Shown piece after piece: positions 1-64,000 of a stretch of DNA of 64,000 nucleotides (position 1 is the stretch's first letter; every line of letters begins with the position of its first letter). The notes under the pieces were generated by a model. That model saw nothing but the letters and a program-made list of their open reading frames with translations. It had not been told where the DNA came from and did not search any database. A program made the translations under genes and the position numbers. Origin of the DNA: Mesorhizobium sp. (lineage in GTDB: Bacteria > Pseudomonadota > Alphaproteobacteria > Rhizobiales > Rhizobiaceae); assembly GCF_017306545.1 (NCBI RefSeq), contig NZ_JAFKID010000032.1, positions 32,801 to 96,800 of the forward strand. Reading direction: 5' to 3'.

Positions 1-18
1 CCACCTTCCGCTTGAGCG

Positions 19-43
19 AAAGGGATGATGCCATCCCTTTTTT
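19..43 (+). terminator. Rho-independent terminator of a gene upstream of the window
   Basis: A perfect 8-bp stem (AAGGGATG paired with CATCCCTT) closes a four-base loop ATGC and is followed by a run of T. This is the standard intrinsic terminator form. It would end a plus-strand gene lying before base 1 and separate it from the operon that starts at 99. Confidence 0.75.
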
Positions 44-98
44 CTGCCCGCCAAAGCTGAAACTCTGGCGGAAGTCACAGGTATAGGATCAACACGAA

Positions 99-728
99 AT
101 GTTCCGCGCGTTGGTGGTCGAAGATCAGAACCTAATGCGTCTGGCGCTAATGGATCAGGTACGGGCCAGTTTTGAGAACTGCCTGGTTATTGGAGCGGAA
201 ACCCTCGAACTCGCTATCCACGAGTTCGAAAAAAACGATTTCGATCTCGTCGTTATCGATCCGGGGCTACCCGGTTTCGATCCGACATCACAAGCGGATC
301 GTGTCGTGGTGGTCGAAAAAATCATAGAAGCCTCGCCGAGCGCCATACACATTGTCGTAACCGGCTCCGACAACACCTCCGAAGCGGCCATTTTCCGCCG
401 GATCGGAGCGTCCGGCTATATCGGCAAAACGGGCTTCGAGCCTGGCGTTTTCAGCGATGTGCTCGACGACATTTCCACAAAGGGATTTTCGGTCCGGCTA
501 TCGCGTGTGGCGATGACCATTCCCGATTATCGCTATTCCGGTCTGACACCCCGGGAACAGGAAGTTATTGACATGATGAGTCATCGCGAGCCGGGCATGA
601 CGCGGAAGCAGATCTATGAGCTCATGGGCGAACGTCTCAGTATCGATGCCGGTTCTGCCGAAAAATATTTCAAGCAAGCGCGGGCGAAGTTAATGAAGCA
701 CGGCCACAGACTGCCGCAAGGGCTTTAA
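99..728 (+). CDS. Response regulator with receiver and LuxR-like HTH domains
   Basis: 209 aa. The N-terminal receiver domain has the acidic pair E8-D9, the phospho-acceptor D54 in VVIDPGLPG, T88 and the conserved lysine K110. A helix-turn-helix region begins near residue 149 with LTPREQEVIDMM, the wording of LuxR/NarL output domains, although the rest of that domain is divergent. It probably binds DNA when phosphorylated by the histidine kinase encoded at the end of the same operon. The next gene starts four bases after its stop, so the four genes are likely one transcript. The cognate pairing is inferred from position; the genes it controls are not visible. Confidence 0.85.
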   Translation: MFRALVVEDQNLMRLALMDQVRASFENCLVIGAETLELAIHEFEKNDFDLVVIDPGLPGFDPTSQADRVVVVEKIIEASPSAIHIVVTGSDNTSEAAIFRRIGASGYIGKTGFEPGVFSDVLDDISTKGFSVRLSRVAMTIPDYRYSGLTPREQEVIDMMSHREPGMTRKQIYELMGERLSIDAGSAEKYFKQARAKLMKHGHRLPQGL

Positions 729-732
729 CCAA

Positions 733-1437
733 ATGACCTCGTTAAACGTCCACGGGATCAAAGTTCCCTTGAACCCAGGCGATGTCTCACCTGTTGTCTG
801 GCAAGCCCTCGCTACCGAGACCTACGAGGCCAAAGAGGCAAAGTGCATATTCAAGGCCGTCAGGCCAGGCGATCGCGTACTTGAGCTTGGCTCAGGTGTC
901 GGCATTATCACGTCACTAATCGCTACCATCGACAGCGTGCATGTGTGGGCCTTTGAGGCGAATCCCAACACTGTCCTTCTGGCGCGGCGAGTCATTGCCG
1001 CAAATGATCTCGACAACGTCGAACTGTTGCAAGGCGTCCTCACAGCCGGCTCTCCGCGTCTCTTCACCTTTTACATCCGCAAGGACCTCTGGATGTCTTC
1101 CATGGACAAAGACCAAGGGCCATTTGAGAGCGAATATTCGGTCAAGTCGACTAACATCGACCAATTCATTTCCGCGCATGACGTCAACGTTCTTGTCATG
1201 GATATAGAAGGTGCCGAAAAGGACCTGATACTTCACGCCGAGCTTTGCGGCATTGAACGGATCTTTCTGGAGTTGCACGACCATTTGTATGGACTAGCCG
1301 GAATCCGTGACATCACTCAGGCGCTCGCGGCAAAGGGCTATGCCTATGACCCACGCGGCTCCCGCGGACCGTGCGTGCTTTTCGCGAAGGATGACGGCCC
1401 ACGCGAATACGTGGAGATGGAAGCTGATGAGGCATAA
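733..1437 (+). CDS. FkbM-family SAM-dependent methyltransferase
   Basis: 234 aa. The SAM-binding motif I reads VLELGSGVGI at residues 49-58, followed by the acidic F-E-A-N of motif II near 74. The MDIEG motif at 156-160 is the FkbM-family hallmark. FkbM enzymes are O-methyltransferases acting on natural products or sugars; the substrate here is unknown. It has no signal peptide and should be cytoplasmic. It sits between the response regulator and a secreted sensor-like protein, and its last 11 bases overlap the next gene. A methyltransferase inside a two-component operon is unusual and suggests it modifies a signal, a surface glycan or an operon partner. Confidence 0.8.
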   Translation: MTSLNVHGIKVPLNPGDVSPVVWQALATETYEAKEAKCIFKAVRPGDRVLELGSGVGIITSLIATIDSVHVWAFEANPNTVLLARRVIAANDLDNVELLQGVLTAGSPRLFTFYIRKDLWMSSMDKDQGPFESEYSVKSTNIDQFISAHDVNVLVMDIEGAEKDLILHAELCGIERIFLELHDHLYGLAGIRDITQALAAKGYAYDPRGSRGPCVLFAKDDGPREYVEMEADEA

Positions 1438-1978
1438 ATTATTTGCTCTTGCCATTACGGCCGTACTGGCAATCGCCGGCGCGACAGCGGTCAACGCTGC
1501 TTTTGACAATCCAAACAAAATCACCGTTCAGGATGCCTCCGGCAAAGAAATCGAAACCTTCTCTATTGAGCAATTAAAGGCTGAGTTCTCCCAGCAAACC
1601 TATAACACCCGCACGCCATGGACGCAGAAGGATAAGAAGATCGTTTATCGCGGACCATTGCTAACGGATGTGCTGGCCAAATCCGGTCTTGCCGAAACTC
1701 CCGCCATCAAGGTGGTCGCCTATGATAACTTCGTCTCGGAAATCCGCATGGACGAGATTCGGTCGTATAAGCCGATCCTGGCAGTGGAACGCCAGTGCAC
1801 GCAGGACGACCGGGTCCACGGTCGCTGCGAGGCTGACCAGGAGTTTCGCCCTATCAGCATGGTGGAAAAAGGACCGATCTTTATTGTGTGGCCGTACGAC
1901 AGACTGCCCGATACTTACGTTCCAGCTCGCAACGCCATTTGGGTTTTCTTCCCGGTTGTTCTCCGAGCCGAAAAATGA
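1427..1978 (+). CDS. Secreted protein with molybdopterin-oxidoreductase-type fold
   Basis: 183 aa when started at the ATG overlapping the end of the methyltransferase gene. That start puts a clean signal peptide first (MRHKLFALAITAVLAIAGA, likely cleavage near residue 24). The body has the pattern GPLLTDVLAKSGL, a YDNF-EIRMDEI stretch, an EKGPIFIVWPYDR segment and a final WVFFPVVLRAEK. This resembles the small stand-alone SUOX/YedY-like domain proteins found beside membrane histidine kinases or cyclases. I see no cofactor-ligating cysteine in the usual place, so it may be a ligand-binding relic of the fold. Its stop overlaps the kinase start (ATGA), which supports a periplasmic partner of the kinase sensor loop. 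Confidence 0.65.
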   Translation: MRHKLFALAITAVLAIAGATAVNAAFDNPNKITVQDASGKEIETFSIEQLKAEFSQQTYNTRTPWTQKDKKIVYRGPLLTDVLAKSGLAETPAIKVVAYDNFVSEIRMDEIRSYKPILAVERQCTQDDRVHGRCEADQEFRPISMVEKGPIFIVWPYDRLPDTYVPARNAIWVFFPVVLRAEK

Positions 1979-3240
1979 AGATCGACACCGGCCGGCTTCT
2001 CTCCGCGCTTCCTTATCTCGGATTGGCGGTTGCGCTCGGCCTCAGCGCATGGACGTTCATGCGGGCGGACTACTACAGGCGAGAGACGGATAAAATTCTC
2101 AGCCAAACCTACGAGATTCAATGGCGGGCAACACAAGCACGCGAGCGGCTTATGAGGGTCCAAGGCTATATCCGCCTGGCCGATGGAACCGGAAAACTGG
2201 ATCCTGACATCAACCGGCAAATGGCGCTCGTGAGCGTCAACATCGCGCAGCTGGTAGGTCTGCGCTATCTCCCCCAATTCTTTCCTAAAGACGATATTGA
2301 GCTCCTGGAAAATGTTCGTCGAACGATCGAACAAAACGTAGCTCCCATAGTCCAGGCCGGGAGGAATTACTCCTTGGCGCTCGACTACATGCGCAAGCTC
2401 GAGCAGGATATGTATGAGATTTCCAGTGCCACCGTGAACCACAGTGCTGCGCTACAAGAGACGGCCGAGATCGACATCGCCGCTTCACGCAACTGGTTTA
2501 TCTTTGCAATGGCGCTTGGACTGGTCGCGATTTTCTATCTCCTGATCCACCAGCGCTACACCAGCATCAGCCGCCGCGATCAACAGATACGCTCATTCGC
2601 GTCGCTGTTCGCGCATATGACCCGCTCTCGCGTGACGGCATTGCGGCTGGTTCTCGAAAATTCCGACCTGATAAATCCCCCAAACGAAGAAATATTGAAG
2701 GCTGCACGGTCGGCCGCAGCCGAGCTTGAGGCCATCAACGACGGTTTGCTCAAGATTGCTTATTCGCAACGTGACCCTCAAACGTTGCCGCTAGGCAAGC
2801 TCTTGCACGAACTCGCAAAAGACAGAAGAGGCATTGTGCGGCTGGAGACGGATGAGGAGGCAGACAAGCAGCCAGTACCGGCAACACAATTTCGCGTCTT
2901 GATCGACGAACTCGTTCAGAACGCCTTGACTGCCGTCGAAGTCACTCGAAATCCAAAGGTTCTCGTCAAAGCATCGATCCAACGTCAGCGTATCTTTCGC
3001 CGCAACGCTCTTCTTGTCGAGGTGGCGGACAACGGGGCCGGCATGGCGCCAGAGATCATCAAGAAGGCGACCACCCCCTTTTTCTCGACCCGAGGGGGAA
3101 ACCATGTCGGTCTCGGGCTAAGCGGCTGTTTGCAGATGGCCGCCACGCTGAACGGCAAAATTCTTATCAAGAGTAAGCCAGGACTGGGAACATCCGTGCA
3201 AATCCGCATCCCTGTTTCGGCTCCTCCACTGCCCGCGTAG
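1975..3240 (+). CDS. Two-TM sensor histidine kinase
   Basis: 421 aa from the ATG that overlaps the preceding stop. Transmembrane segments at about 8-28 and 173-191 enclose a periplasmic domain of about 145 residues with no motif I recognise. A short linker leads to a DHp-like helix with H214 in the context AHMTRSRVTAL. The ATPase domain has the N box around N316 (DELVQNALTAV), the G1 box DNGAGM at 352-357, an F box TPFFSTRGG and the G2 box GLGLSG at 379-384. The residue after H214 is methionine rather than the usual acidic residue. It is the last gene of the operon and the likely partner of the response regulator at 99. Confidence 0.85.
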   Translation: MKIDTGRLLSALPYLGLAVALGLSAWTFMRADYYRRETDKILSQTYEIQWRATQARERLMRVQGYIRLADGTGKLDPDINRQMALVSVNIAQLVGLRYLPQFFPKDDIELLENVRRTIEQNVAPIVQAGRNYSLALDYMRKLEQDMYEISSATVNHSAALQETAEIDIAASRNWFIFAMALGLVAIFYLLIHQRYTSISRRDQQIRSFASLFAHMTRSRVTALRLVLENSDLINPPNEEILKAARSAAAELEAINDGLLKIAYSQRDPQTLPLGKLLHELAKDRRGIVRLETDEEADKQPVPATQFRVLIDELVQNALTAVEVTRNPKVLVKASIQRQRIFRRNALLVEVADNGAGMAPEIIKKATTPFFSTRGGNHVGLGLSGCLQMAATLNGKILIKSKPGLGTSVQIRIPVSAPPLPA

Positions 3241-3276
3241 GTGGCGACAATCACAATATCCTCAAACCGAGCGACC

Positions 3277-3819
3277 TTAAGCGGATTTGTGCCGCTTTCG
3301 AGCGCGGCAAAACAGGAACGTCGCGGGATCTCGCCCGAGTGCGCCTGCGATGCCGGCTATCGTGTCAACACTGATATTGCCTTGTCCGCGTTCCAGCTTC
3401 GTATAGGTCATTTGCGCGACACCCAGCAGCGCCGCCATTTCCTTTCGTAAAAGCCCGCGCTCCGAGCGTTCCTCGTTGATGATGTCGGCGAGGCGCCGAC
3501 GAATATCGTCATCCCCTAAAGCGTGTACCCAATCGTCGATTTTCGCATCACCGGCCAGCATTGTCGCGATCGACACGTCAAGAGCAGCCGCCATAAATTC
3601 CAGCGTTCGCAATGTGACGTTGTTGTTTTGCCGACATGTTTGGATGTAGGTCCGATATGAGAGGCCTTCGCCGTGACTCGATCGTAACAAGGCTGCCATG
3701 TCCTGGTGAAAGAGATTCCGTCTTCCACGCTCGCTTTCGAGGAACGCGGCGATGTTAGACCGGAGCGGATTGTTAACGATCCCCTCCTCGTTCTTTTTTA
3801 TAAATCGGTGTGCTCGCAC
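3277..3819 (-). CDS. Tandem-HTH XRE-family regulator
   Basis: 180 aa from a GTG start. Two XRE-like helix-turn-helix units are visible: a divergent first unit (about residues 20-90, HQDMAALLRSS and LEFMAAALDVS) and a clear second unit (about 110-170, KEMAALLGVAQMTYTKLERG, then IAGALGRDP). The start is uncertain: a GAGGAGGGG Shine-Dalgarno-like run lies a few codons downstream of the GTG without a normal start codon after it. It converges with the kinase operon and is divergent from the secreted protein at 3899. Targets are unknown. Confidence 0.65.
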   Translation of the reverse strand: MRAHRFIKKNEEGIVNNPLRSNIAAFLESERGRRNLFHQDMAALLRSSHGEGLSYRTYIQTCRQNNNVTLRTLEFMAAALDVSIATMLAGDAKIDDWVHALGDDDIRRRLADIINEERSERGLLRKEMAALLGVAQMTYTKLERGQGNISVDTIAGIAGALGRDPATFLFCRARKRHKSA

Positions 3820-3898
3820 GAACTCGCCTATTCGGTCTATCCTTTTTCGCGGCGCAGAGTCATAGTAAACTGTCAGAATTCAACGCTCGCAGGGGATT

Positions 3899-4510
3899 GT
3901 GACCGTGCTGAAATTTCTCTTTCTGGGTGCTGCTGTCGTGGCCGGCAGCATGTTTCTTCCGTCCGAATCACGGGCTTCTGAATGGGGCTGTCAGGTCCTC
4001 CTGTGTCTTTCCGGCGACTGGCAAGGAACTCCCTCTTGCCACCCGCCGATCTACAGGCTGATTGCGGCAATGGATAACCCTGGCTTTCATTGGCCGACTT
4101 GCCCACAGGCCAACTCCTCTCGGGCTCGATATGAGCCGTACGAGAATTGCCCCGCAGGCTGGACTGCCTTCGCGCCTGTGGCTTCCGAGCACGGTGGACA
4201 TTTGGCACAAAGCATGTGCCGAGCGCCTGCCAGCAACGTTCAGCAAGTGCGTAATGGCCAAATGTGGACCGGTAACGGCGGTCTTCGCTGGAGCGGCCAT
4301 GGCGATAACGGCATTGGAACCGCCACGGTCCAGATCGGAGACAAGACCGTGCAAGCTCGCGTGCAAACAGCGTCCAGTGGAGGACATGGCTTCGCTGCAA
4401 CAACCTATTATGAAATTGCGCGACCTCGCCGCGCGAAACCCTATTACATCGAGTACAACGACGCTAACGGCGCGCGTCAACGCTCTTGGTTCGATCTAAA
4501 TAGACCATAA
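3899..4510 (+). CDS. Secreted cysteine-rich protein, TrbM-like N-terminus
   Basis: 203 aa from a GTG start with a signal peptide (MTVLKFLFLGAAVVAGSMFL, cleavage after SRA near residue 26). The mature start reads WGCQVLLCLSGDWQ, then SCHPPIYRLIAAM. This Cys-x4-Cys-L plus PPI pattern resembles the TrbM/KikA-like proteins of conjugative plasmids. The C-terminal half is glycine-rich and unlike anything I recognise. Degraded SSB-like and plasmid-type sequence follows directly, consistent with a former mobile element. The function is not established. Confidence 0.5.
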   Translation: MTVLKFLFLGAAVVAGSMFLPSESRASEWGCQVLLCLSGDWQGTPSCHPPIYRLIAAMDNPGFHWPTCPQANSSRARYEPYENCPAGWTAFAPVASEHGGHLAQSMCRAPASNVQQVRNGQMWTGNGGLRWSGHGDNGIGTATVQIGDKTVQARVQTASSGGHGFAATTYYEIARPRRAKPYYIEYNDANGARQRSWFDLNRP

Positions 4511-4567
4511 TCAAACATCCTCCCATCCCCAGCGGATAATAATCTTACAAAACTAGGAGTTGACCAG

Positions 4568-4809
4568 ATGGAAACCATTACAGCGCCACCATCCACGGCA
4601 ACATCGATTCAGTCGCGCCGTTCGAGAAAAGCACGAAAGTAAACGTCGCGACGGTTCGGCATGGACCGGCGAGAAGGATGCGCAAAAAGAAGTGGCCGAT
4701 TGGGTTCAGGTGACCCGTAGACGACAAACCGGCGGCATGGTTAGGGAGTGCCGCCGCCAAAAACATCGGCAAGGTCAGCATGAATGGTCGTTGCCAGATA
4801 TGCGCCTAA
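4568..4809 (+). pseudogene. Frameshifted SSB-like gene remnant
   Basis: Three reading frames must be joined to read a protein. From the ATG at 4568 the frame shifts at once into YSATIHGNIDSVAPFEKSTK followed by VNVAT. A second frame continues with DGSAWTGEKDAQKEVADWVQ. From 4720 a third frame gives DDKPAAWLGSAAAKNIGKV and stops at 4807-4809. The order GNI-x-S-x-APFEK, KVNVAT, DWVQVT, then DDK-x-AAW matches the OB-fold of short plasmid-type single-stranded DNA-binding proteins. A GGAG Shine-Dalgarno sits before the ATG. At least two frameshifts make it non-functional. Confidence 0.6.
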
Positions 4810-4828
4810 TTTCCTTGGCCGTCTCCTT

Positions 4829-5170
4829 TCAAGCCGATTGTCCGAACCGGCCCATACCATGCTTCCACAGCGTCACGCGGGCTGGCGTGGCGTGCTGTCC
4901 GAATTTGCCCCAAACGAAATATCTGGCGACTTCGACCGGCAACGCCAGCTTAGCCGGCGGCAAAGCGCCTACATTGAGATCCGCAGGGTACGCAACGATC
5001 TTGCCGTAGGTGGCCATCGCGTCAAGCGCGCTCTCACCGATTGTATCGTCAATGGCGATCGATCGCGCGCCCATGCCGTCAATGAACGCATCGACCAATT
5101 CTCGAACCTTGACTGCGATCGCCTGCCGATCACCTTTGTATCTGTTACCCTTCAACTCGATCTTCAACAT
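4829..5170 (-). CDS. Hypothetical protein of plasmid-like context
   Basis: 113 aa, not recognised. The sequence is balanced and protein-like (MLKIELKGNRYKGDRQAIAV at the start; a DDTIGESALDAMATYGKIVA stretch in the middle), with no signal peptide or membrane segment. The ribosome-binding site is weak. It converges on the SSB-like remnant, and the opposite strand carries no better candidate. It may be a surviving cargo gene or an old fragment. Confidence 0.4.
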   Translation of the reverse strand: MLKIELKGNRYKGDRQAIAVKVRELVDAFIDGMGARSIAIDDTIGESALDAMATYGKIVAYPADLNVGALPPAKLALPVEVARYFVWGKFGQHATPARVTLWKHGMGRFGQSA

Positions 5171-5280
5171 GGCGGTGACAGCTCGAACCGGGCCAACGGT
5201 GAAAAACGAAGAGCCCTAGGCAGAGAGCAGCAGTATGCCCACGAACGTGTATAGTCTTGCCTGGTCAATGACGACCCTGC

Positions 5281-5733
5281 TTATTTCCTCGGTGCGCAAT
5301 AGACGCCTTGCGATTCCATCAGCACGACCCCGCCCTTCAACTCGCTTATCGCTCCAACCCATGCGTCGGAATAGGTTCGGCTGGCATCGACCGCCGTGAG
5401 CCAGATCACGCGGTTGTCGGCCAGTTCCACCTTAACCTCACTTTGTAGCGGACTTCCCCGGACCGTCTGTTGATAGTGACGCTTTATCCGGACCTTGCCG
5501 TCCGGAAATTCCACATCATTGTTGTCGTAGCTCAGTACGAACGCGCCATCTCCCTTATCGGTCCGGCATGAACCGTCGCGCTCGCACACGATCTTGGAAG
5601 CCGTCTTGCAATCCCATTGCAATCCGGCCGGCCACATCGGATTTCCTGCGCTTTTGGTTTCGTCGCTCTGCGCAGCCGCTCCGATACACATTGTTCCCAT
5701 GGCAAGCGCCACGACCACCGCCCTACTCATCAA
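5281..5733 (-). CDS. Secreted hypothetical protein
   Basis: 150 aa with a signal peptide ([21 protein letters not shown], cleavage near residue 21). The mature part has a [17 protein letters not shown] cysteine cluster and ends with GVYCAPRK. The four cysteines could form two disulfides in the periplasm. The middle is rich in charged beta-strand-like segments ([26 protein letters not shown]). I do not recognise the family. It stands alone, with a long gap upstream. Confidence 0.6.
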
Positions 5734-6221
5734 CTGGCTTCGCCCCTCTCTCCAGAATGATCGGGCTTATTTCGGCACCTCGTGGACGGAGGCAACGGCG
5801 CTGTAATGCTCTGAATCATCGCCGGCGCTGCTGGGTCCCCTACAAGGCGTTGTCCGCGTCGAAAACTCAGCCGGCGCCGGCAAAGAAATCTCTGCTCATT
5901 GCGGCTCGTAACTCGCCCGTTGACAGTATATTAGACCTGATACCAGGACAATACGACGGGGTTATCGAGCGCGAGCACGTCGCCCCTGGATCGTTGCGTT
6001 CATCGCTGTCTTGCCTTCGGAAATGATACTCCCGTAGACCTCCGCATACGTCCAGCAGAAGCGCATTTCCGAGGTGTGGCTCGCATGGGAAAGGTTATCA
6101 CGACGACCGCCATGCTAGCGATCATCGGAAGTCGGCCGTCGCAGACCAAGGCGGCTAGGCTTCGCCAGATCCACTGGCGTCGAAGCACGCGTATATCTTT
6201 GTCCAGCGCGACGGCGTGGGA
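5734..6221. other. Gene-free stretch between secreted protein and SRAP remnant
   Basis: About 490 bases with no convincing coding sequence on either strand. Only short open frames of scrambled composition are present, and I found no strong terminator or repeat. The promoter of the secreted protein gene ending at 5281 should lie near 5740-5800. The rest looks like decayed sequence, in keeping with the broken genes on both sides. Confidence 0.4.
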
Positions 6222-6739
6222 CTAAAACAGAAGCTCACCCTGGGGCTGGCGTTCCCAGCGACGCACCTTGAATGTCCCCGGCGGGAGTGGCTTGAGCAGA
6301 TCCATTTCCTGGTCACCATGATCAAGCCACTTCATCCGGTCCTCACGACGCAATATGGCCATTTGCCTGTCGTGGTAGGGCGCCACGTCCGGGTTCGCCT
6401 CGGTCGTCAGGATTGCATAGGATTCCGGCCAGTCCCGCGTGGCCGGGCGCCAGATGCCGGCGAAATAAAACCAGTCGCCATTGGCCGGCGCGAAGCTGTA
6501 ATCCTTGCCCTGGCTGCGAAAGCGGAACTCGGAGGCCGGCACGAGGCAGCGATGGCTTGGAAAGGCCCGGCGGCGCGGACCACGGTGAAAGGACGGCCAC
6601 TCCGCTCGCGCGGCTGCAGGCCCCAGGCCAGATCCACCATCTCAACATCGCCGGCGGAACGCCTTATGATGACGCGGCGTTCATCGAGCGGTGCGTCGGC
6701 ATCGAAAACCTTCGCGGTCATGATGCGTGAACATACCAA
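6222..6739 (-). pseudogene. Frameshifted SRAP/YedK-like gene
   Basis: SRAP proteins form a thiazolidine crosslink with abasic sites in single-stranded DNA. Here the coding is split. Upstream, one frame gives DAPLDERRVIIRRSAGDVEM, then LAWGLQPRE and FTVVRA. From about 6565 downward a different frame continues FPSHRCLVPASEFRF, FAGIWRPATRDWPESYAILT and APYHDRQMAILRREDR to the stop at 6222. Joined, they read as the middle and end of an SRAP domain, including the conserved APYHDRQ histidine. The catalytic MCxxY start is not recognisable, so both a 5' loss and a frameshift near 6560 disable it. It diverges from an intact SRAP gene. Confidence 0.65.
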
Positions 6740-6780
6740 GAACGGGATCGCGATGCAAAGGCGATCTGAACGGAGGAAGG

Positions 6781-7371
6781 ATGTGCAATGATTACAGGCT
6801 GAAGGTGGACATCTCCTCGATCATCGAGGAGTTCGCCGACCTGAAGATCAAGATCCGATTTTCAGAGGGGCGGCCGAACATCGAGGCCCGCGACGACATC
6901 AAGATCACCGACATTGCGCCGATCCTGCGCACCGTCGAAGGAGAACGCGGCGAAGGCGATCTCGTGCAGCGGCGCTGGAGTTGGCCGGGGTCGACGAAGA
7001 AGCCGGTCTATAATTTCAGGTCCGAGGGCCGAGAGTTCACCTCGAACCGCTGCATCATCATTGCTGACGGATTCTACGAATTCACCGACCCGGCCGAAAA
7101 GGGGAAGAAACGCAAGGACAAGTGGCTGTTGAAGAAGAGCGGCGAGCCGATCTTCGCGATCGCCGGCATCTGGCGCGACACGAAGGATGTCGGTGAGGCC
7201 TTCACCATGCTGACGATGGAGCCCGGTCCCGACATCGCGCCTTATCACGACCGGCAGATTGTCATTCTGGAACGTGATGCGTGGAACGATTGGCTCGATC
7301 CGACCGTGCCGGCGCAATCGCTGATCCGGCCGCTCTCGGCCGGATCGCTCGCGGTCGAACAGGTCGGCTGA
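6781..7371 (+). CDS. SRAP/YedK-type SOS-response-associated protein
   Basis: 196 aa. It starts at ATG-TGC, placing the catalytic cysteine at position 2 (MCNDYR), which becomes N-terminal after Met removal. A GGAGGAAGG Shine-Dalgarno immediately precedes it. Other SRAP features are YNFRSEGREF, the GFYEFTD glutamate and the PYHDRQIVIL histidine near the C-terminus. The protein covalently shields abasic sites in single-stranded DNA. It is 40 bases from a decayed divergent SRAP copy and close to the SOS mutagenesis operon, fitting a DNA-damage tolerance role. I see no LexA box in front of it. Confidence 0.85.
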   Translation: MCNDYRLKVDISSIIEEFADLKIKIRFSEGRPNIEARDDIKITDIAPILRTVEGERGEGDLVQRRWSWPGSTKKPVYNFRSEGREFTSNRCIIIADGFYEFTDPAEKGKKRKDKWLLKKSGEPIFAIAGIWRDTKDVGEAFTMLTMEPGPDIAPYHDRQIVILERDAWNDWLDPTVPAQSLIRPLSAGSLAVEQVG

Positions 7372-7377
7372 TGCGCC

Positions 7378-7740
7378 TTGCCTTTCCGCGTAGCCATGCG
7401 TTTCCCCGTGGCCGCGTTGTGGTCGAGGATGATGGAAGCGACGGGTGCGGCCCTGTTCGGCATCTGCGCCGTGGCACAGGGAGGGATCGCGCCGTCCATG
7501 ACCCGCGAGTTCGCGATAGGCATGGCATGGCTGGTACTGATCGCCACCTTCGCCTGCTACACCGTATACTACGCGATGCTGCGCATGTTCCCCGTGACGA
7601 AGGTCAGTGTCGCCATTTACCTGAGCCCGCCGGTGACGATGATCTGGTCATGGATGCTGTTCTCGGAACCGCTCACGCTTGCAATGTTCCTTGGGCTGGG
7701 AGTGACCCTCGTAGGTGTTTGGCTTACGTCGCGTGGCTGA
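7378..7740 (+). pseudogene. C-terminal remnant of an EamA/DMT-family transporter
   Basis: The frame ending at 7740 encodes the last three to four membrane helices of a drug/metabolite transporter: EFAIGMAWLVLIATFACYTV, then VTKVSVAIYLSPPVTMIWSW and FLGLGVTLVGVWL. This final EamA repeat is typical, but full proteins are near 290-300 aa and the first two thirds are missing. The 5' end runs into the intergenic space just after the SRAP stop. It is most likely a deletion remnant. Confidence 0.6.
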
Positions 7741-7777
7741 GTTCCAATCCGCAACTTCCGATGACACGTAAAATGCC

Positions 7778-10700
7778 TCACCTGAAATTCCTGCCCTTCA
7801 CGACGATCTGGCTGATATGGCCGTAATTGTCGGTGAGGCTCCGCCCTCGGAAGGCGCGCGGCGGCAGTTCGCGCGGATCGGGGCCGGAGCCACCATGGCG
7901 AACCTGATCGCCGCGACCATGCGTCAGCGGGAATGCGGTGTCACGGCTGCCGACGCTCGCCAGATCGGCCGAGAGGTCGGTGATGCGCTGCGCGACCAGA
8001 TGCACTACGGCGCCCTCGCGCTGGATGCGGCCGCGCACGGCGAGCATCCCAGCGGACATGAGCGTGCGGCGGTTCGTCTCGAAGACCTTGGGCCAGATGA
8101 CGAGATTGCCGACGCCGGTCTCGTCCTCCAGCGTGACGAACAGCACGCCCTTCGCGCTGCCCGGCCTCTGCCGGACAAGCACAATGCCTGCGGCTTCGAG
8201 CCAGCGGCCGTCGCGGGCGTCCATCGCCTCGGCCAGCGAGACGATGCGCCGGCGACGCAGATCCTCGCGCAGGAACGAAACAGGATGCGCGCGCAGCGAC
8301 AGGCCGGTATGGCCATAGTCCTCCACCACCTCGCTGCCGGCCGTCATCGGGCGGAGCGAGACGGAGGGCTCGTCGATCTCGGGCACGATCTCCGCTTCGC
8401 GTGCAGTAGCGGCCGCAAAGAGCGGCAGCGGCTCGTCGCGCAGGCCGCGGATGGCCCAGAGTGCTTCGCGCCGGGCGAGCCCGAAGGCTGGCCGGAAGGC
8501 GTCGGCTTCGGCGAGCTGGACGAGCGCGGCCTGCGGCACGCCGACACGGCGCCAGAGGTCGTCGATCGAGATAAAGGGTTGACCGGCGCGCGCACCGACG
8601 ATCGATGCGGCGTGCAGATTGGCAAGACCCTTGACCATGCGAAAGCCCAGGCGAACGGCAAAGCAGTCTTCGTCGTCGGTGGGCTCGAGCGTGCAGTCCC
8701 AGCGGGACGCGTTCACGCAGACCGGCCGGATTTCGACGCCGTGTTCGCGTGCGTCGCGCACGATCTGCGCCGGTGCGTAGAATCCCATCGGCTGCGAATT
8801 GAGCAGCGCGGCGGCAAACACGTCGGGATGCCAGCATTTGAGCCACGCCGAGGCGTAGGCGATCAGTGCAAAGGATGCCGCGTGGCTTTCGGGAAATCCG
8901 TAAGAGCCGAAACCTTCGAGCTGCCGGAAGGTGGCTTCCGCGAAATCGCGCTCGTAACCGTTGGCGACCATGCCGTCGATGAGCTTGGCCTTGAAGGCGC
9001 TGACGCTGCCGGTGTGCTTGAATGTCGCCATCGACTTGCGCAGCATGTCGGCCTCGCCGGCTGTAAAGCCCGCACAGACGATCGCGACCTGCATGGCCTG
9101 CTCCTGAAACAGCGGGACGCCAAGCGTCTTGCCAAGCACCTTTTCCAGTTCGGGCTTGGGATAATGAACCGGCTCCAGCCCCTCGCGGCGGCGCAGATAG
9201 GGATGCACCATGTCGCCCTGGATTGGGCCGGGCCTGACGATCGCGACCTGCACGACGAGGTCGTAATAGGTGCGCGGTTTGAGCCGTGGCAACATCGACA
9301 TCTGCGCGCGGGATTCGATCTGGAACGTGCCGAGCGTGTCGGCGCGCCTGATCATCGCGTAAGTGCGTGGATCTTCCGGCGGTATCGTCGCGAGCTCGAA
9401 ATTGGCGCCCTTATGCTCGGCCAGAAGGTCGAGGCCCTTCTTCATGCAGGTCAGCATCCCCAGGGCAAGGATGTCGACCTTCATGAAGCGGAGCGCGTCG
9501 ATGTCGTCCTTGTCCCATTCTACCACTTGGCGGTTTTCCATTGCTGCTGGCTCGATCGGCACGAGATCGTCCAGCCGGTCATGGGTAAGGACGAAGCCGC
9601 CGGGGTGCTGTGACAAGTGCCTTGGCGCGCCCTGCAATTGCCGGGCGAGGTCGAGGGTCAGGCGCAGGCGCCGGTCGGCGGCGTTGAGATTGAGCTGTTC
9701 GACCTGGTTCTTCGACACGCCCTCTGGCGACCAGCCCCAGACCTGGCCCGAAAGGCTCGAGATCAGGTCCTGCGGCAGGCCGAGCGCCCTGCCGACGTCA
9801 CGCAGCGCGCCTTTGGTGCGATAGCGAATGACTGTCGAGCACAGTGCTGCGTGATCGCGGCCGTAGGTGTCGAACACCCACTGCATGACGATCTCGCGCC
9901 GTTCGTGCTCGAAATCCACGTCGATGTCAGGCGGCTCGCGGCGTTCTTCTGAAATAAATCGTTCGAACAGGAGATCGTTTCTTCCGGGGTCGATGGAGGT
10001 AATGCCGAGGACGTAGCAGACCGCCGAATTGGCGGCCGAGCCGCGCCCCTGGCACAGGATGTCGCGCGAACGGGCGAAGCGGACGATGGAATTGACCGTG
10101 AGAAAGTATGGCGCGTAGTCGAGCTTCTCGATCAAAGCCAGTTCGTGTTTCAGCGAAGCGACGACGTTTTCCGGCACGCCCTCCGGATAGCGCCGCAGCG
10201 CGCCTTCCCATGTCAGCTTTGCAAGCGTCTGCTGCGGCGTGAGGGCGGGATCGTCGCGCTCCTCCGGATATTGGTAGCGCAACTCGTCCAGGGAGAAGGT
10301 ACAGCGGCGCACGATCTCCAGTGTACGGGCAAGCGCCTCGGGATAGCGCGCGAAGAGGCGGTGCATCTCGGCCGGCGGTTTCAGGTAGCGGTCGGCATGC
10401 CGCTCGCGGCGATCGCCCAGCTCGTCGATGGTCACACCATGGCGAATGCAGGTCACCACGTCCTGCAAGATGCGTCGGCTCGGTTCGTGGAAAAGCACAT
10501 CATTCGTGACGATCGTCGGCACGCGCATCTGTGTGGCGAGCTCCGACAGCTCGTGAAGCCGGAACTGGTCGTTGGGCCGCCGCCGCAGGGTCAGGGCCAT
10601 GTAGGCGCGGTCGCCGAAGGCCTCGCACAGCCGGCGCAGATGGAAGCCGCAGTCCTCGTCGGCCATGTCGGGTACGAGAACGGCGATCAGGCCTTCGCCA

Positions 10701-11050
10701 TAGACGACGAGATCGGCCCAGCGCAGATCGCACTTTGCCTTTCCAGCACGTTTCTTGCCCAGCGATAGCAGACGGCAGAGCCTCGAATAGGCGGAGCGAT
10801 CGGTCGGATAGACGAGGATGGACGGGCCGTCGGTTAGATCGAGCCGGCAGCCGACGAGGAGGCGCACGCCGGTAGCCTTCGCGGCTTCGTGGGCGCGCAC
10901 AATGCCGGCGAGGCTGTTGCGGTCGACCACGCCAAGCGCCTCGATGCCCATCAGGGCGGCCTGCGCGAACAGTTCCTCGCAGGACGATGCGCCGCGCAGG
11001 AAGCTGAAATGCGACGTCACCTGGAGCTCGGCGTAGCGGGGCTCGTTCAT
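7778..11050 (-). CDS. dnaE2: Error-prone DNA polymerase III alpha subunit DnaE2 (ImuC)
   Basis: 1090 aa, the normal DnaE2 length. An N-terminal PHP domain ([11 protein letters not shown] at 13-23) precedes the C-family polymerase core. The catalytic aspartates are in PDIDVDF at 374-380, with the upstream GRGSAANS motif at 335-342. The C-terminus carries an OB-type nucleic-acid domain ([20 protein letters not shown]). DnaE2 performs translesion synthesis after DNA damage, with ImuB as beta-clamp adaptor and ImuA. Its start overlaps the end of imuB by four bases, so it is the third gene of an SOS operon reading leftward. No inactivating change was seen. Confidence 0.95.
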
Positions 11051-12570
11051 CCGAACACCCCGTGCAGATACCAGAGGTGGGAGCCCGTCTCAGGGTCTTC
11101 GCCATTGCCCGCGCGGTAGATCCAGTAGCGTTCGCCGGCCGGGTCTTCGACGCGGAAATAGTCGCGAATGGCGGCAAGTTCGGCGTCGCGCTTCCACCAC
11201 TCGGCATGGATGCGCTCTGGTCCATCGGCCCGCTTGACGCGGCGGCGCACGCCGCGCCATGTGAAGGAGACCGGCGGATGATCCGGCAGGAGCGCGATCG
11301 CCTCGATGCGCTCCGGATGCGCCAGCAGCCGGATCGGTCGCGGCCAATGGCTCGGCCATGCAGCACCTGTGTCGGGCGACATGGCCGGGATATGGCAGAC
11401 GGAGCGCTCGGGCACGTCGCTGGCGACTGGCGCAGCCCGGTAGATCGCCCGCTCGCCGACACGGTTTGCCAGCGTGTCGACGAGATCGGAGATGTCGGGT
11501 GTCGCGACCTCAATCAGGCTGCTTGCAATTTGCCGGCGCTGAAGCGGCTCGACGATCGGGGCGGCCAGCGCCATGCGTTCGATGCCGAAGCCCGGATCGA
11601 TCCTCTCGATCTGGTCGCACAACAGGCGGGTCAGGCGTTTGACGTCGCGCACCGGCTGCGCCATGCCAACCCGCACCGCCTCGACCCGGTTGTCGACGCG
11701 GTGACAGAGGAGATCGAGCCGGCGCGCGCCGAGGCCATTTTCCTCGAGCGCGGCGCAGAGCTGCGCGACGAGCTTGCCGGCATAGCGGGCGATCGTCTCG
11801 GCCGCACCGATGGGCTCGGCGAAGCTTCGCCGCACCTCGATCAGGTCGGGAGGCCGAACCGGCTCGATCGGCTCGGCCAGTTCGCCGAGGGCCTGGTTGA
11901 TGCGCCGGCCGAGTTCCGGCCCGAAGCGCAGGATCAGCGGCGCGCGCGGCTGCGCCAGGAGATCGCCGATGCATTCGAAACCGAGCACACGGAGCTCAGC
12001 CGCCATGCCGGGCGGCAGGCGAAGGGCGGCGAGCGGCAGCGGATTAAGCAGAGCCGCACCATGCTCCGGTGGCGCGATGAAATGAGGATCGGCGCCGAAA
12101 CGGGCGAGCGCATGGGCCGCGCCCCAGGTGTCGGCGATCGCTCCGCGTGCCGTGACGCCGGACATGGCGAGCCGGCCGATCAGGGTTTCGATCATGGCCG
12201 CTTCGCCGCCATGAAGATGATCTGCGCCGGTCGAGTCGATCACGATACCGTCGGGAGGATCGGCGGCAATAATCGGGGCGATGCGCTGGAGCATCCACAG
12301 CGCCAGCCGCTCCAGCGCCTCCGCGTCGGCGACGGGATCGGCGTCCTGCACGATCAGGCCGGGCACAAGCACCTGCGCCTTGGCGGCAGGCATGCCGGTG
12401 CGCAGCCCGGCGGCCTGGGCGGCGGCGTCCGCCGCCTGCACCACCCGCCTGTTGCCGTCCCGGCCGATCATCACCAGCGGCGCCTCAGGCGGAGGCGCCG
12501 CGCCGCCAGCCTTGTGCCGCAGCCGGTCGGTCGGCCACTCCGGCAGGTAGAGCGAGACAACCCTGCTCAT
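11047..12570 (-). CDS. imuB: ImuB, Y-family-like mutagenesis protein
   Basis: 507 aa from the ATG of [18 protein letters not shown], the usual ImuB start. It has the Y-family polymerase fold but is a known non-catalytic hub that binds the beta clamp and DnaE2. Recognisable parts are the N-terminal palm/finger region with [14 protein letters not shown], the helix-hairpin [20 protein letters not shown], and a C-terminal ImuB tail with [18 protein letters not shown]. It overlaps the 3' end of imuA by 86 bases and the start of dnaE2 by four, indicating translational coupling. An upstream in-frame ATG exists but would add unusual residues. Confidence 0.92.
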
Positions 12571-13246
12571 CACACGCGTCCACTTCGAAATCAGCACTCT
12601 CGCCCGCCTTGGCGCGGATCAGTTCGACAAGCCAGCGATGGCGGCCGACGCCCGGAACCGGTAGCGCCTCGGACGGAATGACGGAGACACGCCAACGCGT
12701 CATGGCGGCGGTCGGTGCGCCGAAGTCGGACGCGTCGCTGTGGCGTCGCCAGCGGCGCAGCGCGATGCCGATCGATCCAGTCCCTTCGGCGGCAAGCTGG
12801 AGCCGGCGCGATGCCGTCATTGGCAGTCTGGCGATCTCGCCGACGACGGCGCCGAGGCCGCCATGGCGAAGGCCTTCCTCCATGCACGCCAGGATGGTCT
12901 TGTCGTCGCCGGCCTCTACATAGACGACGCGATCGGCGGCAAGGCCTGCCTGGGCAAGCGCCGGAGCGAACAGGTCAGTCTTGGCGATGCACCACAGCGT
13001 CTTGCCGGTCGTGCGCCCCGCGATTCCGGCCGCGAAGAGAGCCGCCGCCGCCCCATCGATCGCGCCATTACCGCCGCCGGCAACCTCATGAAGCGCGCCG
13101 CGCGCCAAGCCGCCGCCGGGGAGTCGCGAATCGACCTCTGGAATCCCGAACGGAAGCACCGATTTTGCGCGCCGCGATCGCCCTTCGAGGCGCGCGATCC
13201 GCTCCCGAAGTTCGATAACCGTTGAATGGGACGCCAAGGCACGCAT
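12485..13246 (-). CDS. imuA: ImuA, RecA-like SOS mutagenesis protein
   Basis: 253 aa. The protein resembles the RecA/SulA-like ImuA family: an N-terminal LRERIARLEG, the core FGIPEVDSRLPGGGLARGAL, ALFAAGIAGRTTGKTLWC in the Walker A position, and VVYVEAGDDKTILACMEEGL. It ends with a charged tail that overlaps the start of imuB. ImuA supports DnaE2/ImuB translesion synthesis. It is the first gene of the operon, and a consensus LexA box lies about 33 bases upstream of its start codon. Confidence 0.92.
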   Translation of the reverse strand: MRALASHSTVIELRERIARLEGRSRRAKSVLPFGIPEVDSRLPGGGLARGALHEVAGGGNGAIDGAAAALFAAGIAGRTTGKTLWCIAKTDLFAPALAQAGLAADRVVYVEAGDDKTILACMEEGLRHGGLGAVVGEIARLPMTASRRLQLAAEGTGSIGIALRRWRRHSDASDFGAPTAAMTRWRVSVIPSEALPVPGVGRHRWLVELIRAKAGESADFEVDACDEQGCLALPAGVADRPAAAQGWRRGASA

Positions 13247-13278
13247 CTATCCCTTGAAAGCAGTTCTGTCTTTGCTAT

Positions 13279-13293
13279 GTTCTACATTTGTTC
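13279..13293. promoter_or_regulatory. LexA (SOS) box of the imuA-imuB-dnaE2 operon
   Basis: The sequence GTTCTACATTTGTTC fits the alphaproteobacterial LexA operator GTTC-N7-GTTC exactly. It lies 33-47 bases before the imuA start and 91 bases before the divergent gene at 13384, so it may control both. Confidence 0.85.
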
Positions 13294-13383
13294 CCATCTG
13301 GACAAAGAGTCAACGGACTCGTTGGGTCGGGACGGATGCCGCAGCGGAACTGCACTGCGGCGGCGCAATCGTGGAGCAGGCGA

Positions 13384-14001
13384 ATGACGATCACCATTCA
13401 CGTGGAGGGAGCCAGGCCGGAAGAGATCATCCGCGGCCTGCTGGCCGCACAGCTGGTATTCGACAACGCGGGCGTCACCCCGGACGCGGCGGTGACGGCG
13501 CGTTTCGTGGTCGAGGGTTGGGATATCGAGGGGTTTCCCGAGCCTGCGCCGGACGCGGAACTGGCAATCTGCCATGTCTGGGACGATGCCGACCAGGCGG
13601 CCGTGACGGCGTGTTGCGCAGGCTGGCCGCAGGAGAAAATCCCGGGTTCCGCCGACCTCGAACTTGTCACCGAACCTATGCGCTTCAGGCTGACGCCGGG
13701 CGAGAATAACCAGGACCGGGAGTTCGAGACGGCCGCAGCCGGCATTCTCGAAGAAATGTGCCAGGAAGGGTATTTCGACGACGGGCGGCCCGAGGACAAG
13801 GTGGCCTATCTTCTGGACGACTGGGATTTCGGGCAGCTCAGCGCCGAACAGCGCCGTCTTTACGAGGAGCGCATTCGACCGCTCATGCGCATCTGGACCT
13901 TCGAACGGCATCGCTTCGACGAAGAATATGCCCGGCGCAGGGTCGAATGGGCGGGCGAGATGGAAGCCGACGAGCGGCAAATGAACCTGTTTGCAGCGTG
14001 A
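13384..14001 (+). CDS. Conserved-looking hypothetical protein divergent from imuA
   Basis: 205 aa, acidic and soluble, with no signal peptide. I do not recognise the family. It opens with MTITIHVEGARPEEIIRGLL, and the second half is helical and rich in Glu/Arg (QRRLYEERIRPLMRIWTFER) with a final QMNLFAA. A GGAG site precedes the ATG. The ending QMNLFAA resembles a short clamp-binding-like tail (Q-x-x-L-F), a weak clue. The divergent position and shared LexA box raise the chance that it is damage-induced. Confidence 0.6.
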   Translation: MTITIHVEGARPEEIIRGLLAAQLVFDNAGVTPDAAVTARFVVEGWDIEGFPEPAPDAELAICHVWDDADQAAVTACCAGWPQEKIPGSADLELVTEPMRFRLTPGENNQDREFETAAAGILEEMCQEGYFDDGRPEDKVAYLLDDWDFGQLSAEQRRLYEERIRPLMRIWTFERHRFDEEYARRRVEWAGEMEADERQMNLFAA

Positions 14002-14079
14002 GCAACGGCCGGACCGCCCGGTCTTGTAATTCTGCGTTCGATTCCAATCTCAATGAGAGACAAGAAAAAGAGAGCAGGC

Positions 14080-14451
14080 ATGGCGGCTTTTCAGGTCAGG
14101 ATCGCGTATCTCACGCCGCTGAAGCGGTCGCGGCACTGTTTCCACCAGCTTGTGCTCGCCGGCGATCGACAAAGCGCGCTGGCGGAAGGACGCGCGCTGC
14201 TGAAGAAAAGGTCGCCGGAGGCGCGCATCGTTCATGCGGCCGCCAATCTGCGCCCCGACAGCAAGGATACGGAGGCCGCAGTCCAGGCCGGATGGCGATA
14301 TCGCGACGGCTGGTGGTGCCGGCCGATCCGCGCCGGCGATGATCTGGCGGCGACCGCTCTTCATGGCTACGCCGACAGCAAGGCGATCAACGCGCGCAGC
14401 ACCGCTGGTTGCGTCGATATCGATCGTCACGCCGCACGAATGACCGCGTGA
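14080..14451 (+). CDS. Small basic hypothetical protein
   Basis: 123 aa from MAAFQVRIAYLTPLKRSRHC, chosen because an AGAGAGCAGG Shine-Dalgarno precedes that ATG; an ATG nine codons upstream lacks one. It contains GWRYRDGWWCRPIRAGDDLA and is basic. I do not recognise it. It follows the hypothetical gene at 13384 on the same strand with a 78-base gap. Confidence 0.4.
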   Translation: MAAFQVRIAYLTPLKRSRHCFHQLVLAGDRQSALAEGRALLKKRSPEARIVHAAANLRPDSKDTEAAVQAGWRYRDGWWCRPIRAGDDLAATALHGYADSKAINARSTAGCVDIDRHAARMTA

Positions 14452-14471
14452 CGGCGAATACCGGGAGGCTG

Positions 14472-14726
14472 CTATCGCCACATCCCGCGCATCTTCGTCT
14501 TGAGGTCTACCTGGATTTCCGGCTGTGGCGCCCTGCCCGGCGCGGCCGACGGCGGCCAGGAAACCTGCTCGAAGCGCTCGAGGATGTGGTCGGGAATGAA
14601 CCGCGTGCGCGAAGCGCAGACGTGGCGATCGCCGCGGGGCCGACTGCCCGCTGACATAGAAGCGCTGTGGGGTGACCAGATGGCGACGTAAAGCAGCCGG
14701 TGTTCCTCCTCGAGATCAGCCGCCAA
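14472..14726 (-). pseudogene. C-terminal remnant of a UvrD/Rep-type helicase
   Basis: The minus strand reads LEEEHRLLYVA, the superfamily-1 helicase motif VI region. It then loses the expected MTRAK segment and shifts frame: VTPQRFYVSGQSAPRR is in one frame, and GDRHVCASRTRFIPDHILER plus FEQVSWPP is back in the first. Together these are the last residues of a UvrD-like ATP-dependent helicase. The rest of the gene is missing, and the break abuts a dehydrogenase fragment on the other strand. Confidence 0.6.
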
Positions 14727-15051
14727 GCAACACGGCAGATATGTCGCCGAGATGATCCACGCCCGGCTGCGCGGTGAACGGACAAGGCCGTTCCGCTATA
14801 AGCACGACGGCAGCCTGGCCACGATCGGCAAACGGTTGGCGGTGATCGATTTCGGCTGGATCAAGCTGCGCGGGGCATTCGCATGGTGGATCTGGGGTCT
14901 TGCCCACATCTACTTTCTGATCGGGGTTCGCAATCGGCTCAGCGTCGCCCTCAACTGGCTATGGATTTATACACGGGATCAGCGCCGCTCTCGCTTGATC
15001 ACGCAGGGAAGCGCTGCGGGCGAAACCGAGCGGTCCACACCATCTCGGTGA
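14719..15051 (+). pseudogene. C-terminal remnant of NADH dehydrogenase type II
   Basis: The open frame begins without a start codon at AAKQHGRYVAEMIHARLRG. It continues with KHDGSLATIGKRLAVIDFGW, then GAFAWWIWGLAHIYFLIGVR and NRLSVALNWLWIY. This is the C-terminal membrane-anchoring part of NDH-2 (Ndh-type FAD NADH:quinone oxidoreductase). Full proteins are about 420-440 aa; only about 110 codons remain. The left edge meets the helicase remnant within a few bases, so a deletion joined two unrelated genes here. Confidence 0.65.
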
Positions 15052-15088
15052 CGCCAACGACCGGAGGTGTTTCCTCTCCCGACCCCGA

Positions 15089-15346
15089 TCACGAGTCCTG
15101 ATCGGGCTCCTCCGGCGAATTGGCCAGCGTGCGGATGGCGTTCTCGAGCCGCTGGATGGTGAACGCGCCGTCGGCGAACCAGAGCTCGATCTCGGCAGGA
15201 TCGAGACTATCGATCATGGCCGATGTCGGCACCTTGCAGCCGGCCTCCCGGATAGCCCGGACATTGTGCTGGTATCTCCGGATCCGCTCCTCCATCGGGA
15301 GGTCCGGACCGTGACGCAGCAGCTTGTCCTTCGGCCAATGGCCCAC
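15089..15346 (-). CDS. Small hypothetical protein, 85 aa, GTG start
   Basis: A GGAGGAAAG Shine-Dalgarno stands four bases before the GTG at 15346, which fixes the start; the longer open frame upstream has unnatural composition. The protein is helical and charged (LPMEERIRRYQHNVRAIREA, SLDPAEIELWFADGAFTIQR). I do not recognise it. It has no membrane segment. It lies between an NDH-2 remnant and a SyrB-like remnant but looks intact. Confidence 0.55.
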   Translation of the reverse strand: MGHWPKDKLLRHGPDLPMEERIRRYQHNVRAIREAGCKVPTSAMIDSLDPAEIELWFADGAFTIQRLENAIRTLANSPEEPDQDS

Positions 15347-15622
15347 AGGCTTTCCTCCGCCGGCAGAGATTGCCAGGCATGTTAAGGGGCACCGCCGCCC
15401 GCGCAAGCGGGAAACGCGAGCCACTATGCCCCAGGCGCGACCCGTGTGGCCCGGACCGCCGGCTGGCGACAGTGCAATTGCGCAACCGCAAAGCCGAAGG
15501 CCGGTCCACGGTCCAGCCCGGGATGGAACGGAACTGCCCGATATTGCGGCCACGCTCCTGGACGCGGCGATCCCCACGCCAAACGGAATCCGCCGGCTCG
15601 GGACCGCGGAATAAGCTGGAAG

Positions 15623-16266
15623 CTATTTCAGGCCGAGCTTCTTCTTGAGTTCGGCGTTCTCCTGCCGCAGGCGTTCCGCGAGCTGCTTCTTCAGTTGCTT
15701 GTTCTCTTCCTCCAGTGCAAGGAGGTCATTCAGATCGGCGGGCGCTGCGCCTTCTTGACAGACACGTCCGGGCCGATCGACTTCTCGATCCTGGCGAGTA
15801 GCTGAGCACGTTCCTTTTCGGAATAAGTCTTCCGCTTGGCACGGGCCGGCGCGGGCGGAGCCTCCGCCACCTTCGGTGCTGGTTTTGCGGCTTCCTTTGC
15901 GATCCGCGGCTTGGGCGCCGCCTTTGGCTTTCTCGGTCGCGGAGCTTTTTTCTTCGGCTTCGACTCAGGCGCCTCTGCTGCTGCAGGGGCTTCGGCTGGG
16001 GTCTCGACGGTTTCAGCTTCCTGCGGATCGGGCATGTTGTGCTCCACCTTTGGTTGGTCGGGGATGTCAACATCCGTGGACAGCGCACCGGAGTCAACGG
16101 GCGGCCCATTCGAGGCTTCCCCCATCTCAGCGTCAACCTTCGCAGCGACCGCGGTCAAATCGATCCCGCTCCAGATCGAGCGGCTTCGATCATGGATTCC
16201 GCGCTTGCGTTTGACTTCAACAATTACTGGACGCGTCTGTGGCTTCACAATTTCTACCTCGACCAA
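15623..16266 (-). pseudogene. SyrB-like regulator gene with internal deletion and frameshift
   Basis: The first frame (16266 to 15730) encodes a long Pro/Ala/Lys-rich region and then KRKTYSEKERAQLLARIEKS followed by VSVKKA, the core of rhizobial SyrB-like proteins. A different frame then gives APADLNDLLALEEENKQLKK, then LRQENAELKKKLGLK and a stop at 15623. In intact SyrB-like/transposase-type proteins a GISEQTYYQW helix joins these two parts. Here that segment is gone, with a frame change near 15745. The open frame alone would give a truncated protein of 178 aa. Confidence 0.6.
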
Positions 16267-16461
16267 AACGACTTGCGACGGGTTGTCGGATAGCGCGATC
16301 GATCCCGATAATCACAGGATTCAAAAGTCGATAAAACGAAAGGAACGTCTTTCCCTCGAAAATGCCGCAGCTACCGTTCGCGGCGCATTTCGAGGATTGA
16401 TTTCCGGAAGTCAAACCCTGTTCGCGCTCGTCCACCCGCCTTCCTGCTATCCGGATCAGAC

Positions 16462-17042
16462 TCAGGGCGCAACGGTGACGTGGAGGGATTCCAGGATTCG
16501 CGGCAGGTCAGCGAGGCGTGGCAGATCGAGAGCGGGACTGTCGGCTTCCAGCTTCGGCGCTACCGCCCGGTCGTAGACGGCGACGCACTGCCTGTTGGTG
16601 ATGCGCGACATGTAGACGATCCCGTCGAAGGTGGTCAGGTCGTACAGGGACTGGCTCAATCTCCTGCCCGCGGCCTGCGCCTTGGCGCGGACGGCATCGG
16701 TCGACACGCCGAGCAGGCTCGCTCCCTCGTTTCGCAGGTCGAGGAGGAACAGCGGCAGCGGGTTTCGCACCGCAGCGATCGAGTATCGATCGAACTCCTC
16801 CCGAAGGAGCAGCCTCTCGCCGGCCTTTTCGCAGCGATCACGAACAATCGTCTCGGCAACAGCCGTCATCGGATCCTGCGCCAGATACAACAGCTGAAAT
16901 CTGTTCCTCGGACTGGAAAAGCGCGAGCGGCCGTAGCCCATGCCGAGGGCGTCGCGGCATGAGCGCGCGCGATGATCCTCACATAGCCGGTGACCTCGAC
17001 CCTGACCGCGAGCCGCTGCAGAATGGCAGGGTCGAGCGTCAT
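16462..17042 (-). pseudogene. RES-domain toxin gene with a frameshift
   Basis: The RES fold is an NAD-degrading toxin. The ATG at 17042 overlaps the antitoxin stop (ATGA) and reads MTLDPAILQRLAVRVEVTGY then VRIIARAHAATP. At a GCCC run near 16947-16950 the frame must shift to continue LGMGYGRSRFSSPRNRFQLL, AETIVRDR, REEFDRYSIAAV and FDGIVYMSRITNRQC to the stop at 16462. One missing base explains it. The downstream frame keeps the R, Y, E and S positions of RES domains. Either the toxin is dead or the base is a sequencing error; an internal ATG near 16941 could give an N-truncated product. Confidence 0.7.
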
Positions 17043-17761
17043 TGCGGATCGAAATAGGCCTGAGCGGTTTCAATGACCTCTTCAATCCGGTCCTGCTTGA
17101 GAAGATCGATCGGCCTGCGGCCGCCCAGCACAGGATTGGCCTGGCGTAACCAGAGCCAGGCCGTGCGATGGTTTCCGGCGAGACCGACGACAGCGGAGAT
17201 TCCGAGAGCCGGCCGCCCGTCGATGAACTGCTCGACGGGGAACACATGCTTCTTCGTGCCCTTCAGCAATCCTATGACCTCGTTCGCATGCTGCCATCGG
17301 TGAAGGGTCGAACGCGGGATGCCATAGTCACGGCTAAGCTCGCTGGCGCCGGCGACCGTGCCTGCCCAGTCCTCGATCTTCTGGGCGACGGCGAGTTCAT
17401 TGAGGAGGCGTTTGCCCTCCTCTTCGGGGACGATCGGCCCCAACCCCTCGCCTACAGATCGCTCGACCGTTTCGGGCACGACAAGCTCGATCTTGCGGCG
17501 GCCGCGCTCGTCACCAAAGGTTTCGACCAGTCGCCGGACGCCACGCACCAGTTCGGCCTGACGTCGTGCAAGGGTCCGGCGGGCTTCCGCCGGAAGATCG
17601 AGAACCGCCTCAGCGGCGGCGCCGGCGATGCGAGCGGACAGGGCGAGCGAACCGGATTCGAATGCCGTGTCGCTTTTCAGTGCGTCGGTGACCTTGCTGG
17701 TAACGCGGTCCGCGACGCGTGTTCGGGCGTTTCGGGCAATCTGCATGTTCGGACTGGCCAT
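17039..17761 (-). CDS. Xre/MbcA/ParS-type antitoxin of a RES toxin-antitoxin pair
   Basis: 240 aa, longer than typical Xre-RES antitoxins. The N-terminal half is a helical alanine-rich region. A central helix-turn-helix reads GASELSRDYGIPRSTLHRWQ. The C-terminus has the toxin-binding MbcA/ParS domain: GNHRTAWLWLRQANPVLGGR, RPIDLLK, then a final helix to the C-terminal AQAYFDPQ. Such antitoxins mask the RES active site and repress their own promoter. It overlaps the toxin gene by four bases. A palindrome-like repeat upstream could be its operator. Confidence 0.8.
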   Translation of the reverse strand: MASPNMQIARNARTRVADRVTSKVTDALKSDTAFESGSLALSARIAGAAAEAVLDLPAEARRTLARRQAELVRGVRRLVETFGDERGRRKIELVVPETVERSVGEGLGPIVPEEEGKRLLNELAVAQKIEDWAGTVAGASELSRDYGIPRSTLHRWQHANEVIGLLKGTKKHVFPVEQFIDGRPALGISAVVGLAGNHRTAWLWLRQANPVLGGRRPIDLLKQDRIEEVIETAQAYFDPQ

Positions 17762-18108
17762 CGGGCAAACTCCATCCTCTCAAAGGACAATATAGGAATG
17801 GAATTGATATTTGTCCAGTCTGTCCCATTTGCTCCGAATGCACCACCTGTGTCGAACGGATCGATAAAACAGTGCTGCGTTGCACAACGTGCAATGCTGC
17901 TATGCGAAATCAACGCTGGAGCGGATGCTTGGATGATGTAGCCTGAGACTGTTGAATTTCGTCAGGATCTACCTCCTCCCAGAGACTGACGGATACGGTC
18001 GACCTTCACCTCCTCCCGATCGTCGACCATCTATATGACGCCCGCCGCTCCTCCTCCCGCGGCGGGCGTTGTGCTTTCTGGCTTTGCACTTTGCGGGCAG
18101 CCAAGCAG
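17762..18108. other. Intergenic region between antitoxin and ExoI-like nuclease gene
   Basis: About 350 bases holding the putative antitoxin operator at its left end. A CCTCCTCCC-rich stretch near 18010-18060 and a GCCGCGGGCGGCG-like GC cluster carry no supported gene. I saw no clear terminator. Confidence 0.4.
17785..17816. promoter_or_regulatory. Imperfect inverted repeat upstream of the antitoxin gene
   Basis: GGACAATAT at 17785-17793 pairs with ATATTTGTCC at 17807-17816, with one extra base and a 13-base centre. It lies 24 bases upstream of the antitoxin start, where autoregulatory operators of toxin-antitoxin modules normally sit. Confidence 0.5.
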
Positions 18109-18939
18109 TCACTGCTGCGACCGGCGCCAACCCGCTGCCCGGGCTTCCTGTTCGGAACAGAACCACCGCTCGCCCTTGCCGGCCGAGACCCGCGTCCGCG
18201 CGTAGTATTTCTGACCGGGCACGTGGTAGATGCGCTCCCCCTTCCGGGAAATGTTACCCTTGATGTCGCAAGCACCCGACTGTTTAGATGCCGCGGCAGG
18301 CGAAACGGCCGATGGCGTCGGGGAAACGGTCGACGAATTGTCGGTCTGTTCACTCTGCGCCGCCCGCCACTTCCACGGCAGTTCGAATTGACCCTGCCAG
18401 ATGCCTACCTGTTCCGCTTTGGCGGCGGATTGCGCCCCGGAAAACGCACCGTTCGAATAGCGCGGCCAGTCCACCGCGTGCCCGTTTCGGACCAGCCATC
18501 TCTGGACACTGGCGCCGTCGGCGCGCGTGCAGTTGCCCACGAAACGGCCGTACTGGTCGCGCTCGACGAATTTGCAGGTCGTTGGCGACGCCGCCGCCAG
18601 CCATCCGGCCAGAGCATCCGCCGCTCTCGCTCCACACCGATACATACGGCCAGCGGCATCTGCGCAGAGCTGCGCCGATTCGGGCGCATCGACGCCGTTG
18701 AATCTGATCCGCTCGCCGTGGATCTCGATGGTGTCGCCGTCGATGACCGACGAGCGGCCGGCGATCGTTGCCGCGCCGCCCGTGGCCACAAGCTGCGCAG
18801 CATTCGGCAGCGGCAGTTTGTCCAGGAAACCCGGACTGAAATACCCGGCTGCTCCGGCGACAACCATGGCGGCAAGGATCGCGGCGACACCCCCTGCCCT
18901 GCCGGAATTCCGCCGTTGGAAACTGACGACCTTGCCCAT
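18109..18939 (-). CDS. SNase-like (thermonuclease family) membrane-anchored protein, ExoI-like
   Basis: 276 aa. A single N-terminal membrane anchor or signal (GGVAAILAAMVVAGAAGY, residues 17-34) is followed by a staphylococcal-nuclease-type OB-fold: SSVIDGDTIEIHGERIRFNG, VDAPES, then YGRFVGNC and HAVDWPRYSNG. After a Ser/Thr/Pro linker, the C-terminal domain starts at CDIKGNISRKGERIYHVPGQ and ends near GERWFCSEQEARAAGW, a module seen in rhizobial ExoI-type proteins. It should act outside the cytoplasmic membrane on nucleic acid, though no activity is proved for ExoI itself. It is a single-gene unit. Confidence 0.75.
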   Translation of the reverse strand: MGKVVSFQRRNSGRAGGVAAILAAMVVAGAAGYFSPGFLDKLPLPNAAQLVATGGAATIAGRSSVIDGDTIEIHGERIRFNGVDAPESAQLCADAAGRMYRCGARAADALAGWLAAASPTTCKFVERDQYGRFVGNCTRADGASVQRWLVRNGHAVDWPRYSNGAFSGAQSAAKAEQVGIWQGQFELPWKWRAAQSEQTDNSSTVSPTPSAVSPAAASKQSGACDIKGNISRKGERIYHVPGQKYYARTRVSAGKGERWFCSEQEARAAGWRRSQQ

Positions 18940-19366
18940 CGGTCGATCGATACCCCTGATTGTCGGGTGCGTAACTTGGCAGAATTAGCTGAACATGCCC
19001 TTTCGGGACCCGTTCAAATGGTGACCAATTCAAGGGTGGGCAATGTGAAAATAAACGCAGGCTCGGACGCGCTTGATGCTCTCGAAGGACTCGTCTGCTT
19101 GTTCACAAGCCGGTGACGCAACCACCCACCCGTACGGCGATCTTCCAGATATCTCCCATCAGCGATCGTAGGATAACCCGCTAACGGAACGAGTGCGGCT
19201 ATCGCAAGTTTGGTGAGCGGGTGCGCACGTTTTGTCTGACAACCAACACTGAAATGACCCATACGGCCGGAGACGTCGATTTCCGTTCAGAACCCAAACG
19301 GCGGTATTTCAGTGCCAAACCGGTTTTCCCGGCTTTCCCGCGCCGCTCTGCTTGAAAAAAAGATCG
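18940..19366. other. Intergenic region between ExoI-like gene and CBS gene
   Basis: About 430 bases. Short open frames on both strands (for example a 32-codon frame from 19018) have no ribosome-binding site and no protein-like pattern. I see no repeat or terminator. The promoter of the ExoI-like gene should lie at 18945-19010. Confidence 0.4.
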
Positions 19367-19813
19367 TCAGCGGTATCCAACGCACATCACGTAGTCCCGG
19401 AGCAGTTGCTCCTCGTATTCTACGTCATCGAGCAGCGATTGGAGCACGTCTCTGGCATTGAGCACGCCGATGGGTTTCGAGGCTTGATCCACGACCGGGA
19501 CGTTTTTCAGGTTTCGCTGCTTGATGGTTGACCATACATCGTTCAGCCAATCTTCGGGACGGCAGAAGGCCACCTTTGTGGTCATCACATTCGATGCCGC
19601 CATCGTGCAGCTACAACCCGTGCACTGGCTGATATGCCCGACCACGTCGGTTTTCGTGATAATTCCGGTCATTCTCCCGCCGTCGTCGCAGACGATGACG
19701 AGATTGAATTTCGGTCCGTTCAGCAGCCGGGCCGCATCGATCAACAGGGCGTTGGAATCGATCACGGCGAGGCGCCCTTGTGCCGTCGTCAGAAGCCTTT
19801 CAACCTTCGTCAT
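19367..19813 (-). CDS. Two-CBS-domain protein with a CxxCxC linker
   Basis: 148 aa composed of two CBS repeats (about 5-60 and 75-135: FNLVIVCDDGGRMTGIITKT and RNLKNVPVVDQASKPIGVLN). CBS pairs bind adenine nucleotides or NADH and act as energy sensors. Between the repeats lies CTGCSC (C64, C67, C69), an unusual cysteine group that could bind metal or sense redox state. It is the last gene of the cupin-sdhB-sdhC-sdhD run, 60 bases after sdhD, and may tie that complex to the energy state. This role is inferred. Confidence 0.8.
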   Translation of the reverse strand: MTKVERLLTTAQGRLAVIDSNALLIDAARLLNGPKFNLVIVCDDGGRMTGIITKTDVVGHISQCTGCSCTMAASNVMTTKVAFCRPEDWLNDVWSTIKQRNLKNVPVVDQASKPIGVLNARDVLQSLLDDVEYEEQLLRDYVMCVGYR

Positions 19814-19873
19814 TTCTACTCCTTGCGAATTTTTCGATCGCTCTTCGCCTGTCGCGCTCGCCCAGATAGATGC

Positions 19874-20260
19874 CTACGCCCCTAAGGCAATCCGGAGCGT
19901 CGCGATGATCCCGACAGCGGCAAGGGCAAAACACGCGAAACGCATCACGATCAGCGCCCAGATCTTGGCAACGGAGTGGACATAATCCTCGATCACCACC
20001 TGCAGTCCCAAGGCTGCATGCCAGAAAAGCGTGACCAGCAGCAGGACCATCATCACTGTGTTTATCGGCTTGGCCAGCCAATGAATAAAGGTTTCGTAGT
20101 CGGTGCCGGTATGGGCGATGAGCGAAGCAGCGAACCATATTGCCGGCAGCACCAGCGCAATGGCCGTTATCCGCTCCGTCCACCAGTGTCCGAAACCCGA
20201 CTTCGCGGACCCGAGACCGACTGCGCGGCCGAGCGGAGTTTGAATTCGATATCGCGTCAT
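19874..20260 (-). CDS. sdhD: Succinate dehydrogenase membrane anchor subunit SdhD
   Basis: 128 aa from the ATG that overlaps the sdhC stop. Three membrane helices are visible (ITAIALVLPAIWFAASLIAH, NTVMMVLLLVTLFWHAALGL, IWALIVMRFACFALAAVGII). The heme-region signature WHAALGLQVVIEDYVH contains the conserved histidine, aspartate and tyrosine. With SdhC it holds heme b and the quinone site of complex II. No sdhA accompanies this set. Confidence 0.85.
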   Translation of the reverse strand: MTRYRIQTPLGRAVGLGSAKSGFGHWWTERITAIALVLPAIWFAASLIAHTGTDYETFIHWLAKPINTVMMVLLLVTLFWHAALGLQVVIEDYVHSVAKIWALIVMRFACFALAAVGIIATLRIALGA

Positions 20261-20667
20261 CAACTGTGCCCCGCGATCAACAGGCTGAGGAGCCAAGAAA
20301 TCACCGTCAGCGCGGCGCTTAGAAGGACCACGGCCCAACCGGAGGCATATATCTGCTTCAACTCGAATGCTCGCACGCTGTCCCAAACCAAGTGACGGAT
20401 CCCTCCGCAAAGGTGGAGGAAAAACACGAACGTGGCGATCAGGAACAGAATCTGGCCGGGCCACGATCCGATGATGGTCTGAAGCTGGGAATACGCGGCT
20501 GGGCCGCTGGCCGCAGCCGCCAACCAGATCGCCAGGACAACCGCGAAAACGCTCAGGGCGACACCGGTAATCCGGTTGGCAATGGAGAGCACGGAGGTGA
20601 GCTGTGGCCGATAAATCTGGATGTTCGGCGAGAGCGGCCTTGCCCGCTTGGTCGTCATGCGTTCCAT
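20260..20667 (-). CDS. sdhC: Succinate dehydrogenase cytochrome b556 subunit SdhC
   Basis: 135 aa. The N-terminus reads RPLSPNIQIYRPQLTSVLSI followed by the quinone-site ANRITGVAL. Three helices follow, with the heme-ligand motif HLCGGIRHLVWD near residues 85-96. This is a canonical alphaproteobacterial SdhC. It starts eight bases after sdhB and overlaps sdhD. Confidence 0.88.
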   Translation of the reverse strand: MERMTTKRARPLSPNIQIYRPQLTSVLSIANRITGVALSVFAVVLAIWLAAAASGPAAYSQLQTIIGSWPGQILFLIATFVFFLHLCGGIRHLVWDSVRAFELKQIYASGWAVVLLSAALTVISWLLSLLIAGHS

Positions 20668-20675
20668 AGCGCGCC

Positions 20676-21542
20676 CTAGCTTTGTCGATCGACGATCATC
20701 TTCTTGATCTCCGCGATCGCTTTACCCGGATTAAGCCCTTTCGGACAGGTTCGGGTGCAGTTGAGGATGGTGTGGCATCGGTAAAGCCGAAACGGGTCTT
20801 CCAAAAGATCGAGCCGTTCACCCGCAGCTTCGTCGCGGCTATCGGTCAGCCAGCGCCATGCCTGCAAAAGTGCGGCGGGACCGAGGAACCTGTCTCCGTT
20901 CCACCAGTGGCTCGGACAGCCTGACGTGCAGCAAAAGCAGAGAATACATTCGTAATAACCGTCGAGCTTCGCGCGATCTTCCGGCGCCTGCAATCGTTCC
21001 CGGTCAGGCGCAGGCGTCGTGGTCTGGAGCCAGGGTTCAATCATCTCGTACTGCGCCAGAACGTGGGTAAGGTCGGGAACGAGGTCCTTGATGATGCGCA
21101 TATTCGCCAGCGGGTAGATTTGCGCAGGCGCGCCGGTTTCCTCGATATAGCGAGTACAGGCCAGCCAGTTTGTACCGTCGATGTTCATTGCGCAGGAACC
21201 GCAGATACCCTCACGGCAGGAGCGACGGAAAGTCAGGGTCGGGTCGACATTGTTCTTGATCCAGATCAGGACATCCAGAACCATCGGTCCGCAGGCGTCA
21301 AGATCGACCTCGAACGTGTCGAGCCGCGGATTATCGTCGCCATCCGGATCGTAGCGATAGATCTCGAATGCCTTTGTGCGCACTGCGCCCGCCGGCGCCG
21401 CCCATGTTCGTCCACGCTCGATCCGCGAACCCGGCGTTACGCCGAAATTTCGCGGCACAGGAAACCGCTTGAGGAGAGGATGTTTCGGAACCTGGTCGGA
21501 AGCGCGGACGATGAACGCATTAGTTCTAGGCATCGTTGCCAC
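20676..21542 (-). CDS. sdhB: Succinate dehydrogenase iron-sulfur subunit SdhB
   Basis: 288 aa, about 30 residues longer at the N-terminus than usual SdhB. The three iron-sulfur clusters are all present: CREGICGSC for 2Fe-2[17 protein letters not shown] for 4Fe-4S, and [15 protein letters not shown] for 3Fe-4S. The protein passes electrons from the flavoprotein SdhA to quinone. Here it leads sdhC and sdhD, whereas Rhizobiales normally carry sdhCDAB; SdhA must come from elsewhere or be replaced. Its first codons overlap the end of the cupin gene. Confidence 0.9.
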
Positions 21543-22053
21543 CAGATTTTATTTTCTCGCCGGCGCCGCGCGAAGAGATCTTGATACCGGTCGATGGATT
21601 ACTGACCGAAACCGGATCGCTGGCCGGGAAAGTTTCCAACAGTCCTTCATCGAGCAGAGAATCCGGAATCTCTGCTGCTGGATCGTCGGCCGTCATATCC
21701 TTGTCGTGGTTCCGCCGACCGCTTTGGGTGGGAAAAAGAATGGTGAGCAGCAGCGCGGTATCCTCGATGCCTTTCACCGAATGCGGCTCACCGCCATCGA
21801 GGTACAACCATTGACCGGCCAGGAGCTCGACTGAAGCGGCCGGAAGTCCGAGTAATGCCCGCCCCTCCAGACAGTGCAATGTGATTGGGCCATCGACACG
21901 GTGAGTCTTGATATCCGCTCCAGCGCGGACGACGAGGCGGACGGCCTCGAACGCATCAGATTTAACGATTGCGGTTGTCCGAGCATGCTTCAGAGCAGGC
22001 CCCAACGGACTTAGGTCGATGATTTCTCCCGGATTGGCATGGCGGATTGCCAT
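21526..22053 (-). CDS. Cupin-domain protein with FPASDP tail
   Basis: 175 aa. Residues 1-110 form a small cupin ([20 protein letters not shown], then [20 protein letters not shown]), with histidines that could bind a metal. A charged linker leads to [19 protein letters not shown], a motif that in other proteobacteria occurs as a separate small protein family. The gene overlaps sdhB by 17 bases and may be co-transcribed with it. The role is unknown: metal-dependent sensor or enzyme. Confidence 0.65.
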
Positions 22054-22121
22054 TTGAAGCTATCTCCTTGGCAAGACCTTACTTTGGGGCGTGAGCGGTG
22101 CGCCAATAAAAGATTTGAGCG

Positions 22122-22562
22122 CTAGGCGCTTTCTCTGGCTTCGCGCCCCGACACCTCTTCGATTGTGACACGATAGAACACGTGGTCGCTTTGGTAGGAT
22201 AGCGGCTGCGCGACAGGCTTCAAGGCGCCCGGTTCCCACCAATCGGTATGACGACTGAGCAGTGACCATGCATGGTCTCGGTCGTCTTGACGGGGCAACT
22301 CCTCATAGAGCCCGTCTATGATCACGCTTTTCCAATCGCGCCCGGGGCCGTGTTCCTCGGCGACGACCGAAACGTAAGGATTCGCTCGCATCCACTCAAT
22401 CTTCTTTCCCGGCATAGAGAATGCGTAGAGATGATGGTCGGCATAGGTGAAATAGATTGGAACAACATAGGGACGTCCCTCGCTGACGCAGGCCAGACGT
22501 CCGATCCGCCCGGCGCTCAACAACTTCGTACATTCAAGCGTGCTAAGTGAACGAACGTGCAT
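22122..22562 (-). CDS. Pyridoxamine 5'-phosphate oxidase-like flavin-binding protein
   Basis: 146 aa, split-barrel FMN-binding fold of the PNPOx/Nim group. Typical phrases are LLSAGRIGRLACVSEGRPYV, VPIYFTYADHHLYAFS, GKKIEWMRANPYVSVVAEEH and WKSVIIDGLYEEL. Members bind FMN or F420 or heme and often appear in hypoxia and nitrosative-stress regulons. It stands alone upstream of the cupin-sdh run on the same strand with a 68-base gap. Substrate unknown. Confidence 0.7.
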   Translation of the reverse strand: MHVRSLSTLECTKLLSAGRIGRLACVSEGRPYVVPIYFTYADHHLYAFSMPGKKIEWMRANPYVSVVAEEHGPGRDWKSVIIDGLYEELPRQDDRDHAWSLLSRHTDWWEPGALKPVAQPLSYQSDHVFYRVTIEEVSGREARESA

Positions 22563-23023
22563 TTCGATTTCTCCTCGTGTTTCTCAAATCGTTTTCATAC
22601 TACTCCGAGTTTGTCATTCAGGGATGCGGCAAGATGGGTGGCGATGGCTGCCATCGCTGTCTGGCATCCCCTTGCTCTGCGAGTCCATTCTCCGGGCGGC
22701 GTTTGCGGGCAAACAAGGCTTGTCTCTGCCCAGAGTCGGAGCAGAGCGGAACAGAACCTCCATCCAATGTAATACAGCTACGGATTGTGGCTGCCCTGAA
22801 ATCAGTTCGGCTTCTTCTTCATCAGGCCCAGCCTGCCCACACAAACACTGCGCCAATATCCACGCAAGCGCGCTGAACCTCGTCATTCGACACGAGGTTC
22901 ATGAGGCCGTAGTCTTTTCGTGCGCATGGAATGACTATCAGAACTCACTTGGCCCGACTGGCATCAACCCCGCGATGAGTTCGGAGCAATGACAAGCATT
23001 TTTGTGCGCTCGGAGAAACGAAG
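22563..23023. other. Intergenic region between divergent PNPOx-like and Pat-like genes
   Basis: About 460 bases without a supported gene. It contains a 17-base perfect palindrome GCGATGGC-T-GCCATCGC at 22641-22657 of unknown meaning. A GGAG Shine-Dalgarno lies at 23011-23014 for the gene at 23024. I found no FNR-like box here. Confidence 0.4.
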
Positions 23024-25708
23024 GTGACGATCCGAAACCTGCACTATGCATTCGCCCCGCAATCGATCGCCGTCATCGGGGCATCGTGCCAGCCGGGATC
23101 GGTCGGATCGGTCGTGCTCGACAATATCTTGAAAGGCGAGTTCGCCGGCGATGTCTGGGCGGTGAATCCGAAATATGCCGAATTGAACGGCCGCCCCTGC
23201 TACGCGGCCGTGAAGGATCTTCCCGCGGTGCCCGATCTTGCCGTGATCATGACGCCGGCCCCGACAGTACCTGGCCTCATCGGCGATCTCGGCGCCAAGG
23301 GGACGCGCGCTGCGGTTGTCCTCTCTGCCGGCCTAACCGAACAGAACGGCTTGAGGCAGAAGATGCTCGATGCAGCACGGCCGCATCTGCTGCGCATCAT
23401 CGGGCCGAACGGCATCGGTCTCATGCTGCCTCACGCTAGGCTGGACGCCGGTTTCTTCCACATGGCAGCGGCCCCCGGTGACATCGCGCTTCTGTCCCAG
23501 TCAGGTGCAATCGCCGCCTCGCTGATCGACTGGGCTGCCGACAACGGTGTGGGATTTTCGCAGATCGTCTCGCTCGGCGACATGGCGGACGTCGACGTAG
23601 CCGATTGCCTGGATCTCCTCGCCGGCGACGCTAAGACCCGCGCCATCGTTCTCTACCTCGAATCCATCCCCAATCCCAGGAAGTTCATGTCGGCGGCGCG
23701 CGCAGCCGCACGGACCAAACCCGTCATCGCCATCAAACCGGGCCGCCACGCCGAAGCGGCGAAGGCGGCAGCCACGCATACGGGAGCGCTGTCGGGCGCC
23801 GACCGTGTAGTGGACGCCGCGCTGCGGCGGGCCGGGATTCTGCGGATCATTAACCTTTCGGAATTGTTCGACGCCACCGAGACGCTCGCCCGTTTCGCTC
23901 CGTTGGAGCGGGCGCATGTCGGCATCGTCACCAATGGCGGCGGAGCCGGCGTGTTGGCTGTCGACCGATTGGCAGATTTCGGCGCCAAGCTGGCCGAGCT
24001 GTCGGCTGATACATCGGTGACTCTCGACCGGACGCTGCCGGCGAACTGGTCGCGCGCCAATCCTATCGACATCATCGGCGACGCCCCGCCCGAGCGCTAC
24101 CGAACGGCCGTCGCCGCCGTCGCCGCCGATCCCTCCGTCGACGTGGTTCTGGTCATGAATTGTCCTACCGGCATCGCGTCCTCGGCGGACGCAGCGACGG
24201 CAGTCGCCTCGCTGGCGAAAGAAGGCACCATCGGCGGCAAGCCCGTTCTGTCCTGCTGGCTGGGCGGAGCCACCGCGCGAGAAGGCCGCCGGCTGCTCCA
24301 GTCGTCGGGAATCCCGAGCTACGAAACGCCCGCCGCCGCAGCCGCCGCGGTGGACTATCTGACCAGATGGTCTCGGGCCCAGAAAATGCTGCAGCGCGTT
24401 CCGGCGGCCGCCGCGGCGGCGTCTGTCGACCGTGCAGCCACTCTTGGCATCTTCCGGCAGGCGGCGTCGGAAAAGCGCCGCGTGCTGACGGAGCCCGAGG
24501 CCAAGGCCGTAGCGAAAGCCTACGGCATTCCGGTGCTAGAGACCATCGTCGCCGAGTCCGTGGACGACGTCGGGAAAGCCGCGGAGCGTCTTCTGCGGGA
24601 TTCGCGGAAGATCGTCATCAAGCTGCTCTCAAAGTCAGTTTCGCACAAATCCGACGTTGGTGGCGTGGTCCTGAACATTGAGACCGCCAAGAGCGCGTGC
24701 GATGCCGCACGCCGCATCAAAGGGAACCTGCGCCAGCATGCGCCGGACGCTTCCATCGACGGATTTGCCGTCCAGCCGATGATCGAGCGCAAACAGGCGC
24801 AGGAACTGATCCTGGGGATCGGCCACGACGTCATATTCGGCCCGATCATCCTGTTCGGGACGGGCGGCGTCGCCGTGGAGGTCGTCAACGACACGGCGAT
24901 CGCGCTGCCGCCGCTGGACGACGTCCTGGCCGGCGGCCTGATCGACCGGACGCGGATCGGTCGTCTGCTTGCCGGATTCCGGGATCGCAAGCCGGCGGAT
25001 CGCGCTTCGCTCATCCATGCCCTCATGGCGCTTTCGCAATTGATCGTCGATTTCCCGTGCATCGTCGCCGCCGACATCAACCCCCTGCTCGCCGACGGCG
25101 AGGGCGTGATCGCGCTCGATGCGCGCTTCGAGATAGAGCCGGGGACCGTTGAACGGCCCGGCCCCAACCCGACGCTGATCATTCGCCCCTATCCTGCTGA
25201 ATGGGCAAGGGACATGACGGTCCGGGACCGGACCTACCACGTGCGGCCGATCCGGCCCGCCGATGCGGTCCTCTATCCGGATTTCTTCGACCGGATGGAC
25301 AAAGAGGACATGCGGCTCCGCTTCTTCAGCCTGAGCAAGCACTTCTCCGACAAGCTCCTGATCCGCCTGACGCAGCTCGACTACGACCGTGAAATGGCGT
25401 TCGTGGCGTTGGATCGCGACGGAAATCTATGCGGGGTCGCCAGGATCTTCGCCGACCCCGATCACGAGACGGCCGAATATGCGTTGCTGGTGCGCAGTGA
25501 CCTCAAGGGACAAGGCCTTGGCTGGGCACTGCTGCGGCATCTGGTCGACTATGCCAAGGCGGACGGCCTGAAGCGAATCGACGGCATGGTTTTGAGCGAG
25601 AATGCGGGCATGCTGAAGATGTGCCGCGAGTTCGGCTTTCAGCTTGCGGTCGACCGAAACGATCCCGGCATCGTCAAAGTCTCCCTGGACCTTTTGAACG
25701 ACACCTAA
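23024..25708 (+). CDS. Pat-like protein acyltransferase: NDP-forming acyl-CoA synthetase domain fused to GNAT
   Basis: 894 aa from a GTG start. Order: CoA-binding Rossmann domain (IAVIGASCQPGSVGSVVLDN, about 15-35), succinyl-CoA-ligase-like domain with GPNGIGLMLP at 127-136 and THTGALSGAD with H252, ATP-grasp domain (about 480-700), then a GNAT acetyltransferase (about 730-890: YHVRPIRPADAVLYPDFFDR, GVARIFADPDHETAEYALLV, SDLKGQGLGWALLRHLVDYA). This architecture is that of Pat/YfiQ lysine acetyltransferases, which tune acetyl-CoA synthetase and other metabolic enzymes. The histidine of the synthetase motif is kept, so ligase activity cannot be excluded. It heads the stress island, next to universal stress genes. 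Confidence 0.85.
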   Translation: MTIRNLHYAFAPQSIAVIGASCQPGSVGSVVLDNILKGEFAGDVWAVNPKYAELNGRPCYAAVKDLPAVPDLAVIMTPAPTVPGLIGDLGAKGTRAAVVLSAGLTEQNGLRQKMLDAARPHLLRIIGPNGIGLMLPHARLDAGFFHMAAAPGDIALLSQSGAIAASLIDWAADNGVGFSQIVSLGDMADVDVADCLDLLAGDAKTRAIVLYLESIPNPRKFMSAARAAARTKPVIAIKPGRHAEAAKAAATHTGALSGADRVVDAALRRAGILRIINLSELFDATETLARFAPLERAHVGIVTNGGGAGVLAVDRLADFGAKLAELSADTSVTLDRTLPANWSRANPIDIIGDAPPERYRTAVAAVAADPSVDVVLVMNCPTGIASSADAATAVASLAKEGTIGGKPVLSCWLGGATAREGRRLLQSSGIPSYETPAAAAAAVDYLTRWSRAQKMLQRVPAAAAAASVDRAATLGIFRQAASEKRRVLTEPEAKAVAKAYGIPVLETIVAESVDDVGKAAERLLRDSRKIVIKLLSKSVSHKSDVGGVVLNIETAKSACDAARRIKGNLRQHAPDASIDGFAVQPMIERKQAQELILGIGHDVIFGPIILFGTGGVAVEVVNDTAIALPPLDDVLAGGLIDRTRIGRLLAGFRDRKPADRASLIHALMALSQLIVDFPCIVAADINPLLADGEGVIALDARFEIEPGTVERPGPNPTLIIRPYPAEWARDMTVRDRTYHVRPIRPADAVLYPDFFDRMDKEDMRLRFFSLSKHFSDKLLIRLTQLDYDREMAFVALDRDGNLCGVARIFADPDHETAEYALLVRSDLKGQGLGWALLRHLVDYAKADGLKRIDGMVLSENAGMLKMCREFGFQLAVDRNDPGIVKVSLDLLNDT

Positions 25709-25796
25709 GTCGCCGCTGGCTGCTTCAGGGCAACCGTCGCGCGTGACCATCAAGCCCGCGAGAGGCCGCAAGCGCATCTCCGGGTGAAGGTAATTT

Positions 25797-26654
25797 TTAG
25801 TGAGCCAGGAACAGCGGCACCGGGGGCCGCTCGAGCAGCGACCGGGTAACTCCTCCCAGAATCGCCTGCCGAAAGCGCGAATGGACGAACGCGCCCATGA
25901 CGATCATTTCCATACCTTCCGAGGCTAGGAAAGAACGGAGGCGTTCGGCGACGTCGCCTGCCTCGGCTAACAGCGTGGCGAGCTTGCATTCGATGCCATG
26001 CCGCGCAAGGAATATGGCGAGATCGGCTCCCGGTGCCATACGGGAGAGATCCTTTTCACCCTCTACCGTAACCGCCACCACCGTTTCTGCACGAACGAGA
26101 AAAGGCAATGCGTCCTTGACGGCACGCGCGGAGCGGGCGCTACCATCCCAGGCTATGGCGATCCGCTCCGGTCTGACCGCTCCGCCATCGCGCGGAACCA
26201 GAAGCAAAGGACAACCGCTGTCGAAAAGAACGTCTTCAATCACTGTACGCTGCGAAGGATCAGAAATCTCGGCTGCGTCGAGGATCGCAAGATCATGGAC
26301 GCGCGCCAGCTGAACGAAACGCCCGGATCTTGAGTCGAAAGGCGAGCTCGCATGTTCGGCGACGACATCCAACCCCGCGCCGGCGACCGCCTTGCTGGCC
26401 TCGTGTGTTACGGACGATGTGGACTTTTCGAGACGCTCCGTCTCCTGTGCGAGCCACACGGACGCCGTCGCTGCAGACATAGGAAACGGCGCGCTCAGGT
26501 GTGGCGCGAAGACGTAAAGCGAAATCGTGCTATCAGTTGTTTGGGCAAGCGCGATGGCCGAAGCCAAGGCTTGTGTCTGTGTCTCGCCGCCATCCGAAGG
26601 AATGCCGACCAGTATGCTTCGAAACGGCTCGCAATATGCCTTGGACCGGATCAT
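25797..26654 (-). CDS. Universal stress protein, two UspA domains
   Basis: 285 aa from the ATG at 26654; a GTG at 26669 overlapping the cytochrome stop is an alternative start. Two tandem UspA domains: residues 10-150 (RSILVGIPSDGGETQTQALA) and 160-285 (RIAIAWDGSARSARAVKDAL). The second ends in GAFVHSRFRQAILGGVTRSL, where the usual G-x-x-G-H nucleotide loop has V for G. It probably binds ATP weakly. It is coupled to the small cytochrome c upstream. Confidence 0.85.
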   Translation of the reverse strand: MIRSKAYCEPFRSILVGIPSDGGETQTQALASAIALAQTTDSTISLYVFAPHLSAPFPMSAATASVWLAQETERLEKSTSSVTHEASKAVAGAGLDVVAEHASSPFDSRSGRFVQLARVHDLAILDAAEISDPSQRTVIEDVLFDSGCPLLLVPRDGGAVRPERIAIAWDGSARSARAVKDALPFLVRAETVVAVTVEGEKDLSRMAPGADLAIFLARHGIECKLATLLAEAGDVAERLRSFLASEGMEMIVMGAFVHSRFRQAILGGVTRSLLERPPVPLFLAH

Positions 26655-26665
26655 GTCATCGCGCG

Positions 26666-26983
26666 TCACGGATTGATGCTCCTGATGTAGGCGATAATGG
26701 CATCGACCTGTTCCGGCGCAGCGACGAACTCGGGCATGTCCGGGTGCCCGGTCGAGATGCCTTCTGCCAGCGCTTCGGCCAGATCTTCGATAGGATAGCG
26801 CCTGGAAAGGGTCCGGAACGGCGGTGCGTCGGGATGGCTGCTCTTGTCGGTCGAAGTCACAGCGTGGCAGCGTGAACAATTCTCCTCGACCAATTTTCGG
26901 CCATAGTCGATTTGCGGGAAGTCATCCGCCCTGAACGACGCCACTGGAAACAATGTTGCTGCAACGAGCAGGAACCTGAGCAT
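26666..26983 (-). CDS. Small secreted c-type cytochrome
   Basis: 105 aa from the ATG that gives a proper signal peptide (MLRFLLVAATLFPVASFRA). The heme attachment site is CSRCH at 36-40, and HPDMPEF supplies the likely Met axial ligand. It is a class I periplasmic cytochrome c that shuttles electrons. It is followed by a universal stress gene 11 bases later. It shares a divergent promoter region, with an FNR-like box, with the usp at 27248. Confidence 0.85.
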   Translation of the reverse strand: MLRFLLVAATLFPVASFRADDFPQIDYGRKLVEENCSRCHAVTSTDKSSHPDAPPFRTLSRRYPIEDLAEALAEGISTGHPDMPEFVAAPEQVDAIIAYIRSINP

Positions 26984-27181
26984 TGTGCGGAACCCTGTGA
27001 AGCCTTCGGAGGCTTTTAGCCCAGCAAGACGAACTCGCATTGACCTGCCGCAAATCTGTAAGCCGTCCACTTCCTTGCGCAGGAGGGAAAGCGGCGGCGC
27101 CTATCCCAGATGCCGTTACCGGCGGTCGCTGCGGGCAAGGCAACACCCTTTGCCCGTTTGGGTCGACGACGCGCGCGCGCT

Positions 27182-27195
27182 TTGATGTGTGTCAA
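27182..27195. promoter_or_regulatory. FNR/FixK-like box
   Basis: TTGATGTGTGTCAA matches TTGAT-N4-ATCAA with one change. Its centre lies about 60 bases upstream of the usp start at 27248; the divergent cytochrome c gene starts about 200 bases the other way. Confidence 0.65.
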
Positions 27196-27247
27196 GGCGC
27201 GGCGATCGGTCAGGGAGGACGCTTACCATGTGAACGGAGGTCTGGTG

Positions 27248-28066
27248 ATGGTCTATAATACGATCATGGTGCAACTCGACATAGACGCGCGGGCTACACC
27301 ACGACTGGCCTTCGCTTGGAGTCTTGCCCGGCGCTTCGAGGCTAAACTGATCGCGTTTTGCGCCGCGGAGCCATACCTATCGATTCCAGAGGACATCGAC
27401 GGTAGCGCGTCGTCGGTCAAGATGCAGCAGAAGTGCATCGAGATTGACGAGCAGTTGAAGGCGCTGAAGTCGGAATTCGAACATCTCGTGGGCAAAAATC
27501 ACGGTTCTTGGCGTGGTATGGTCGGTGACCCGACGAAATTGCTTGCATATCACGCCCGCGCGGCCGACCTGCTGGTCGCCAGCGCCAACAACGGGGTTGC
27601 AAGCGGCCTTCGCACAGTCTTTCCGGGTGAATTGATCCTGTCGGCTGGCCGTCCTGTCCTGTTTCCAAATGAACGTCATGAGCCTATGGCTGCCGCCAAT
27701 GTCCTTGTGAGCTGGAAAGATACGCGCGAAGCGAGGCGTGCTGTGGTCGACGCCATGCCGTTTCTTGTCACTGGGCAACAGGTTCTCGTTGCGACGATCG
27801 AGGACGACGACAAGCACAGCGCTCACCAGAGCGTGGCTGAGGTCGTTCGTTTTCTCGTGAGGCACGGGGTGAAGGCGCGGTCGAAAGTGATCGATGCGAA
27901 CGACCGCCAGGCACCGGAGGCGCTTCTGAACGAAGCGAAAGAAATTGGCGCTGATCTGATTGTCTCCGGCGGATATGGGCACAGCCGGTTGCGGGAGTGG
28001 ATTTTCGGTGGTGTTACGCTGTCCCTGCTTGCGGATCATTCCATCAACCGGCTGATGGCGAACTAG
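27248..28066 (+). CDS. Universal stress protein, two UspA domains
   Basis: 272 aa from an ATG preceded by GGAGG. It has two UspA domains: the first with a divergent loop, the second with the intact nucleotide-binding signature SGGYGHSRLREWIFGGVT. The ANVLVSWKDTREARRAVVDA start of the second domain is nearly the same as in the usp at 34134, so the two are paralogues. Likely an ATP-binding survival factor under low oxygen, controlled by the FNR-like box 53 bases upstream. Confidence 0.88.
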   Translation: MVYNTIMVQLDIDARATPRLAFAWSLARRFEAKLIAFCAAEPYLSIPEDIDGSASSVKMQQKCIEIDEQLKALKSEFEHLVGKNHGSWRGMVGDPTKLLAYHARAADLLVASANNGVASGLRTVFPGELILSAGRPVLFPNERHEPMAAANVLVSWKDTREARRAVVDAMPFLVTGQQVLVATIEDDDKHSAHQSVAEVVRFLVRHGVKARSKVIDANDRQAPEALLNEAKEIGADLIVSGGYGHSRLREWIFGGVTLSLLADHSINRLMAN

Positions 28067-28248
28067 CCGGCATGTTCGTAGGATTACTCCGGGATCCTCG
28101 CCTGCCACGACATGTCGACCGCTTCCCTGCCAAGGTTTCTCTACCAACGGCTTCGATTGATGAGCCCGACTTGAGTTGCCGACACCGGCATAGCGATCCA
28201 CTTCGAGCGAGCATACCCTGAACGAAGAATCCAGCCTCCAGATAACAT

Positions 28249-28262
28249 TTGACGCGCGTCAA
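28249..28262. promoter_or_regulatory. FNR/FixK-like box upstream of arcD
   Basis: TTGACGCGCGTCAA is a perfect palindrome of the form TTGAC-N4-GTCAA, 62 bases before the arcD start. It differs from the FNR consensus symmetrically at one position per half. Confidence 0.6.
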
Positions 28263-28324
28263 GGCGAAACGGTCCGCAACGGCACACTCTCCCAGCAAAT
28301 GGCCCGAACTCTGGGAGACCCGCT

Positions 28325-29791
28325 ATGGCCGCTACAGACCTTTCCACTTCCGCAACGTCGGTCTCGGAAAAGACCGACAGCAAGCTCCGTCTCGGCGCGC
28401 TGACCGCGCTGGTCATCGGCTCAATGGTCGGTTCGGGCGTGTTCAGCCTGCCGCAGAACATGGCGGCCGGCGCGGGACCGCTCGCCATCCTGATCGGCTG
28501 GGGCATCACCGCCGTCGGCATGCTGGCGCTCGTCTTCGTCTACCAGTCGCTCGCCGTGCGCAAGCCGAGGCTGGACGCCGGCCCCTACGCCTACGCCAAG
28601 GCCGGATTCGGGCCGTTCATCGGCTTCAACAGCGCCTGGGGCTACTGGATCAGCGCGTGGGTTGGCAACGTCTCCTACGCGGTGATCGTCTTTTCGGCGC
28701 TGTCCTATTTCTATCCGGCGTTCGGCGACGGCAACACATGGCAGGCCGTGCTCGGCGCCTCGGTCCTTTTGTGGCTCATCCACATCCTGATCCTCGCCGG
28801 CGTGCGCCAGGCGGCGATCGTCAACCTCGTCGTCACCGTTGCCAAGATCGCGCCCATCGTCCTGTTCATCGGCATCGTCGCCGTTGCCTTCAAGATCGAC
28901 GTCTTTTCAGCCGACTTCAGCGGGCTCGGCAATGCCAGCCTCGGCTCGGTCATGAGCCAGGTCAAGAGCACCATGCTGGTGACGCTGTGGGTGTTCATCG
29001 GCATCGAGGGCGCCAGCGTCTTTTCGGCGCGCGCGGAACGGCGCCAGGACATCGCGACCGCGACCGTGCTCGGCTTCCTCACCTGCCTGGCGCTTTATGC
29101 GCTGGTGTCGCTTTTGTCGCTCGGCATCATCAACCAGCCGGAACTCGCCGGATTGAAGAACCCGTCCGTGGCGGGCGTGCTGGAGGCGGTCGTCGGCCCC
29201 TGGGGCGCCATCCTCATCAACCTGGCGCTGGTGGTATCGGTCGCCGGTGCCTTTCTCTCCTGGACACTGCTGGCGGCCGAGGTGCCGCACGTCGCCGGGA
29301 AGGACGGCACCATGCCGAAGTTCTTCGCCCATGAGAGCGAGCGCGGCGTGCCCTCTACGTCGCTGCTGGTCACCAATCTCCTGGTGCAGGCGTTCCTCAT
29401 CATCACGCTGTTCGCGCAGAGCACCTACCAGGCGCTGTTCTACATCGCCTCCGCCGCCATCCTGGTGCCCTACATCTTCTCCGGAGCCTATGCGGCCAAG
29501 CTCGCCATCACCGGCGAGAGCTACAAGACCGGAGAGAGCCGCAACGGCGCGCTGCTGATGGGCCTCGTTGCCACGGTCTACGGCCTCTGGCTCGTCTATG
29601 CTGCCGGGCTCTCCTATCTCTTCATGTGCGCGATCCTCTATGCGCCCGGCATCGTCTTCTACGTCTGGGCACGGCGCGAGAACCGGGAGCGTGTCTTCCA
29701 TCCGGTTGAGGCCGTCCTCGCGGCCGCCCTCGTCGCCGTCGGCCTCTATGCCGCCTACGCAATGGCGACCGGCGCCGTCAGCGCGCTCTGA
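28325..29791 (+). CDS. arcD: Arginine/ornithine antiporter ArcD
   Basis: 488 aa APC-superfamily transporter with 12 or so membrane helices. The first helix carries the substrate-site GSMVGSGVFSLPQNMA, and LDAGPYAYAKAGFGPFIGFN follows. It also has LLAAEVPHVAGKDGTMPKFF, typical of basic amino-acid antiporters of arginine deiminase operons. It imports arginine in exchange for ornithine at no energy cost, feeding arcA, which starts 30 bases downstream. It is the first gene of arcDABC, with an FNR-like box in front. Confidence 0.92.
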   Translation: MAATDLSTSATSVSEKTDSKLRLGALTALVIGSMVGSGVFSLPQNMAAGAGPLAILIGWGITAVGMLALVFVYQSLAVRKPRLDAGPYAYAKAGFGPFIGFNSAWGYWISAWVGNVSYAVIVFSALSYFYPAFGDGNTWQAVLGASVLLWLIHILILAGVRQAAIVNLVVTVAKIAPIVLFIGIVAVAFKIDVFSADFSGLGNASLGSVMSQVKSTMLVTLWVFIGIEGASVFSARAERRQDIATATVLGFLTCLALYALVSLLSLGIINQPELAGLKNPSVAGVLEAVVGPWGAILINLALVVSVAGAFLSWTLLAAEVPHVAGKDGTMPKFFAHESERGVPSTSLLVTNLLVQAFLIITLFAQSTYQALFYIASAAILVPYIFSGAYAAKLAITGESYKTGESRNGALLMGLVATVYGLWLVYAAGLSYLFMCAILYAPGIVFYVWARRENRERVFHPVEAVLAAALVAVGLYAAYAMATGAVSAL

Positions 29792-29821
29792 CGCGGCCCG
29801 ACTTTCCGAAAAGGATGAGAC

Positions 29822-31039
29822 ATGACAGCCCTCGGCGTCCATTCCGAAACCGGCCGGCTGCGCGAAGTGATCGTGCACCGGCCCGACCTCAGCCTGCGCC
29901 GGCTCACCCCGGACAATTGCAAGGCGTTGCTGTTCGACGACGTGCTGTGGGTCAAGCGGGCGCGGCAGGAGCACGACGTCTTCGTCGACGCGTTGCGCGA
30001 GCGTCATGTGACGGTGCATTCCTTCAACGACTTGCTGGCCGAGACCATGGCCGACGCCGAGGCGCGCGACTGGCTGCTCGACCGTCGGGTCGACGCTTCG
30101 GTCGTCGGCTACGACATGGTGGACGAACTGCGCGGCTGGCTGGACGAAATGCCAGCGGACCAGATTGCCTCTTTCCTGGTCGGCGGCATCGCGCGGGCCG
30201 AATTGCCGTTCCGGCCAACCGGCCTCACTGGCAAGACGCTGCTGCCACAGGATTTCGTGCTGCCGCCGCTGCCCAATCAGCTCTTCACACGCGACAGCTC
30301 GTGCTGGATCTACCGATCCATCTCGGTGAACGCGATGTACTGGCCGGCACGAAAGCCGGAGGCGGTCAATGTCGAAGCCGTCTATCGCTTTCATCCGCGC
30401 TTTCGCGACGCCGGCCTGCCCTTCGTTTCCCCCGACAATCCCGGTCCCGGCGTCAGCCTGGAAGGCGGCGACGTGATGCCGGTCGGCGGCGGCATCGTGC
30501 TGGTCGGCATGGGAGAACGCACCACGCCTCAGGCGGTTGGCGGGCTGGCTCGCAGCCTGTTCGCCGCCGGCGAGGCCACCCGCGTCATCGCCGCGCTGAT
30601 GCCGCGCGACCGCTCCTTCATGCATCTCGATACCGTCTTCACCTTCTGCGACCGCGATCTCGCGACCATGTATCCACCGGTGGTCGAGCGGCTGCGCGCC
30701 TTCTCGCTGCGGCCCGGCGACGGCGAGGCGGCCGTCGACGTGGTCGAGGAGGAAAAGCCCTTCACCGAGGTCGTCAGGGAAGCGCTCGGCCTGAAGGCGC
30801 TGCGCGTCGTCGCCACCGGCGGCGACAGCTACCAGTCGGAACGCGAGCAGTGGGACGACGGCAACAACGTCGTCGCCGTTGAGCCCGGCGTCGTCATCGG
30901 CTACGACCGCAACGTCTACACCAACACGCTGCTACGCCGCGCCGGCATCGAGGTGATCACCGTCGAGGGCGCGGAGCTGAGCCGCGGCCGCGGCGGCGGC
31001 CATTGCATGAGCTGCCCGATCGCGCGCGATCCGCTCTGA
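29822..31039 (+). CDS. arcA: Arginine deiminase ArcA
   Basis: 405 aa, normal length. It hydrolyses arginine to citrulline and ammonia. Recognised parts are the substrate loop [43 protein letters not shown] with the catalytic histidine and aspartate, and the C-terminal [15 protein letters not shown] with the nucleophilic cysteine. The start is GGATGAGAC-ATG-like with a GGA Shine-Dalgarno. Second gene of arcDABC. Confidence 0.95.
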
Positions 31040-31054
31040 CCGAGGAGAGAACAT

Positions 31055-32056
31055 ATGCCCGTCAACCTGCACGGCCGCAACGTCCTGACGCTGGACGATT
31101 TTTCCGGCGCGGAAATCCGCTATCTTCTCAGGCTGGCGGCCGATCTCAAGACCGCCAAGCGGGCCGGCAACGAAGTGCCGCGTCTAGCGCGCAAGAACAT
31201 CGCGCTGATCTTCGAGAAGGATTCCACCCGCACACGCACAGGCTTCGAAGTGGCCGCCTACGACCAGGGCGCGCACGTCACCTATATCGGGCCGTCCGGC
31301 AGCCACATCGGCCATAAGGAATCGATGAAGGATACGGCGCGCGTGCTGGGACGCATCTACGACGCGATCGAGTATCGCGGCATCTCCCAGCACCAGGTGG
31401 AACTGCTCGCCGCCTATGCCGGCGTTCCGGTCTATAACGGCCTGACCGACCTGGACCATCCGACGCAGATCCTGGCTGATTTCATGACCATGCGTGAGTT
31501 CACCCACAAGCACCTGTCCGACATGACCGTCGCTTTCGTCGGTGAAGGAAAGGATAACGTTGCCCAGGCGCTCGCCGTCGGCGCGGCGAAGGTCGGCATC
31601 GACATGCGCATCGCCTCTCCCCGGAGGCTATGGCCCGAGCAGGATTTCTGCACCCATGTCAAAGCGTTGGCCGAGCGCAACGGAGGGCGGTTCAGGATGG
31701 ATGCCGACGTGGAGGCCTGCGTCAAAGGGGCCGACTTCATTTACACCGACGTCTGGCTGTCCATGGGCGAGGACGAAAGCGCCTGGGGCGAGCGCATCAA
31801 GCTCCTTACGCCCTACCGGGTCACGCGCAAGCTGATAGCCGCGACCGGAAATCCGTATACCAAATTCATGCATTGCCTGCCCGCCTTCCACGATACCGAG
31901 ACGGAAGTAGGCCGCCATGTCGCCAGCAAATACGGGATAGACTGCATGGAGGTCGAGGACGCGGTGTTCGAATCGGAAGCCTCCATCGTCTTCGATCAGG
32001 CGGAGAACCGCATGCATACTATCAAGGCGATCCTCGTCGCCACGATCGGCGATTGA
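31055..32056 (+). CDS. arcB: Catabolic ornithine carbamoyltransferase
   Basis: 333 aa. It has the carbamoyl-phosphate motif [20 protein letters not shown] and the [20 protein letters not shown] segment that marks the catabolic ArcB class, then [14 protein letters not shown] and HCLPAFHD. It phosphorolyses citrulline to ornithine and carbamoyl phosphate. It starts 15 bases after arcA with a GAGGAGAG Shine-Dalgarno, and arcC follows two bases after its stop. Confidence 0.94.
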
Positions 32057-32058
32057 CG

Positions 32059-32967
32059 ATGCGCATCGTCGTCGCCCTGGGCGGCAATGCTCTGCTGAAG
32101 CGCGGCGAGCCGATGACGGCCGAAAACCAGCGCGCCAATGTCCGCAGGGCGGCCGTAGAGCTTGCCGAACTGGTGAAAGCCGGCCATTCGCTGGTGATAA
32201 CGCACGGTAACGGGCCGCAGGTCGGCCTGCTGGCGCTGCAGGCGGCGGCTACGTCCGGCACGCCCTTTCCGCTCGACGTGCTCGATGCGGAGACGGCCGG
32301 CATGATCGGCTATGTCATCCAGCAGGAACTTGGAAACGTGGTGAAGGACCGACCCGTCGCCACACTGCTGACCCAGGTGCGGGTCGATCCGCACGATCCC
32401 GCCTTTGCCACGCCGACCAAGCCGATCGGCCCGGTCTACGACGAAGCCACGGCCCGCCGGCTCGCTGCCGAGCGCGGCTGGGCGGTCGCTCCCGATAACG
32501 ACAAGTGGCGCCGCGTGGTGCCGTCGCCGAAGCCGCTGGAAATCCTGGAAGCCGCCGTGCTCGCCTTCCTCGTCGAGCACGGTGTCATCGTTATCTGCGC
32601 CGGCGGCGGCGGTATCCCGGTTGTCGAACTGAACGGCGGCGGCATCGCCGGCGTCGAGGCCGTCATCGACAAGGACCTTGCCTCCTCGCTGCTAGCACGG
32701 CAACTCGGCGCGGACATGCTCGTCATGCTGACAGACATCGACGCAGTCTATCTCGACTGGGGGATGCCGAAGGCCCGTCCGCTCAGCCGGCTGCAGGCCG
32801 GCGACCTCTCCGCCGCAGCGTTTGCCTCCGGTTCGATGGGGCCGAAGGTCGAGGCTGCCATTGCGTTCGCAACAGAGACCGGTCAGCCGGCCGCAATAGG
32901 CAAGCTGGAAGACGCTGTCGAAATCGTCGCCGGACGGCGAGGAACCCGCATCAATTCCGGGGGCTGA
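32059..32967 (+). CDS. arcC: Carbamate kinase ArcC
   Basis: 302 aa from the ATG two bases after the arcB stop. Motifs: [15 protein letters not shown] at the start, [41 protein letters not shown] and [13 protein letters not shown], all carbamate kinase hallmarks. It makes ATP from carbamoyl phosphate and ADP, the energy-yielding step of the arginine deiminase pathway. Last gene of arcDABC. Confidence 0.94.
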
Positions 32968-33051
32968 AGGGACAGTTTGCCAGCTCTTTCAAAAACGCCG
33001 AACATATCCAATCGCTCTCCGACGCCAGCTTCATCATAGCGGCACTCGTAT

Positions 33052-33065
33052 TTGACCTTCATCAA
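33052..33065. promoter_or_regulatory. FNR/FixK-like box
   Basis: TTGACCTTCATCAA matches TTGAC-N4-ATCAA. It lies 51 bases before the ATG at 33117 but only nine before an upstream ATG at 33075, which argues for the downstream start. Confidence 0.55.
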
Positions 33066-33116
33066 CGAGGTCGCATGCACCGGCGTGTATTTCTTGTTTT
33101 CGAAAGGGATATCGCC

Positions 33117-33500
33117 ATGTTGACGAACGATTTGCCGCCGACTTTCCGCCACGTCAGACTCCTGCTCGCCCGCGAGCGAGGCCATCCTCAGGGCGAACGA
33201 AGCGAAGGATATGACCTTCTCATCCCACTCGATAAAGACGGCAGGCTCGATCCTGCACTCTGGAAGGCTAATCAGGCGGCATGTCGGGTCAGGCGTTTTG
33301 CCGGTGACTCGAATGTTGGCGTAGGCCGTCTGCGGCGAAAGAAGGGCGGTCAGTGGTACTTCGACTACGCGGAAGGCGAAGAAGACGACGAGCTTGGGTT
33401 TCGCCTGGCGGATGAGCGCTTCATTACCGGTGAATATGTATCGATCGGAAGCAAGGGAACAATGCACACCTATCAGGTCGCCCGTGTCGAGAAGCCCTGA
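33117..33500 (+). CDS. Hypothetical protein of the anoxic island
   Basis: 127 aa from MLTNDLPPTFRHVRLLLARE; an in-frame ATG at 33075 is less likely because the FNR-like box would sit too near. It contains GERSEGYDLLIPLDKDGRLD, then RVRRFAGDSNVGVGRLRRKK and GQWYFDYAEGEEDDELGFRL. It is charged and cytoplasmic with no known domain that I recognise. The pattern GYDLLIPLD...G.L..W.....C.VRRF looks like a conserved small rhizobial family. It precedes a usp by 12 bases and is probably co-transcribed with it. Confidence 0.65.
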   Translation: MLTNDLPPTFRHVRLLLARERGHPQGERSEGYDLLIPLDKDGRLDPALWKANQAACRVRRFAGDSNVGVGRLRRKKGGQWYFDYAEGEEDDELGFRLADERFITGEYVSIGSKGTMHTYQVARVEKP

Positions 33501-33512
33501 TTGGCGAAATCA

Positions 33513-34007
33513 ATGATGGCTCTGTTCGATAAAGCCTCATTCGCGAGAACAAAAAGGGGCCTGTACCAGCACATACTTATTGCGACCGATGGCTCCGAAT
33601 TAGCGGCCAAGGGCGTCGAGCATGGGCTGGCGCTGGCAGAGGCGCTGATCGCGAATGTGACCGTGCTGAGGGTCCTCAAGCCGGAAGCTCGGGAAATTGG
33701 GGACGAAGCGTTAGCGGGCGAGCCTGAAAACGCGTTCACATGTCGTGATCCGCAGGTCGACGACACTATGGGAAAACAGTTCGCCTGGATTGAACAAGAG
33801 GCTGTCGAGCGCGGTATCTACGTAGAGTTACTGCGCGAAATTGATGACGTTCCCGCGAAGGCCGTTCTTAAAGCAGCAAAGCTGACTGGGTGCGATCTGA
33901 TTGTTATGGCGAGTCAGGGCCGGCAAGACCCACACAGATTGACGCTCAATAGGCAAACCGAAGAGGTCATTGCATATACGAACGTTCCCGTCCTGGTGGT
34001 TCAATAG
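33513..34007 (+). CDS. Single-domain universal stress protein
   Basis: 164 aa from the ATG at 33513; a TTG at 33501 is also in frame. A single UspA domain is preceded by about 20 extra residues: LYQHILIATDGSELAAKGVE, VLKAAKLTGCDLIVMASQGR, then LNRQTEEVIAYTNVPVLVVQ. The last nucleotide-binding element reads N-R-Q-T rather than G-S/T, so ATP binding may be lost. It follows the hypothetical gene at 33117 almost without a gap. Confidence 0.82.
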   Translation: MMALFDKASFARTKRGLYQHILIATDGSELAAKGVEHGLALAEALIANVTVLRVLKPEAREIGDEALAGEPENAFTCRDPQVDDTMGKQFAWIEQEAVERGIYVELLREIDDVPAKAVLKAAKLTGCDLIVMASQGRQDPHRLTLNRQTEEVIAYTNVPVLVVQ

Positions 34008-34043
34008 TCTCCTCTCGCGGGGTTCGCTCGCCTAACGACATTT

Positions 34044-34057
34044 TTGATCGGTATCAA
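34044..34057. promoter_or_regulatory. Consensus FNR/FixK box
   Basis: TTGATCGGTATCAA matches TTGAT-N4-ATCAA exactly. It lies 76 bases before the usp start at 34134. Confidence 0.75.
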
Positions 34058-34133
34058 GGCAGTACTTGGCGGCGACTATAGATTTCCTGTCATCGTGAAA
34101 TCACCGTCGCGGTGACGACGGAAGGGCAAACCC

Positions 34134-34955
34134 ATGAGCTATAGATCCATCCTCGTGAACCTCGACATCGACGGACCTGTCGTCCCGGTCGTGAAAGCAG
34201 CCGCCGATCTTGCAGGACGCTTCCAGGCGAAGCTGATCGGCCTTTGCGCCGCCGACGCTCCCATCGTCGTGGCCGGGCCGGCCGGTGCCGGCCTAGCCGC
34301 CGAGGCATGGATGCAAATGCGCGACGACATTAAGTCCCGCTTCAAGGATGTGCATGACAAGTTCGGCAAGCTGATCGCCGGCAAGGCCATGACTGAATGG
34401 CGTGAGACGCTCGACAATCCGACGCGCGCCGTGGCGGAGGCCGCGCGGGCGGCGGACCTGATCGTGTTGGGCGCGGTCGAAGGCGCGGCAACGGGCGACG
34501 CTTACCGGCAGGCGGATCCCGGGAGCATCGCCCTTCAGGCGGGACGGCCCCTGCTCGTCGTCGCCCGCGACACCGAACAAGTGCGGGCTAGGAACATCGC
34601 CGTCGCCTGGAAGGATACGCGCGAGGCACGTCGCGCCCTCGCCGATTCACTGCCGCTGTTGAAGGCGGCAGAGACCGTGACGGTCGTGACGGTCGCCACC
34701 GAGGTCGACCAATGGGTACGCGCAAGCCTCGCAGACGTGATGGCCTTTCTTGGAGCGCATGGCGTCGAAGCACGGCCGGAACTGATCGAAGGCCCCGACG
34801 AACACCTCGCGCTGTTCGAGGCGCTGGACAACAGCGGCGCCGACCTGATCGTGTCGGGAGCGTACGGCCATAGCCGCCTGCGGGAATGGGCTTTTGGCGG
34901 CGTGACGCGCTCGCTGCTCGACGAAACAGGCCGGAACCGCTTCATGGCAAGCTGA
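34134..34955 (+). CDS. Universal stress protein, two UspA domains
   Basis: 273 aa with two UspA domains. The first (YRSILVNLDIDGPVVPVVKA) lacks a full nucleotide loop. The second (NIAVAWKDTREARRALADSL) ends in SGAYGHSRLREWAFGGVTRS, the ATP-binding signature. It is close in sequence to the usp at 27248. A consensus FNR/FixK box precedes it, and the P-type ATPase gene follows with about 95 bases between. Confidence 0.88.
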   Translation: MSYRSILVNLDIDGPVVPVVKAAADLAGRFQAKLIGLCAADAPIVVAGPAGAGLAAEAWMQMRDDIKSRFKDVHDKFGKLIAGKAMTEWRETLDNPTRAVAEAARAADLIVLGAVEGAATGDAYRQADPGSIALQAGRPLLVVARDTEQVRARNIAVAWKDTREARRALADSLPLLKAAETVTVVTVATEVDQWVRASLADVMAFLGAHGVEARPELIEGPDEHLALFEALDNSGADLIVSGAYGHSRLREWAFGGVTRSLLDETGRNRFMAS

Positions 34956-35050
34956 CGGAAGCACACTATGTCCTGTCTGTTGCAGCGGGCGCCATCATTC
35001 GCGGCGAGCGGCCGCCGATAGCGCTTCCCCCGGCCGCGGGAGTGCCTCTT

Positions 35051-37618
35051 GTGGAACAGAAACAGGCCTCGGCGGACGGAGCGTATTGGTCGGTTCCGGC
35101 CGGAACGCTGTTGGCCAGCCTGCGTTCCGGGCCGTCGGGTCTTTCCGTCGGCGAAGCTCGAAGCAGGCTTCGCGAAGCAGGCCCGAACGCGGTCAACCGA
35201 ATGGGACGCGGCTCCGCACTCGCGGCCTTCACGCGGCAGTTCCGCAGCCCGTTGGTGCTCATCCTGATTTTCGCTGCGGTCGTCTCGGCGTTCGTGGGGG
35301 AAGGCAGCGAGGCGGTGATCATCGGCATCATCGTGCTGGCGAGTTGCGTGCTCTCGTTCACGCAGGAATACGGTGCCTCCAGAGCGATGGAGGCGCTGAC
35401 GGCGCGCATTGCCCGCAAGGCCTCCGTGCTGCGCGACGGCCGAGAAGCGTCCGTTGCCGTCGCGGAGATCGTGCCGGGCGACGTCGTTCGGCTTTCAGCC
35501 GGTAACCTTATTCCGGCGGACGGCGTGCTCTTGGAAGCGCGCGACTTCAACGTCAGCGAGGCCGCGCTCACCGGCGAAACCTTTCCCGTTATGAAAGAGC
35601 CCGGCCTCTCGGCGCCGGACGCCCAGATCGGCCAGCGCGGCAACGCGGTCTTCACTGGCACGTCCGTGCGAAGCGGCACCGCCACGATGCTTGCCGCGCG
35701 CACTGGAGGGCAGACCGAGTTCGCAGCCATCGCCGGAGCGATCGCCCGCTCCGTGCCCGAGACGGAGTTCGCGAAAGGCATCCGCCGCTTCGGCTACCTG
35801 ATGACGGAGATCATGCTGGCCATCGTCATCCTCGTCTTCTTCGCCAATCTTCTGTTGCACCGCCCAGCCGTCGACTCGCTGCTGTTTTCGCTGGCCCTGG
35901 CCGTCGGGCTGACCCCCGAGCTGCTGCCGGCGATCATCAGCGTCACGCTAGCGCGGGGCGCGCGTACCATGGCGGCGAGCGGCGTCATCGTGCGCCGGCT
36001 CGACGCCATCGAGAACCTCGGCAGCATGGATCTCCTGTGCACCGACAAGACCGGGACGTTGACGGAAGGAACCATCCGCCTGGACGGCTGCCTGGGTGCC
36101 GGCGGAACGGATTCGTCGCAGGTGCGGCTTTGGGCGCTGCTCAACGCGACGCTACAGTCCGGCATGGCAAATCCCCTTGACGAGGGAATCGCGGCCAGCA
36201 GAGGTCCTGACGACGACCTGTCCGCGTATGAGAAGATCGACGAGATTCCCTACGATTTCATCCGCAAACGGCTTTCGGTGATCGTGCGGGGGAAGGAGGC
36301 CAGCGAGGACCTGCTGATCTGCAAGGGCGCGGTCCAGAACATCGTCCAGGCCTGTTCGTCCGTTCTGGCGGGAACCGGTGTCCGGCCGCTGGACGACCGG
36401 CAGGCGAAAGCCATCGACGCCAAGGTACAAGGCTGGTGCATACAGGGGTTTCGCGTACTCGGCCTGGCAGTGCGCCGCTTCGCGCCCAGCCATGTCTACC
36501 AGCGCGAAGACGAGACAGGTCTAGCCTTCGCCGGGTTCCTGCTGTTCCTCGACCCGCCTAAGCCCGGCATGGCCGAGACGCTGAAGGCGCTGGCCGAGCG
36601 CGGCATCAAGGTGAAGGTCATATCCGGCGACAATCGTTACGTTGCCGCGCATCTGGCCGAACTCGTGGGCCTGCCCCATCGCAACGTCCTTGCCGGCGAC
36701 GAACTGGCGAATCTGACTAAGGAAGCGCTCATCGCCCTCGCAGCGCAGATCGACATCTTCGCCGAGATCGACCCCAACCAGAAGGAGCGCCTCATCGAGG
36801 CGCTGCGACGGCGTGGCCATGTCGTCGGCTATATGGGGGACGGCATAAACGACGCCCCGGCCCTGCACGAGGCCGACATCGGCATCTCCGTCGATGGCGC
36901 CGTCGACGTGGCCCGGGAGGCCGCGGACATGATCCTGCTGGAGCGCGACCTCGGCGTATTGCTGCGCGGCGTGGACGACGGCCGGCGAACCTTCGCCAAT
37001 ACGATGAAGTACGTCTCCATCACCACCAGCGCCAATTTCGGCAACATGTTCTCGATGGCCTTCGCGTCGCTCGCGCTGCCCTTCCTGCCGTTGCTGGCCC
37101 CGCAGATCCTTCTCAACAACCTGCTCTCGTCGCTGCCTTCGCTAGCCATAGCCGGCGACCGCGTGGACGCCGAACAGATCGAGGCGCCGCGCCGCTGGGA
37201 TATCGGCTCGATCCGCCGCTTCATGATCTATTTCGGTCTGGTGAGTTCCTGCTTCGATTTCGTGACCTTCGGCTTCCTGCTGCTCCTCATGCACGCGGAT
37301 GCCCGCACGTTCCGGACGGGATGGTTCGTGGAGTCTCTGCTGACCCAACTGGTGATCGTCCTCGTCATACGCACACACCAGTCCTTCTGGCGGAGCCGGC
37401 CAAGCGCGCTCCTGGCGTGGCTGACGCTGGCGATCGGCCTGCTCGCCGTAGCGATCCCCTACCTGCCGGGTTCAGCCTGGTTCGGTTTCGTGCCGTTGCC
37501 TGCGCAGACAATGGCAGGTCTTGTCGCGATCACGCTGCTTTATCTGGCCGCATCCGAAGCGACCAAACACTGGTTCTTCGCACGCGAGCGCCGGCTCGCC
37601 AGGCATCGCCGGACTTGA
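35051..37618 (+). CDS. mgtA: MgtA/P3B-type magnesium-transporting P-type ATPase
   Basis: 855 aa from a GTG with GGGAG eight bases upstream; the open frame extends further 5' but overlaps the usp and has no good start. The cation-ATPase N domain (GLSVGEARSRLREAGPNAVN), the TGETFPV actuator loop, the phosphorylation site D332 in DKTGTLTEG, the hinge GDGINDAP and about ten membrane helices are present. LPFLPLLAPQILLNNLL is typical of the magnesium (MgtA) class. It imports Mg2+ or a related cation. Its last codons contain the FNR-like box of the next gene. Confidence 0.85.
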   Translation: MEQKQASADGAYWSVPAGTLLASLRSGPSGLSVGEARSRLREAGPNAVNRMGRGSALAAFTRQFRSPLVLILIFAAVVSAFVGEGSEAVIIGIIVLASCVLSFTQEYGASRAMEALTARIARKASVLRDGREASVAVAEIVPGDVVRLSAGNLIPADGVLLEARDFNVSEAALTGETFPVMKEPGLSAPDAQIGQRGNAVFTGTSVRSGTATMLAARTGGQTEFAAIAGAIARSVPETEFAKGIRRFGYLMTEIMLAIVILVFFANLLLHRPAVDSLLFSLALAVGLTPELLPAIISVTLARGARTMAASGVIVRRLDAIENLGSMDLLCTDKTGTLTEGTIRLDGCLGAGGTDSSQVRLWALLNATLQSGMANPLDEGIAASRGPDDDLSAYEKIDEIPYDFIRKRLSVIVRGKEASEDLLICKGAVQNIVQACSSVLAGTGVRPLDDRQAKAIDAKVQGWCIQGFRVLGLAVRRFAPSHVYQREDETGLAFAGFLLFLDPPKPGMAETLKALAERGIKVKVISGDNRYVAAHLAELVGLPHRNVLAGDELANLTKEALIALAAQIDIFAEIDPNQKERLIEALRRRGHVVGYMGDGINDAPALHEADIGISVDGAVDVAREAADMILLERDLGVLLRGVDDGRRTFANTMKYVSITTSANFGNMFSMAFASLALPFLPLLAPQILLNNLLSSLPSLAIAGDRVDAEQIEAPRRWDIGSIRRFMIYFGLVSSCFDFVTFGFLLLLMHADARTFRTGWFVESLLTQLVIVLVIRTHQSFWRSRPSALLAWLTLAIGLLAVAIPYLPGSAWFGFVPLPAQTMAGLVAITLLYLAASEATKHWFFARERRLARHRRT

Positions 37619-37628
37619 TCGCGATCAA
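37615..37628. promoter_or_regulatory. Perfect palindromic FNR/FixK box overlapping the mgtA stop codon
   Basis: TTGATCGCGATCAA is a perfect 14-base palindrome and an exact FNR/FixK consensus. It overlaps the final codons of the ATPase gene and lies 52 bases before the gene at 37681. Confidence 0.75.
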
Positions 37629-37680
37629 GGGCGTCAGCCCGCGGGCCGCGTAACCTCGCCCGATCATCCGGAGAACCGCC

Positions 37681-38274
37681 ATGCCGCGCCGCGTCCTCGT
37701 CGTCCTCGGTCATCCAGACGGCAATCCGAAGCGCCTGTGCCGGGCGCTTGCCGACGCCTATGTCGAAGGCGCACGCTCGGCAGGCCATGACGTTCGGCTC
37801 ATGGACATCGCGACGCTCGATTTCCCGATCCTGCGGAGCATGGACGAGTTCACCGAACGGCCCCTGCCGGTCACGCTGGAGGACGCCGCTCGGTCGATCC
37901 GGGATGCGGAGCATCTCGTCTTCGTCTTTCCGCTGTGGCTCGGCACCATGCCGGCCCTGTTGAAAGCCTTCCTGGAACAGGTGATGCGGCCGGGCATCGC
38001 CTTCGCCTATCCCGAAGCCGGCAAGGGCGGCTTCGCCAAAACGCTGCTCAAGGGCCGTTCGGCACGCGTGGTGGTGACCATGGGCATGCCGGCCTCGTTC
38101 TATCGCTTCTGGTATCTTGGCCACGGCGTCGCTGGCATGCGTCGCAATATCCTGAACTTCGTTGGCGTCAGCCCGGTCCGTGAAACGTTGTTCGGGATGG
38201 TGGAAGGCGCGAGCGAGGCCAAGCGCAGGACGTGGATCGAGGAGGTGCGGGCGCTCGGGAAACGCGCCGGTTGA
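37681..38274 (+). CDS. Flavodoxin-fold NAD(P)H-dependent (quinone) oxidoreductase
   Basis: 197 aa of the NQO1/KefF-like family. The FMN loop is VLVVLGHPDGNPKRLCRALA, followed by VFVFPLWLGTMPALLKAFLE and the catalytic-region MGMPASFYRFWYLGHGVAGM. It reduces quinones or nitro-compounds with NAD(P)H in the cytoplasm; KefF-like members also regulate potassium efflux, but no kef gene is present here. An FNR/FixK palindrome precedes it. It converges on the alcohol dehydrogenase gene, leaving 12 bases. Confidence 0.85.
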   Translation: MPRRVLVVLGHPDGNPKRLCRALADAYVEGARSAGHDVRLMDIATLDFPILRSMDEFTERPLPVTLEDAARSIRDAEHLVFVFPLWLGTMPALLKAFLEQVMRPGIAFAYPEAGKGGFAKTLLKGRSARVVVTMGMPASFYRFWYLGHGVAGMRRNILNFVGVSPVRETLFGMVEGASEAKRRTWIEEVRALGKRAG

Positions 38275-38286
38275 ATACCGCCTTGA

Positions 38287-39270
38287 TCATGGAACCAGAA
38301 CCGCGGCGCCGTTGAGGCGACCTTCCCGCAAGTCCTCCAGCGCTTCGTTGGCCCGAGCGAGGGGATAGGTGACGGTATGGGTTCGAACGCGCGCGGCACG
38401 GGCGACCGGGAAGAACTCCTCCGCGTCCTTTCGCGTGAGGTTCGCGACGGACACAAGCTCTCGCTCCTCCCAGAGAATCGAATAGGGCATCGCCGGGATG
38501 TCGCTCATATGAATGCCGCCGCAGACGACGCGGCCGCCCTTGCGGACCGCGTGCAGCGCCGCCGGAACCAACGAGCCGACGGGAGCGAAGATGATGGCCG
38601 CGTCGAGCGCGACGGGCGGCCCCTCGTCCGATCCGCCCGCCCATGACACGCCGAGGTTCGAGGCGAAGCGTTGCGCCGCGCTGTCGCCGGGCCGGGTGAA
38701 GGCATAGACCTCGCGTCCTTGCCAGAGACAGATCTGCGCGATGATGTGCGCGGCCGCGCCGAAACCGTAGAGGCCGATGTGCCGTCCGCTTCCTGCCCGC
38801 TTCAGCGAGCGCCAGCCGATGAGCCCTGCGCAAAGCAGCGGCGCCAGGGCGACGGCATCGGCCTCGCTATCGAGATCGAAGGCGAAATCGGCGTCCGCCA
38901 CCGCATGGGTGGCGAAGCCGCCGTCCCGCGTATAGCCGGTGAAGAGCGGCCGGTCGCAAAGGTTCTCCGCGCCGGCACGGCAGTAGGCGCAGGCGCCACA
39001 GGCATGGCCTAGCCACGGAATCCCCACGCGGTGGCCCAGCCGTTCGTGATCGACGCCTGCGCCAACCGCGTCGATGACGCCGACGATCTCGTGGCCGGGC
39101 ACGAGCGGCAGCTTCGGATGCTCCAATTCACCGTCAACCACATGCAGGTCGGTTCGGCATACGGCGCAGGCCTCCACACGAGTCCTGATTTCACCCTCAC
39201 CAGGCAAAGGATCCGCTCGCTCGATCGGTACAAGCGGCATTCGTGGTTGCTCTAGCACCATCGCCTTCAT
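38287..39270 (-). CDS. Zinc-dependent alcohol dehydrogenase (AdhP/YjgB-like)
   Basis: 327 aa from the ATG with GGGAGGAA before it. Catalytic zinc ligands: cysteine in VEACAVCRTDLH and histidine in LVPGHEIVG. The structural-zinc loop is CGACAYCRAGAENLC. The Rossmann core has GLYGFGAAAHIIAQI. It oxidises or reduces an alcohol/aldehyde with NAD(H). This subfamily (the ADH with GYTRDGGFATHAVADA) is commonly found with usp, arc and phosphoketolase genes. It shares a leftward direction with the BON gene upstream. Confidence 0.88.
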   Translation of the reverse strand: MKAMVLEQPRMPLVPIERADPLPGEGEIRTRVEACAVCRTDLHVVDGELEHPKLPLVPGHEIVGVIDAVGAGVDHERLGHRVGIPWLGHACGACAYCRAGAENLCDRPLFTGYTRDGGFATHAVADADFAFDLDSEADAVALAPLLCAGLIGWRSLKRAGSGRHIGLYGFGAAAHIIAQICLWQGREVYAFTRPGDSAAQRFASNLGVSWAGGSDEGPPVALDAAIIFAPVGSLVPAALHAVRKGGRVVCGGIHMSDIPAMPYSILWEERELVSVANLTRKDAEEFFPVARAARVRTHTVTYPLARANEALEDLREGRLNGAAVLVP

Positions 39271-39360
39271 GGATTCCTCCCGGATGGCGGAAAGCATAGG
39301 ACGAATGTGAGGCGGAAAGCCGGCTTCCCGCCTCATATAAAGTCCCAAACGCCTGTCGCG

Positions 39361-40011
39361 TCAGCCGATCGTGAGCCGGTCCTCGACGGTGTTGACTCCA
39401 GGCGCGGACCAGGCCGCCCGCTCAGCCGCGCTTCGCTCCGACCAGGCATGCACCCTTCCCTCCAGCCGGACCTTGCCGCCCTCCATGACATTGACCTTGA
39501 TCGCCTGCGCCTCGAGTTCCGCATTGCGCTTCAACGCGTCCTCGATGCGCTTCTTCACATCGAACGCGGAGGCACGCTGCTTGATCTCGATCTGGTTCGA
39601 GACGCCGACGACGCCGGCGAGATCGCGCACCGTATCCGCCGCCGCCGTCTTCTGGTACTGCCACTCGACCTTGCCCGTCAGCGTCACCCAGCCGTCCTGC
39701 ACCTTCACCTGAACGGCGCCGTCGGGAATCGATGTGTTCCAGTTGATCGTGTTGACGGCGCGTTTTGCGATCTCGTCGTCGGCGGTCCGATTTGTGCCGA
39801 AAGGTCGGACTTCGATTTCCTGGGCGATCCCCTTTACGCCCTTCACCCGGCGCACGACTTGTTCGACCGTAAGCTTCTGGGCATAGGTCGGAACGTGGCC
39901 GGTCAGCGTGGCGACGCCGTTTTCCACCGCGACGCCAATATCGGCCGCGTCGATGCTGGGCTCGAAGTCGAGCTCGTCGATGATGTCCTGTCTCAATGTG
40001 CTGTCGTTCAT
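39361..40011 (-). CDS. Protein with three BON domains
   Basis: 216 aa from MNDSTLRQDIIDELDFEPSI. Three BON repeats at about 3-70, 78-145 and 150-216, each showing VENGVATLTGHVPTY-like, VQDGWVTLTGKVEWQ-like or VMEGGKVRLEGRVHAW-like strands. No signal peptide is visible, so it may be cytoplasmic, as in some OsmY-like stress proteins. It is transcribed leftward ahead of the alcohol dehydrogenase (91-base gap), with an FNR-like box 76 bases upstream. Confidence 0.85.
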   Translation of the reverse strand: MNDSTLRQDIIDELDFEPSIDAADIGVAVENGVATLTGHVPTYAQKLTVEQVVRRVKGVKGIAQEIEVRPFGTNRTADDEIAKRAVNTINWNTSIPDGAVQVKVQDGWVTLTGKVEWQYQKTAAADTVRDLAGVVGVSNQIEIKQRASAFDVKKRIEDALKRNAELEAQAIKVNVMEGGKVRLEGRVHAWSERSAAERAAWSAPGVNTVEDRLTIG

Positions 40012-40397
40012 GGTTGTGTGCCTCACTGGTTCTTGCGGAAGCCCTCGCCCGCTAGGTGAGCTTCTTCCGGTACCTGTTGCTTGGCCTTGATCCCCGTCAA
40101 AACTGCATTGCCGACCGCGGCGAAAGATATTTCAGCTTCAGATGCGTTCAGTAGCCCGAATGAGGAAGCACCGCGCCGGCCTGGATAGGTGAATGTCGCT
40201 GGACAGACCCTAAGAAGTGAAGCGCTCACCCGACGATCGAAGGCGCGACGAGTACCGCTGCGCTTTCGATAGATTCTCTGTCTCGTTCGAACAGGAAAGA
40301 CAGGGCATCGCGCCAATCCTTGTCGAGGCGCAAAGTTGGATAGCGATGGTGCTGCTATAGAGCGCCCGCCTGTTCGTGGGAAGAAGGAGGAAGAGGC
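40012..40397. other. Divergent intergenic region of the BON and maturase genes
   Basis: About 385 bases with no supported gene. It holds the FNR-like box at 40087 and a GAAGGAGGAAGAGG Shine-Dalgarno region just before the GTG at 40398. I saw no other regulatory motif I can name. Confidence 0.5.
40087..40100. promoter_or_regulatory. FNR/FixK-like box between BON gene and maturase gene
   Basis: TTGATCCCCGTCAA matches TTGAT-N4-ATCAA with one change. It is 76 bases upstream of the BON gene start (minus strand). It is about 300 bases from the divergent maturase start and so probably serves the BON gene. Confidence 0.6.
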
Positions 40398-41726
40398 GTG
40401 CGAGGTAATGGCGATGGCGTGGCTCCTCCATTCTGGGTCATGGCCAAGCCCATGGGCCCGAGGTGCAATCTTGATTGCAGTTATTGCTACTATCTCGACA
40501 AAACGAAGCTTTATCCTGATCAGAGCAAGTTTCGGATGGCGCCGGACGTGCTCGAAACCTTCATCCGCGACTATATCGACAGCCAGTCGCGTGCAGGCGT
40601 GAGAGAGGTCCAGTTCGTTTGGCAGGGCGGTGAGCCGACCATCCTGGGTCTGCGTTATTTCAGAACGATAGTCACCTTGCAGCGGAAGCATTGTCCGCCC
40701 GGACGCATCATCCGCAACGCGCTACAAACCAACGGCACATTGCTGGACGAGGAATGGGCTCGGTTCCTTCATGATGAAGGATTTTTGGTCGGTCTTAGCA
40801 TAGATGGGCCGCCGCGCCTGCACGATCAATACCGGCGTGACAGGCGCGATCAACCAAGTTCAGAGCGCGTCCTGTCGGCGTGGAAACTGCTGACCCGTCA
40901 CAAAGTGGACACTAATGTTCTATGTGTGGTCAGTAATTGTAACGTCGGCTTTCCGCTTGACTTCTATCACTACCTGCGAGACGCGGGCGTTCAGTTCATG
41001 CAATTCATCCCGGTGGTCGAACGTATCGACCGACAGGGAGGACTAGCCTCTCCGCCAAGGCCGGGAGACGAAGATCTCGCCGTCGCGCCCTGGAGCGTCT
41101 CTCCGGCAGACTATGGGCGCTTCCTGTGCAAGATTTTTGATGATTGGGTGCGGCATGATGTCGGCCGCATTTTCATCCAACTCTTCGACCTACAACTCGG
41201 GATTTGGGCAGGAGCACCCGCCTCCTTGTGTGTCTTCGCCGAAACCTGCGGCACAGGCTTGGCCCTCGAGCACAACGGCGACCTTTATGCCTGCGATCAC
41301 TACGTCTATTCGGAATACCGTCTGGGCAACATCACGCAAACGCCGATTGAAACGCTGGCGGCCTTGCCGCAGCAAAGACGGTTCGGCCTGGACAAGAAGG
41401 CCAGGCTCCCTGCGGCTTGTCTGAAGTGCGAGTGGCGCTTTGCCTGTCACGGCGGCTGTCCCAAACATCGCTTCCTGCCCGTGAACGACGAAGGTTCCGA
41501 GCGGCTAAACTATTTTTGCGAGTCCAATCGCATGTTCCTTTCCCATGCCGCGCCATTTTTCCTGGCGATGGTGCGTCTGTTGCGCCAGGGGCGACCAGCG
41601 GCGGGGATAATGGACATTTTGGCTAGGCAGGAAGCGCCTCGCCGCCGTCAGAGCGGACGCAATGCGCCGTGCCCCTGTGGAAGCGGTCGGAAATACAAGC
41701 GCTGCTGCGGTGCCCGATTAACATAG
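40398..41726 (+). CDS. Radical-SAM maturase (anSME type) with SPASM domain and SEC-C tail
   Basis: 442 aa from a GTG with a strong Shine-Dalgarno. The radical SAM cluster is CNLDCSYC (C23, C27, C30), followed by FVWQGGEPTILG and LQTNGTLLDEEWARFL. The C-terminal SPASM cysteines are in CGTGLALEHNGDLYACDHYV and CLKCEWRFACHGGCPKH. This is the anaerobic sulfatase-maturating enzyme layout, which turns a Cys or Ser of a target into formylglycine. The last 20 residues form a SEC-C zinc motif, NAPCPCGSGRKYKRCCG, an uncommon addition that could bind nucleic acid or a partner. No sulfatase is in the window, so the substrate is open. Confidence 0.85.
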   Translation: MRGNGDGVAPPFWVMAKPMGPRCNLDCSYCYYLDKTKLYPDQSKFRMAPDVLETFIRDYIDSQSRAGVREVQFVWQGGEPTILGLRYFRTIVTLQRKHCPPGRIIRNALQTNGTLLDEEWARFLHDEGFLVGLSIDGPPRLHDQYRRDRRDQPSSERVLSAWKLLTRHKVDTNVLCVVSNCNVGFPLDFYHYLRDAGVQFMQFIPVVERIDRQGGLASPPRPGDEDLAVAPWSVSPADYGRFLCKIFDDWVRHDVGRIFIQLFDLQLGIWAGAPASLCVFAETCGTGLALEHNGDLYACDHYVYSEYRLGNITQTPIETLAALPQQRRFGLDKKARLPAACLKCEWRFACHGGCPKHRFLPVNDEGSERLNYFCESNRMFLSHAAPFFLAMVRLLRQGRPAAGIMDILARQEAPRRRQSGRNAPCPCGSGRKYKRCCGARLT

Positions 41727-41884
41727 CGCTTTGCCGACGACATATGATCACTGCCGTAATCGCCCTGTGCAGGCAGTGGAAAGCGTTCGATCAAATCGTT
41801 ATCTACGAGTACTAGGCAGGGGCGCGCTTCCAAGGTGAGAACGGTCGGAATGCCTCTAATTCCCGAAAAGGGGCAGGCTTCCTG

Positions 41885-42205
41885 CTAAGAGGCCGGACCG
41901 CCCTTCACGATGGTGTAGGTGTCCGACTGAAGATCGCGGGCACAGTATCGCAGGATCGCGCCAAAGGCTGCTAAAGTCGGGTCTTGCGACGATCGAGCCA
42001 TGATGCCGACAAGCTGCATCCAAGGCTCGTCGTCGGCCTGATCGACAAAGCTCCTGACAATTCCCGCCACGCATTCGGCGACGCCGATTTCGTTCGCCTC
42101 CGCGTAGTGCTCGATGGTCAAGGTCAACTCCTCGTCGTCAAGCGCGGCTAGCGCCGCCGCCGCGACCTCCGGTTGGTCGAGCCGTGAAATCAGTTCACCG
42201 AACAT
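41885..42205 (-). CDS. Small hypothetical protein linked to the nar operon
   Basis: 106 aa from MFGELISRLDQPEVAAAALA. It is helical and acidic with EIGVAECVAGIVRSFVDQAD and WMQLVGIMARSSQDPTLAAF. I do not know the family. It follows the parvulin gene by seven bases at the end of the nar operon, so it is likely co-expressed and may help assemble or regulate nitrate reductase. This is positional inference only. Confidence 0.65.
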   Translation of the reverse strand: MFGELISRLDQPEVAAAALAALDDEELTLTIEHYAEANEIGVAECVAGIVRSFVDQADDEPWMQLVGIMARSSQDPTLAAFGAILRYCARDLQSDTYTIVKGGPAS

Positions 42206-42212
42206 CTGTGTC

Positions 42213-43109
42213 TCACTGCACCAGCGGCGATTCGGCGCCGCCGAAGTCGAAGCCGGTAATCGTCGCCCGGCCCGCAAGCAAAGAAATGTATTGCGCTGCG
42301 GCGCGCCGCCAGACTGAGCTTTTCAGGTGACTGGCAATCCGCTTGCGCACTGCCTCAAACGGTAGCGTCTGGCCGTTGATGCGGCGGTCAAGTCTGATGA
42401 CATGGGCGCCATAGGGCGTTTCCACCGGCGCCACGGATATCTCTCCCGAGCGAAGCCGGTCGAGCGCGGCGGAAAACTCTGGCGTCACCTGATCCCGGGT
42501 GAACTGGCCGAGATGCCCGCCTTCACTCGAAGAAGAGCATGCAGACAGTTCGCGCGCCAGATCGGGGAAGCGTGACGGCTCCTCCGTCAGTAGAGCAATC
42601 GCCGATTTCGCGGACTCGACAGCGGCGGCAAACGCATCCTTGTCGCTCCAGTCGGCCGAAAACAGGATGTGTGCAGCCTCGAATAAATCCGCGCTGCGAA
42701 ACAGTCTCCGATTCTTCTCATAGTAACGTTGCGTCGATGCGTCGTCCGGCTCCGGTACGGAAATCTCTCTCTCCATCAGAACTCGGATCAGAGCTTCCTC
42801 ATCAGTCTCGCGACGGCCTTCCTCATCCTCGAGCGGCTCAGCCTCTATCGCAAGGCGGCGGGCCTCTTGGACCAGCAACTCGCGCACGATCAGCGCACGG
42901 GCTGCTTCCGTCCAGGCTTCGGCAGGATTCTCGGCAGGATGGTTCTGCACTTCGCGAGCGATCGCCGCGTGGGGGACGACCACCCCGTCGACCGCAATCT
43001 GAGGTCTTGCCGGTTCCGGCCCGGCCGTGGGGCGTGTGCCCGCCTTCGGCGATTTCGCCTGCACTTGTTCCGCAGCCAGCGCGCGACGATCGACTACGAT
43101 GGTTGCCAT
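42213..43109 (-). CDS. Parvulin-type peptidyl-prolyl isomerase of the nar operon
   Basis: 298 aa. An N-terminal helical region (AAIAREVQNHPAENPAEAWT) resembles SurA/NifM-like chaperone arms, then a rotamase domain (about 140-245): FEAAHILFSADWSDKDAFAA, SSSSEGGHLGQFTRDQVTPE, EISVAPVETPYGAHVIRLDR. There is no signal peptide, so it acts in the cytoplasm. It lies three bases after narI, in the position where nar operons of many alphaproteobacteria carry a NifM-like isomerase, presumably for folding of NarG or NarH. Confidence 0.85.
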   Translation of the reverse strand: MATIVVDRRALAAEQVQAKSPKAGTRPTAGPEPARPQIAVDGVVVPHAAIAREVQNHPAENPAEAWTEAARALIVRELLVQEARRLAIEAEPLEDEEGRRETDEEALIRVLMEREISVPEPDDASTQRYYEKNRRLFRSADLFEAAHILFSADWSDKDAFAAAVESAKSAIALLTEEPSRFPDLARELSACSSSSEGGHLGQFTRDQVTPEFSAALDRLRSGEISVAPVETPYGAHVIRLDRRINGQTLPFEAVRKRIASHLKSSVWRRAAAQYISLLAGRATITGFDFGGAESPLVQ

Positions 43110-43112
43110 GAC

Positions 43113-43871
43113 CTACTCCGACGCTTCCATACCGCGCCTACGCGCTGGGATTGTCCCCCTCGTTCCCCGGCGGACCAGTTCAGGAGACCGTTTGGTGCGG
43201 ACAATCTGATAGCCGCGCCGCCCGAAATACCACACGGGGACACTCCAGATGTGGACAAGGCGCGTGAACGGGAAGATCAGGAAGATCGTCATGCCGAGCG
43301 CGAGATGCGCGCGGAAGATGGGATTCACATTTGCGACGTAGTCGGCGGCGCCTGCCTGCAGCGTGACAATTCCCTGCGCCCATTTCATGAGCTTGACCAT
43401 CTCCTCTCCATCAAGATGGTTCGCCGATACGAGAATGGTCGAAAGGCCAAGGATAAGCTGGATGTAAAGGATAATCAGTACCGCAATATCGCTCGGATTG
43501 GAGGTCTTGCGGATACGGGCGTCGAATAGCCGCCGATGCAACAGCATGGTCAGCCCGACGAAGCAGGCAACGCCCGCGATGCCGCCGACGGTCATGGCGA
43601 GGAGCTGTTTGGCGGTATGCGAGACGCCAAGAAACCCCCAGACCTGGATCGGGGTTAGAAGTCCTGCCGTATGGCCGGCGAGGATGACGAGAATGCCGGC
43701 ATGGAAGAGGTTCGAGCCCCAGATCATCTGCCGCCTGCGCAGGAGCTGGCTGGAGTAGCTCTTCCACGAATATTGCTCGCGGTCGAAGCGGATCAGGCTT
43801 CCGACAAGGAAGACGGTCAGGCAGAGATAGGGATAGATGCCGAAGACCGCGAAATTGAGATATGAAAACAT
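43113..43871 (-). CDS. narI: Respiratory nitrate reductase gamma subunit NarI
   Basis: 252 aa with five membrane helices. It has the NarI start YLNFAVFGIYPYLCLTVFLV, DREQYSWKSYSSQLLRRRQM, and heme-ligand histidines in SNLFHAGILVILAGHTAG and ALGMTIFLIFPFTRLVHIWS. It takes electrons from quinol to NarH across the membrane. Gene order narG-narH-narJ-narI is canonical. Confidence 0.95.
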   Translation of the reverse strand: MFSYLNFAVFGIYPYLCLTVFLVGSLIRFDREQYSWKSYSSQLLRRRQMIWGSNLFHAGILVILAGHTAGLLTPIQVWGFLGVSHTAKQLLAMTVGGIAGVACFVGLTMLLHRRLFDARIRKTSNPSDIAVLIILYIQLILGLSTILVSANHLDGEEMVKLMKWAQGIVTLQAGAADYVANVNPIFRAHLALGMTIFLIFPFTRLVHIWSVPVWYFGRRGYQIVRTKRSPELVRRGTRGTIPARRRGMEASE

Positions 43872-43889
43872 GAGTTCCCTCTCGCCGCT

Positions 43890-44576
43890 TCAGGCCGGTG
43901 TCGCGGGCGTGCGACGGGCGGCGCGCATCCGGATGGCGAGGCGGTCGCGCGAACAGCCGTCGAGCGCCTCTCCCGGACCGAACGTCACGGCGGCCTCTTC
44001 CCAAGCGGCGTCGAGCGCCGGGAGGTCGTCCGGCTTCACGTTGTCGTCTTCCACGAGCTGGAGATCGGCAGCGCCGTCTCCGGCGAGTTCCGCAACGGCG
44101 GCGAAGAGGGCGGCATAAGGGGATACGCGCTTTTCCAGCCGCTCGGAAAGTTCCCTGACGATGTGAGCCGCGTCGGCAAGATGAGATCGCGCCTCGTCCA
44201 GAGGCAGGATCGATAGGAACTCCAGGAACAGCGGCAGAAAATCCGGCAGCTCGCTGGAGCCGAACTGGAGGCCGTGGCTTTCATAGAGTGCCTTGAGGTC
44301 CACCATCGCCTGGCCGCGGTCGCGGGATTCGCCATGAACATGCTCGAACAAGTTCAGCGCTAGCGCGCGCGAGCGGTCGAACAGCAGAACATAGGTTTCC
44401 TCAAGCTCGTAGATATCGGCGCTAGCGAGCCATTCGAGCAGAGCTTCGAGTTCGGCGAGCGCCGCCGGAGAAAGCAGACGCTCCCCGTGCAGGGCGGCGC
44501 GAATGTCGGAAACCGACTCGACAAGCGCCGGCGTCGGGTAGCACAGCAGCGCCGACAGCGCCTTGAAGGACTTCAT
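43890..44576 (-). CDS. narJ: Nitrate reductase molybdenum cofactor assembly chaperone NarJ
   Basis: 228 aa. The TorD/NarJ fold is apparent: ALSALLCYPTPALVESVSDI, then EETYVLLFDRSRALALNLFE and HVHGESRDRGQAMVDL, the NarJ signature, and LPLFLEFLSILP. It binds NarG and delivers the cofactor. Its ATG overlaps the narH stop by one base. Confidence 0.93.
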   Translation of the reverse strand: MKSFKALSALLCYPTPALVESVSDIRAALHGERLLSPAALAELEALLEWLASADIYELEETYVLLFDRSRALALNLFEHVHGESRDRGQAMVDLKALYESHGLQFGSSELPDFLPLFLEFLSILPLDEARSHLADAAHIVRELSERLEKRVSPYAALFAAVAELAGDGAADLQLVEDDNVKPDDLPALDAAWEEAAVTFGPGEALDGCSRDRLAIRMRAARRTPATPA

Positions 44577-46102
44577 TAGGCGATCTCCATCGGGTTTTTG
44601 GCGTTGTGTTTCTTCGGCCCGCCGAATAGGTTCACGTCACTGTCGCCGCCCGAACAGCCATTGCCGAAAGAGAACCCGCATGAGCCGCGCATGCCGTAGG
44701 CTTCCTCGCTCATCTCGCGATGCGCTGTAGGGATGACGAAGCGGTCCTCGTAATTGGCGATCGCCATCACGCGGTACATCTCCTCGATCTGCGCCGCGCT
44801 CATGCCGACCTTGCGTGCGATCGCCTCGTCGGTCACGCCGTCCACCGTCTTGGCGCGCATGTAAGCGCGCATGGCGAGCATGGTTTCGAGCGCCTTGGCG
44901 ACCGGCTCCTCGTTGCCCGCTGTCAATAGGTTAGCGAGGTAGCGCAGCGGAATGCGCAGCGAGCGCACGTCCGGCATGTCGCCATCGAGGCCCATTTTCC
45001 CGGCCTCCGCCGCCGATTGGATCGGCGAGAGCGGCGGAACGTACCACACCATGGGAAGCGTCCGGTATTCCGGATGCAGAGGGAAGGCGACCTTCCATTC
45101 CACCGCCATCTTGCGTACCGGCGACCGTTTTGCAGCCTCGATCCAGTTGTCGGGCACGCCGTCCGCCCGCGCCCGCGCGACGACGTCGGGATCGTTCGGA
45201 TCGAGGAACAGGTCGAGCTGAGCCTGATAAAGTTCCTTTTCGTCGGCGATGCTCGCCGCCTTCTCGATGCCGTCGGCGTCGTAAAGCAGCACGCCGAGAT
45301 AGCGGATGCGCCCGACGCAGGTTTCCGAGCAGACCGTCGGCATGCCCGCCTCGATGCGCGGGAAGCAGAAAGTGCACTTCTCCGATTTCCCCGTCGACCA
45401 GTTATAATAAATCTTCTTGTAGGGGCAGCCGGAGATGCACATGCGCCAGCCGCGGCACTTGTCCTGGTCGATGAGGACGATGCCGTCCTCCTCACGCTTG
45501 TAGATGGCGCCCGAGGGACAGGCAGCGACGCAGGTGGGGTTGAGGCAGTGCTCGCACAGCCTCGGCAGATACATCATGAAGGTGTTCTCGAACTGCCCGT
45601 AGATGTCCCTCTGCACACCCTCGAAATTGTAGTCCTGGCGCCGCTTCTCGAACTCGCCGCCGAGGATCTCCTCCCAGTTCGGGCCCCATTCGATCTTTTC
45701 CATGCGCTCGCCGCTGACCAGCGAGCGCGGGCGTGCCGTCGGAAAGGCCTTCGATTCCGGCGCGATCTGGAGATGCTCGTAGTCGAAGGTGAAGGGCTCG
45801 TAATAGTCGTCGATCTCCGGCAGGTCGGGATTGGCGAAGATCTTGGCGAGCACGCGCCATTTCGCGCCGAGCCGCGGCTCGATCTTGCCGTCCTTGCGGC
45901 GTTTCCAGCCGCCCTTCCAGCGCTTCTGGTTCTCCCAGTCCTTGGGATAGCCGATACCGGGCTTGGTCTCGACATTGTTGAACCAAGCGTATTCGACGCC
46001 TTCGCGGCTCGTCCAGACGTTCTTGCAGGTGACCGAGCAGGTGTGGCACCCGATGCACTTGTCCAGGTTCAGCACCATGGCGATCTGGGCGCGGATCGTC
46101 AT
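44576..46102 (-). CDS. narH: Respiratory nitrate reductase beta subunit NarH
   Basis: 508 aa from the ATG that overlaps the narG stop. The four cysteine clusters are readable: CIGCHTCSVTCKN, CEHCLNPTCVAACPSGAIYK, and CRGWRMCISGCPYKKIYYN, in which tryptophan replaces one cysteine so the cluster is 3Fe-4S, and then CTFCFPRIEAGMPTVCSETC. It carries electrons between NarI and NarG on the cytoplasmic face. Normal length. Confidence 0.95.
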   Translation of the reverse strand: MTIRAQIAMVLNLDKCIGCHTCSVTCKNVWTSREGVEYAWFNNVETKPGIGYPKDWENQKRWKGGWKRRKDGKIEPRLGAKWRVLAKIFANPDLPEIDDYYEPFTFDYEHLQIAPESKAFPTARPRSLVSGERMEKIEWGPNWEEILGGEFEKRRQDYNFEGVQRDIYGQFENTFMMYLPRLCEHCLNPTCVAACPSGAIYKREEDGIVLIDQDKCRGWRMCISGCPYKKIYYNWSTGKSEKCTFCFPRIEAGMPTVCSETCVGRIRYLGVLLYDADGIEKAASIADEKELYQAQLDLFLDPNDPDVVARARADGVPDNWIEAAKRSPVRKMAVEWKVAFPLHPEYRTLPMVWYVPPLSPIQSAAEAGKMGLDGDMPDVRSLRIPLRYLANLLTAGNEEPVAKALETMLAMRAYMRAKTVDGVTDEAIARKVGMSAAQIEEMYRVMAIANYEDRFVIPTAHREMSEEAYGMRGSCGFSFGNGCSGGDSDVNLFGGPKKHNAKNPMEIA

Positions 46103-49100
46103 TCTGCGGCCTCCAACTTTTCTTCCATCCAGTCGACCGTGCCCATCTTGCGCACGATCACGAATTCGTCGCGGTTCGACCCGACGGTGCCGTAGTAATT
46201 GAACCCATAGGCCTGATGGACGTAGCCGCCGATCATGTGGGTGGGCTTGAGCACCGTGCGCGTCACCGAATTGTGGATGCCGCCGCGCTGCCCGGTGATC
46301 GGCGAGCCCGGCACGTTCACGATCTTCTCCTGCGCGTGGTACATCAGGCACATGCCGGGATTGACCCGCTGCGAGACCACCGCGCGCGCCACCAGCACGC
46401 CGTTGCGGTTGAAGGCCTCGATCCAGTCATTGTCGCGGATGCCGGCCTTTTTGGCGTCGGTCTCGGAGATCCACACCACCGGGCCGCCGCGGTTCAGCGT
46501 CAGCATCAGCAAATTATCGGAATAGGTCGAGTGGATGCCCCATTTCTGGTGCGGCGTGATGAAGTTAAGCACCACATGCGGGCTGCCGTCGTGATTGGCC
46601 TTGAGCGCGCCGGCAACGGTCTTGAGATCGACCGGCGGCTTCCAGGTGGCGAAGCCTTCGCCGAAGGCGCGCATCCACAGATGATCCTGATAGAGCTGCT
46701 GCCGGCCTGTCAGCGTGCGCCAGGGGATAAGTTCATGCACATTGGTATAGCCGGCATTGTAGCAGACATGCTCGCTTTCCAGCCCCGACCAGATCGGCGA
46801 GGAAATGATCTTGCGCGGCTGGGCGACGACGTCGCGGAAACGGATCTTCTCGTCCTCCTTCGGCATGGCGAGATGCGCGTGCTCGCGCCCGGTGCGCTTG
46901 GAAAGCGCCTCCCATGAGCGCACGGCCACCGCGCCGTTCGTCTCGGGCGCCAGCATCAGGATGACCTCGGCGGCGTCGATGTCGGTCTCGATCCTGGCAA
47001 GCCCCCTGGTCGAGCCTTCATCCGGCACCACGCCGTTCAGCGCCTTCAGCGCCTTGACCTCATGGCTGGTTTCCCAGGCGATGCCCTTGCCGCCATTGCC
47101 GAGCTTGTCCATCAGCGGCCCGAGCGCGGTGAAGCGCTTGCCGAGATTGGGATAGTCGCGCTCCACCACCGACACCTGCGGCATGGTCAGCCCCGGAACC
47201 GGGTCGGTCTCGCCGCGCTTCCAGTCCTTCACATCGAGCGGCTGCGCCAGTTCGCCGGGACTGTCGTGCTGGATGGGCGTGAGCACCACGTCCGTCTCGA
47301 CGCCGAGCACTTCCGGCGCCACCTTCGAGAAGGCGCGTGCGATGCCGCGATAGATGTCCCAGTCCGTGCGCGAGCCCCAGACAGGGTCCACCGCCGCCGA
47401 GAGCGGATGGATGAAGGGGTGCATGTCGGAGGTGTTGAGGTCATTCTTCTCGTACCAGGTGGCCGTCGGCAGCACGATGTCGGAATAGACACAGGTCGTG
47501 GACATGCGGAAATCGAGCGTCACCAGGAGGTCGAGCTTGCCTTTCGGCGCCTCGTCGCGCCAGACGACTTCCTTCGGCTTTTCGCGGCCTTCCTCACCGA
47601 GGTCCTTGCCCAGCACGCCATGATAGGTGCCGAGCAGGTGCTTGAGGAAATACTCGTGCCCCTTGCCGGACGACCCCAAAAGGTTGGAACGCCAGACGAA
47701 GAGGTTGCGCGGCCAATTGTCAGGATGATCGGGATCTTGGCATGCAAGCTCCAGTTCGCCCGATTTCAGCGCCGACACCACATAGTCGGCCGGCTCCTGT
47801 CCTTTCGCATTGGCCTTTGCTGCGAGATCGAGCGGATTCGCCCTAAGCTGCGGTGCCGACGGCAGCCAGCCCATGCGCTCGGCGCGGACATTGTAGTCGA
47901 TCATGCTGCCCGACCAGTCACCGTCCGGTGCTGTGGGCGAGAGGATTTCGGAGACAGACAGTGTTTCGTAGCGCCACTGGTCGGAATGCGCATAGAAGAA
48001 GGAGGTCCCGTTCATTTGCCGCGGTGGTCTGTTCCAGTCAAGCGCGAAGGCAAGCGGCAGCCATCCGGTCTGCGGCCGCAGCTTCTCCTGCCCGACATAG
48101 TGCGACCAGCCGCCGCCTGACTGGCCGATCGCGCCGCACATCACCAGCATGTTGATGATGGCGCGATAGCTCATGTCCATGTGGTACCAATGGTTCAGAC
48201 CGGCGCCGAGGATTACCATGGAGCGCCCGTTGGTCTTCTCCGCGTTGGTCGCGAACTCGCGCGCCACCGTAATGATCGCCTGGCGCGGAACGCCGGTGAC
48301 CTTCTCGGCCCAGGCGGGCGTACAGGGCATGTCCTGATTATAGGAGTTGGCGGCATTCTCGTCGCCGAGCCCGCGGTCGATGCCGTAATTGGCGCACAAC
48401 AGATCGAATACCGTGGCGACAAGCGCCTCGCCCTCGGCCAGCTTCACGCGGCTGGCGGGAACGGCGCGGATCAGGAGCTCGCCATGCTCCGTCCTGACGA
48501 AATGCGAATGCGCGCGGCCCCCGAAATCGGGGAAGGCGACGGGAACAGCTTCCCCGCCTCCGATCTGGCTGAGCTTCAGTCGGATGTCGCGGCCCTTGCC
48601 ATCCTTTTCCTCGAGATTCCAGCGGCCACGCTGCTTTTCCCAGCGAAAGCCCGCCGTGCCGTGCGGGGCAACAACTTCGCCGGACGTCTCGTCAAGCCCG
48701 ACTGTCTTCCACTCCGCATTCTCATGCTCGCCGAGCCCGCCGTCGAAATCCGACGCCCGGACAAAGCGATCGGGCACGTAGCTGTCGCCCTTTTTGACCA
48801 GGCGCACCAGCATCGGCATGTCGGTGTAGCGGCGTGCATAGTCGGCGAAATACGGCACCTGCCGCTCGACATGGTATTCCTTGAGAATGACGTGGCCCAT
48901 GGCGAGCGCCAGCGCCGCGTCGGTGCCCTGCTGCGGCTGCAGCCAGATATCGGCGAACTTGGTCGCCTCTGCGTAATCAGGCGAGACGACGGCGCTCTTT
49001 GTGCCCTTGTAGCGCGCTTCGGTGTAGAAGTGCGCATCGGGCGTGCGCGTCTGCGGTACGTTCGAACCCCACAGAATGAGGAAGCCGGCGTTGTACCAGT

Positions 49101-49824
49101 CGGCGGATTCGGCGACGTCTGTCTGTTCGCCCCAAGTCTGCGGCGAGGACGGCGGCAGGTCGCAGTACCAGTCGTAGAATGACAGGCAGGTGCCCCCGAG
49201 CAGCGAAAGGTAGCGCGTGCCGGCAGCATAGGAAACCATCGACATGGCGGGGATCGGCGAGAACCCCGCCACGCGATCAGGGCCATGTTTCCTCACTGTG
49301 TAGGCGTTGGCGGCGGCGACGATCTCGTTGGCCTCGTCCCAATCCGCCCGCACGAAACCACCATGGCCGCGGATGGACGTATAGGAACTGCGCTTTTGCG
49401 CGTCCTCCACGATCGAGGCCCAGGCGGCGACCGGCGCCTTGGTCTTGCGCGCCTCACGCCACAACCTGAGCAGGCGCCCCCGCACAAGTGGGTATTTCAC
49501 ACGATTGCCGGAATAGAGATACCACGAATAGCTCGCCCCTCTGGGACAGCCGCGCGGCTCGTGGTTGGGCAAGTCTGGACGGGTTCGCGGGTAGTCAGTC
49601 TGCTGCGTCTCCCAGGTGACGATCCCGCCTTTGACATAAATCTTCCACGAGCAGGAGCCCGTGCAGTTCACGCCATGTGTCGAGCGCACGATCTTGTCGT
49701 GCTGCCATCGCTTCCGGTAGCCGTCTTCCCAAACGCGGTTCTCGCCGGTGACGATGCCGTGACCATCGGAGAACGTCGCGAGTTCCTTGCGAAAGAACAT
49801 TAGCCGATCGAGGAAGTGGCTCAT
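46099..49824 (-). CDS. narG: Respiratory nitrate reductase alpha subunit NarG
   Basis: 1241 aa from MSHFLDRLMFFRKELATFSD, with AAGGAG before the ATG. Near the N-terminus HGVNCTGSCSW gives the His-Cys ligands of the FS0 4Fe-4S cluster. YCDLPPSSPQTWGEQTDVAE carries the aspartate ligand of molybdenum, marking a membrane-bound Nar enzyme. It reduces nitrate to nitrite in the cytoplasm, using the molybdo-bis-MGD cofactor. First gene of a narGHJI-parvulin-orf operon; no narK is adjacent. All long motifs are intact. Confidence 0.96.
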   Translation of the reverse strand: MSHFLDRLMFFRKELATFSDGHGIVTGENRVWEDGYRKRWQHDKIVRSTHGVNCTGSCSWKIYVKGGIVTWETQQTDYPRTRPDLPNHEPRGCPRGASYSWYLYSGNRVKYPLVRGRLLRLWREARKTKAPVAAWASIVEDAQKRSSYTSIRGHGGFVRADWDEANEIVAAANAYTVRKHGPDRVAGFSPIPAMSMVSYAAGTRYLSLLGGTCLSFYDWYCDLPPSSPQTWGEQTDVAESADWYNAGFLILWGSNVPQTRTPDAHFYTEARYKGTKSAVVSPDYAEATKFADIWLQPQQGTDAALALAMGHVILKEYHVERQVPYFADYARRYTDMPMLVRLVKKGDSYVPDRFVRASDFDGGLGEHENAEWKTVGLDETSGEVVAPHGTAGFRWEKQRGRWNLEEKDGKGRDIRLKLSQIGGGEAVPVAFPDFGGRAHSHFVRTEHGELLIRAVPASRVKLAEGEALVATVFDLLCANYGIDRGLGDENAANSYNQDMPCTPAWAEKVTGVPRQAIITVAREFATNAEKTNGRSMVILGAGLNHWYHMDMSYRAIINMLVMCGAIGQSGGGWSHYVGQEKLRPQTGWLPLAFALDWNRPPRQMNGTSFFYAHSDQWRYETLSVSEILSPTAPDGDWSGSMIDYNVRAERMGWLPSAPQLRANPLDLAAKANAKGQEPADYVVSALKSGELELACQDPDHPDNWPRNLFVWRSNLLGSSGKGHEYFLKHLLGTYHGVLGKDLGEEGREKPKEVVWRDEAPKGKLDLLVTLDFRMSTTCVYSDIVLPTATWYEKNDLNTSDMHPFIHPLSAAVDPVWGSRTDWDIYRGIARAFSKVAPEVLGVETDVVLTPIQHDSPGELAQPLDVKDWKRGETDPVPGLTMPQVSVVERDYPNLGKRFTALGPLMDKLGNGGKGIAWETSHEVKALKALNGVVPDEGSTRGLARIETDIDAAEVILMLAPETNGAVAVRSWEALSKRTGREHAHLAMPKEDEKIRFRDVVAQPRKIISSPIWSGLESEHVCYNAGYTNVHELIPWRTLTGRQQLYQDHLWMRAFGEGFATWKPPVDLKTVAGALKANHDGSPHVVLNFITPHQKWGIHSTYSDNLLMLTLNRGGPVVWISETDAKKAGIRDNDWIEAFNRNGVLVARAVVSQRVNPGMCLMYHAQEKIVNVPGSPITGQRGGIHNSVTRTVLKPTHMIGGYVHQAYGFNYYGTVGSNRDEFVIVRKMGTVDWMEEKLEAAE

Positions 49825-50260
49825 GCAAGAACTCCTTCGGGCGGCGTTGACAACCGCGCAACGGCAGCCGGACACTCTGACGTAAGCCCGACCAAAGTTG
49901 GAAAAGGATAACGCAGAGCTTCGTCCGCGCGAGTATGATCAGTTCTGGTGAATCGCATCCGATGACCGCCCCCAAACGCTCACGACTCTCTCGCAATCCG
50001 ATAGGATGCGGATATCTGTCATCGCAAAAAGATTGTTATCTTTGCGCTTGAACAAACTTCAGGTGGATAGTTCTCGGGATTGCCTGGCGCTTCATGCGGA
50101 ATGGGGACCACCATCCCATCGCTCCGAAATGTGATTCAGATTGATCCGGCGGCTGGTGAACGAGCATCAATTCGACAAGCCAGTGCTCGAGCGACGATAC
50201 GGGATATTGAACGCTCCAAGGCGGGGCGCCGCGCCTGATCTTGGTCGGCTGCGGTCTCGT
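49825..50260. other. narG upstream region
   Basis: About 435 bases without a gene. A hairpin AAAGAT-TGTT-ATCTTT with flanking CGC/GCG sits at 50023-50046, about 200 bases before narG. Unlike the other anaerobic genes in the window, no good TTGAT-N4-ATCAA box is visible. Confidence 0.5.
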
Positions 50261-50821
50261 TCAAAGCAAGACGGAGGCGGGCTGCGCCCTTGGCTGGCCA
50301 GGAGGATTGTCCCGCTTGCGGTCGGCCAATGCGGCGAAGCACCATTCGGCGATTTGCACGGCGTCCGGCGCCAGTTGTTCCGCCATGCTGTCGGAGAATC
50401 TTTGAAATGCCGGCAGATTCAATCCGTTCACTCCAACAATCACCGGACGGCCAAGTTCGAGAGCGGAGGCGATCGCTCCGGCCAAGCCTTTACCCTCGGA
50501 CTCCTGCTTCCCGAACTTGTTGACCACCAGCACTTCGGCTCGCTCCAGAGCGCCCTCGACCCACAGCACCGATTGTTCCAGCGCGCCGGCATCGAGTCGG
50601 CAGCCACGAGCTTCCGGGCCGCGATCGACGCTGATGCGCACCACTGGCCCGTTGGGCAGCAGCCGCAGATCCATGTCGCACCGTGGGCAATCCTGCCGGT
50701 CGATATTGGTCTGGACGGTCCCCGCCAGGGCGATGCCTTGCGTTTCGAGCAGTGAGACGACTTCGGCCATAAGAAGATCAATGCGGCCTTTGCCCTGTAC
50801 GGTCACATAACCCAATCTCAT
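50261..50821 (-). CDS. DUF2478-type P-loop-like protein linked to molybdenum metabolism
   Basis: 186 aa from MRLGYVTVQGKGRIDLLMAE. It carries IALAGTVQTNIDRQDCPRCD with a CPRCD cysteine pair, VLWVEGALERAEVLVVNKFG, then SEGKGLAGAIASALELGRPV and IVGVNG, the pattern of DUF2478 nucleotide-binding-like proteins seen beside molybdate uptake and Moco genes. The classical Walker A lysine loop is missing at the start, so activity is uncertain. It follows moeA on the same strand. Confidence 0.7.
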   Translation of the reverse strand: MRLGYVTVQGKGRIDLLMAEVVSLLETQGIALAGTVQTNIDRQDCPRCDMDLRLLPNGPVVRISVDRGPEARGCRLDAGALEQSVLWVEGALERAEVLVVNKFGKQESEGKGLAGAIASALELGRPVIVGVNGLNLPAFQRFSDSMAEQLAPDAVQIAEWCFAALADRKRDNPPGQPRAQPASVLL

Positions 50822-50843
50822 CGATGTGTTTCCTCTAGGTCGC

Positions 50844-52127
50844 TCACCCGTCGTGAAATGGTAGGAACTCCAGCATGTCGCCAAGCCGGACGCGGTCGGT
50901 TTCCGATGGGATCAGAAGCAGCCCGTCCGCCTTCGCCAGCAATCCTGCCCGGTGCGAAACCTCCGAAGTCACGATGTTCGCGGTCCTGGTACCGTAACCG
51001 TCATAGCTGCCGAGGCATGCCGGGAGAAATTCGCAACGTCCCGGATGCCGTGGCCGGTCGAAACCCGCACGGACGATGATGCGGCGCGGCGTTCCTTCCG
51101 AAATCCCCGCCAGCGCCTCTGCAATGCGCGCTCCGATTACATGCCAGGTGACGAAAGCCGAAACCGGGTTACCCGGCAAGCCCAGGTAGATCGCGGCGCC
51201 GATGCGGCCGATCATCAAGGGCTTGCCCGGTTTCATGGCTACTTTCCTTACGTGGATGCTGCCGCCGGCCGCGCGCAGCACCGCCGGCATATGGTCCTCA
51301 CCGCCGACAGAAACGCCGCCGGTGGAAACCACAAGGTCTGCAGCATGGGAAGCTCGTTCCAGCGTCTCCCGCAACTGTTCGGGCTTGTCGGGCACGCTAC
51401 CCATATCGATCGCATCCACCCAGGGCAGATCAAGTGAGCCCTGAAGGTGATAGCGGTTGGAATTCCAAATCTGTCCGTGCTCCAGCCGAGCGCCTGGCTC
51501 CCGCAATTCGGAGCCGGTGCTGAAGAAGGCCACCCTGACGCGGCGACGCACGGCGACCTCGCCACAGCCTGCGCAGGCGAGCAGCGCCGCCGCGCGAGGG
51601 CCGATGCGCCTCCCCGCCGGCAGAAGCTGCGTACCGGCGGCAAGATCCTCGCCGGCGCGCCGGATGTTGCTGCCCCGCTCGGGACGACGCGAGAGCCAAA
51701 TACCATCTCCTTCCAGCCGCGTCATTTCCTGCATAACCACGGCATCACATCCCGCGGGAACGGCCGCGCCTGTAAAGATATGCAAGGCCGTTCCGGGAGG
51801 CAGAGGCGCGGCGGACGTGTCGCCGGCTACGAGGCGCCCCGCAACCGGCAGGTGCCACGGCCCCTTGCCGACGAGGTCGGCAAGCCGGACCGCGTAGCCG
51901 TCCATGGCGGAGTTGTCGAACAGCGGTAGCAGCGTTTCGGCATTCTCCGATTCCGCGAGCACCCGGCCATGAGCCCGGACGAGCGGTATGCGCTCTACCT
52001 CCCCAACCGGCGTAACAAGCGCCAATCCGCGGCGCAGAGCCTCGTCGACGGAAACTAATCCATCCGGCACCAACTCGGTGTCGCAACCACAATAGAATGG
52101 ATCGGATAGTGTAGACGAAGAGGTCAT
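50844..52127 (-). CDS. moeA: Molybdopterin molybdenumtransferase MoeA
   Basis: 427 aa from MTSSSTLSDPFYCGCDTELV. MoeA inserts molybdate into adenylated molybdopterin. Motifs: LPLFDNSAMDGYAVR, GTALHIFTGAAVPAGCDAVV, TGSELREPG, STGGVSVGGEDHM, and KPGKPLMIGRIG followed by LGLPGNPVSAFV. The residues of the catalytic DNSAMDGYA and the GGVSVG loop are kept. The nearby nitrate reductase needs this cofactor. A GGAGGAGG site precedes the start. Confidence 0.93.
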   Translation of the reverse strand: MTSSSTLSDPFYCGCDTELVPDGLVSVDEALRRGLALVTPVGEVERIPLVRAHGRVLAESENAETLLPLFDNSAMDGYAVRLADLVGKGPWHLPVAGRLVAGDTSAAPLPPGTALHIFTGAAVPAGCDAVVMQEMTRLEGDGIWLSRRPERGSNIRRAGEDLAAGTQLLPAGRRIGPRAAALLACAGCGEVAVRRRVRVAFFSTGSELREPGARLEHGQIWNSNRYHLQGSLDLPWVDAIDMGSVPDKPEQLRETLERASHAADLVVSTGGVSVGGEDHMPAVLRAAGGSIHVRKVAMKPGKPLMIGRIGAAIYLGLPGNPVSAFVTWHVIGARIAEALAGISEGTPRRIIVRAGFDRPRHPGRCEFLPACLGSYDGYGTRTANIVTSEVSHRAGLLAKADGLLLIPSETDRVRLGDMLEFLPFHDG

Positions 52128-52223
52128 GTGAATAATTTCGCCTCCTCCGCGGAGAGTTGAACCAAGCAAATTCATCTGCTGCTGCGTAGTCTGGACAGGA
52201 CCGATCGACACCACGATTTCATC

Positions 52224-53348
52224 TCACGCCCCCATCATGCCGGTAAGACTTCGGAACATTGCGCGCAGCATGCCGAAGAAGGTGATGGCCCAAGCAAATA
52301 GGGCTATATAGAGGAAAGCGCGTGGTAAAGGAGTCAAGAAGCCAAATTCCATGGCGCGGTCCATCTGCCAGGTGCAGGCGGCATACATACCGAGCGGGAA
52401 CACCGCGCCCCAGTAGAGCGGGTCATAGGTGAATGGGAAGCGCCGGTAGCCATAGCGCCATATACCGAGCAGTAGCAGCATGGGGATCCACCAGGTGCCC
52501 GTGGCCCAGTAAAAGACCGTGAAGCCCTTGAGAAAGGGCAGCAGCGACGAGAGATAGGGCGCGTGCGGCGCGTTCAGGATCAGCAGCGAACCGGCCAGGG
52601 CGGAGATGGCCATCGCCCCCATGTTGATCCAGTAAGGCGGCGCCAGATCGCCAGGCGAGAAGCGGAAGAAGGCATATCGGTAAAAGATCAGCGACATCAT
52701 CCAGATGTAGAGCATGCCGCCCCACAGCCACATGGACAATGCCACGAGGTTGAGTTCGAGCCGGTAGGGCTGGTCGATGCGTGCCGCCAGCAATGCGCTC
52801 GAAACCGACACTGCCTGCGTGGCCACGACCGCCAGCAGCCAGCCGCCGGTGATGCCCTTGTCCAGCGTGGGCTTTTCCTGGCGAACGGTGAAGGCGGTGA
52901 AGATGGTGTAGGTCAGGCATGTCCACAAAAAGACAGCCAGCAGCCACAAACTGCCGCCAATCACGATGTCTTCTTCGAGCACCATGAACTGACTGGCTAG
53001 GATGCCCGTGCCGGCAACAGTGGTGAAGTAACCCGGCCCGGTCAGGTGGGCGACCATGTCCCCGAAGAAGCGCCGCGGGTAGCGCCAGGCCCGCAAGCCG
53101 TACAGCATGCAAAGGACGGCATATTGCCCGATGTTCAAATAGAACAGTGCCGTCGCAAGCGTCTGGTGCTCCATCATAAAGGCTGCCAGCGAGACGATGC
53201 CGGTGGCCATCACCAGCCCGAAATACGCGGGTGACAGTTCTGCAAGGCCCGTCGCCAATCCTTGCTGCTGCAGTATCGGGCCAGCGGACGTCACGGTCTT
53301 CTCGCCCGTGGTGGTTGAAGTTCGCATCGGCAGCGATGCCTCGGCCAT
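52224..53348 (-). CDS. TehA/SLAC1-family membrane transporter
   Basis: 374 aa from MAEASLPMRTSTTTG; an ATG seven codons on is also possible. About ten membrane helices with the SLAC1/TehA phrases FGLVMATGIVSLAAFMMEHQ, YFTTVAGTGILASQFMVLEE and WGAVFPLGMYAACTWQMDRA. This group includes tellurite/dicarboxylate exporters and anion channels; a nitrate/nitrite or other anion role fits the nar context but is not shown. It is transcribed leftward between the P450 gene and moeA. Confidence 0.85.
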   Translation of the reverse strand: MAEASLPMRTSTTTGEKTVTSAGPILQQQGLATGLAELSPAYFGLVMATGIVSLAAFMMEHQTLATALFYLNIGQYAVLCMLYGLRAWRYPRRFFGDMVAHLTGPGYFTTVAGTGILASQFMVLEEDIVIGGSLWLLAVFLWTCLTYTIFTAFTVRQEKPTLDKGITGGWLLAVVATQAVSVSSALLAARIDQPYRLELNLVALSMWLWGGMLYIWMMSLIFYRYAFFRFSPGDLAPPYWINMGAMAISALAGSLLILNAPHAPYLSSLLPFLKGFTVFYWATGTWWIPMLLLLGIWRYGYRRFPFTYDPLYWGAVFPLGMYAACTWQMDRAMEFGFLTPLPRAFLYIALFAWAITFFGMLRAMFRSLTGMMGA

Positions 53349-53447
53349 CCTTTTTCCCGGTCGCGGGCAAGGCGCCGCCTTCCCGCCGAGAACACGTCGC
53401 GAATGAGAGGGCAGCACTTGCCGGAAAACATGCGTTGTCTCCTGAAG

Positions 53448-54641
53448 CTACGTCACAAGCATGGGCAGCACGGAAAACCCGCTTGCCGGATAGATGGCAA
53501 GCATCGTTCGATGACCGGGCGCATGCGCGATCTCATTGGTACTCTTCAGCAGTTCCTCCATGACGACGCGCAGTTCCAGCCTGGCCAGTTGTGCGCCCGG
53601 GCAGACGTGAATGCCCCGGCCGTAGAGAAGGTTCTGCTCGGGATCGCGATCCAGACGGAATTCGTCGGGATCGCCGAAGACCGCTTCGTCGCGGTTGGCC
53701 GATGCCCACAGCAGCGTCACGCGCTCGCCGGCGGCGATCTTGCGTCCACCGATCTCCACTGGCCGGGTCGTCACCCGCCGGTTGGAAATGAGCGGCGCAT
53801 GCAGCCGCAAAATCTCGTCGATCGCCGCAGGCAGCAGGCCGGGATTTTCCCGGAGTTGACGCTGGAGCTGCGGATTTTCCGCCAGATAGTGGGCCAGGAT
53901 GCCGACACAGGCGGTGATGGTGCCCAGTTCGCCGACGGTCCAGTTGCGCAGGATGCTGACGATTTCCTCGTGGTTCAGCGGCCTGTCGCCTATCCTCTCG
54001 CGCAACAGATCCGTGGTGATGTCGTCGGGTGCGGCCGCGCCGGCTTCCCACCTCGCTTTCAGCAACAGGCTGATATAGCCGTCGAATTCGAGCGCGATCG
54101 CCACCATCGCTCCGGTATCCCGAGCCAGCGTGGCCTCGTGGCTCTTGCGAACCCACTCAAGCAGTGGTTCGTGCAGGCAATCTGGCCAACCGAGGAAGGC
54201 GCACTGGATCCGCACGGCGAAGCGCTGGGCGAACTGTGTGATCATCTCGATCTCCCTGCCTCTCTCCAGGCCGGACACGAGGCCGATGGAGATCGTGCGG
54301 CACAGCGGCTCGAAAGCCTCGACCCGTCCCTGTTCGAAATGGCGCTCGATCAGTCGCCGATAGGCCGTGTGCTCGGGCGGATCCATGCCGCTCGGCACCG
54401 ACAAGTGACTGGAAACCGCGCTGCTGAAGGTGTGGTGATCGTCCAGCGCCCGCACCACGTCCTCGTGGCGGAAGAGCGACCAGCCCAGATAATCGCTATG
54501 CGCCACGGGGCAGCGGCGACGCATCCCGTCATAGGCCTTGATCTGATTGGAAAGGACCGCGTCGGATCGCGGGTCCCAGTCCGGCTGAGTCTTCTCTGGC
54601 ATCGGGCTCATTTCAATTACTGGCGACATCCAGTGCCGCAA
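53448..54641 (-). CDS. Cytochrome P450
   Basis: 397 aa, standard bacterial P450 size. The heme-thiolate signature is GRGIHVCPGAQLARLEL with C347, and the K-helix EILR is at 276-279. The I-helix reads VGELGTIT (236-243) instead of the usual AGxDTT, keeping a threonine but shifting the acidic residue. PPEHTAYRRLIERHFE and RRVTTRPVEIGGRKIAAGER are typical. It oxidises an unknown substrate using a ferredoxin partner, which I do not see here. Its neighbours are nitrate reductase and cofactor genes. Confidence 0.9.
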   Translation of the reverse strand: MRHWMSPVIEMSPMPEKTQPDWDPRSDAVLSNQIKAYDGMRRRCPVAHSDYLGWSLFRHEDVVRALDDHHTFSSAVSSHLSVPSGMDPPEHTAYRRLIERHFEQGRVEAFEPLCRTISIGLVSGLERGREIEMITQFAQRFAVRIQCAFLGWPDCLHEPLLEWVRKSHEATLARDTGAMVAIALEFDGYISLLLKARWEAGAAAPDDITTDLLRERIGDRPLNHEEIVSILRNWTVGELGTITACVGILAHYLAENPQLQRQLRENPGLLPAAIDEILRLHAPLISNRRVTTRPVEIGGRKIAAGERVTLLWASANRDEAVFGDPDEFRLDRDPEQNLLYGRGIHVCPGAQLARLELRVVMEELLKSTNEIAHAPGHRTMLAIYPASGFSVLPMLVT

Positions 54642-54697
54642 CCGCGGGACTTCAGGGTTCCGCTAGCTCGGCGTTCACCAGAAGTCTTTGTGCAAGC

Positions 54698-55414
54698 TCA
54701 AACAGGCAGATCAAATCCGCGTCCCTCGCCCACCTCCTCATGGGTCACGCCGTCCCGGATGTGATAGATGCGTTTAAAGGTCGGGATAATCTTCTCGTCA
54801 TGCGTGACGACGATGATGGCCGTTCCGAATCTGTCTGCCATGTCGTTGAGGATACGGATCACGGCCAGCGCCCGCACGCTGTCGAGCGGGGCGGTCGGCT
54901 CGTCGGCAAGGATCACCGGCGGCCGGTTGACGAGGCCGCGCGCAATCGCCACCCGTTGCTGCTCGCCACCGGAAAGCTGCGAGGGCATGGCAGCGGCCCG
55001 ATGCTCGACGTCGAGAACCTTCAGGAGATTGCGTGCGCGGCGGCGCGATTCGGCGTTGGGAACGCCGGCCAGCATCGGCAATAATGCGACATTGTCAGTC
55101 ACGTCCAGAAAGGGGATGAGATAGGGTGCCTGGAAAACGAAGCCGATCTTGTCCCGCCGCAACGCGCGAAGATCGCGGATCTTCCAACCGTCATCATAGA
55201 TCACCTCGTTGCCAAGCGTCATGCGCCCGCCGCTCGGGTCAATGACGGCGCCCAGTGCTTTGAGCAGCGTGCTCTTGCCAGAGCCCGACGGGCCGATGAG
55301 GCCGATCACCTCACCTGGCGCGACCCGCATATCGACGCTCTTGAGGGCATCGACGGCGGTGTCGCCGCTGCCATACCGCTTCCTGAGCCCCTCGATGACA
55401 ATGGCGCCCTCCAT
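54698..55414 (-). CDS. ABC exporter ATP-binding protein (LolD/MacB-like)
   Basis: 238 aa. Walker A is GPSGSGKST, Q loop VFQAPYLIPF, signature LSGGEQQRVA, Walker B VILADEP. Such ATPases pair with an FtsX-like permease and a HlyD-like adaptor in a MacAB/DevBCA exporter. It starts two bases after the permease stop. The substrate is unknown. Confidence 0.93.
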   Translation of the reverse strand: MEGAIVIEGLRKRYGSGDTAVDALKSVDMRVAPGEVIGLIGPSGSGKSTLLKALGAVIDPSGGRMTLGNEVIYDDGWKIRDLRALRRDKIGFVFQAPYLIPFLDVTDNVALLPMLAGVPNAESRRRARNLLKVLDVEHRAAAMPSQLSGGEQQRVAIARGLVNRPPVILADEPTAPLDSVRALAVIRILNDMADRFGTAIIVVTHDEKIIPTFKRIYHIRDGVTHEEVGEGRGFDLPV

Positions 55415-55415
55415 G

Positions 55416-56618
55416 TCAGCCCCCGATCGCCTCGGCGGGGTCGACCTTGAGCGCCATGCGAATGGCGACGACGCTGGCAAGCGCGCATATGACGATGATC
55501 GCGACAAGCCCGATCATCGTGTCCTCGGAAAGCAGCAGGACGAATTTCGGGAAAAGAGGCGCTGCGAAGGTCGCTGTGATCTTGCCGACGACGAAGCCGA
55601 TCAGCCCGAGCACGACCGCCTGCTGCAGAATCATGGAGGCGATGGTACGATTGCGCGTGCCGATCAGCTTCAGCACGGCGATCTCGCGGATCTTATCCAT
55701 GGTGAGCGTATAGATGATGAAGGCGACGATTGCGGCGCTGACGATGGCCAGGATGGCGAGGAACATGCCGATCTGCTTGGCCGAGGTGGCGATCAGCTTG
55801 CCGACCAGGATTTCTTCCATCTGCGGGCGCGTATAGACCGTGAGCCGCTTCCACCGGGCGATGTCGGCCGCGATCCGTTCGGGGTCGTAACCGGGTCTGA
55901 TGCGCACCAGCACGGCGTTTACATAAGGATTGCTGTTTTGAGAGGCGATCACGGCGTCAAGCAGTCCCGGCACGCCGGGCCGGTTGAAATCGGAGTTCTC
56001 GGCGGTGCGCCGACGCTGGCGGACGATGGAATCGTTGTCCTTGATGAACTGCGCTTCCTGCGCATCCTTCAGCGGAATGAACACCATCGGGTCGCCGCTT
56101 GACGATACTGCTCTCCGGGTGAGGCCAACCACCGTGTAGCGATTGCGTCGGATAGCGATGGTGTCTCCGAGCGCAAAGCCGGTTGCGGCATCCGCCACCG
56201 CTTCGTAGTGGCCGCGCGTGATCTGACGCCCCGCGGCGAGAAACGGCGGCCAGCCCGGCGTTCTGATATCGCCCGTCGCGACTCCCACCACCATGGCGCG
56301 CACGTCGGTATCTCCTTTCCGGACCTGCATCGTCAGATAGGTGGCGTTGGCGGCACGCTCGACGCCGGGGATTGTCAGGATCATCCGATAGACGTCGTCA
56401 TTGATGTTGGAGGATTCGGCATAGGGGCCGAGCGTCTTCTGCTGGACGACCCACATGTCGGCGCCGCTGTTGTCAAGCAACACTTTGCCGTCGTCGACCA
56501 TGCCCCGATAGACGCCTGCCATGGTGAAGGTGACGCCGATCAGCAGGCCGAGGCCGATGCCGGTAAAGACGAACTTGCCCCATGAATGCAAGATGTCACG
56601 TCCGGCGAGACTGATCAT
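55416..56618 (-). CDS. FtsX/DevC-like ABC permease
   Basis: 400 aa. The first helix (FVFTGIGLGLLIGVTFTMAG) is followed by a large periplasmic MacB-type domain (about 45-260: SGADMWVVQQKTLGPYAESS). Three C-terminal helices then follow, including LAILAIVSAAIVAFIIYTLT, VVLGLIGFVVGKITATFAAP and IGLVAIIVICALASVVAIRM. This is the DevC/MacB type. It overlaps the adaptor stop by four bases, showing a coupled operon. Confidence 0.9.
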   Translation of the reverse strand: MISLAGRDILHSWGKFVFTGIGLGLLIGVTFTMAGVYRGMVDDGKVLLDNSGADMWVVQQKTLGPYAESSNINDDVYRMILTIPGVERAANATYLTMQVRKGDTDVRAMVVGVATGDIRTPGWPPFLAAGRQITRGHYEAVADAATGFALGDTIAIRRNRYTVVGLTRRAVSSSGDPMVFIPLKDAQEAQFIKDNDSIVRQRRRTAENSDFNRPGVPGLLDAVIASQNSNPYVNAVLVRIRPGYDPERIAADIARWKRLTVYTRPQMEEILVGKLIATSAKQIGMFLAILAIVSAAIVAFIIYTLTMDKIREIAVLKLIGTRNRTIASMILQQAVVLGLIGFVVGKITATFAAPLFPKFVLLLSEDTMIGLVAIIVICALASVVAIRMALKVDPAEAIGG

Positions 56619-57808
56619 TTGAGAAGCTCCGCAGGATCGCCGGTCACACGGATGCGGCTTGTGCCTGCCAGTCTCGAGGCGCTGTAAACAACGATCTCGT
56701 CGCCGACCTGCAAACCCTTCACGATTTGCACCGTTCCATCGAGATCCGAGGCTCCCGTATGAACGGGAACGAACTCGACTTTCCCTCCTCCCACCTTCCA
56801 GACGCCGACCTTGCCGCCGACATTCTGGACTGCGGCATTCGGGATTGCGGGCGTCGCTGGAAGTTCCGGCAGGACGATCGTCGCTTCGGCCAGCTCTCCG
56901 ATTGGAGGCAGCGGGTCAGGAAGCACGCCGAATCCCACCTTGGCCAAATTTTCTTCCGTGACAGAATCGGCAAGCACTTCCACGCGGAACACCCGTCCCG
57001 GTATGCTCGTCCTGCCACGCGACCGCAGCATGATCTGTGCCGAAAGCCCCTTACGCAGACCCATTGCCGCAATCTGGTCAAACCGGGCATTGATCCAGAG
57101 ATTGTTCGGGTCGATCATGTCGATGACCGCCTGGCCGGCGACCATCGTTGTTCCCGGCTCCGCATTGCGGGCGGCAATCACGCCATCGACCGGCGCACAC
57201 AGGACAAGATTCTCACGCTGCTTGATCAGCCCGTCGCGATCGGCTTGATTGCGTTGCAAATCCTGCTGAGCAGCAACGAGATTCGAATGGGCAGCCGCGA
57301 GAGTGGCAAACGCCACCTGGCTGTCCTGTCGTTTGGTTTCGATGGCGACTTCGCTGACGGAGCGCGTCTTCCAGAGTTGCTCGTAGCGCTTCGCCTGCGT
57401 CTGCGCATAATCTTTCCGCGCCATCGCATCATCAACTTGCGCTTCAGCTGCTTTTATCGAGGCTTCGGCGCGACGAATCGCGGCATCGAGAGCTGCAATA
57501 CGCTCATTGAGATCCACCGGATCCATTTCCGCCAGAACCTGCCCGGCGCGAACTTTTTCGCCGACATCGACGAGGATCTTGCTGATGCGGCCGGCAATTG
57601 TGGGACCGATCTTGTAGGAGAAGCGGGCCTCGACTGTGCCGATACCGAAGAGTGCCGGCGAGATCGACCGGCTTTCGACATGGGCCGTCATGACGGCGAC
57701 CGGCGCCAGCGGGCCAGATCTTAAGACCACGTAACCGAATAGGGCGGCAATGGGAATCGCGACGGCGAGAAGTATCAATGTGCGGCGCCGCAACAACGGA
57801 AGCTTCAT
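56615..57808 (-). CDS. HlyD/DevB-type periplasmic adaptor of the ABC exporter
   Basis: 397 aa from MKLPLLRRRTLILLAVAIPI, with GGAGG before the ATG. One N-terminal membrane anchor, a lipoyl-like half motif (VGEKVRAGQVLAEMDPVDLN), a long coiled coil (about 110-190), the second lipoyl half LCAPVDGVIAARNAEPGTTM, then beta-barrel domains. It bridges the inner-membrane ABC pair to an outer-membrane channel. First gene after the TetR regulator, 124 bases apart. Confidence 0.9.
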   Translation of the reverse strand: MKLPLLRRRTLILLAVAIPIAALFGYVVLRSGPLAPVAVMTAHVESRSISPALFGIGTVEARFSYKIGPTIAGRISKILVDVGEKVRAGQVLAEMDPVDLNERIAALDAAIRRAEASIKAAEAQVDDAMARKDYAQTQAKRYEQLWKTRSVSEVAIETKRQDSQVAFATLAAAHSNLVAAQQDLQRNQADRDGLIKQRENLVLCAPVDGVIAARNAEPGTTMVAGQAVIDMIDPNNLWINARFDQIAAMGLRKGLSAQIMLRSRGRTSIPGRVFRVEVLADSVTEENLAKVGFGVLPDPLPPIGELAEATIVLPELPATPAIPNAAVQNVGGKVGVWKVGGGKVEFVPVHTGASDLDGTVQIVKGLQVGDEIVVYSASRLAGTSRIRVTGDPAELLK

Positions 57809-57932
57809 CGGTATGCCTCCACACACAACTGATGCGATGCGAGTGCTACCGAGGCGGCCCCCAGGATTTCGGCGAAGAGGGTGGTTTCGGACAATCGCAC
57901 CGAAGATGCCCTGCTCGTTAAAGTCGAACGGA

Positions 57933-58541
57933 TCATTTCGCTGCCTCGATGGCACGCCGGTAAAGCGTAAACACGCTCGAGGCGTTTGCGCGGATACGCC
58001 TGACATCGCCGGCAAGCAGAGACTGCATGACGAGGCCTTGGATCGTGCCGATGAAGAGGGTGACCGCCGCCTTGTCGTTTAGCGTGGCCGACAATTCACC
58101 GCAGTCCTTGCCCTCTGCAACAAGCCGACCGAGATGTTCGCCGTAACGACTGAGCAAGATCTGCACCATGCGCTTTGCCAGCGTCTGCTCGGCACGCTGC
58201 AGCTCCCCGAACAGCATACGCGGGACGCCTGGATGCTCCGAAATGAAGTCGATATGCGTCATGAACGCAGCCTCCAGTGCTTCAAGTGGAGAGGCTGTTG
58301 CGGAAATCGCTCTGTCGATACGCGCGAGCAAGCGTTCCGAAACCCATTCCATAACGGCCTCGATGATGGCATCCTTGGTAGGGAAGTGCCTGAACAGGGC
58401 GCCTTGAGTCACGCCCATCCGTTTTGCGATGGCTGCCGTCGTGATGTCAGCCGGGTTTTGTTCGGCGGCCAAGTGAATGACGGTTTCGACCGTCACCTCG
58501 CGTCGTTCTTCCGCAGGAAGGTAGGTTGGTCGAGCGGTCAT
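57933..58541 (-). CDS. TetR-family regulator of the ABC exporter
   Basis: 202 aa. The N-terminal HTH reads ITTAAIAKRMGVTQGALFRH followed by FPTKDAIIEAVMEWV, typical TetR. The C-terminal ligand domain starts near 85 (AFMTHIDFISEHPGVPRMLF) and ends with RRAIEAAK. It precedes the adaptor gene on the same strand and has a palindromic operator just upstream, so it likely represses itself and the exporter. Confidence 0.88.
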   Translation of the reverse strand: MTARPTYLPAEERREVTVETVIHLAAEQNPADITTAAIAKRMGVTQGALFRHFPTKDAIIEAVMEWVSERLLARIDRAISATASPLEALEAAFMTHIDFISEHPGVPRMLFGELQRAEQTLAKRMVQILLSRYGEHLGRLVAEGKDCGELSATLNDKAAVTLFIGTIQGLVMQSLLAGDVRRIRANASSVFTLYRRAIEAAK

Positions 58542-58554
58542 TGGTTACCTCAAA

Positions 58555-58574
58555 GATAGTAAGCGATTACTATC
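58555..58574. promoter_or_regulatory. Palindromic operator of the TetR gene
   Basis: GATAGTAAGCGATTACTATC is two perfect 8-bp arms around a 4-bp centre, 13 bases upstream of the tetR start. It is the expected form and place of a TetR autoregulatory operator. Confidence 0.7.
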
Positions 58575-58670
58575 TATTTATGACGTCGCCAAATTGCAAG
58601 AGGACCGGCATTGCCTGACGTCTCAGGAGGGCGCACAAGTTGGCGCGCGCTTGGCGGAAGTAGATTGAAA

Positions 58671-60566
58671 TCATGGAACATGCCCAACCGCTGCAGTGTG
58701 CAGCGGCTCAATCCCACGCCGCGGCCTGTCTGAGGAAATCCGCAAGGCGCGCAGAGCGTTCAGGATGACCGCCACGTCGATCGCCTCCTGAAGCAGTGAG
58801 CCCTGCACCGGCGTTAGATAACCGAGAGCGGCCGCAATCATGCCTGCGATCGAAAGGCCTATGCCCGCCACGACGCTTTCAAGGGCGATCCACCGCGACT
58901 GGCTGGCTACGTTCAGCCCCGAGATGAGCCGGCCGAGATCATCGATCAAGAGGACGACGTCGGCGGCTTCCGCTGAAGCAGCCGCGCCTCGCGCACCCAT
59001 GGCCACGCCGATGTCGGCTGCCGCCAGCGCCGGCGCGTCGTTTACGCCATCTCCTACCATCATCACCGGCCCGTTCTTTCGTTCGCTTAGAATCAGGAGG
59101 ACCTTCTGGTCTGGCGTCAACTCGGCACGAATCCCGTCGAGGTCGAGGCCTTCGGTTACAGCTTCGGCAACGGCGTGGCGGTCGCCCGTAGCGAGCAGGA
59201 TCCGATTGATGCCATGGCGGCGGATGCCGGCAAGGAACTCGGCCGTTTCCGCACGCAGCGGGTCGGCCAAGATCAGATTGCCGACGAGTTGGCCGTCAAC
59301 GGCAACGGAAACAGTGGCCGACCCTTCCTCGGATCCCTTATGCGGAACAACCGGCACACCGATTCCACGCATTACGAAATCGCGTCCGCCGACCACGACA
59401 GAGCGACCCCCGATGCGCGCCGCTACGCCCTCCCCGGGAATTTCCCTGATATCGGTCGGTACCGGCAGAACCACGCCTTTTGTGAGTGCAGCCGCGACGA
59501 TTGCCTGCGCCATAGGATGTTTCGAGGCCTGGTCGGCGGCGGCCGCGAGATGGAGCACCTCTTCCGCCGGCAAGGCGGCACAGGTCTCGATGGACACGAT
59601 TTGCGGCCGTCCGTCAGTTAAGGTGCCGGTTTTGTCCAGGACCAGCGTTCGCGCCTGCGCGAGCGCCTCAAGCGGTCTTGCGCCCTTGATCAGCACGCCG
59701 AAGTGCGCGGCGCGCGACAGGCCCGCGACGAGCGCCACCGGCACGGCGAGAATGAGTGGGCACGGCGTGGCGACCACCAGCACGGCCACCGCACGGATGG
59801 GGTCACCCGTCATCCACCATGCCGCTGCCGCCAGTGTAACCGTGACGACGAGGAACAAGATCGAATAACGGTCTGCCAGCCGCGACATCGGCGCCTTCGA
59901 GCGCTGCGCATCCTCGACCAGACGCACGATCCCGGCATAGGTGCTTTCAGCTGCGCGGCGGCTGGCGCGCATATCGAAGGCCTCGCCCGCATTGGTCGAG
60001 CCACTCATCACCTCCTGCCCGCGCGCCAGCCTGACGGGCATCGATTCTCCAGTCATCGCAGACTGGTCAAGCACCGCGCGCACACTCTCGACCTTCCCGT
60101 CGACGGGAGCGACGTCCCCTTGTCGTATTAGAAGAAGGTCGCCGGGCACGATTTCATCGAGCGGAATTTCTTCCAGCGCGCCGTCGCTATGACGGGTCGC
60201 GGTGCGTGGAACGCGCGAAAGAAGATCGTGCATCTCGCGCCGGGCACGACCTTCGGCAAAGCTTTCGAGGAAAGTGCCCCCCGAATACATCAAGGCGACG
60301 ACGGCTGCTGCAAGCGTTTCGCCGAAGGCCAGCGCGGCCGACATCGACAAGGCCGCCACGACGTCGAGGCCGACTTCGCGTCTCAGCAGGCTCCGGACGA
60401 TCTCGACGACGAGCGCCACAAGGACGGGAGTCACGCCTGCCGCCCAAGCCGTCCGGGCAAGTTCTGCCTTTCCGGCCAAGCTCAGGCCGATCCCCGCAGC
60501 GAGACCGGCAAGGGCGACGGCCAGCAGGGCGATCTTGAAGTCGGCGCGGGCTTTCTCGCTGGTCAT
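58671..60566 (-). CDS. P1B-type heavy-metal P-type ATPase with TPCPL motif
   Basis: 631 aa. The actuator loop is TGES at 172-175, the membrane metal motif TPCPL at 267-271, the phosphorylated D311 in DKTGTLTDG, and a GDGVNDAPAL hinge. Eight membrane helices are expected. There is no N-terminal metal-binding HMA domain. The TPCPL form replaces the CPC motif of copper pumps or the SPC of cobalt pumps, so the metal is uncertain; exporters of this form have been linked to Mn or Zn. It follows in the same direction as the usp at 60583, separated by 16 bases, implying one transcript. Confidence 0.88.
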   Translation of the reverse strand: MTSEKARADFKIALLAVALAGLAAGIGLSLAGKAELARTAWAAGVTPVLVALVVEIVRSLLRREVGLDVVAALSMSAALAFGETLAAAVVALMYSGGTFLESFAEGRARREMHDLLSRVPRTATRHSDGALEEIPLDEIVPGDLLLIRQGDVAPVDGKVESVRAVLDQSAMTGESMPVRLARGQEVMSGSTNAGEAFDMRASRRAAESTYAGIVRLVEDAQRSKAPMSRLADRYSILFLVVTVTLAAAAWWMTGDPIRAVAVLVVATPCPLILAVPVALVAGLSRAAHFGVLIKGARPLEALAQARTLVLDKTGTLTDGRPQIVSIETCAALPAEEVLHLAAAADQASKHPMAQAIVAAALTKGVVLPVPTDIREIPGEGVAARIGGRSVVVGGRDFVMRGIGVPVVPHKGSEEGSATVSVAVDGQLVGNLILADPLRAETAEFLAGIRRHGINRILLATGDRHAVAEAVTEGLDLDGIRAELTPDQKVLLILSERKNGPVMMVGDGVNDAPALAAADIGVAMGARGAAASAEAADVVLLIDDLGRLISGLNVASQSRWIALESVVAGIGLSIAGMIAAALGYLTPVQGSLLQEAIDVAVILNALRALRISSDRPRRGIEPLHTAAVGHVP

Positions 60567-60582
60567 CGAGGCGCTGTGGCGA

Positions 60583-61419
60583 TCAGTGCGATATCAGGAT
60601 CGGCAGGCGCAAATCGCGCAGGATGCCATCGGTCGCTCCGCCTAGGATGAAATCGCGCACACGCGTATGACCGTAGCCGCCCATCACGAGAAGGCCGGCG
60701 CTGCGTTGAACGGCGTTCTCCTGCAAGGTGACGGCAACGTCGCCGCCGCCGCTCAGCACGGCGTGAGCCTCGGCGGGAAGGCCGCGTTCCCGCAACCCCA
60801 CTGCGAGCCGGGCGCCGGGATCGTCCTCCGGCAGGTCCTTCTCGTCGGTCACAGTCAGGACCGTGATCCTCGACGCCTTCCGCAGCAGCGGGGCTGCGTC
60901 GGCGACGGCCCTGGCCGCGACGCGACTGCCGTCCCATGCGATTGCCACATGGTCGAAGGCAGCTGGCTGGACCAATTCGGGAAGTAGGATCACCGGGCGA
61001 CCGGAGCCAAAGATGACATCCTCGGCCAGCGTATGCGTGCTTTCATTCGCGGCTTCCCAGCCAATGAGGACAAAGTCGAAGTAGCGTGCCCGGTTTGCAG
61101 CGAGATCGCCCAACAACGGCAGGGAGGTCGCCGTCCGATCGGTGACGAGCTTGACACCTGCCGACATCGCCTCGTCCGTCACGACGCGGAGGATGTCCTC
61201 GCCATTCCTGCGACTCCTTGCATTCGCCTCCCTGATCAGTTCCGGCGTGTTCAAGAGGAACTTGGAAAGGGCATTCGACACGGGCGGGATGTCAGCGTTC
61301 ACGGCAAGGGCATGCAATTCCGCCTCCAACTGCGCCGACACGATAGTCGCGTTCGATCCGACATGCGGTGAGACCGGGTCGGGGTACGTCACCAGCGGAA
61401 GCAAGGCCTGGAGTTTCAT
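60583..61419 (-). CDS. Universal stress protein, two UspA domains
   Basis: 278 aa with two UspA domains. The second begins DHVAIAWDGSRVAARAVADA and ends VMGGYGHTRVRDFILGGATD, an intact nucleotide-binding loop. It is transcribed divergently from the usp at 61599, with an FNR-like box between them, and heads the transcript that includes the P1B ATPase. Confidence 0.9.
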   Translation of the reverse strand: MKLQALLPLVTYPDPVSPHVGSNATIVSAQLEAELHALAVNADIPPVSNALSKFLLNTPELIREANARSRRNGEDILRVVTDEAMSAGVKLVTDRTATSLPLLGDLAANRARYFDFVLIGWEAANESTHTLAEDVIFGSGRPVILLPELVQPAAFDHVAIAWDGSRVAARAVADAAPLLRKASRITVLTVTDEKDLPEDDPGARLAVGLRERGLPAEAHAVLSGGGDVAVTLQENAVQRSAGLLVMGGYGHTRVRDFILGGATDGILRDLRLPILISH

Positions 61420-61489
61420 GGGTCACATTCCTGTTTCGGGCATGTCGATCGACGAGCATGCAGATTCCGCCAGAAGCTGCCTGCTTTCC

Positions 61490-61503
61490 TTGACCGGGAT
61501 CAA
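61490..61503. promoter_or_regulatory. FNR/FixK-like box between divergent usp genes
   Basis: TTGACCGGGATCAA fits TTGAC-N4-ATCAA. It is 70 bases from the leftward usp start and about 95 from the rightward start, so it may act on both. Confidence 0.6.
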
Positions 61504-61598
61504 TCGTGAGCGGATGGGAGGTTTGATCCAACGCAATGAAGCCGGGAGAAGAACTGAATATCGCTTCTGGACAAAAGCGAGATGCGAGGATCGGAATC

Positions 61599-62438
61599 AT
61601 GGCGTTCAAGACAATTCTAACGATCACCGGGCCGGAAATCGGCTGGCAAGGCGATCTCAAGCTTGCTGTAGACCTGTGCCAACAAGCCGAAGCGCATCTT
61701 TCAGTGCTTGTCATGGCTTTGGCCGCTCCTCCGCCAATTGGCGAATACGCCGTCGTCGTGTCGGATGGCTGGATGCAGGAGCGACAAGCCGATCAGAGAC
61801 GTCTGAAGGCCCGCACCGAAGAAATATCCGCTTTCGTGGCTGCGAACCCTGTTTCGGGCGACGTCGTCAGCGACTATGCGGAGGTTGGCTGGGCCGACGA
61901 GATGGTCGGACGACGTGCGCGCTATGCCGACCTTACGCTTGCCGGACCTGAATTGCTTGCCTCGGAAATGCTGCGGCAAACGGTTATTGAAGGTGCGTTG
62001 TTCTGGTCGGGAAAGCCACTTCTGCTGGTTCCCGAAGGCGCCCAGCCGACACTCAATCCCAAGCGCGTGCTGGTCGCGTGGGACACGCGGATCGAGGCGA
62101 CGCGGGCCGTGCGGGAAGCCCTGGAGCTGCTTGCCGCGGCCGACGAGGTGCATCTGGCCATTGTCGATCCCGTCGAAGGCGAGCGCTCCCATGGCGAGGA
62201 ACCTGGCGCCGACGTGGCGACGTTCCTGGCGCGCCACGGCGTCAACGTCACCGTCGACCGCCTTCCGAGCGAGAACCATTCCGTGGCGGAGGTGCTCCGG
62301 CGGCATGCCGTCGACACCGACGCTGAGATGCTGGTCATGGGCGCTTACGGCCATTCTCGGCTGCGCCAGCGCATCTTCGGCGGCGTGACCCGCTCCATGC
62401 TGGAAAGCCCTCCGCTGCCGGTTTTCCTAGCGCGCTGA
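61599..62438 (+). CDS. Universal stress protein, two UspA domains
   Basis: 279 aa from MAFKTILTITGPEIGWQGDL. The second domain has RVLVAWDTRIEATRAVREAL and the loop VMGAYGHSRLRQRIFGGVTR. It is adjacent and convergent to ackA (four-base gap). It likely acts with the other five usp genes of the island in survival without oxygen. Confidence 0.88.
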   Translation: MAFKTILTITGPEIGWQGDLKLAVDLCQQAEAHLSVLVMALAAPPPIGEYAVVVSDGWMQERQADQRRLKARTEEISAFVAANPVSGDVVSDYAEVGWADEMVGRRARYADLTLAGPELLASEMLRQTVIEGALFWSGKPLLLVPEGAQPTLNPKRVLVAWDTRIEATRAVREALELLAAADEVHLAIVDPVEGERSHGEEPGADVATFLARHGVNVTVDRLPSENHSVAEVLRRHAVDTDAEMLVMGAYGHSRLRQRIFGGVTRSMLESPPLPVFLAR

Positions 62439-62442
62439 CAGC

Positions 62443-63615
62443 TCATATGGGAATGAGCGCTGATACTTGACGGGCGATGGTCAATTCTTCGTCCGTGGCG
62501 ATGACGTGGATTTCGACCGTGCCTTGCCGGCCCGAGATCCGCTCATTGCCGGAACGATTGGCGTCCGTGTCCAGCTTTACGCCCAGCCACCGGAGCCGTT
62601 CGCAGACCGCGGCGCGGACTTGCCAGGCATGCTCGCCGATGCCTCCCGTGAACACCAGCGCGTCCAGCCCTTGCAGCGTGCTGGCCATCGCCGCGATTTC
62701 GCGGGCGATCCGGAAGGTGAAGAGATCGAGGGCCTCCGCCGCATGCGGATGCTCGCTGGCCAACAGGTCGCGGACATCTCCCGACATTCCCGAGACGCCG
62801 AGGAGCCCGGAACGGTGGTAAAGCAGGTCCTCCACGTCCTTGGCCAAAATGCCGCGAACCTGTTGCAGGTAGAGGATGATGCCAGGATCGATGGCGCCCG
62901 GCCGCGTCGCCATCATCAGGCCGTCGAGCGCGGAGAAGCCCATGGAGGTGTCCAGGCTCTTTCCCTCGCGCATGGCGCAGAGGCTGCAACCGCTGCCGAG
63001 ATGCGCGACGACGGTACGCTTGCCGAAGGTTTCCGGGGAAATCTCCCGCAGCCTCCCGGCGATGAATTCGTAGGACAATCCGTGAAAGCCGTATCGGCGA
63101 ATGCCCTGCTCTTCGAATTCGCGCGGCAGGGCGTAGCGGCTGACGGGCGGCGCAAGAGTGTGATGGAAAGCTGTATCGAAGCAGCCGGCCTGCGGCAGGC
63201 CGGGATGTGAGCGCATCAGCGCGCGCACCGGTTCCAGACAGGCAGGCTGATGCAGCGGGGCGATAGGCGTCAGCGCGTCGAGTTCGCGAACGACCGCTTC
63301 TGACAGGCCAACGGGGGCGACGAAGCGGCTGCCGCCATGGACGATGCGGTGCCCGACCGCCGCCAGCGGCCTGTCCGCAAGCCAGGGAGCGAGGCACTCG
63401 AACAGCGCGCCGAGCAGGGTTTCGACCGGCGGCTTCTGCTGCCGGATCGATCGGTCGGCGACGAGCGCCCCGTTTCCGTCCTTCGCGGCCAGACGCGGCA
63501 TGTCGTGCACGCCATCGAAACCGCCGGACACCATCCGGCGCAGCGTTCCGCTTTCGAAGAGGCCGAATTTCAGGCTGGACGAGCCCGCGTTCAGGGCCAG
63601 GGTCGAGCCCGCCAT
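62443..63615 (-). CDS. ackA: Acetate kinase
   Basis: 390 aa from the ATG of MAGSTLALNAGSSSLKFGLF; a TTG three codons earlier is possible. The acetate kinase motifs are LNAGSSSLKF, GHRIVHGGSRF, GCFDTAFHHTLAPP, YGFHGLSYEF, VVAHLGSGCSL and DALVFTGGIGEHA. It makes ATP from acetyl phosphate, which the phosphoketolase immediately upstream would supply. The two genes are 28 bases apart on the same strand. Confidence 0.93.
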   Translation of the reverse strand: MAGSTLALNAGSSSLKFGLFESGTLRRMVSGGFDGVHDMPRLAAKDGNGALVADRSIRQQKPPVETLLGALFECLAPWLADRPLAAVGHRIVHGGSRFVAPVGLSEAVVRELDALTPIAPLHQPACLEPVRALMRSHPGLPQAGCFDTAFHHTLAPPVSRYALPREFEEQGIRRYGFHGLSYEFIAGRLREISPETFGKRTVVAHLGSGCSLCAMREGKSLDTSMGFSALDGLMMATRPGAIDPGIILYLQQVRGILAKDVEDLLYHRSGLLGVSGMSGDVRDLLASEHPHAAEALDLFTFRIAREIAAMASTLQGLDALVFTGGIGEHAWQVRAAVCERLRWLGVKLDTDANRSGNERISGRQGTVEIHVIATDEELTIARQVSALIPI

Positions 63616-63642
63616 CACCTGCAATCCCTTCCAGTCGCGGAC

Positions 63643-64000
63643 TCAGTCACCCGCCCGCGCCGCCGTCTTGTACGGCCAGCTCCAGTTCCGGATTTCGGGC
63701 ATGTCCTCACCGTGCTTCCTCACATAGCGCGTGTGCTCGACAAGCCGGCCGGCGAACCGCCGCTTGACTTCGGCCGCTTCCGTGCCCAGCTCCAGCACCC
63801 TGTCTATAGCTTCCATCGCGAGATGGAAGCGGTCCAGCTCGTTGAGCACTACCATGTCGAACGGCGTGGTCGTCGTCCCCTCCTCGTTGAAGCCGCGCAC
63901 ATGGATGTTGTCGTGGTTCGTCCGTTTGTAGGTCAGCCGATGGATGAGATAGGGATAGCCGTGATAGGCGAAGATCACCGGACGGTTTTTGGTGAACAGC
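63643..64000 (-). CDS. xfp: Phosphoketolase, C-terminal part, runs off the window
   Basis: Only the last 118 codons or so are visible. They read [40 protein letters not shown] and [16 protein letters not shown], the very conserved end of xylulose-5-phosphate/fructose-6-phosphate phosphoketolase (about 790 aa in full). The enzyme splits the sugar phosphate to acetyl phosphate for acetate kinase. The gene continues beyond base 64000. Confidence 0.92.

Follow-up and report, generated by a model that had tools for sequence, protein, structure and literature searches.

Palindromes and genes in the window

The window, a stretch of 64,000 nucleotides from a Mesorhizobium sp. genome, contains seven exact matches to the palindrome TTGAY-N4-RTCAA, each lying ahead of a gene start (Table 1). 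A sequence-only reading of the same DNA had located these sites correctly to the base and had assigned them to usp, arcDABC, an unknown gene with usp, a further usp, an NQO-like reductase, BON plus ADH, and a divergent usp pair; all of these assignments hold. The gene calls used here are home-made with hand corrections and account for 86% of the window, and the centres of all seven boxes lie outside them. Six boxes share no base with a called gene, while the box at 37615 overlaps the magnesium-type ATPase gene by four bases at its end, at the stop codon. The narGHJI genes, in the same window, carry no full TTGAY-N4-RTCAA box. They were rejected as regulon members, since a loose TTG-N8-CAA match at 50042 is their only candidate and the window has 23 matches that loose.

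Table 1. FixK-type boxes and associated genes, numbered by window position
Feature	Coordinates	Strand	Remarks
FixK-type box TTGATGTGTGTCAA	27182..27195	+	GG on gene side; kept in M. composti CC-YTH430
usp, 272 aa, Usp family	27248..28066	+	
FixK-type box TTGACGCGCGTCAA	28249..28262	+	GG on gene side
arcD-arcA-argF-arcC, arginine deiminase pathway operon	28325..32967	+	arcD 28325-29791, arcA 29822-31039, argF 31055-32056, arcC 32059-32967
FixK-type box TTGACCTTCATCAA	33052..33065	+	without GG
Conserved 127-aa protein, function not assigned	33117..33500	+	no Pfam or NCBIfam match
usp, 164 aa	33513..34007	+	
FixK-type box TTGATCGGTATCAA	34044..34057	+	GG on gene side; TAGATT 22 bases beyond
usp, 273 aa	34134..34955	+	
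Magnesium-type P-type ATPase, after usp	34886..37618	+	TIGR01524 above cut-off
FixK-type box TTGATCGCGATCAA	37615..37628	+	GG on gene side; TAACCT 23 bases beyond; overlaps ATPase stop codon
NAD(P)H:quinone-type reductase (Flavodoxin_2)	37681..38274	+	
Zinc-binding alcohol dehydrogenase	38287..39297	-	TIGR02822 above cut-off (run on 38287-39336)
BON-domain protein	39361..40011	-	
FixK-type box TTGACGGGGATCAA	40087..40100	-	GG towards BON
usp, 278 aa	60583..61419	-	heavy-metal-type P-type ATPase gene (58671-60566) follows
FixK-type box between divergent usp pair	61490..61503		GG towards minus-strand gene
usp, 279 aa from ATG 61599	61599..62438	+	longer ORF from 61536

Frequency and placing of the sites

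Shuffling the window (100 shuffles) yields a mean of 0.19 exact matches and a maximum of 2. Tolerating one mismatch raises the count to 14, where shuffles average 3.97; the seven sites gained in this way do not stand out clearly from chance. The looser pattern TTGA-N6-TCAA, which drops the inner Y and R, recovers the identical seven and no others, and alternative spacings from N0 to N14 give zero to two window matches each. Eleven other arrangements of the half-site letters have no strict match, and one of them has a single loose match; for 11 GC-richer half-sites at least seven loose matches occur, as expected from a GC content of 62%.

Measured from the end of the box, the start codons lie 51-95 bases away, and the 50-95 bases previously proposed are correct on this count. 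The gaps are 52 bases for the usp at 27248, 62 for arcD, 51 for the 127-aa gene, 76 for the usp at 34134, 52 for the reductase, 75 for BON (minus strand), 70 for the minus-strand usp at 60583..61419 and 95 for the plus-strand usp read from ATG 61599. The alternative start of the latter at 61536 would leave 32 bases.

Conservation and promoter geometry

The boxes recur at homologous loci. Among relatives of the usp at 34134, 64 of 79 loci have a box ahead of the gene, at near-constant distance, and these loci (1.22 Mb) hold 262 strict boxes compared with none for the reversed pattern. A box precedes the homologue in all three other BON loci, in 16 of 25 other loci of the plus-strand usp at 61599 (nine without), in five of nine for NQO (four without) and in three of ten for arcD (seven without). 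The box at 33052 is kept in M. composti CC-YTH430, the closest relative identified by name, and is present but shifted in Mesorhizobium sp. Root552. The 127-aa protein behind it has a homologue in 67 of 150 genomes of the order, and its family is often preceded by a box. Four aligned promoters at box 37615 have invariant half-sites around a variable core.

Among pooled boxes, a -10-like TANNNT lies 21-25 bases beyond the box on the GG side in 26 of 111 cases versus 10 of 111 on the other side; two of the seven window boxes have the strict element. Both the GG that flanks the box towards the gene and the -10-like element some 22 bases past the box agree with a transcription start 40.5 bases from the box axis. 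Activators whose site lies about 40.5 bases before the transcription start are labelled class II. For FixK2 of Bradyrhizobium diazoefficiens, the start is reported as mapped at this distance at nosR (PMC5582078). Position, spacing, conservation and the -10-like element together indicate that the sites are promoter elements.

Sites across the genome

The whole genome contains 31 sites, against two for the reversed pattern. Six contigs totalling 287 kb carry 24 of them, and the other seven are spread over 4.5 Mb. Five sites lie inside genes or ORFs by our own reading, all among the seven off the box-rich contigs, and these seven look like chance matches. Matches are thus far from equally common in coding sequence, the outcome that would have spoken against the sequence-only reading. 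The regulon exceeds the seven sites of the window, with 24 on the six contigs. On contig C43, an Hsp20 gene has a box roughly 230 bases away on its upstream side. Candidate members that the analysis adds are a flavin reductase, BON/ADH, Nramp, a thioredoxin and the conserved 127-aa protein. The two repC genes found are on contigs C59 and C3, neither of them box-rich, and the box-rich contigs cannot be shown to form one replicon.

Candidate regulators

Two fixL-fixJ-fixK gene sets are present in the genome, on contigs C32 and C43. A recognition helix of the form E..SR is the rule used for FixK proteins, and both FixK proteins, encoded beside fixLJ, have the helix ETVSR. Their cysteines are found only at positions 3, 61, 111 (and 213), and the 4Fe-4S cysteine set is absent. 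The closest solved relative of FixK is FixK2 (4i2o). The best NCBIfam models are FixK (174.9 bits, under the 300-bit equivalog cut-off) and FixL (527.9 bits, under the 850-bit equivalog cut-off); since both fall below these cut-offs, the labels FixK-like and FixL-like are used, on the basis of similarity and gene order. FixL heme-domain structures (e.g. 1d06) are among the matches of the C43 FixL.

One alternative is an FNR/FnrN protein that binds the sites and senses oxygen with its own 4Fe-4S cluster. The published consensus is common to FNR and FixK and does not separate FixK, FnrN and DNR, and one CRP/FNR protein, encoded on C39, carries a CxxC pair close to the N-terminus and reaches 76.6 bits against the FnrL model. 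However, no match in the genome attains the 300-bit FnrL cut-off. On visual inspection, the third N-terminal cysteine is missing from the C39 protein, whose recognition helix reads HTNK rather than ETVSR. Six full-length CRP/FNR proteins were read, and none is an FNR with four cluster cysteines; a further four weak HTH_Crp_2 matches score over cut-off (27-28 bits). This alternative is distinctly improbable. Two fixLJK sets, and no FNR with the full cluster cysteines among the proteins read, make FixK the likely activator; the regulator is most likely a FixK controlled by FixLJ and not an FNR of the iron-sulphur kind.

Regulators of the NnrR/DNR type might instead use the sites, in which case the genes would answer to nitric oxide and denitrification, not oxygen. 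Two CRP/FNR proteins with an HTVSR helix are encoded on the box-rich contigs C33 and C35, nar genes are present in the window, and a published DNR set includes a usp and nar genes (PMC2908626). The absence of a full box at narGHJI argues against this, as does the description of NnrR-group promoters as sharing only six of ten conserved motif positions, whereas all seven window sites fit TTGAY-N4-RTCAA fully; this explanation is very improbable. Chance, the apparent origin of the seven sites off the six contigs (five of them in genes or ORFs), is a virtually negligible explanation for those in the window, as the sequence-only reading had argued from their regular placing: shuffle, spacing, permuted half-site, coding/non-coding and conservation tests are all contrary to it, and the box in 64 of 79 related usp loci contradicts it.

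A predicted low-oxygen programme

The palindromes are predicted to be FixK sites through which a FixL-FixJ-FixK relay switches on anoxia-survival genes at low oxygen, a reading held with a probability of about 0.85; that all seven are real low-oxygen switches is very probable. FixK would be an activator of the CRP/FNR family whose response does not depend on oxygen sensing by an iron-sulphur cluster. A drop in oxygen, presumably sensed by FixL, would lead this PAS-domain kinase to phosphorylate FixJ, and phosphorylated FixJ would raise fixK expression. FixK dimers would then occupy TTGA-N6-TCAA sites whose centre lies about 40.5 bases ahead of the transcription start, and help RNA polymerase as class II activators. 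The putative targets (Usp proteins, arcDABC arginine fermentation, the flavin reductase, BON/ADH, the 127-aa protein and partners) may form one anoxia-survival programme within the 24-site regulon, partly present in two copies. The genes at the sites resemble in kind those of rhizobial low-oxygen regulons. The promoter sites and low-oxygen-type genes of the original FNR/FixK anoxia-regulon proposal are retained, and it is refined to FixK under FixLJ, to more than seven sites, and to narGHJI without a box.

The seven palindromes thereby become a testable low-oxygen regulon with a probable sensor relay and promoter geometry. No match in the genome reaches the nifH cut-off, and this looks like a case of a FixLJ-FixK relay working for anoxia survival in the absence of nitrogenase. 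A wider proposal is tentative, at a little under even odds: a near-Mesorhizobium without recognisable nifH would have two FixLJ-FixK sets and two diverged copies (about 79-87% nucleotide identity) of parts of an anoxia-survival island, with boxes in both. The relay known from nitrogen fixation would then serve a dormancy-like programme with many Usp proteins, cation ATPases and arginine fermentation. The 127-aa family would be an unrecognised member of such programmes across the order.

Comparison with known systems

The arrangement and mechanism are already known from related soil bacteria. No paper was found that joins FixK with universal stress proteins, arginine deiminase and oxygen limitation, nor one that links the FixK box to universal stress, a result of little weight as subscription literature lay mostly outside the search. 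For the low-oxygen-activated (lxa) locus of Burkholderia cenocepacia, a joint rise of six Usp proteins, a heat-shock protein and a flavin/nitro reductase is reported, and a FixK-type regulator has been suggested (PMC6127331); the locus is betaproteobacterial and is likened here by its published description. In Rhizobium leguminosarum, an anaerobox TTGA-N6-TCAA is described before a microaerobically induced small heat-shock gene (PMC11784457), resembling the box on the upstream side of the C43 Hsp20 gene, but the regulator there is FnrN, whereas FixK is proposed here. The FixK2 regulon of B. diazoefficiens shares the TTGA-N6-TCAA boxes and their 40.5-base distance from axis to start (PMC5582078), and Usp proteins are listed as raised in microoxia (PMC6515984). 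It differs in being chromosomal and devoted to symbiosis and denitrification, and FixK2 has a redox cysteine described as limited to Bradyrhizobiaceae (PMC2908626).

Sinorhizobium meliloti pSymA carries fixLJ and fixK1 with a cluster of FixK-type motifs. Oxygen control by FixJ in this species was reportedly the subject of a study by Bobik in 2006. On two pSymA stretches, TTGA-N6-TCAA boxes are interspersed with relatives of the plus-strand usp, BON, heavy-metal ATPase, NQO, FixK and FixL, and a box stands some 300 bases ahead of arcA. The motif density near fixLJ/fixK1 is reported to match co-regulated pSymA regions, one with an arc operon, although this co-regulation was published for polyhydroxybutyrate mutants under nitrogen limitation (PMC5596199). 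The S. meliloti system is tied to nitrogen fixation, in contrast to the present Mesorhizobium sp., which has no nifH match at cut-off. Given the related genes and boxes on pSymA and the published motif cluster, the locus represents a usp-rich, partly duplicated new example of a known arrangement.

Seven FixK-type boxes in the window

Candidate FixK sites were defined as exact matches to the strict palindrome TTGAY-N4-RTCAA, of which the window holds seven, at every coordinate named in the sequence-only reading (27182, 28249, 33052, 34044, 37615, 40087, and 61490). That reading had argued against chance, and 100 shuffles bear it out with a mean of 0.19 matches and a maximum of 2. Omission of the inner Y/R (TTGA-N6-TCAA) returns the same seven sites and none extra; in the same window, alternative spacings from N0 to N14 give just 0-2 matches each, and none of the 11 other orderings of the half-site letters has a strict match. 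Allowing one mismatch yields 14 matches against 3.97 expected, so that the seven extra weak sites carry no clear meaning.

The home-made, hand-corrected gene calls cover 86% of the window. The centres of all seven boxes lie outside called genes, one box sharing four bases with a stop codon, rather than matches falling equally in coding sequence, which would have spoken against a regulon. The distance to the start codon, previously put at about 50-95 bases, is 51-95 when counted from the end of the box, for the eight genes, with the plus-strand usp of the divergent pair read from ATG 61599; a start at 61536 would shorten that gap to 32 bases. The minus-strand narGHJI genes harbor no TTGA-N6-TCAA box despite being an expected low-oxygen target.

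Features of the window and of fetched loci (L025, L028, L032) from the same genome
Feature	Coordinates	Remarks
Error-prone polymerase-type gene pair	window 7778-12570	DNA polymerase III alpha family and impB/mucB family; presumably imuB/dnaE2-like
Small RNA ar14	window 17954-18074	alphaproteobacterial; Rfam match, 85.4 bits
Large CoA-ligase/ATP-grasp protein	window 23024-25708	GNAT domain at C-terminus; no upstream box in window scan
127-aa protein	window 33117-33500	no Pfam or NCBIfam match
273-aa Usp	window 34134-34955	
Radical SAM protein	window 40440-41726	anaerobic sulfatase-maturase type (TIGR03942 over cut-off); divergent from BON; box 40087 lies ~340 bases upstream
narGHJI	window 43113-49824	
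NQO paralogue on contig C2	L025 10287-10420	short gene start left; box and promoter ahead of remnant kept
113-aa gene between fixJ and fixK, both sets	L028 3250-3591; L032 3712-4053	

Genome-wide distribution and duplication

The sequence-only reading had proposed a weight-matrix scan of the full genome; a search for the palindrome itself, over 4.82 Mb in 66 contigs, gave 31 matches versus 2 of the reversed pattern. Six contigs (C2, C32, C33, C35, C38, and C43; 287,067 bases combined) carry 24 of these sites, the other seven being spread over the remaining 4.53 Mb. All 24 read as preceding genes, one of them a remnant, once gene calls were corrected or a missed gene added at C43 sites 882, 7394, 7537, and 15167, with 7394 the least certain. 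Genes near the 24 sites include those for Nramp, P-type ATPases, DUF2267, Usp, a baeRF-family protein, LTXXQ proteins, cytochromes c, Hsp20 and HlyD, thioredoxin, and a ccoN/usp divergence. A GG immediately adjoins the box at 16/24 of these sites versus 0/7 outlying ones. Five of the outlying sites fall within genes or ORFs, and the remaining two precede genes, by ~190 bases for a heavy-metal ATPase gene and by ~240 bases in the other case; as the window shuffle rate scaled to the genome allows ~14 chance sites, these seven need no explanation.

Part of this set is duplicated. At 79-87% nucleotide identity, C2 carries counterparts of window stretches inside 34615-37743 and 58735-64000; the corresponding figure for matches between C32 and C43 is 78-92%. 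Both C38 and C2 terminate within the same homologous stretch, C38 at a phosphoketolase gene, so the assembly may have broken at a repeat there.

Conservation and promoter geometry

Relatives of the 273-aa Usp were sought in GTDB contigs, and the best 80 of 190 were kept as 79 loci; these are not independent, since several come from the same genome and many belong to Mesorhizobium. A strict box lies no more than 300 bases upstream in 64/79 of them; of the 69 boxes, 65 begin 63-104 bases ahead of the match, and their N4 core is variable. The 1.22 Mb of these loci contains 262 strict boxes versus 0 reversed. In a family survey of 61 genomes excluding our own, TTGA-N6-TCAA was sought up to 400 bases upstream of the match and was present in other loci for homologues of arcD (3/10), NQO, the NAD(P)H:quinone-type reductase (5/9), the plus-strand usp (16/25), and BON (3/3). 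All such loci, own included (203 kb), hold 54 boxes versus 2 reversed. M. composti CC-YTH430 retains the gene order and six boxes, the fetched stretch ending short of the seventh, and Mesorhizobium sp. Root552 has five, preceding arcD, the 127-aa gene, usp, NQO, and the usp pair. Aligned NQO promoters change in the core while both half-sites are invariant, a pattern shared by the divergent usp promoter. Homologues of the 127-aa protein occur in 67/150 genomes of the order, and a strict box lies upstream in 13/29 other loci (30 loci fetched of 68 matches); contig C5 of our genome encodes a second copy, 67% identical.

Across the pooled loci there are 335 distinct strict boxes; GG is one-sided in 153, of which 111 remain after removal of near-duplicates. 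TANNNT begins 21-25 bases past the box in 26/111 on the GG side and 10/111 on the opposite side (Fisher p=0.006), the top single offset being 22 (17 versus 6); the smaller opposite peak may reflect divergent promoters. If offset 22 is taken as -12, the box axis would lie 40.5 bases from the transcription start, just as mapping showed for FixK2 at nosR (PMC5582078). In the window, six of the seven boxes have GG facing the gene, and strict TANNNT occurs at 34044 and 37615 only. The pooled boxes also show an excess of G two bases past the box, in agreement with the terminal NG of the published consensus TTGANCNNGATCAANG common to FnrN and FixK (PMC4999443).

Candidate regulators

The HTH_Crp_2 profile has 20 matches in the genome, 10 above cut-off, consisting of six full-length CRP/FNR proteins and four weak matches (27-28 bits). 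Two of the six, identical at 202/227 residues, are encoded on C43 and C32 in the order fixL, fixJ, 113-aa gene, fixK. An ETVSR motif is present in both, the FNR cysteines are absent, and among solved structures FixK2 (4i2o) is nearest to them; published work assigns proteins without a cluster cysteine to FixK (PMC2908626). The C43 FixL matches FixL heme-domain structures. The best-fitting NCBIfam models are FixK and FixL, with both scores under the equivalog cut-offs. The 113-aa product has a degenerate receiver domain as read by eye, the C32 copy having no Pfam match, and might tune FixLJ. A nifH search of the genome gave no match at cut-off; nitrogen fixation therefore seems not to be the function of the FixLJ-FixK relay in this genome.

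Relation to known systems

The seven-box observation is real and its interpretation as a regulon is sound. The kind of system is already known; the additions are how far the regulon extends, the fact that it is partly duplicated, and a conserved family of 127-aa proteins. Usp genes are members of the published FNR and DNR core sets, and the FixK set contains an alcohol dehydrogenase (PMC2908626). On S. meliloti pSymA, the FixK-type motif is concentrated in co-regulated gene regions, including those with fixLJ-fixK1 and with arc (PMC5596199), and in two fetched stretches of pSymA, genes related to those of the window likewise stand among boxes.
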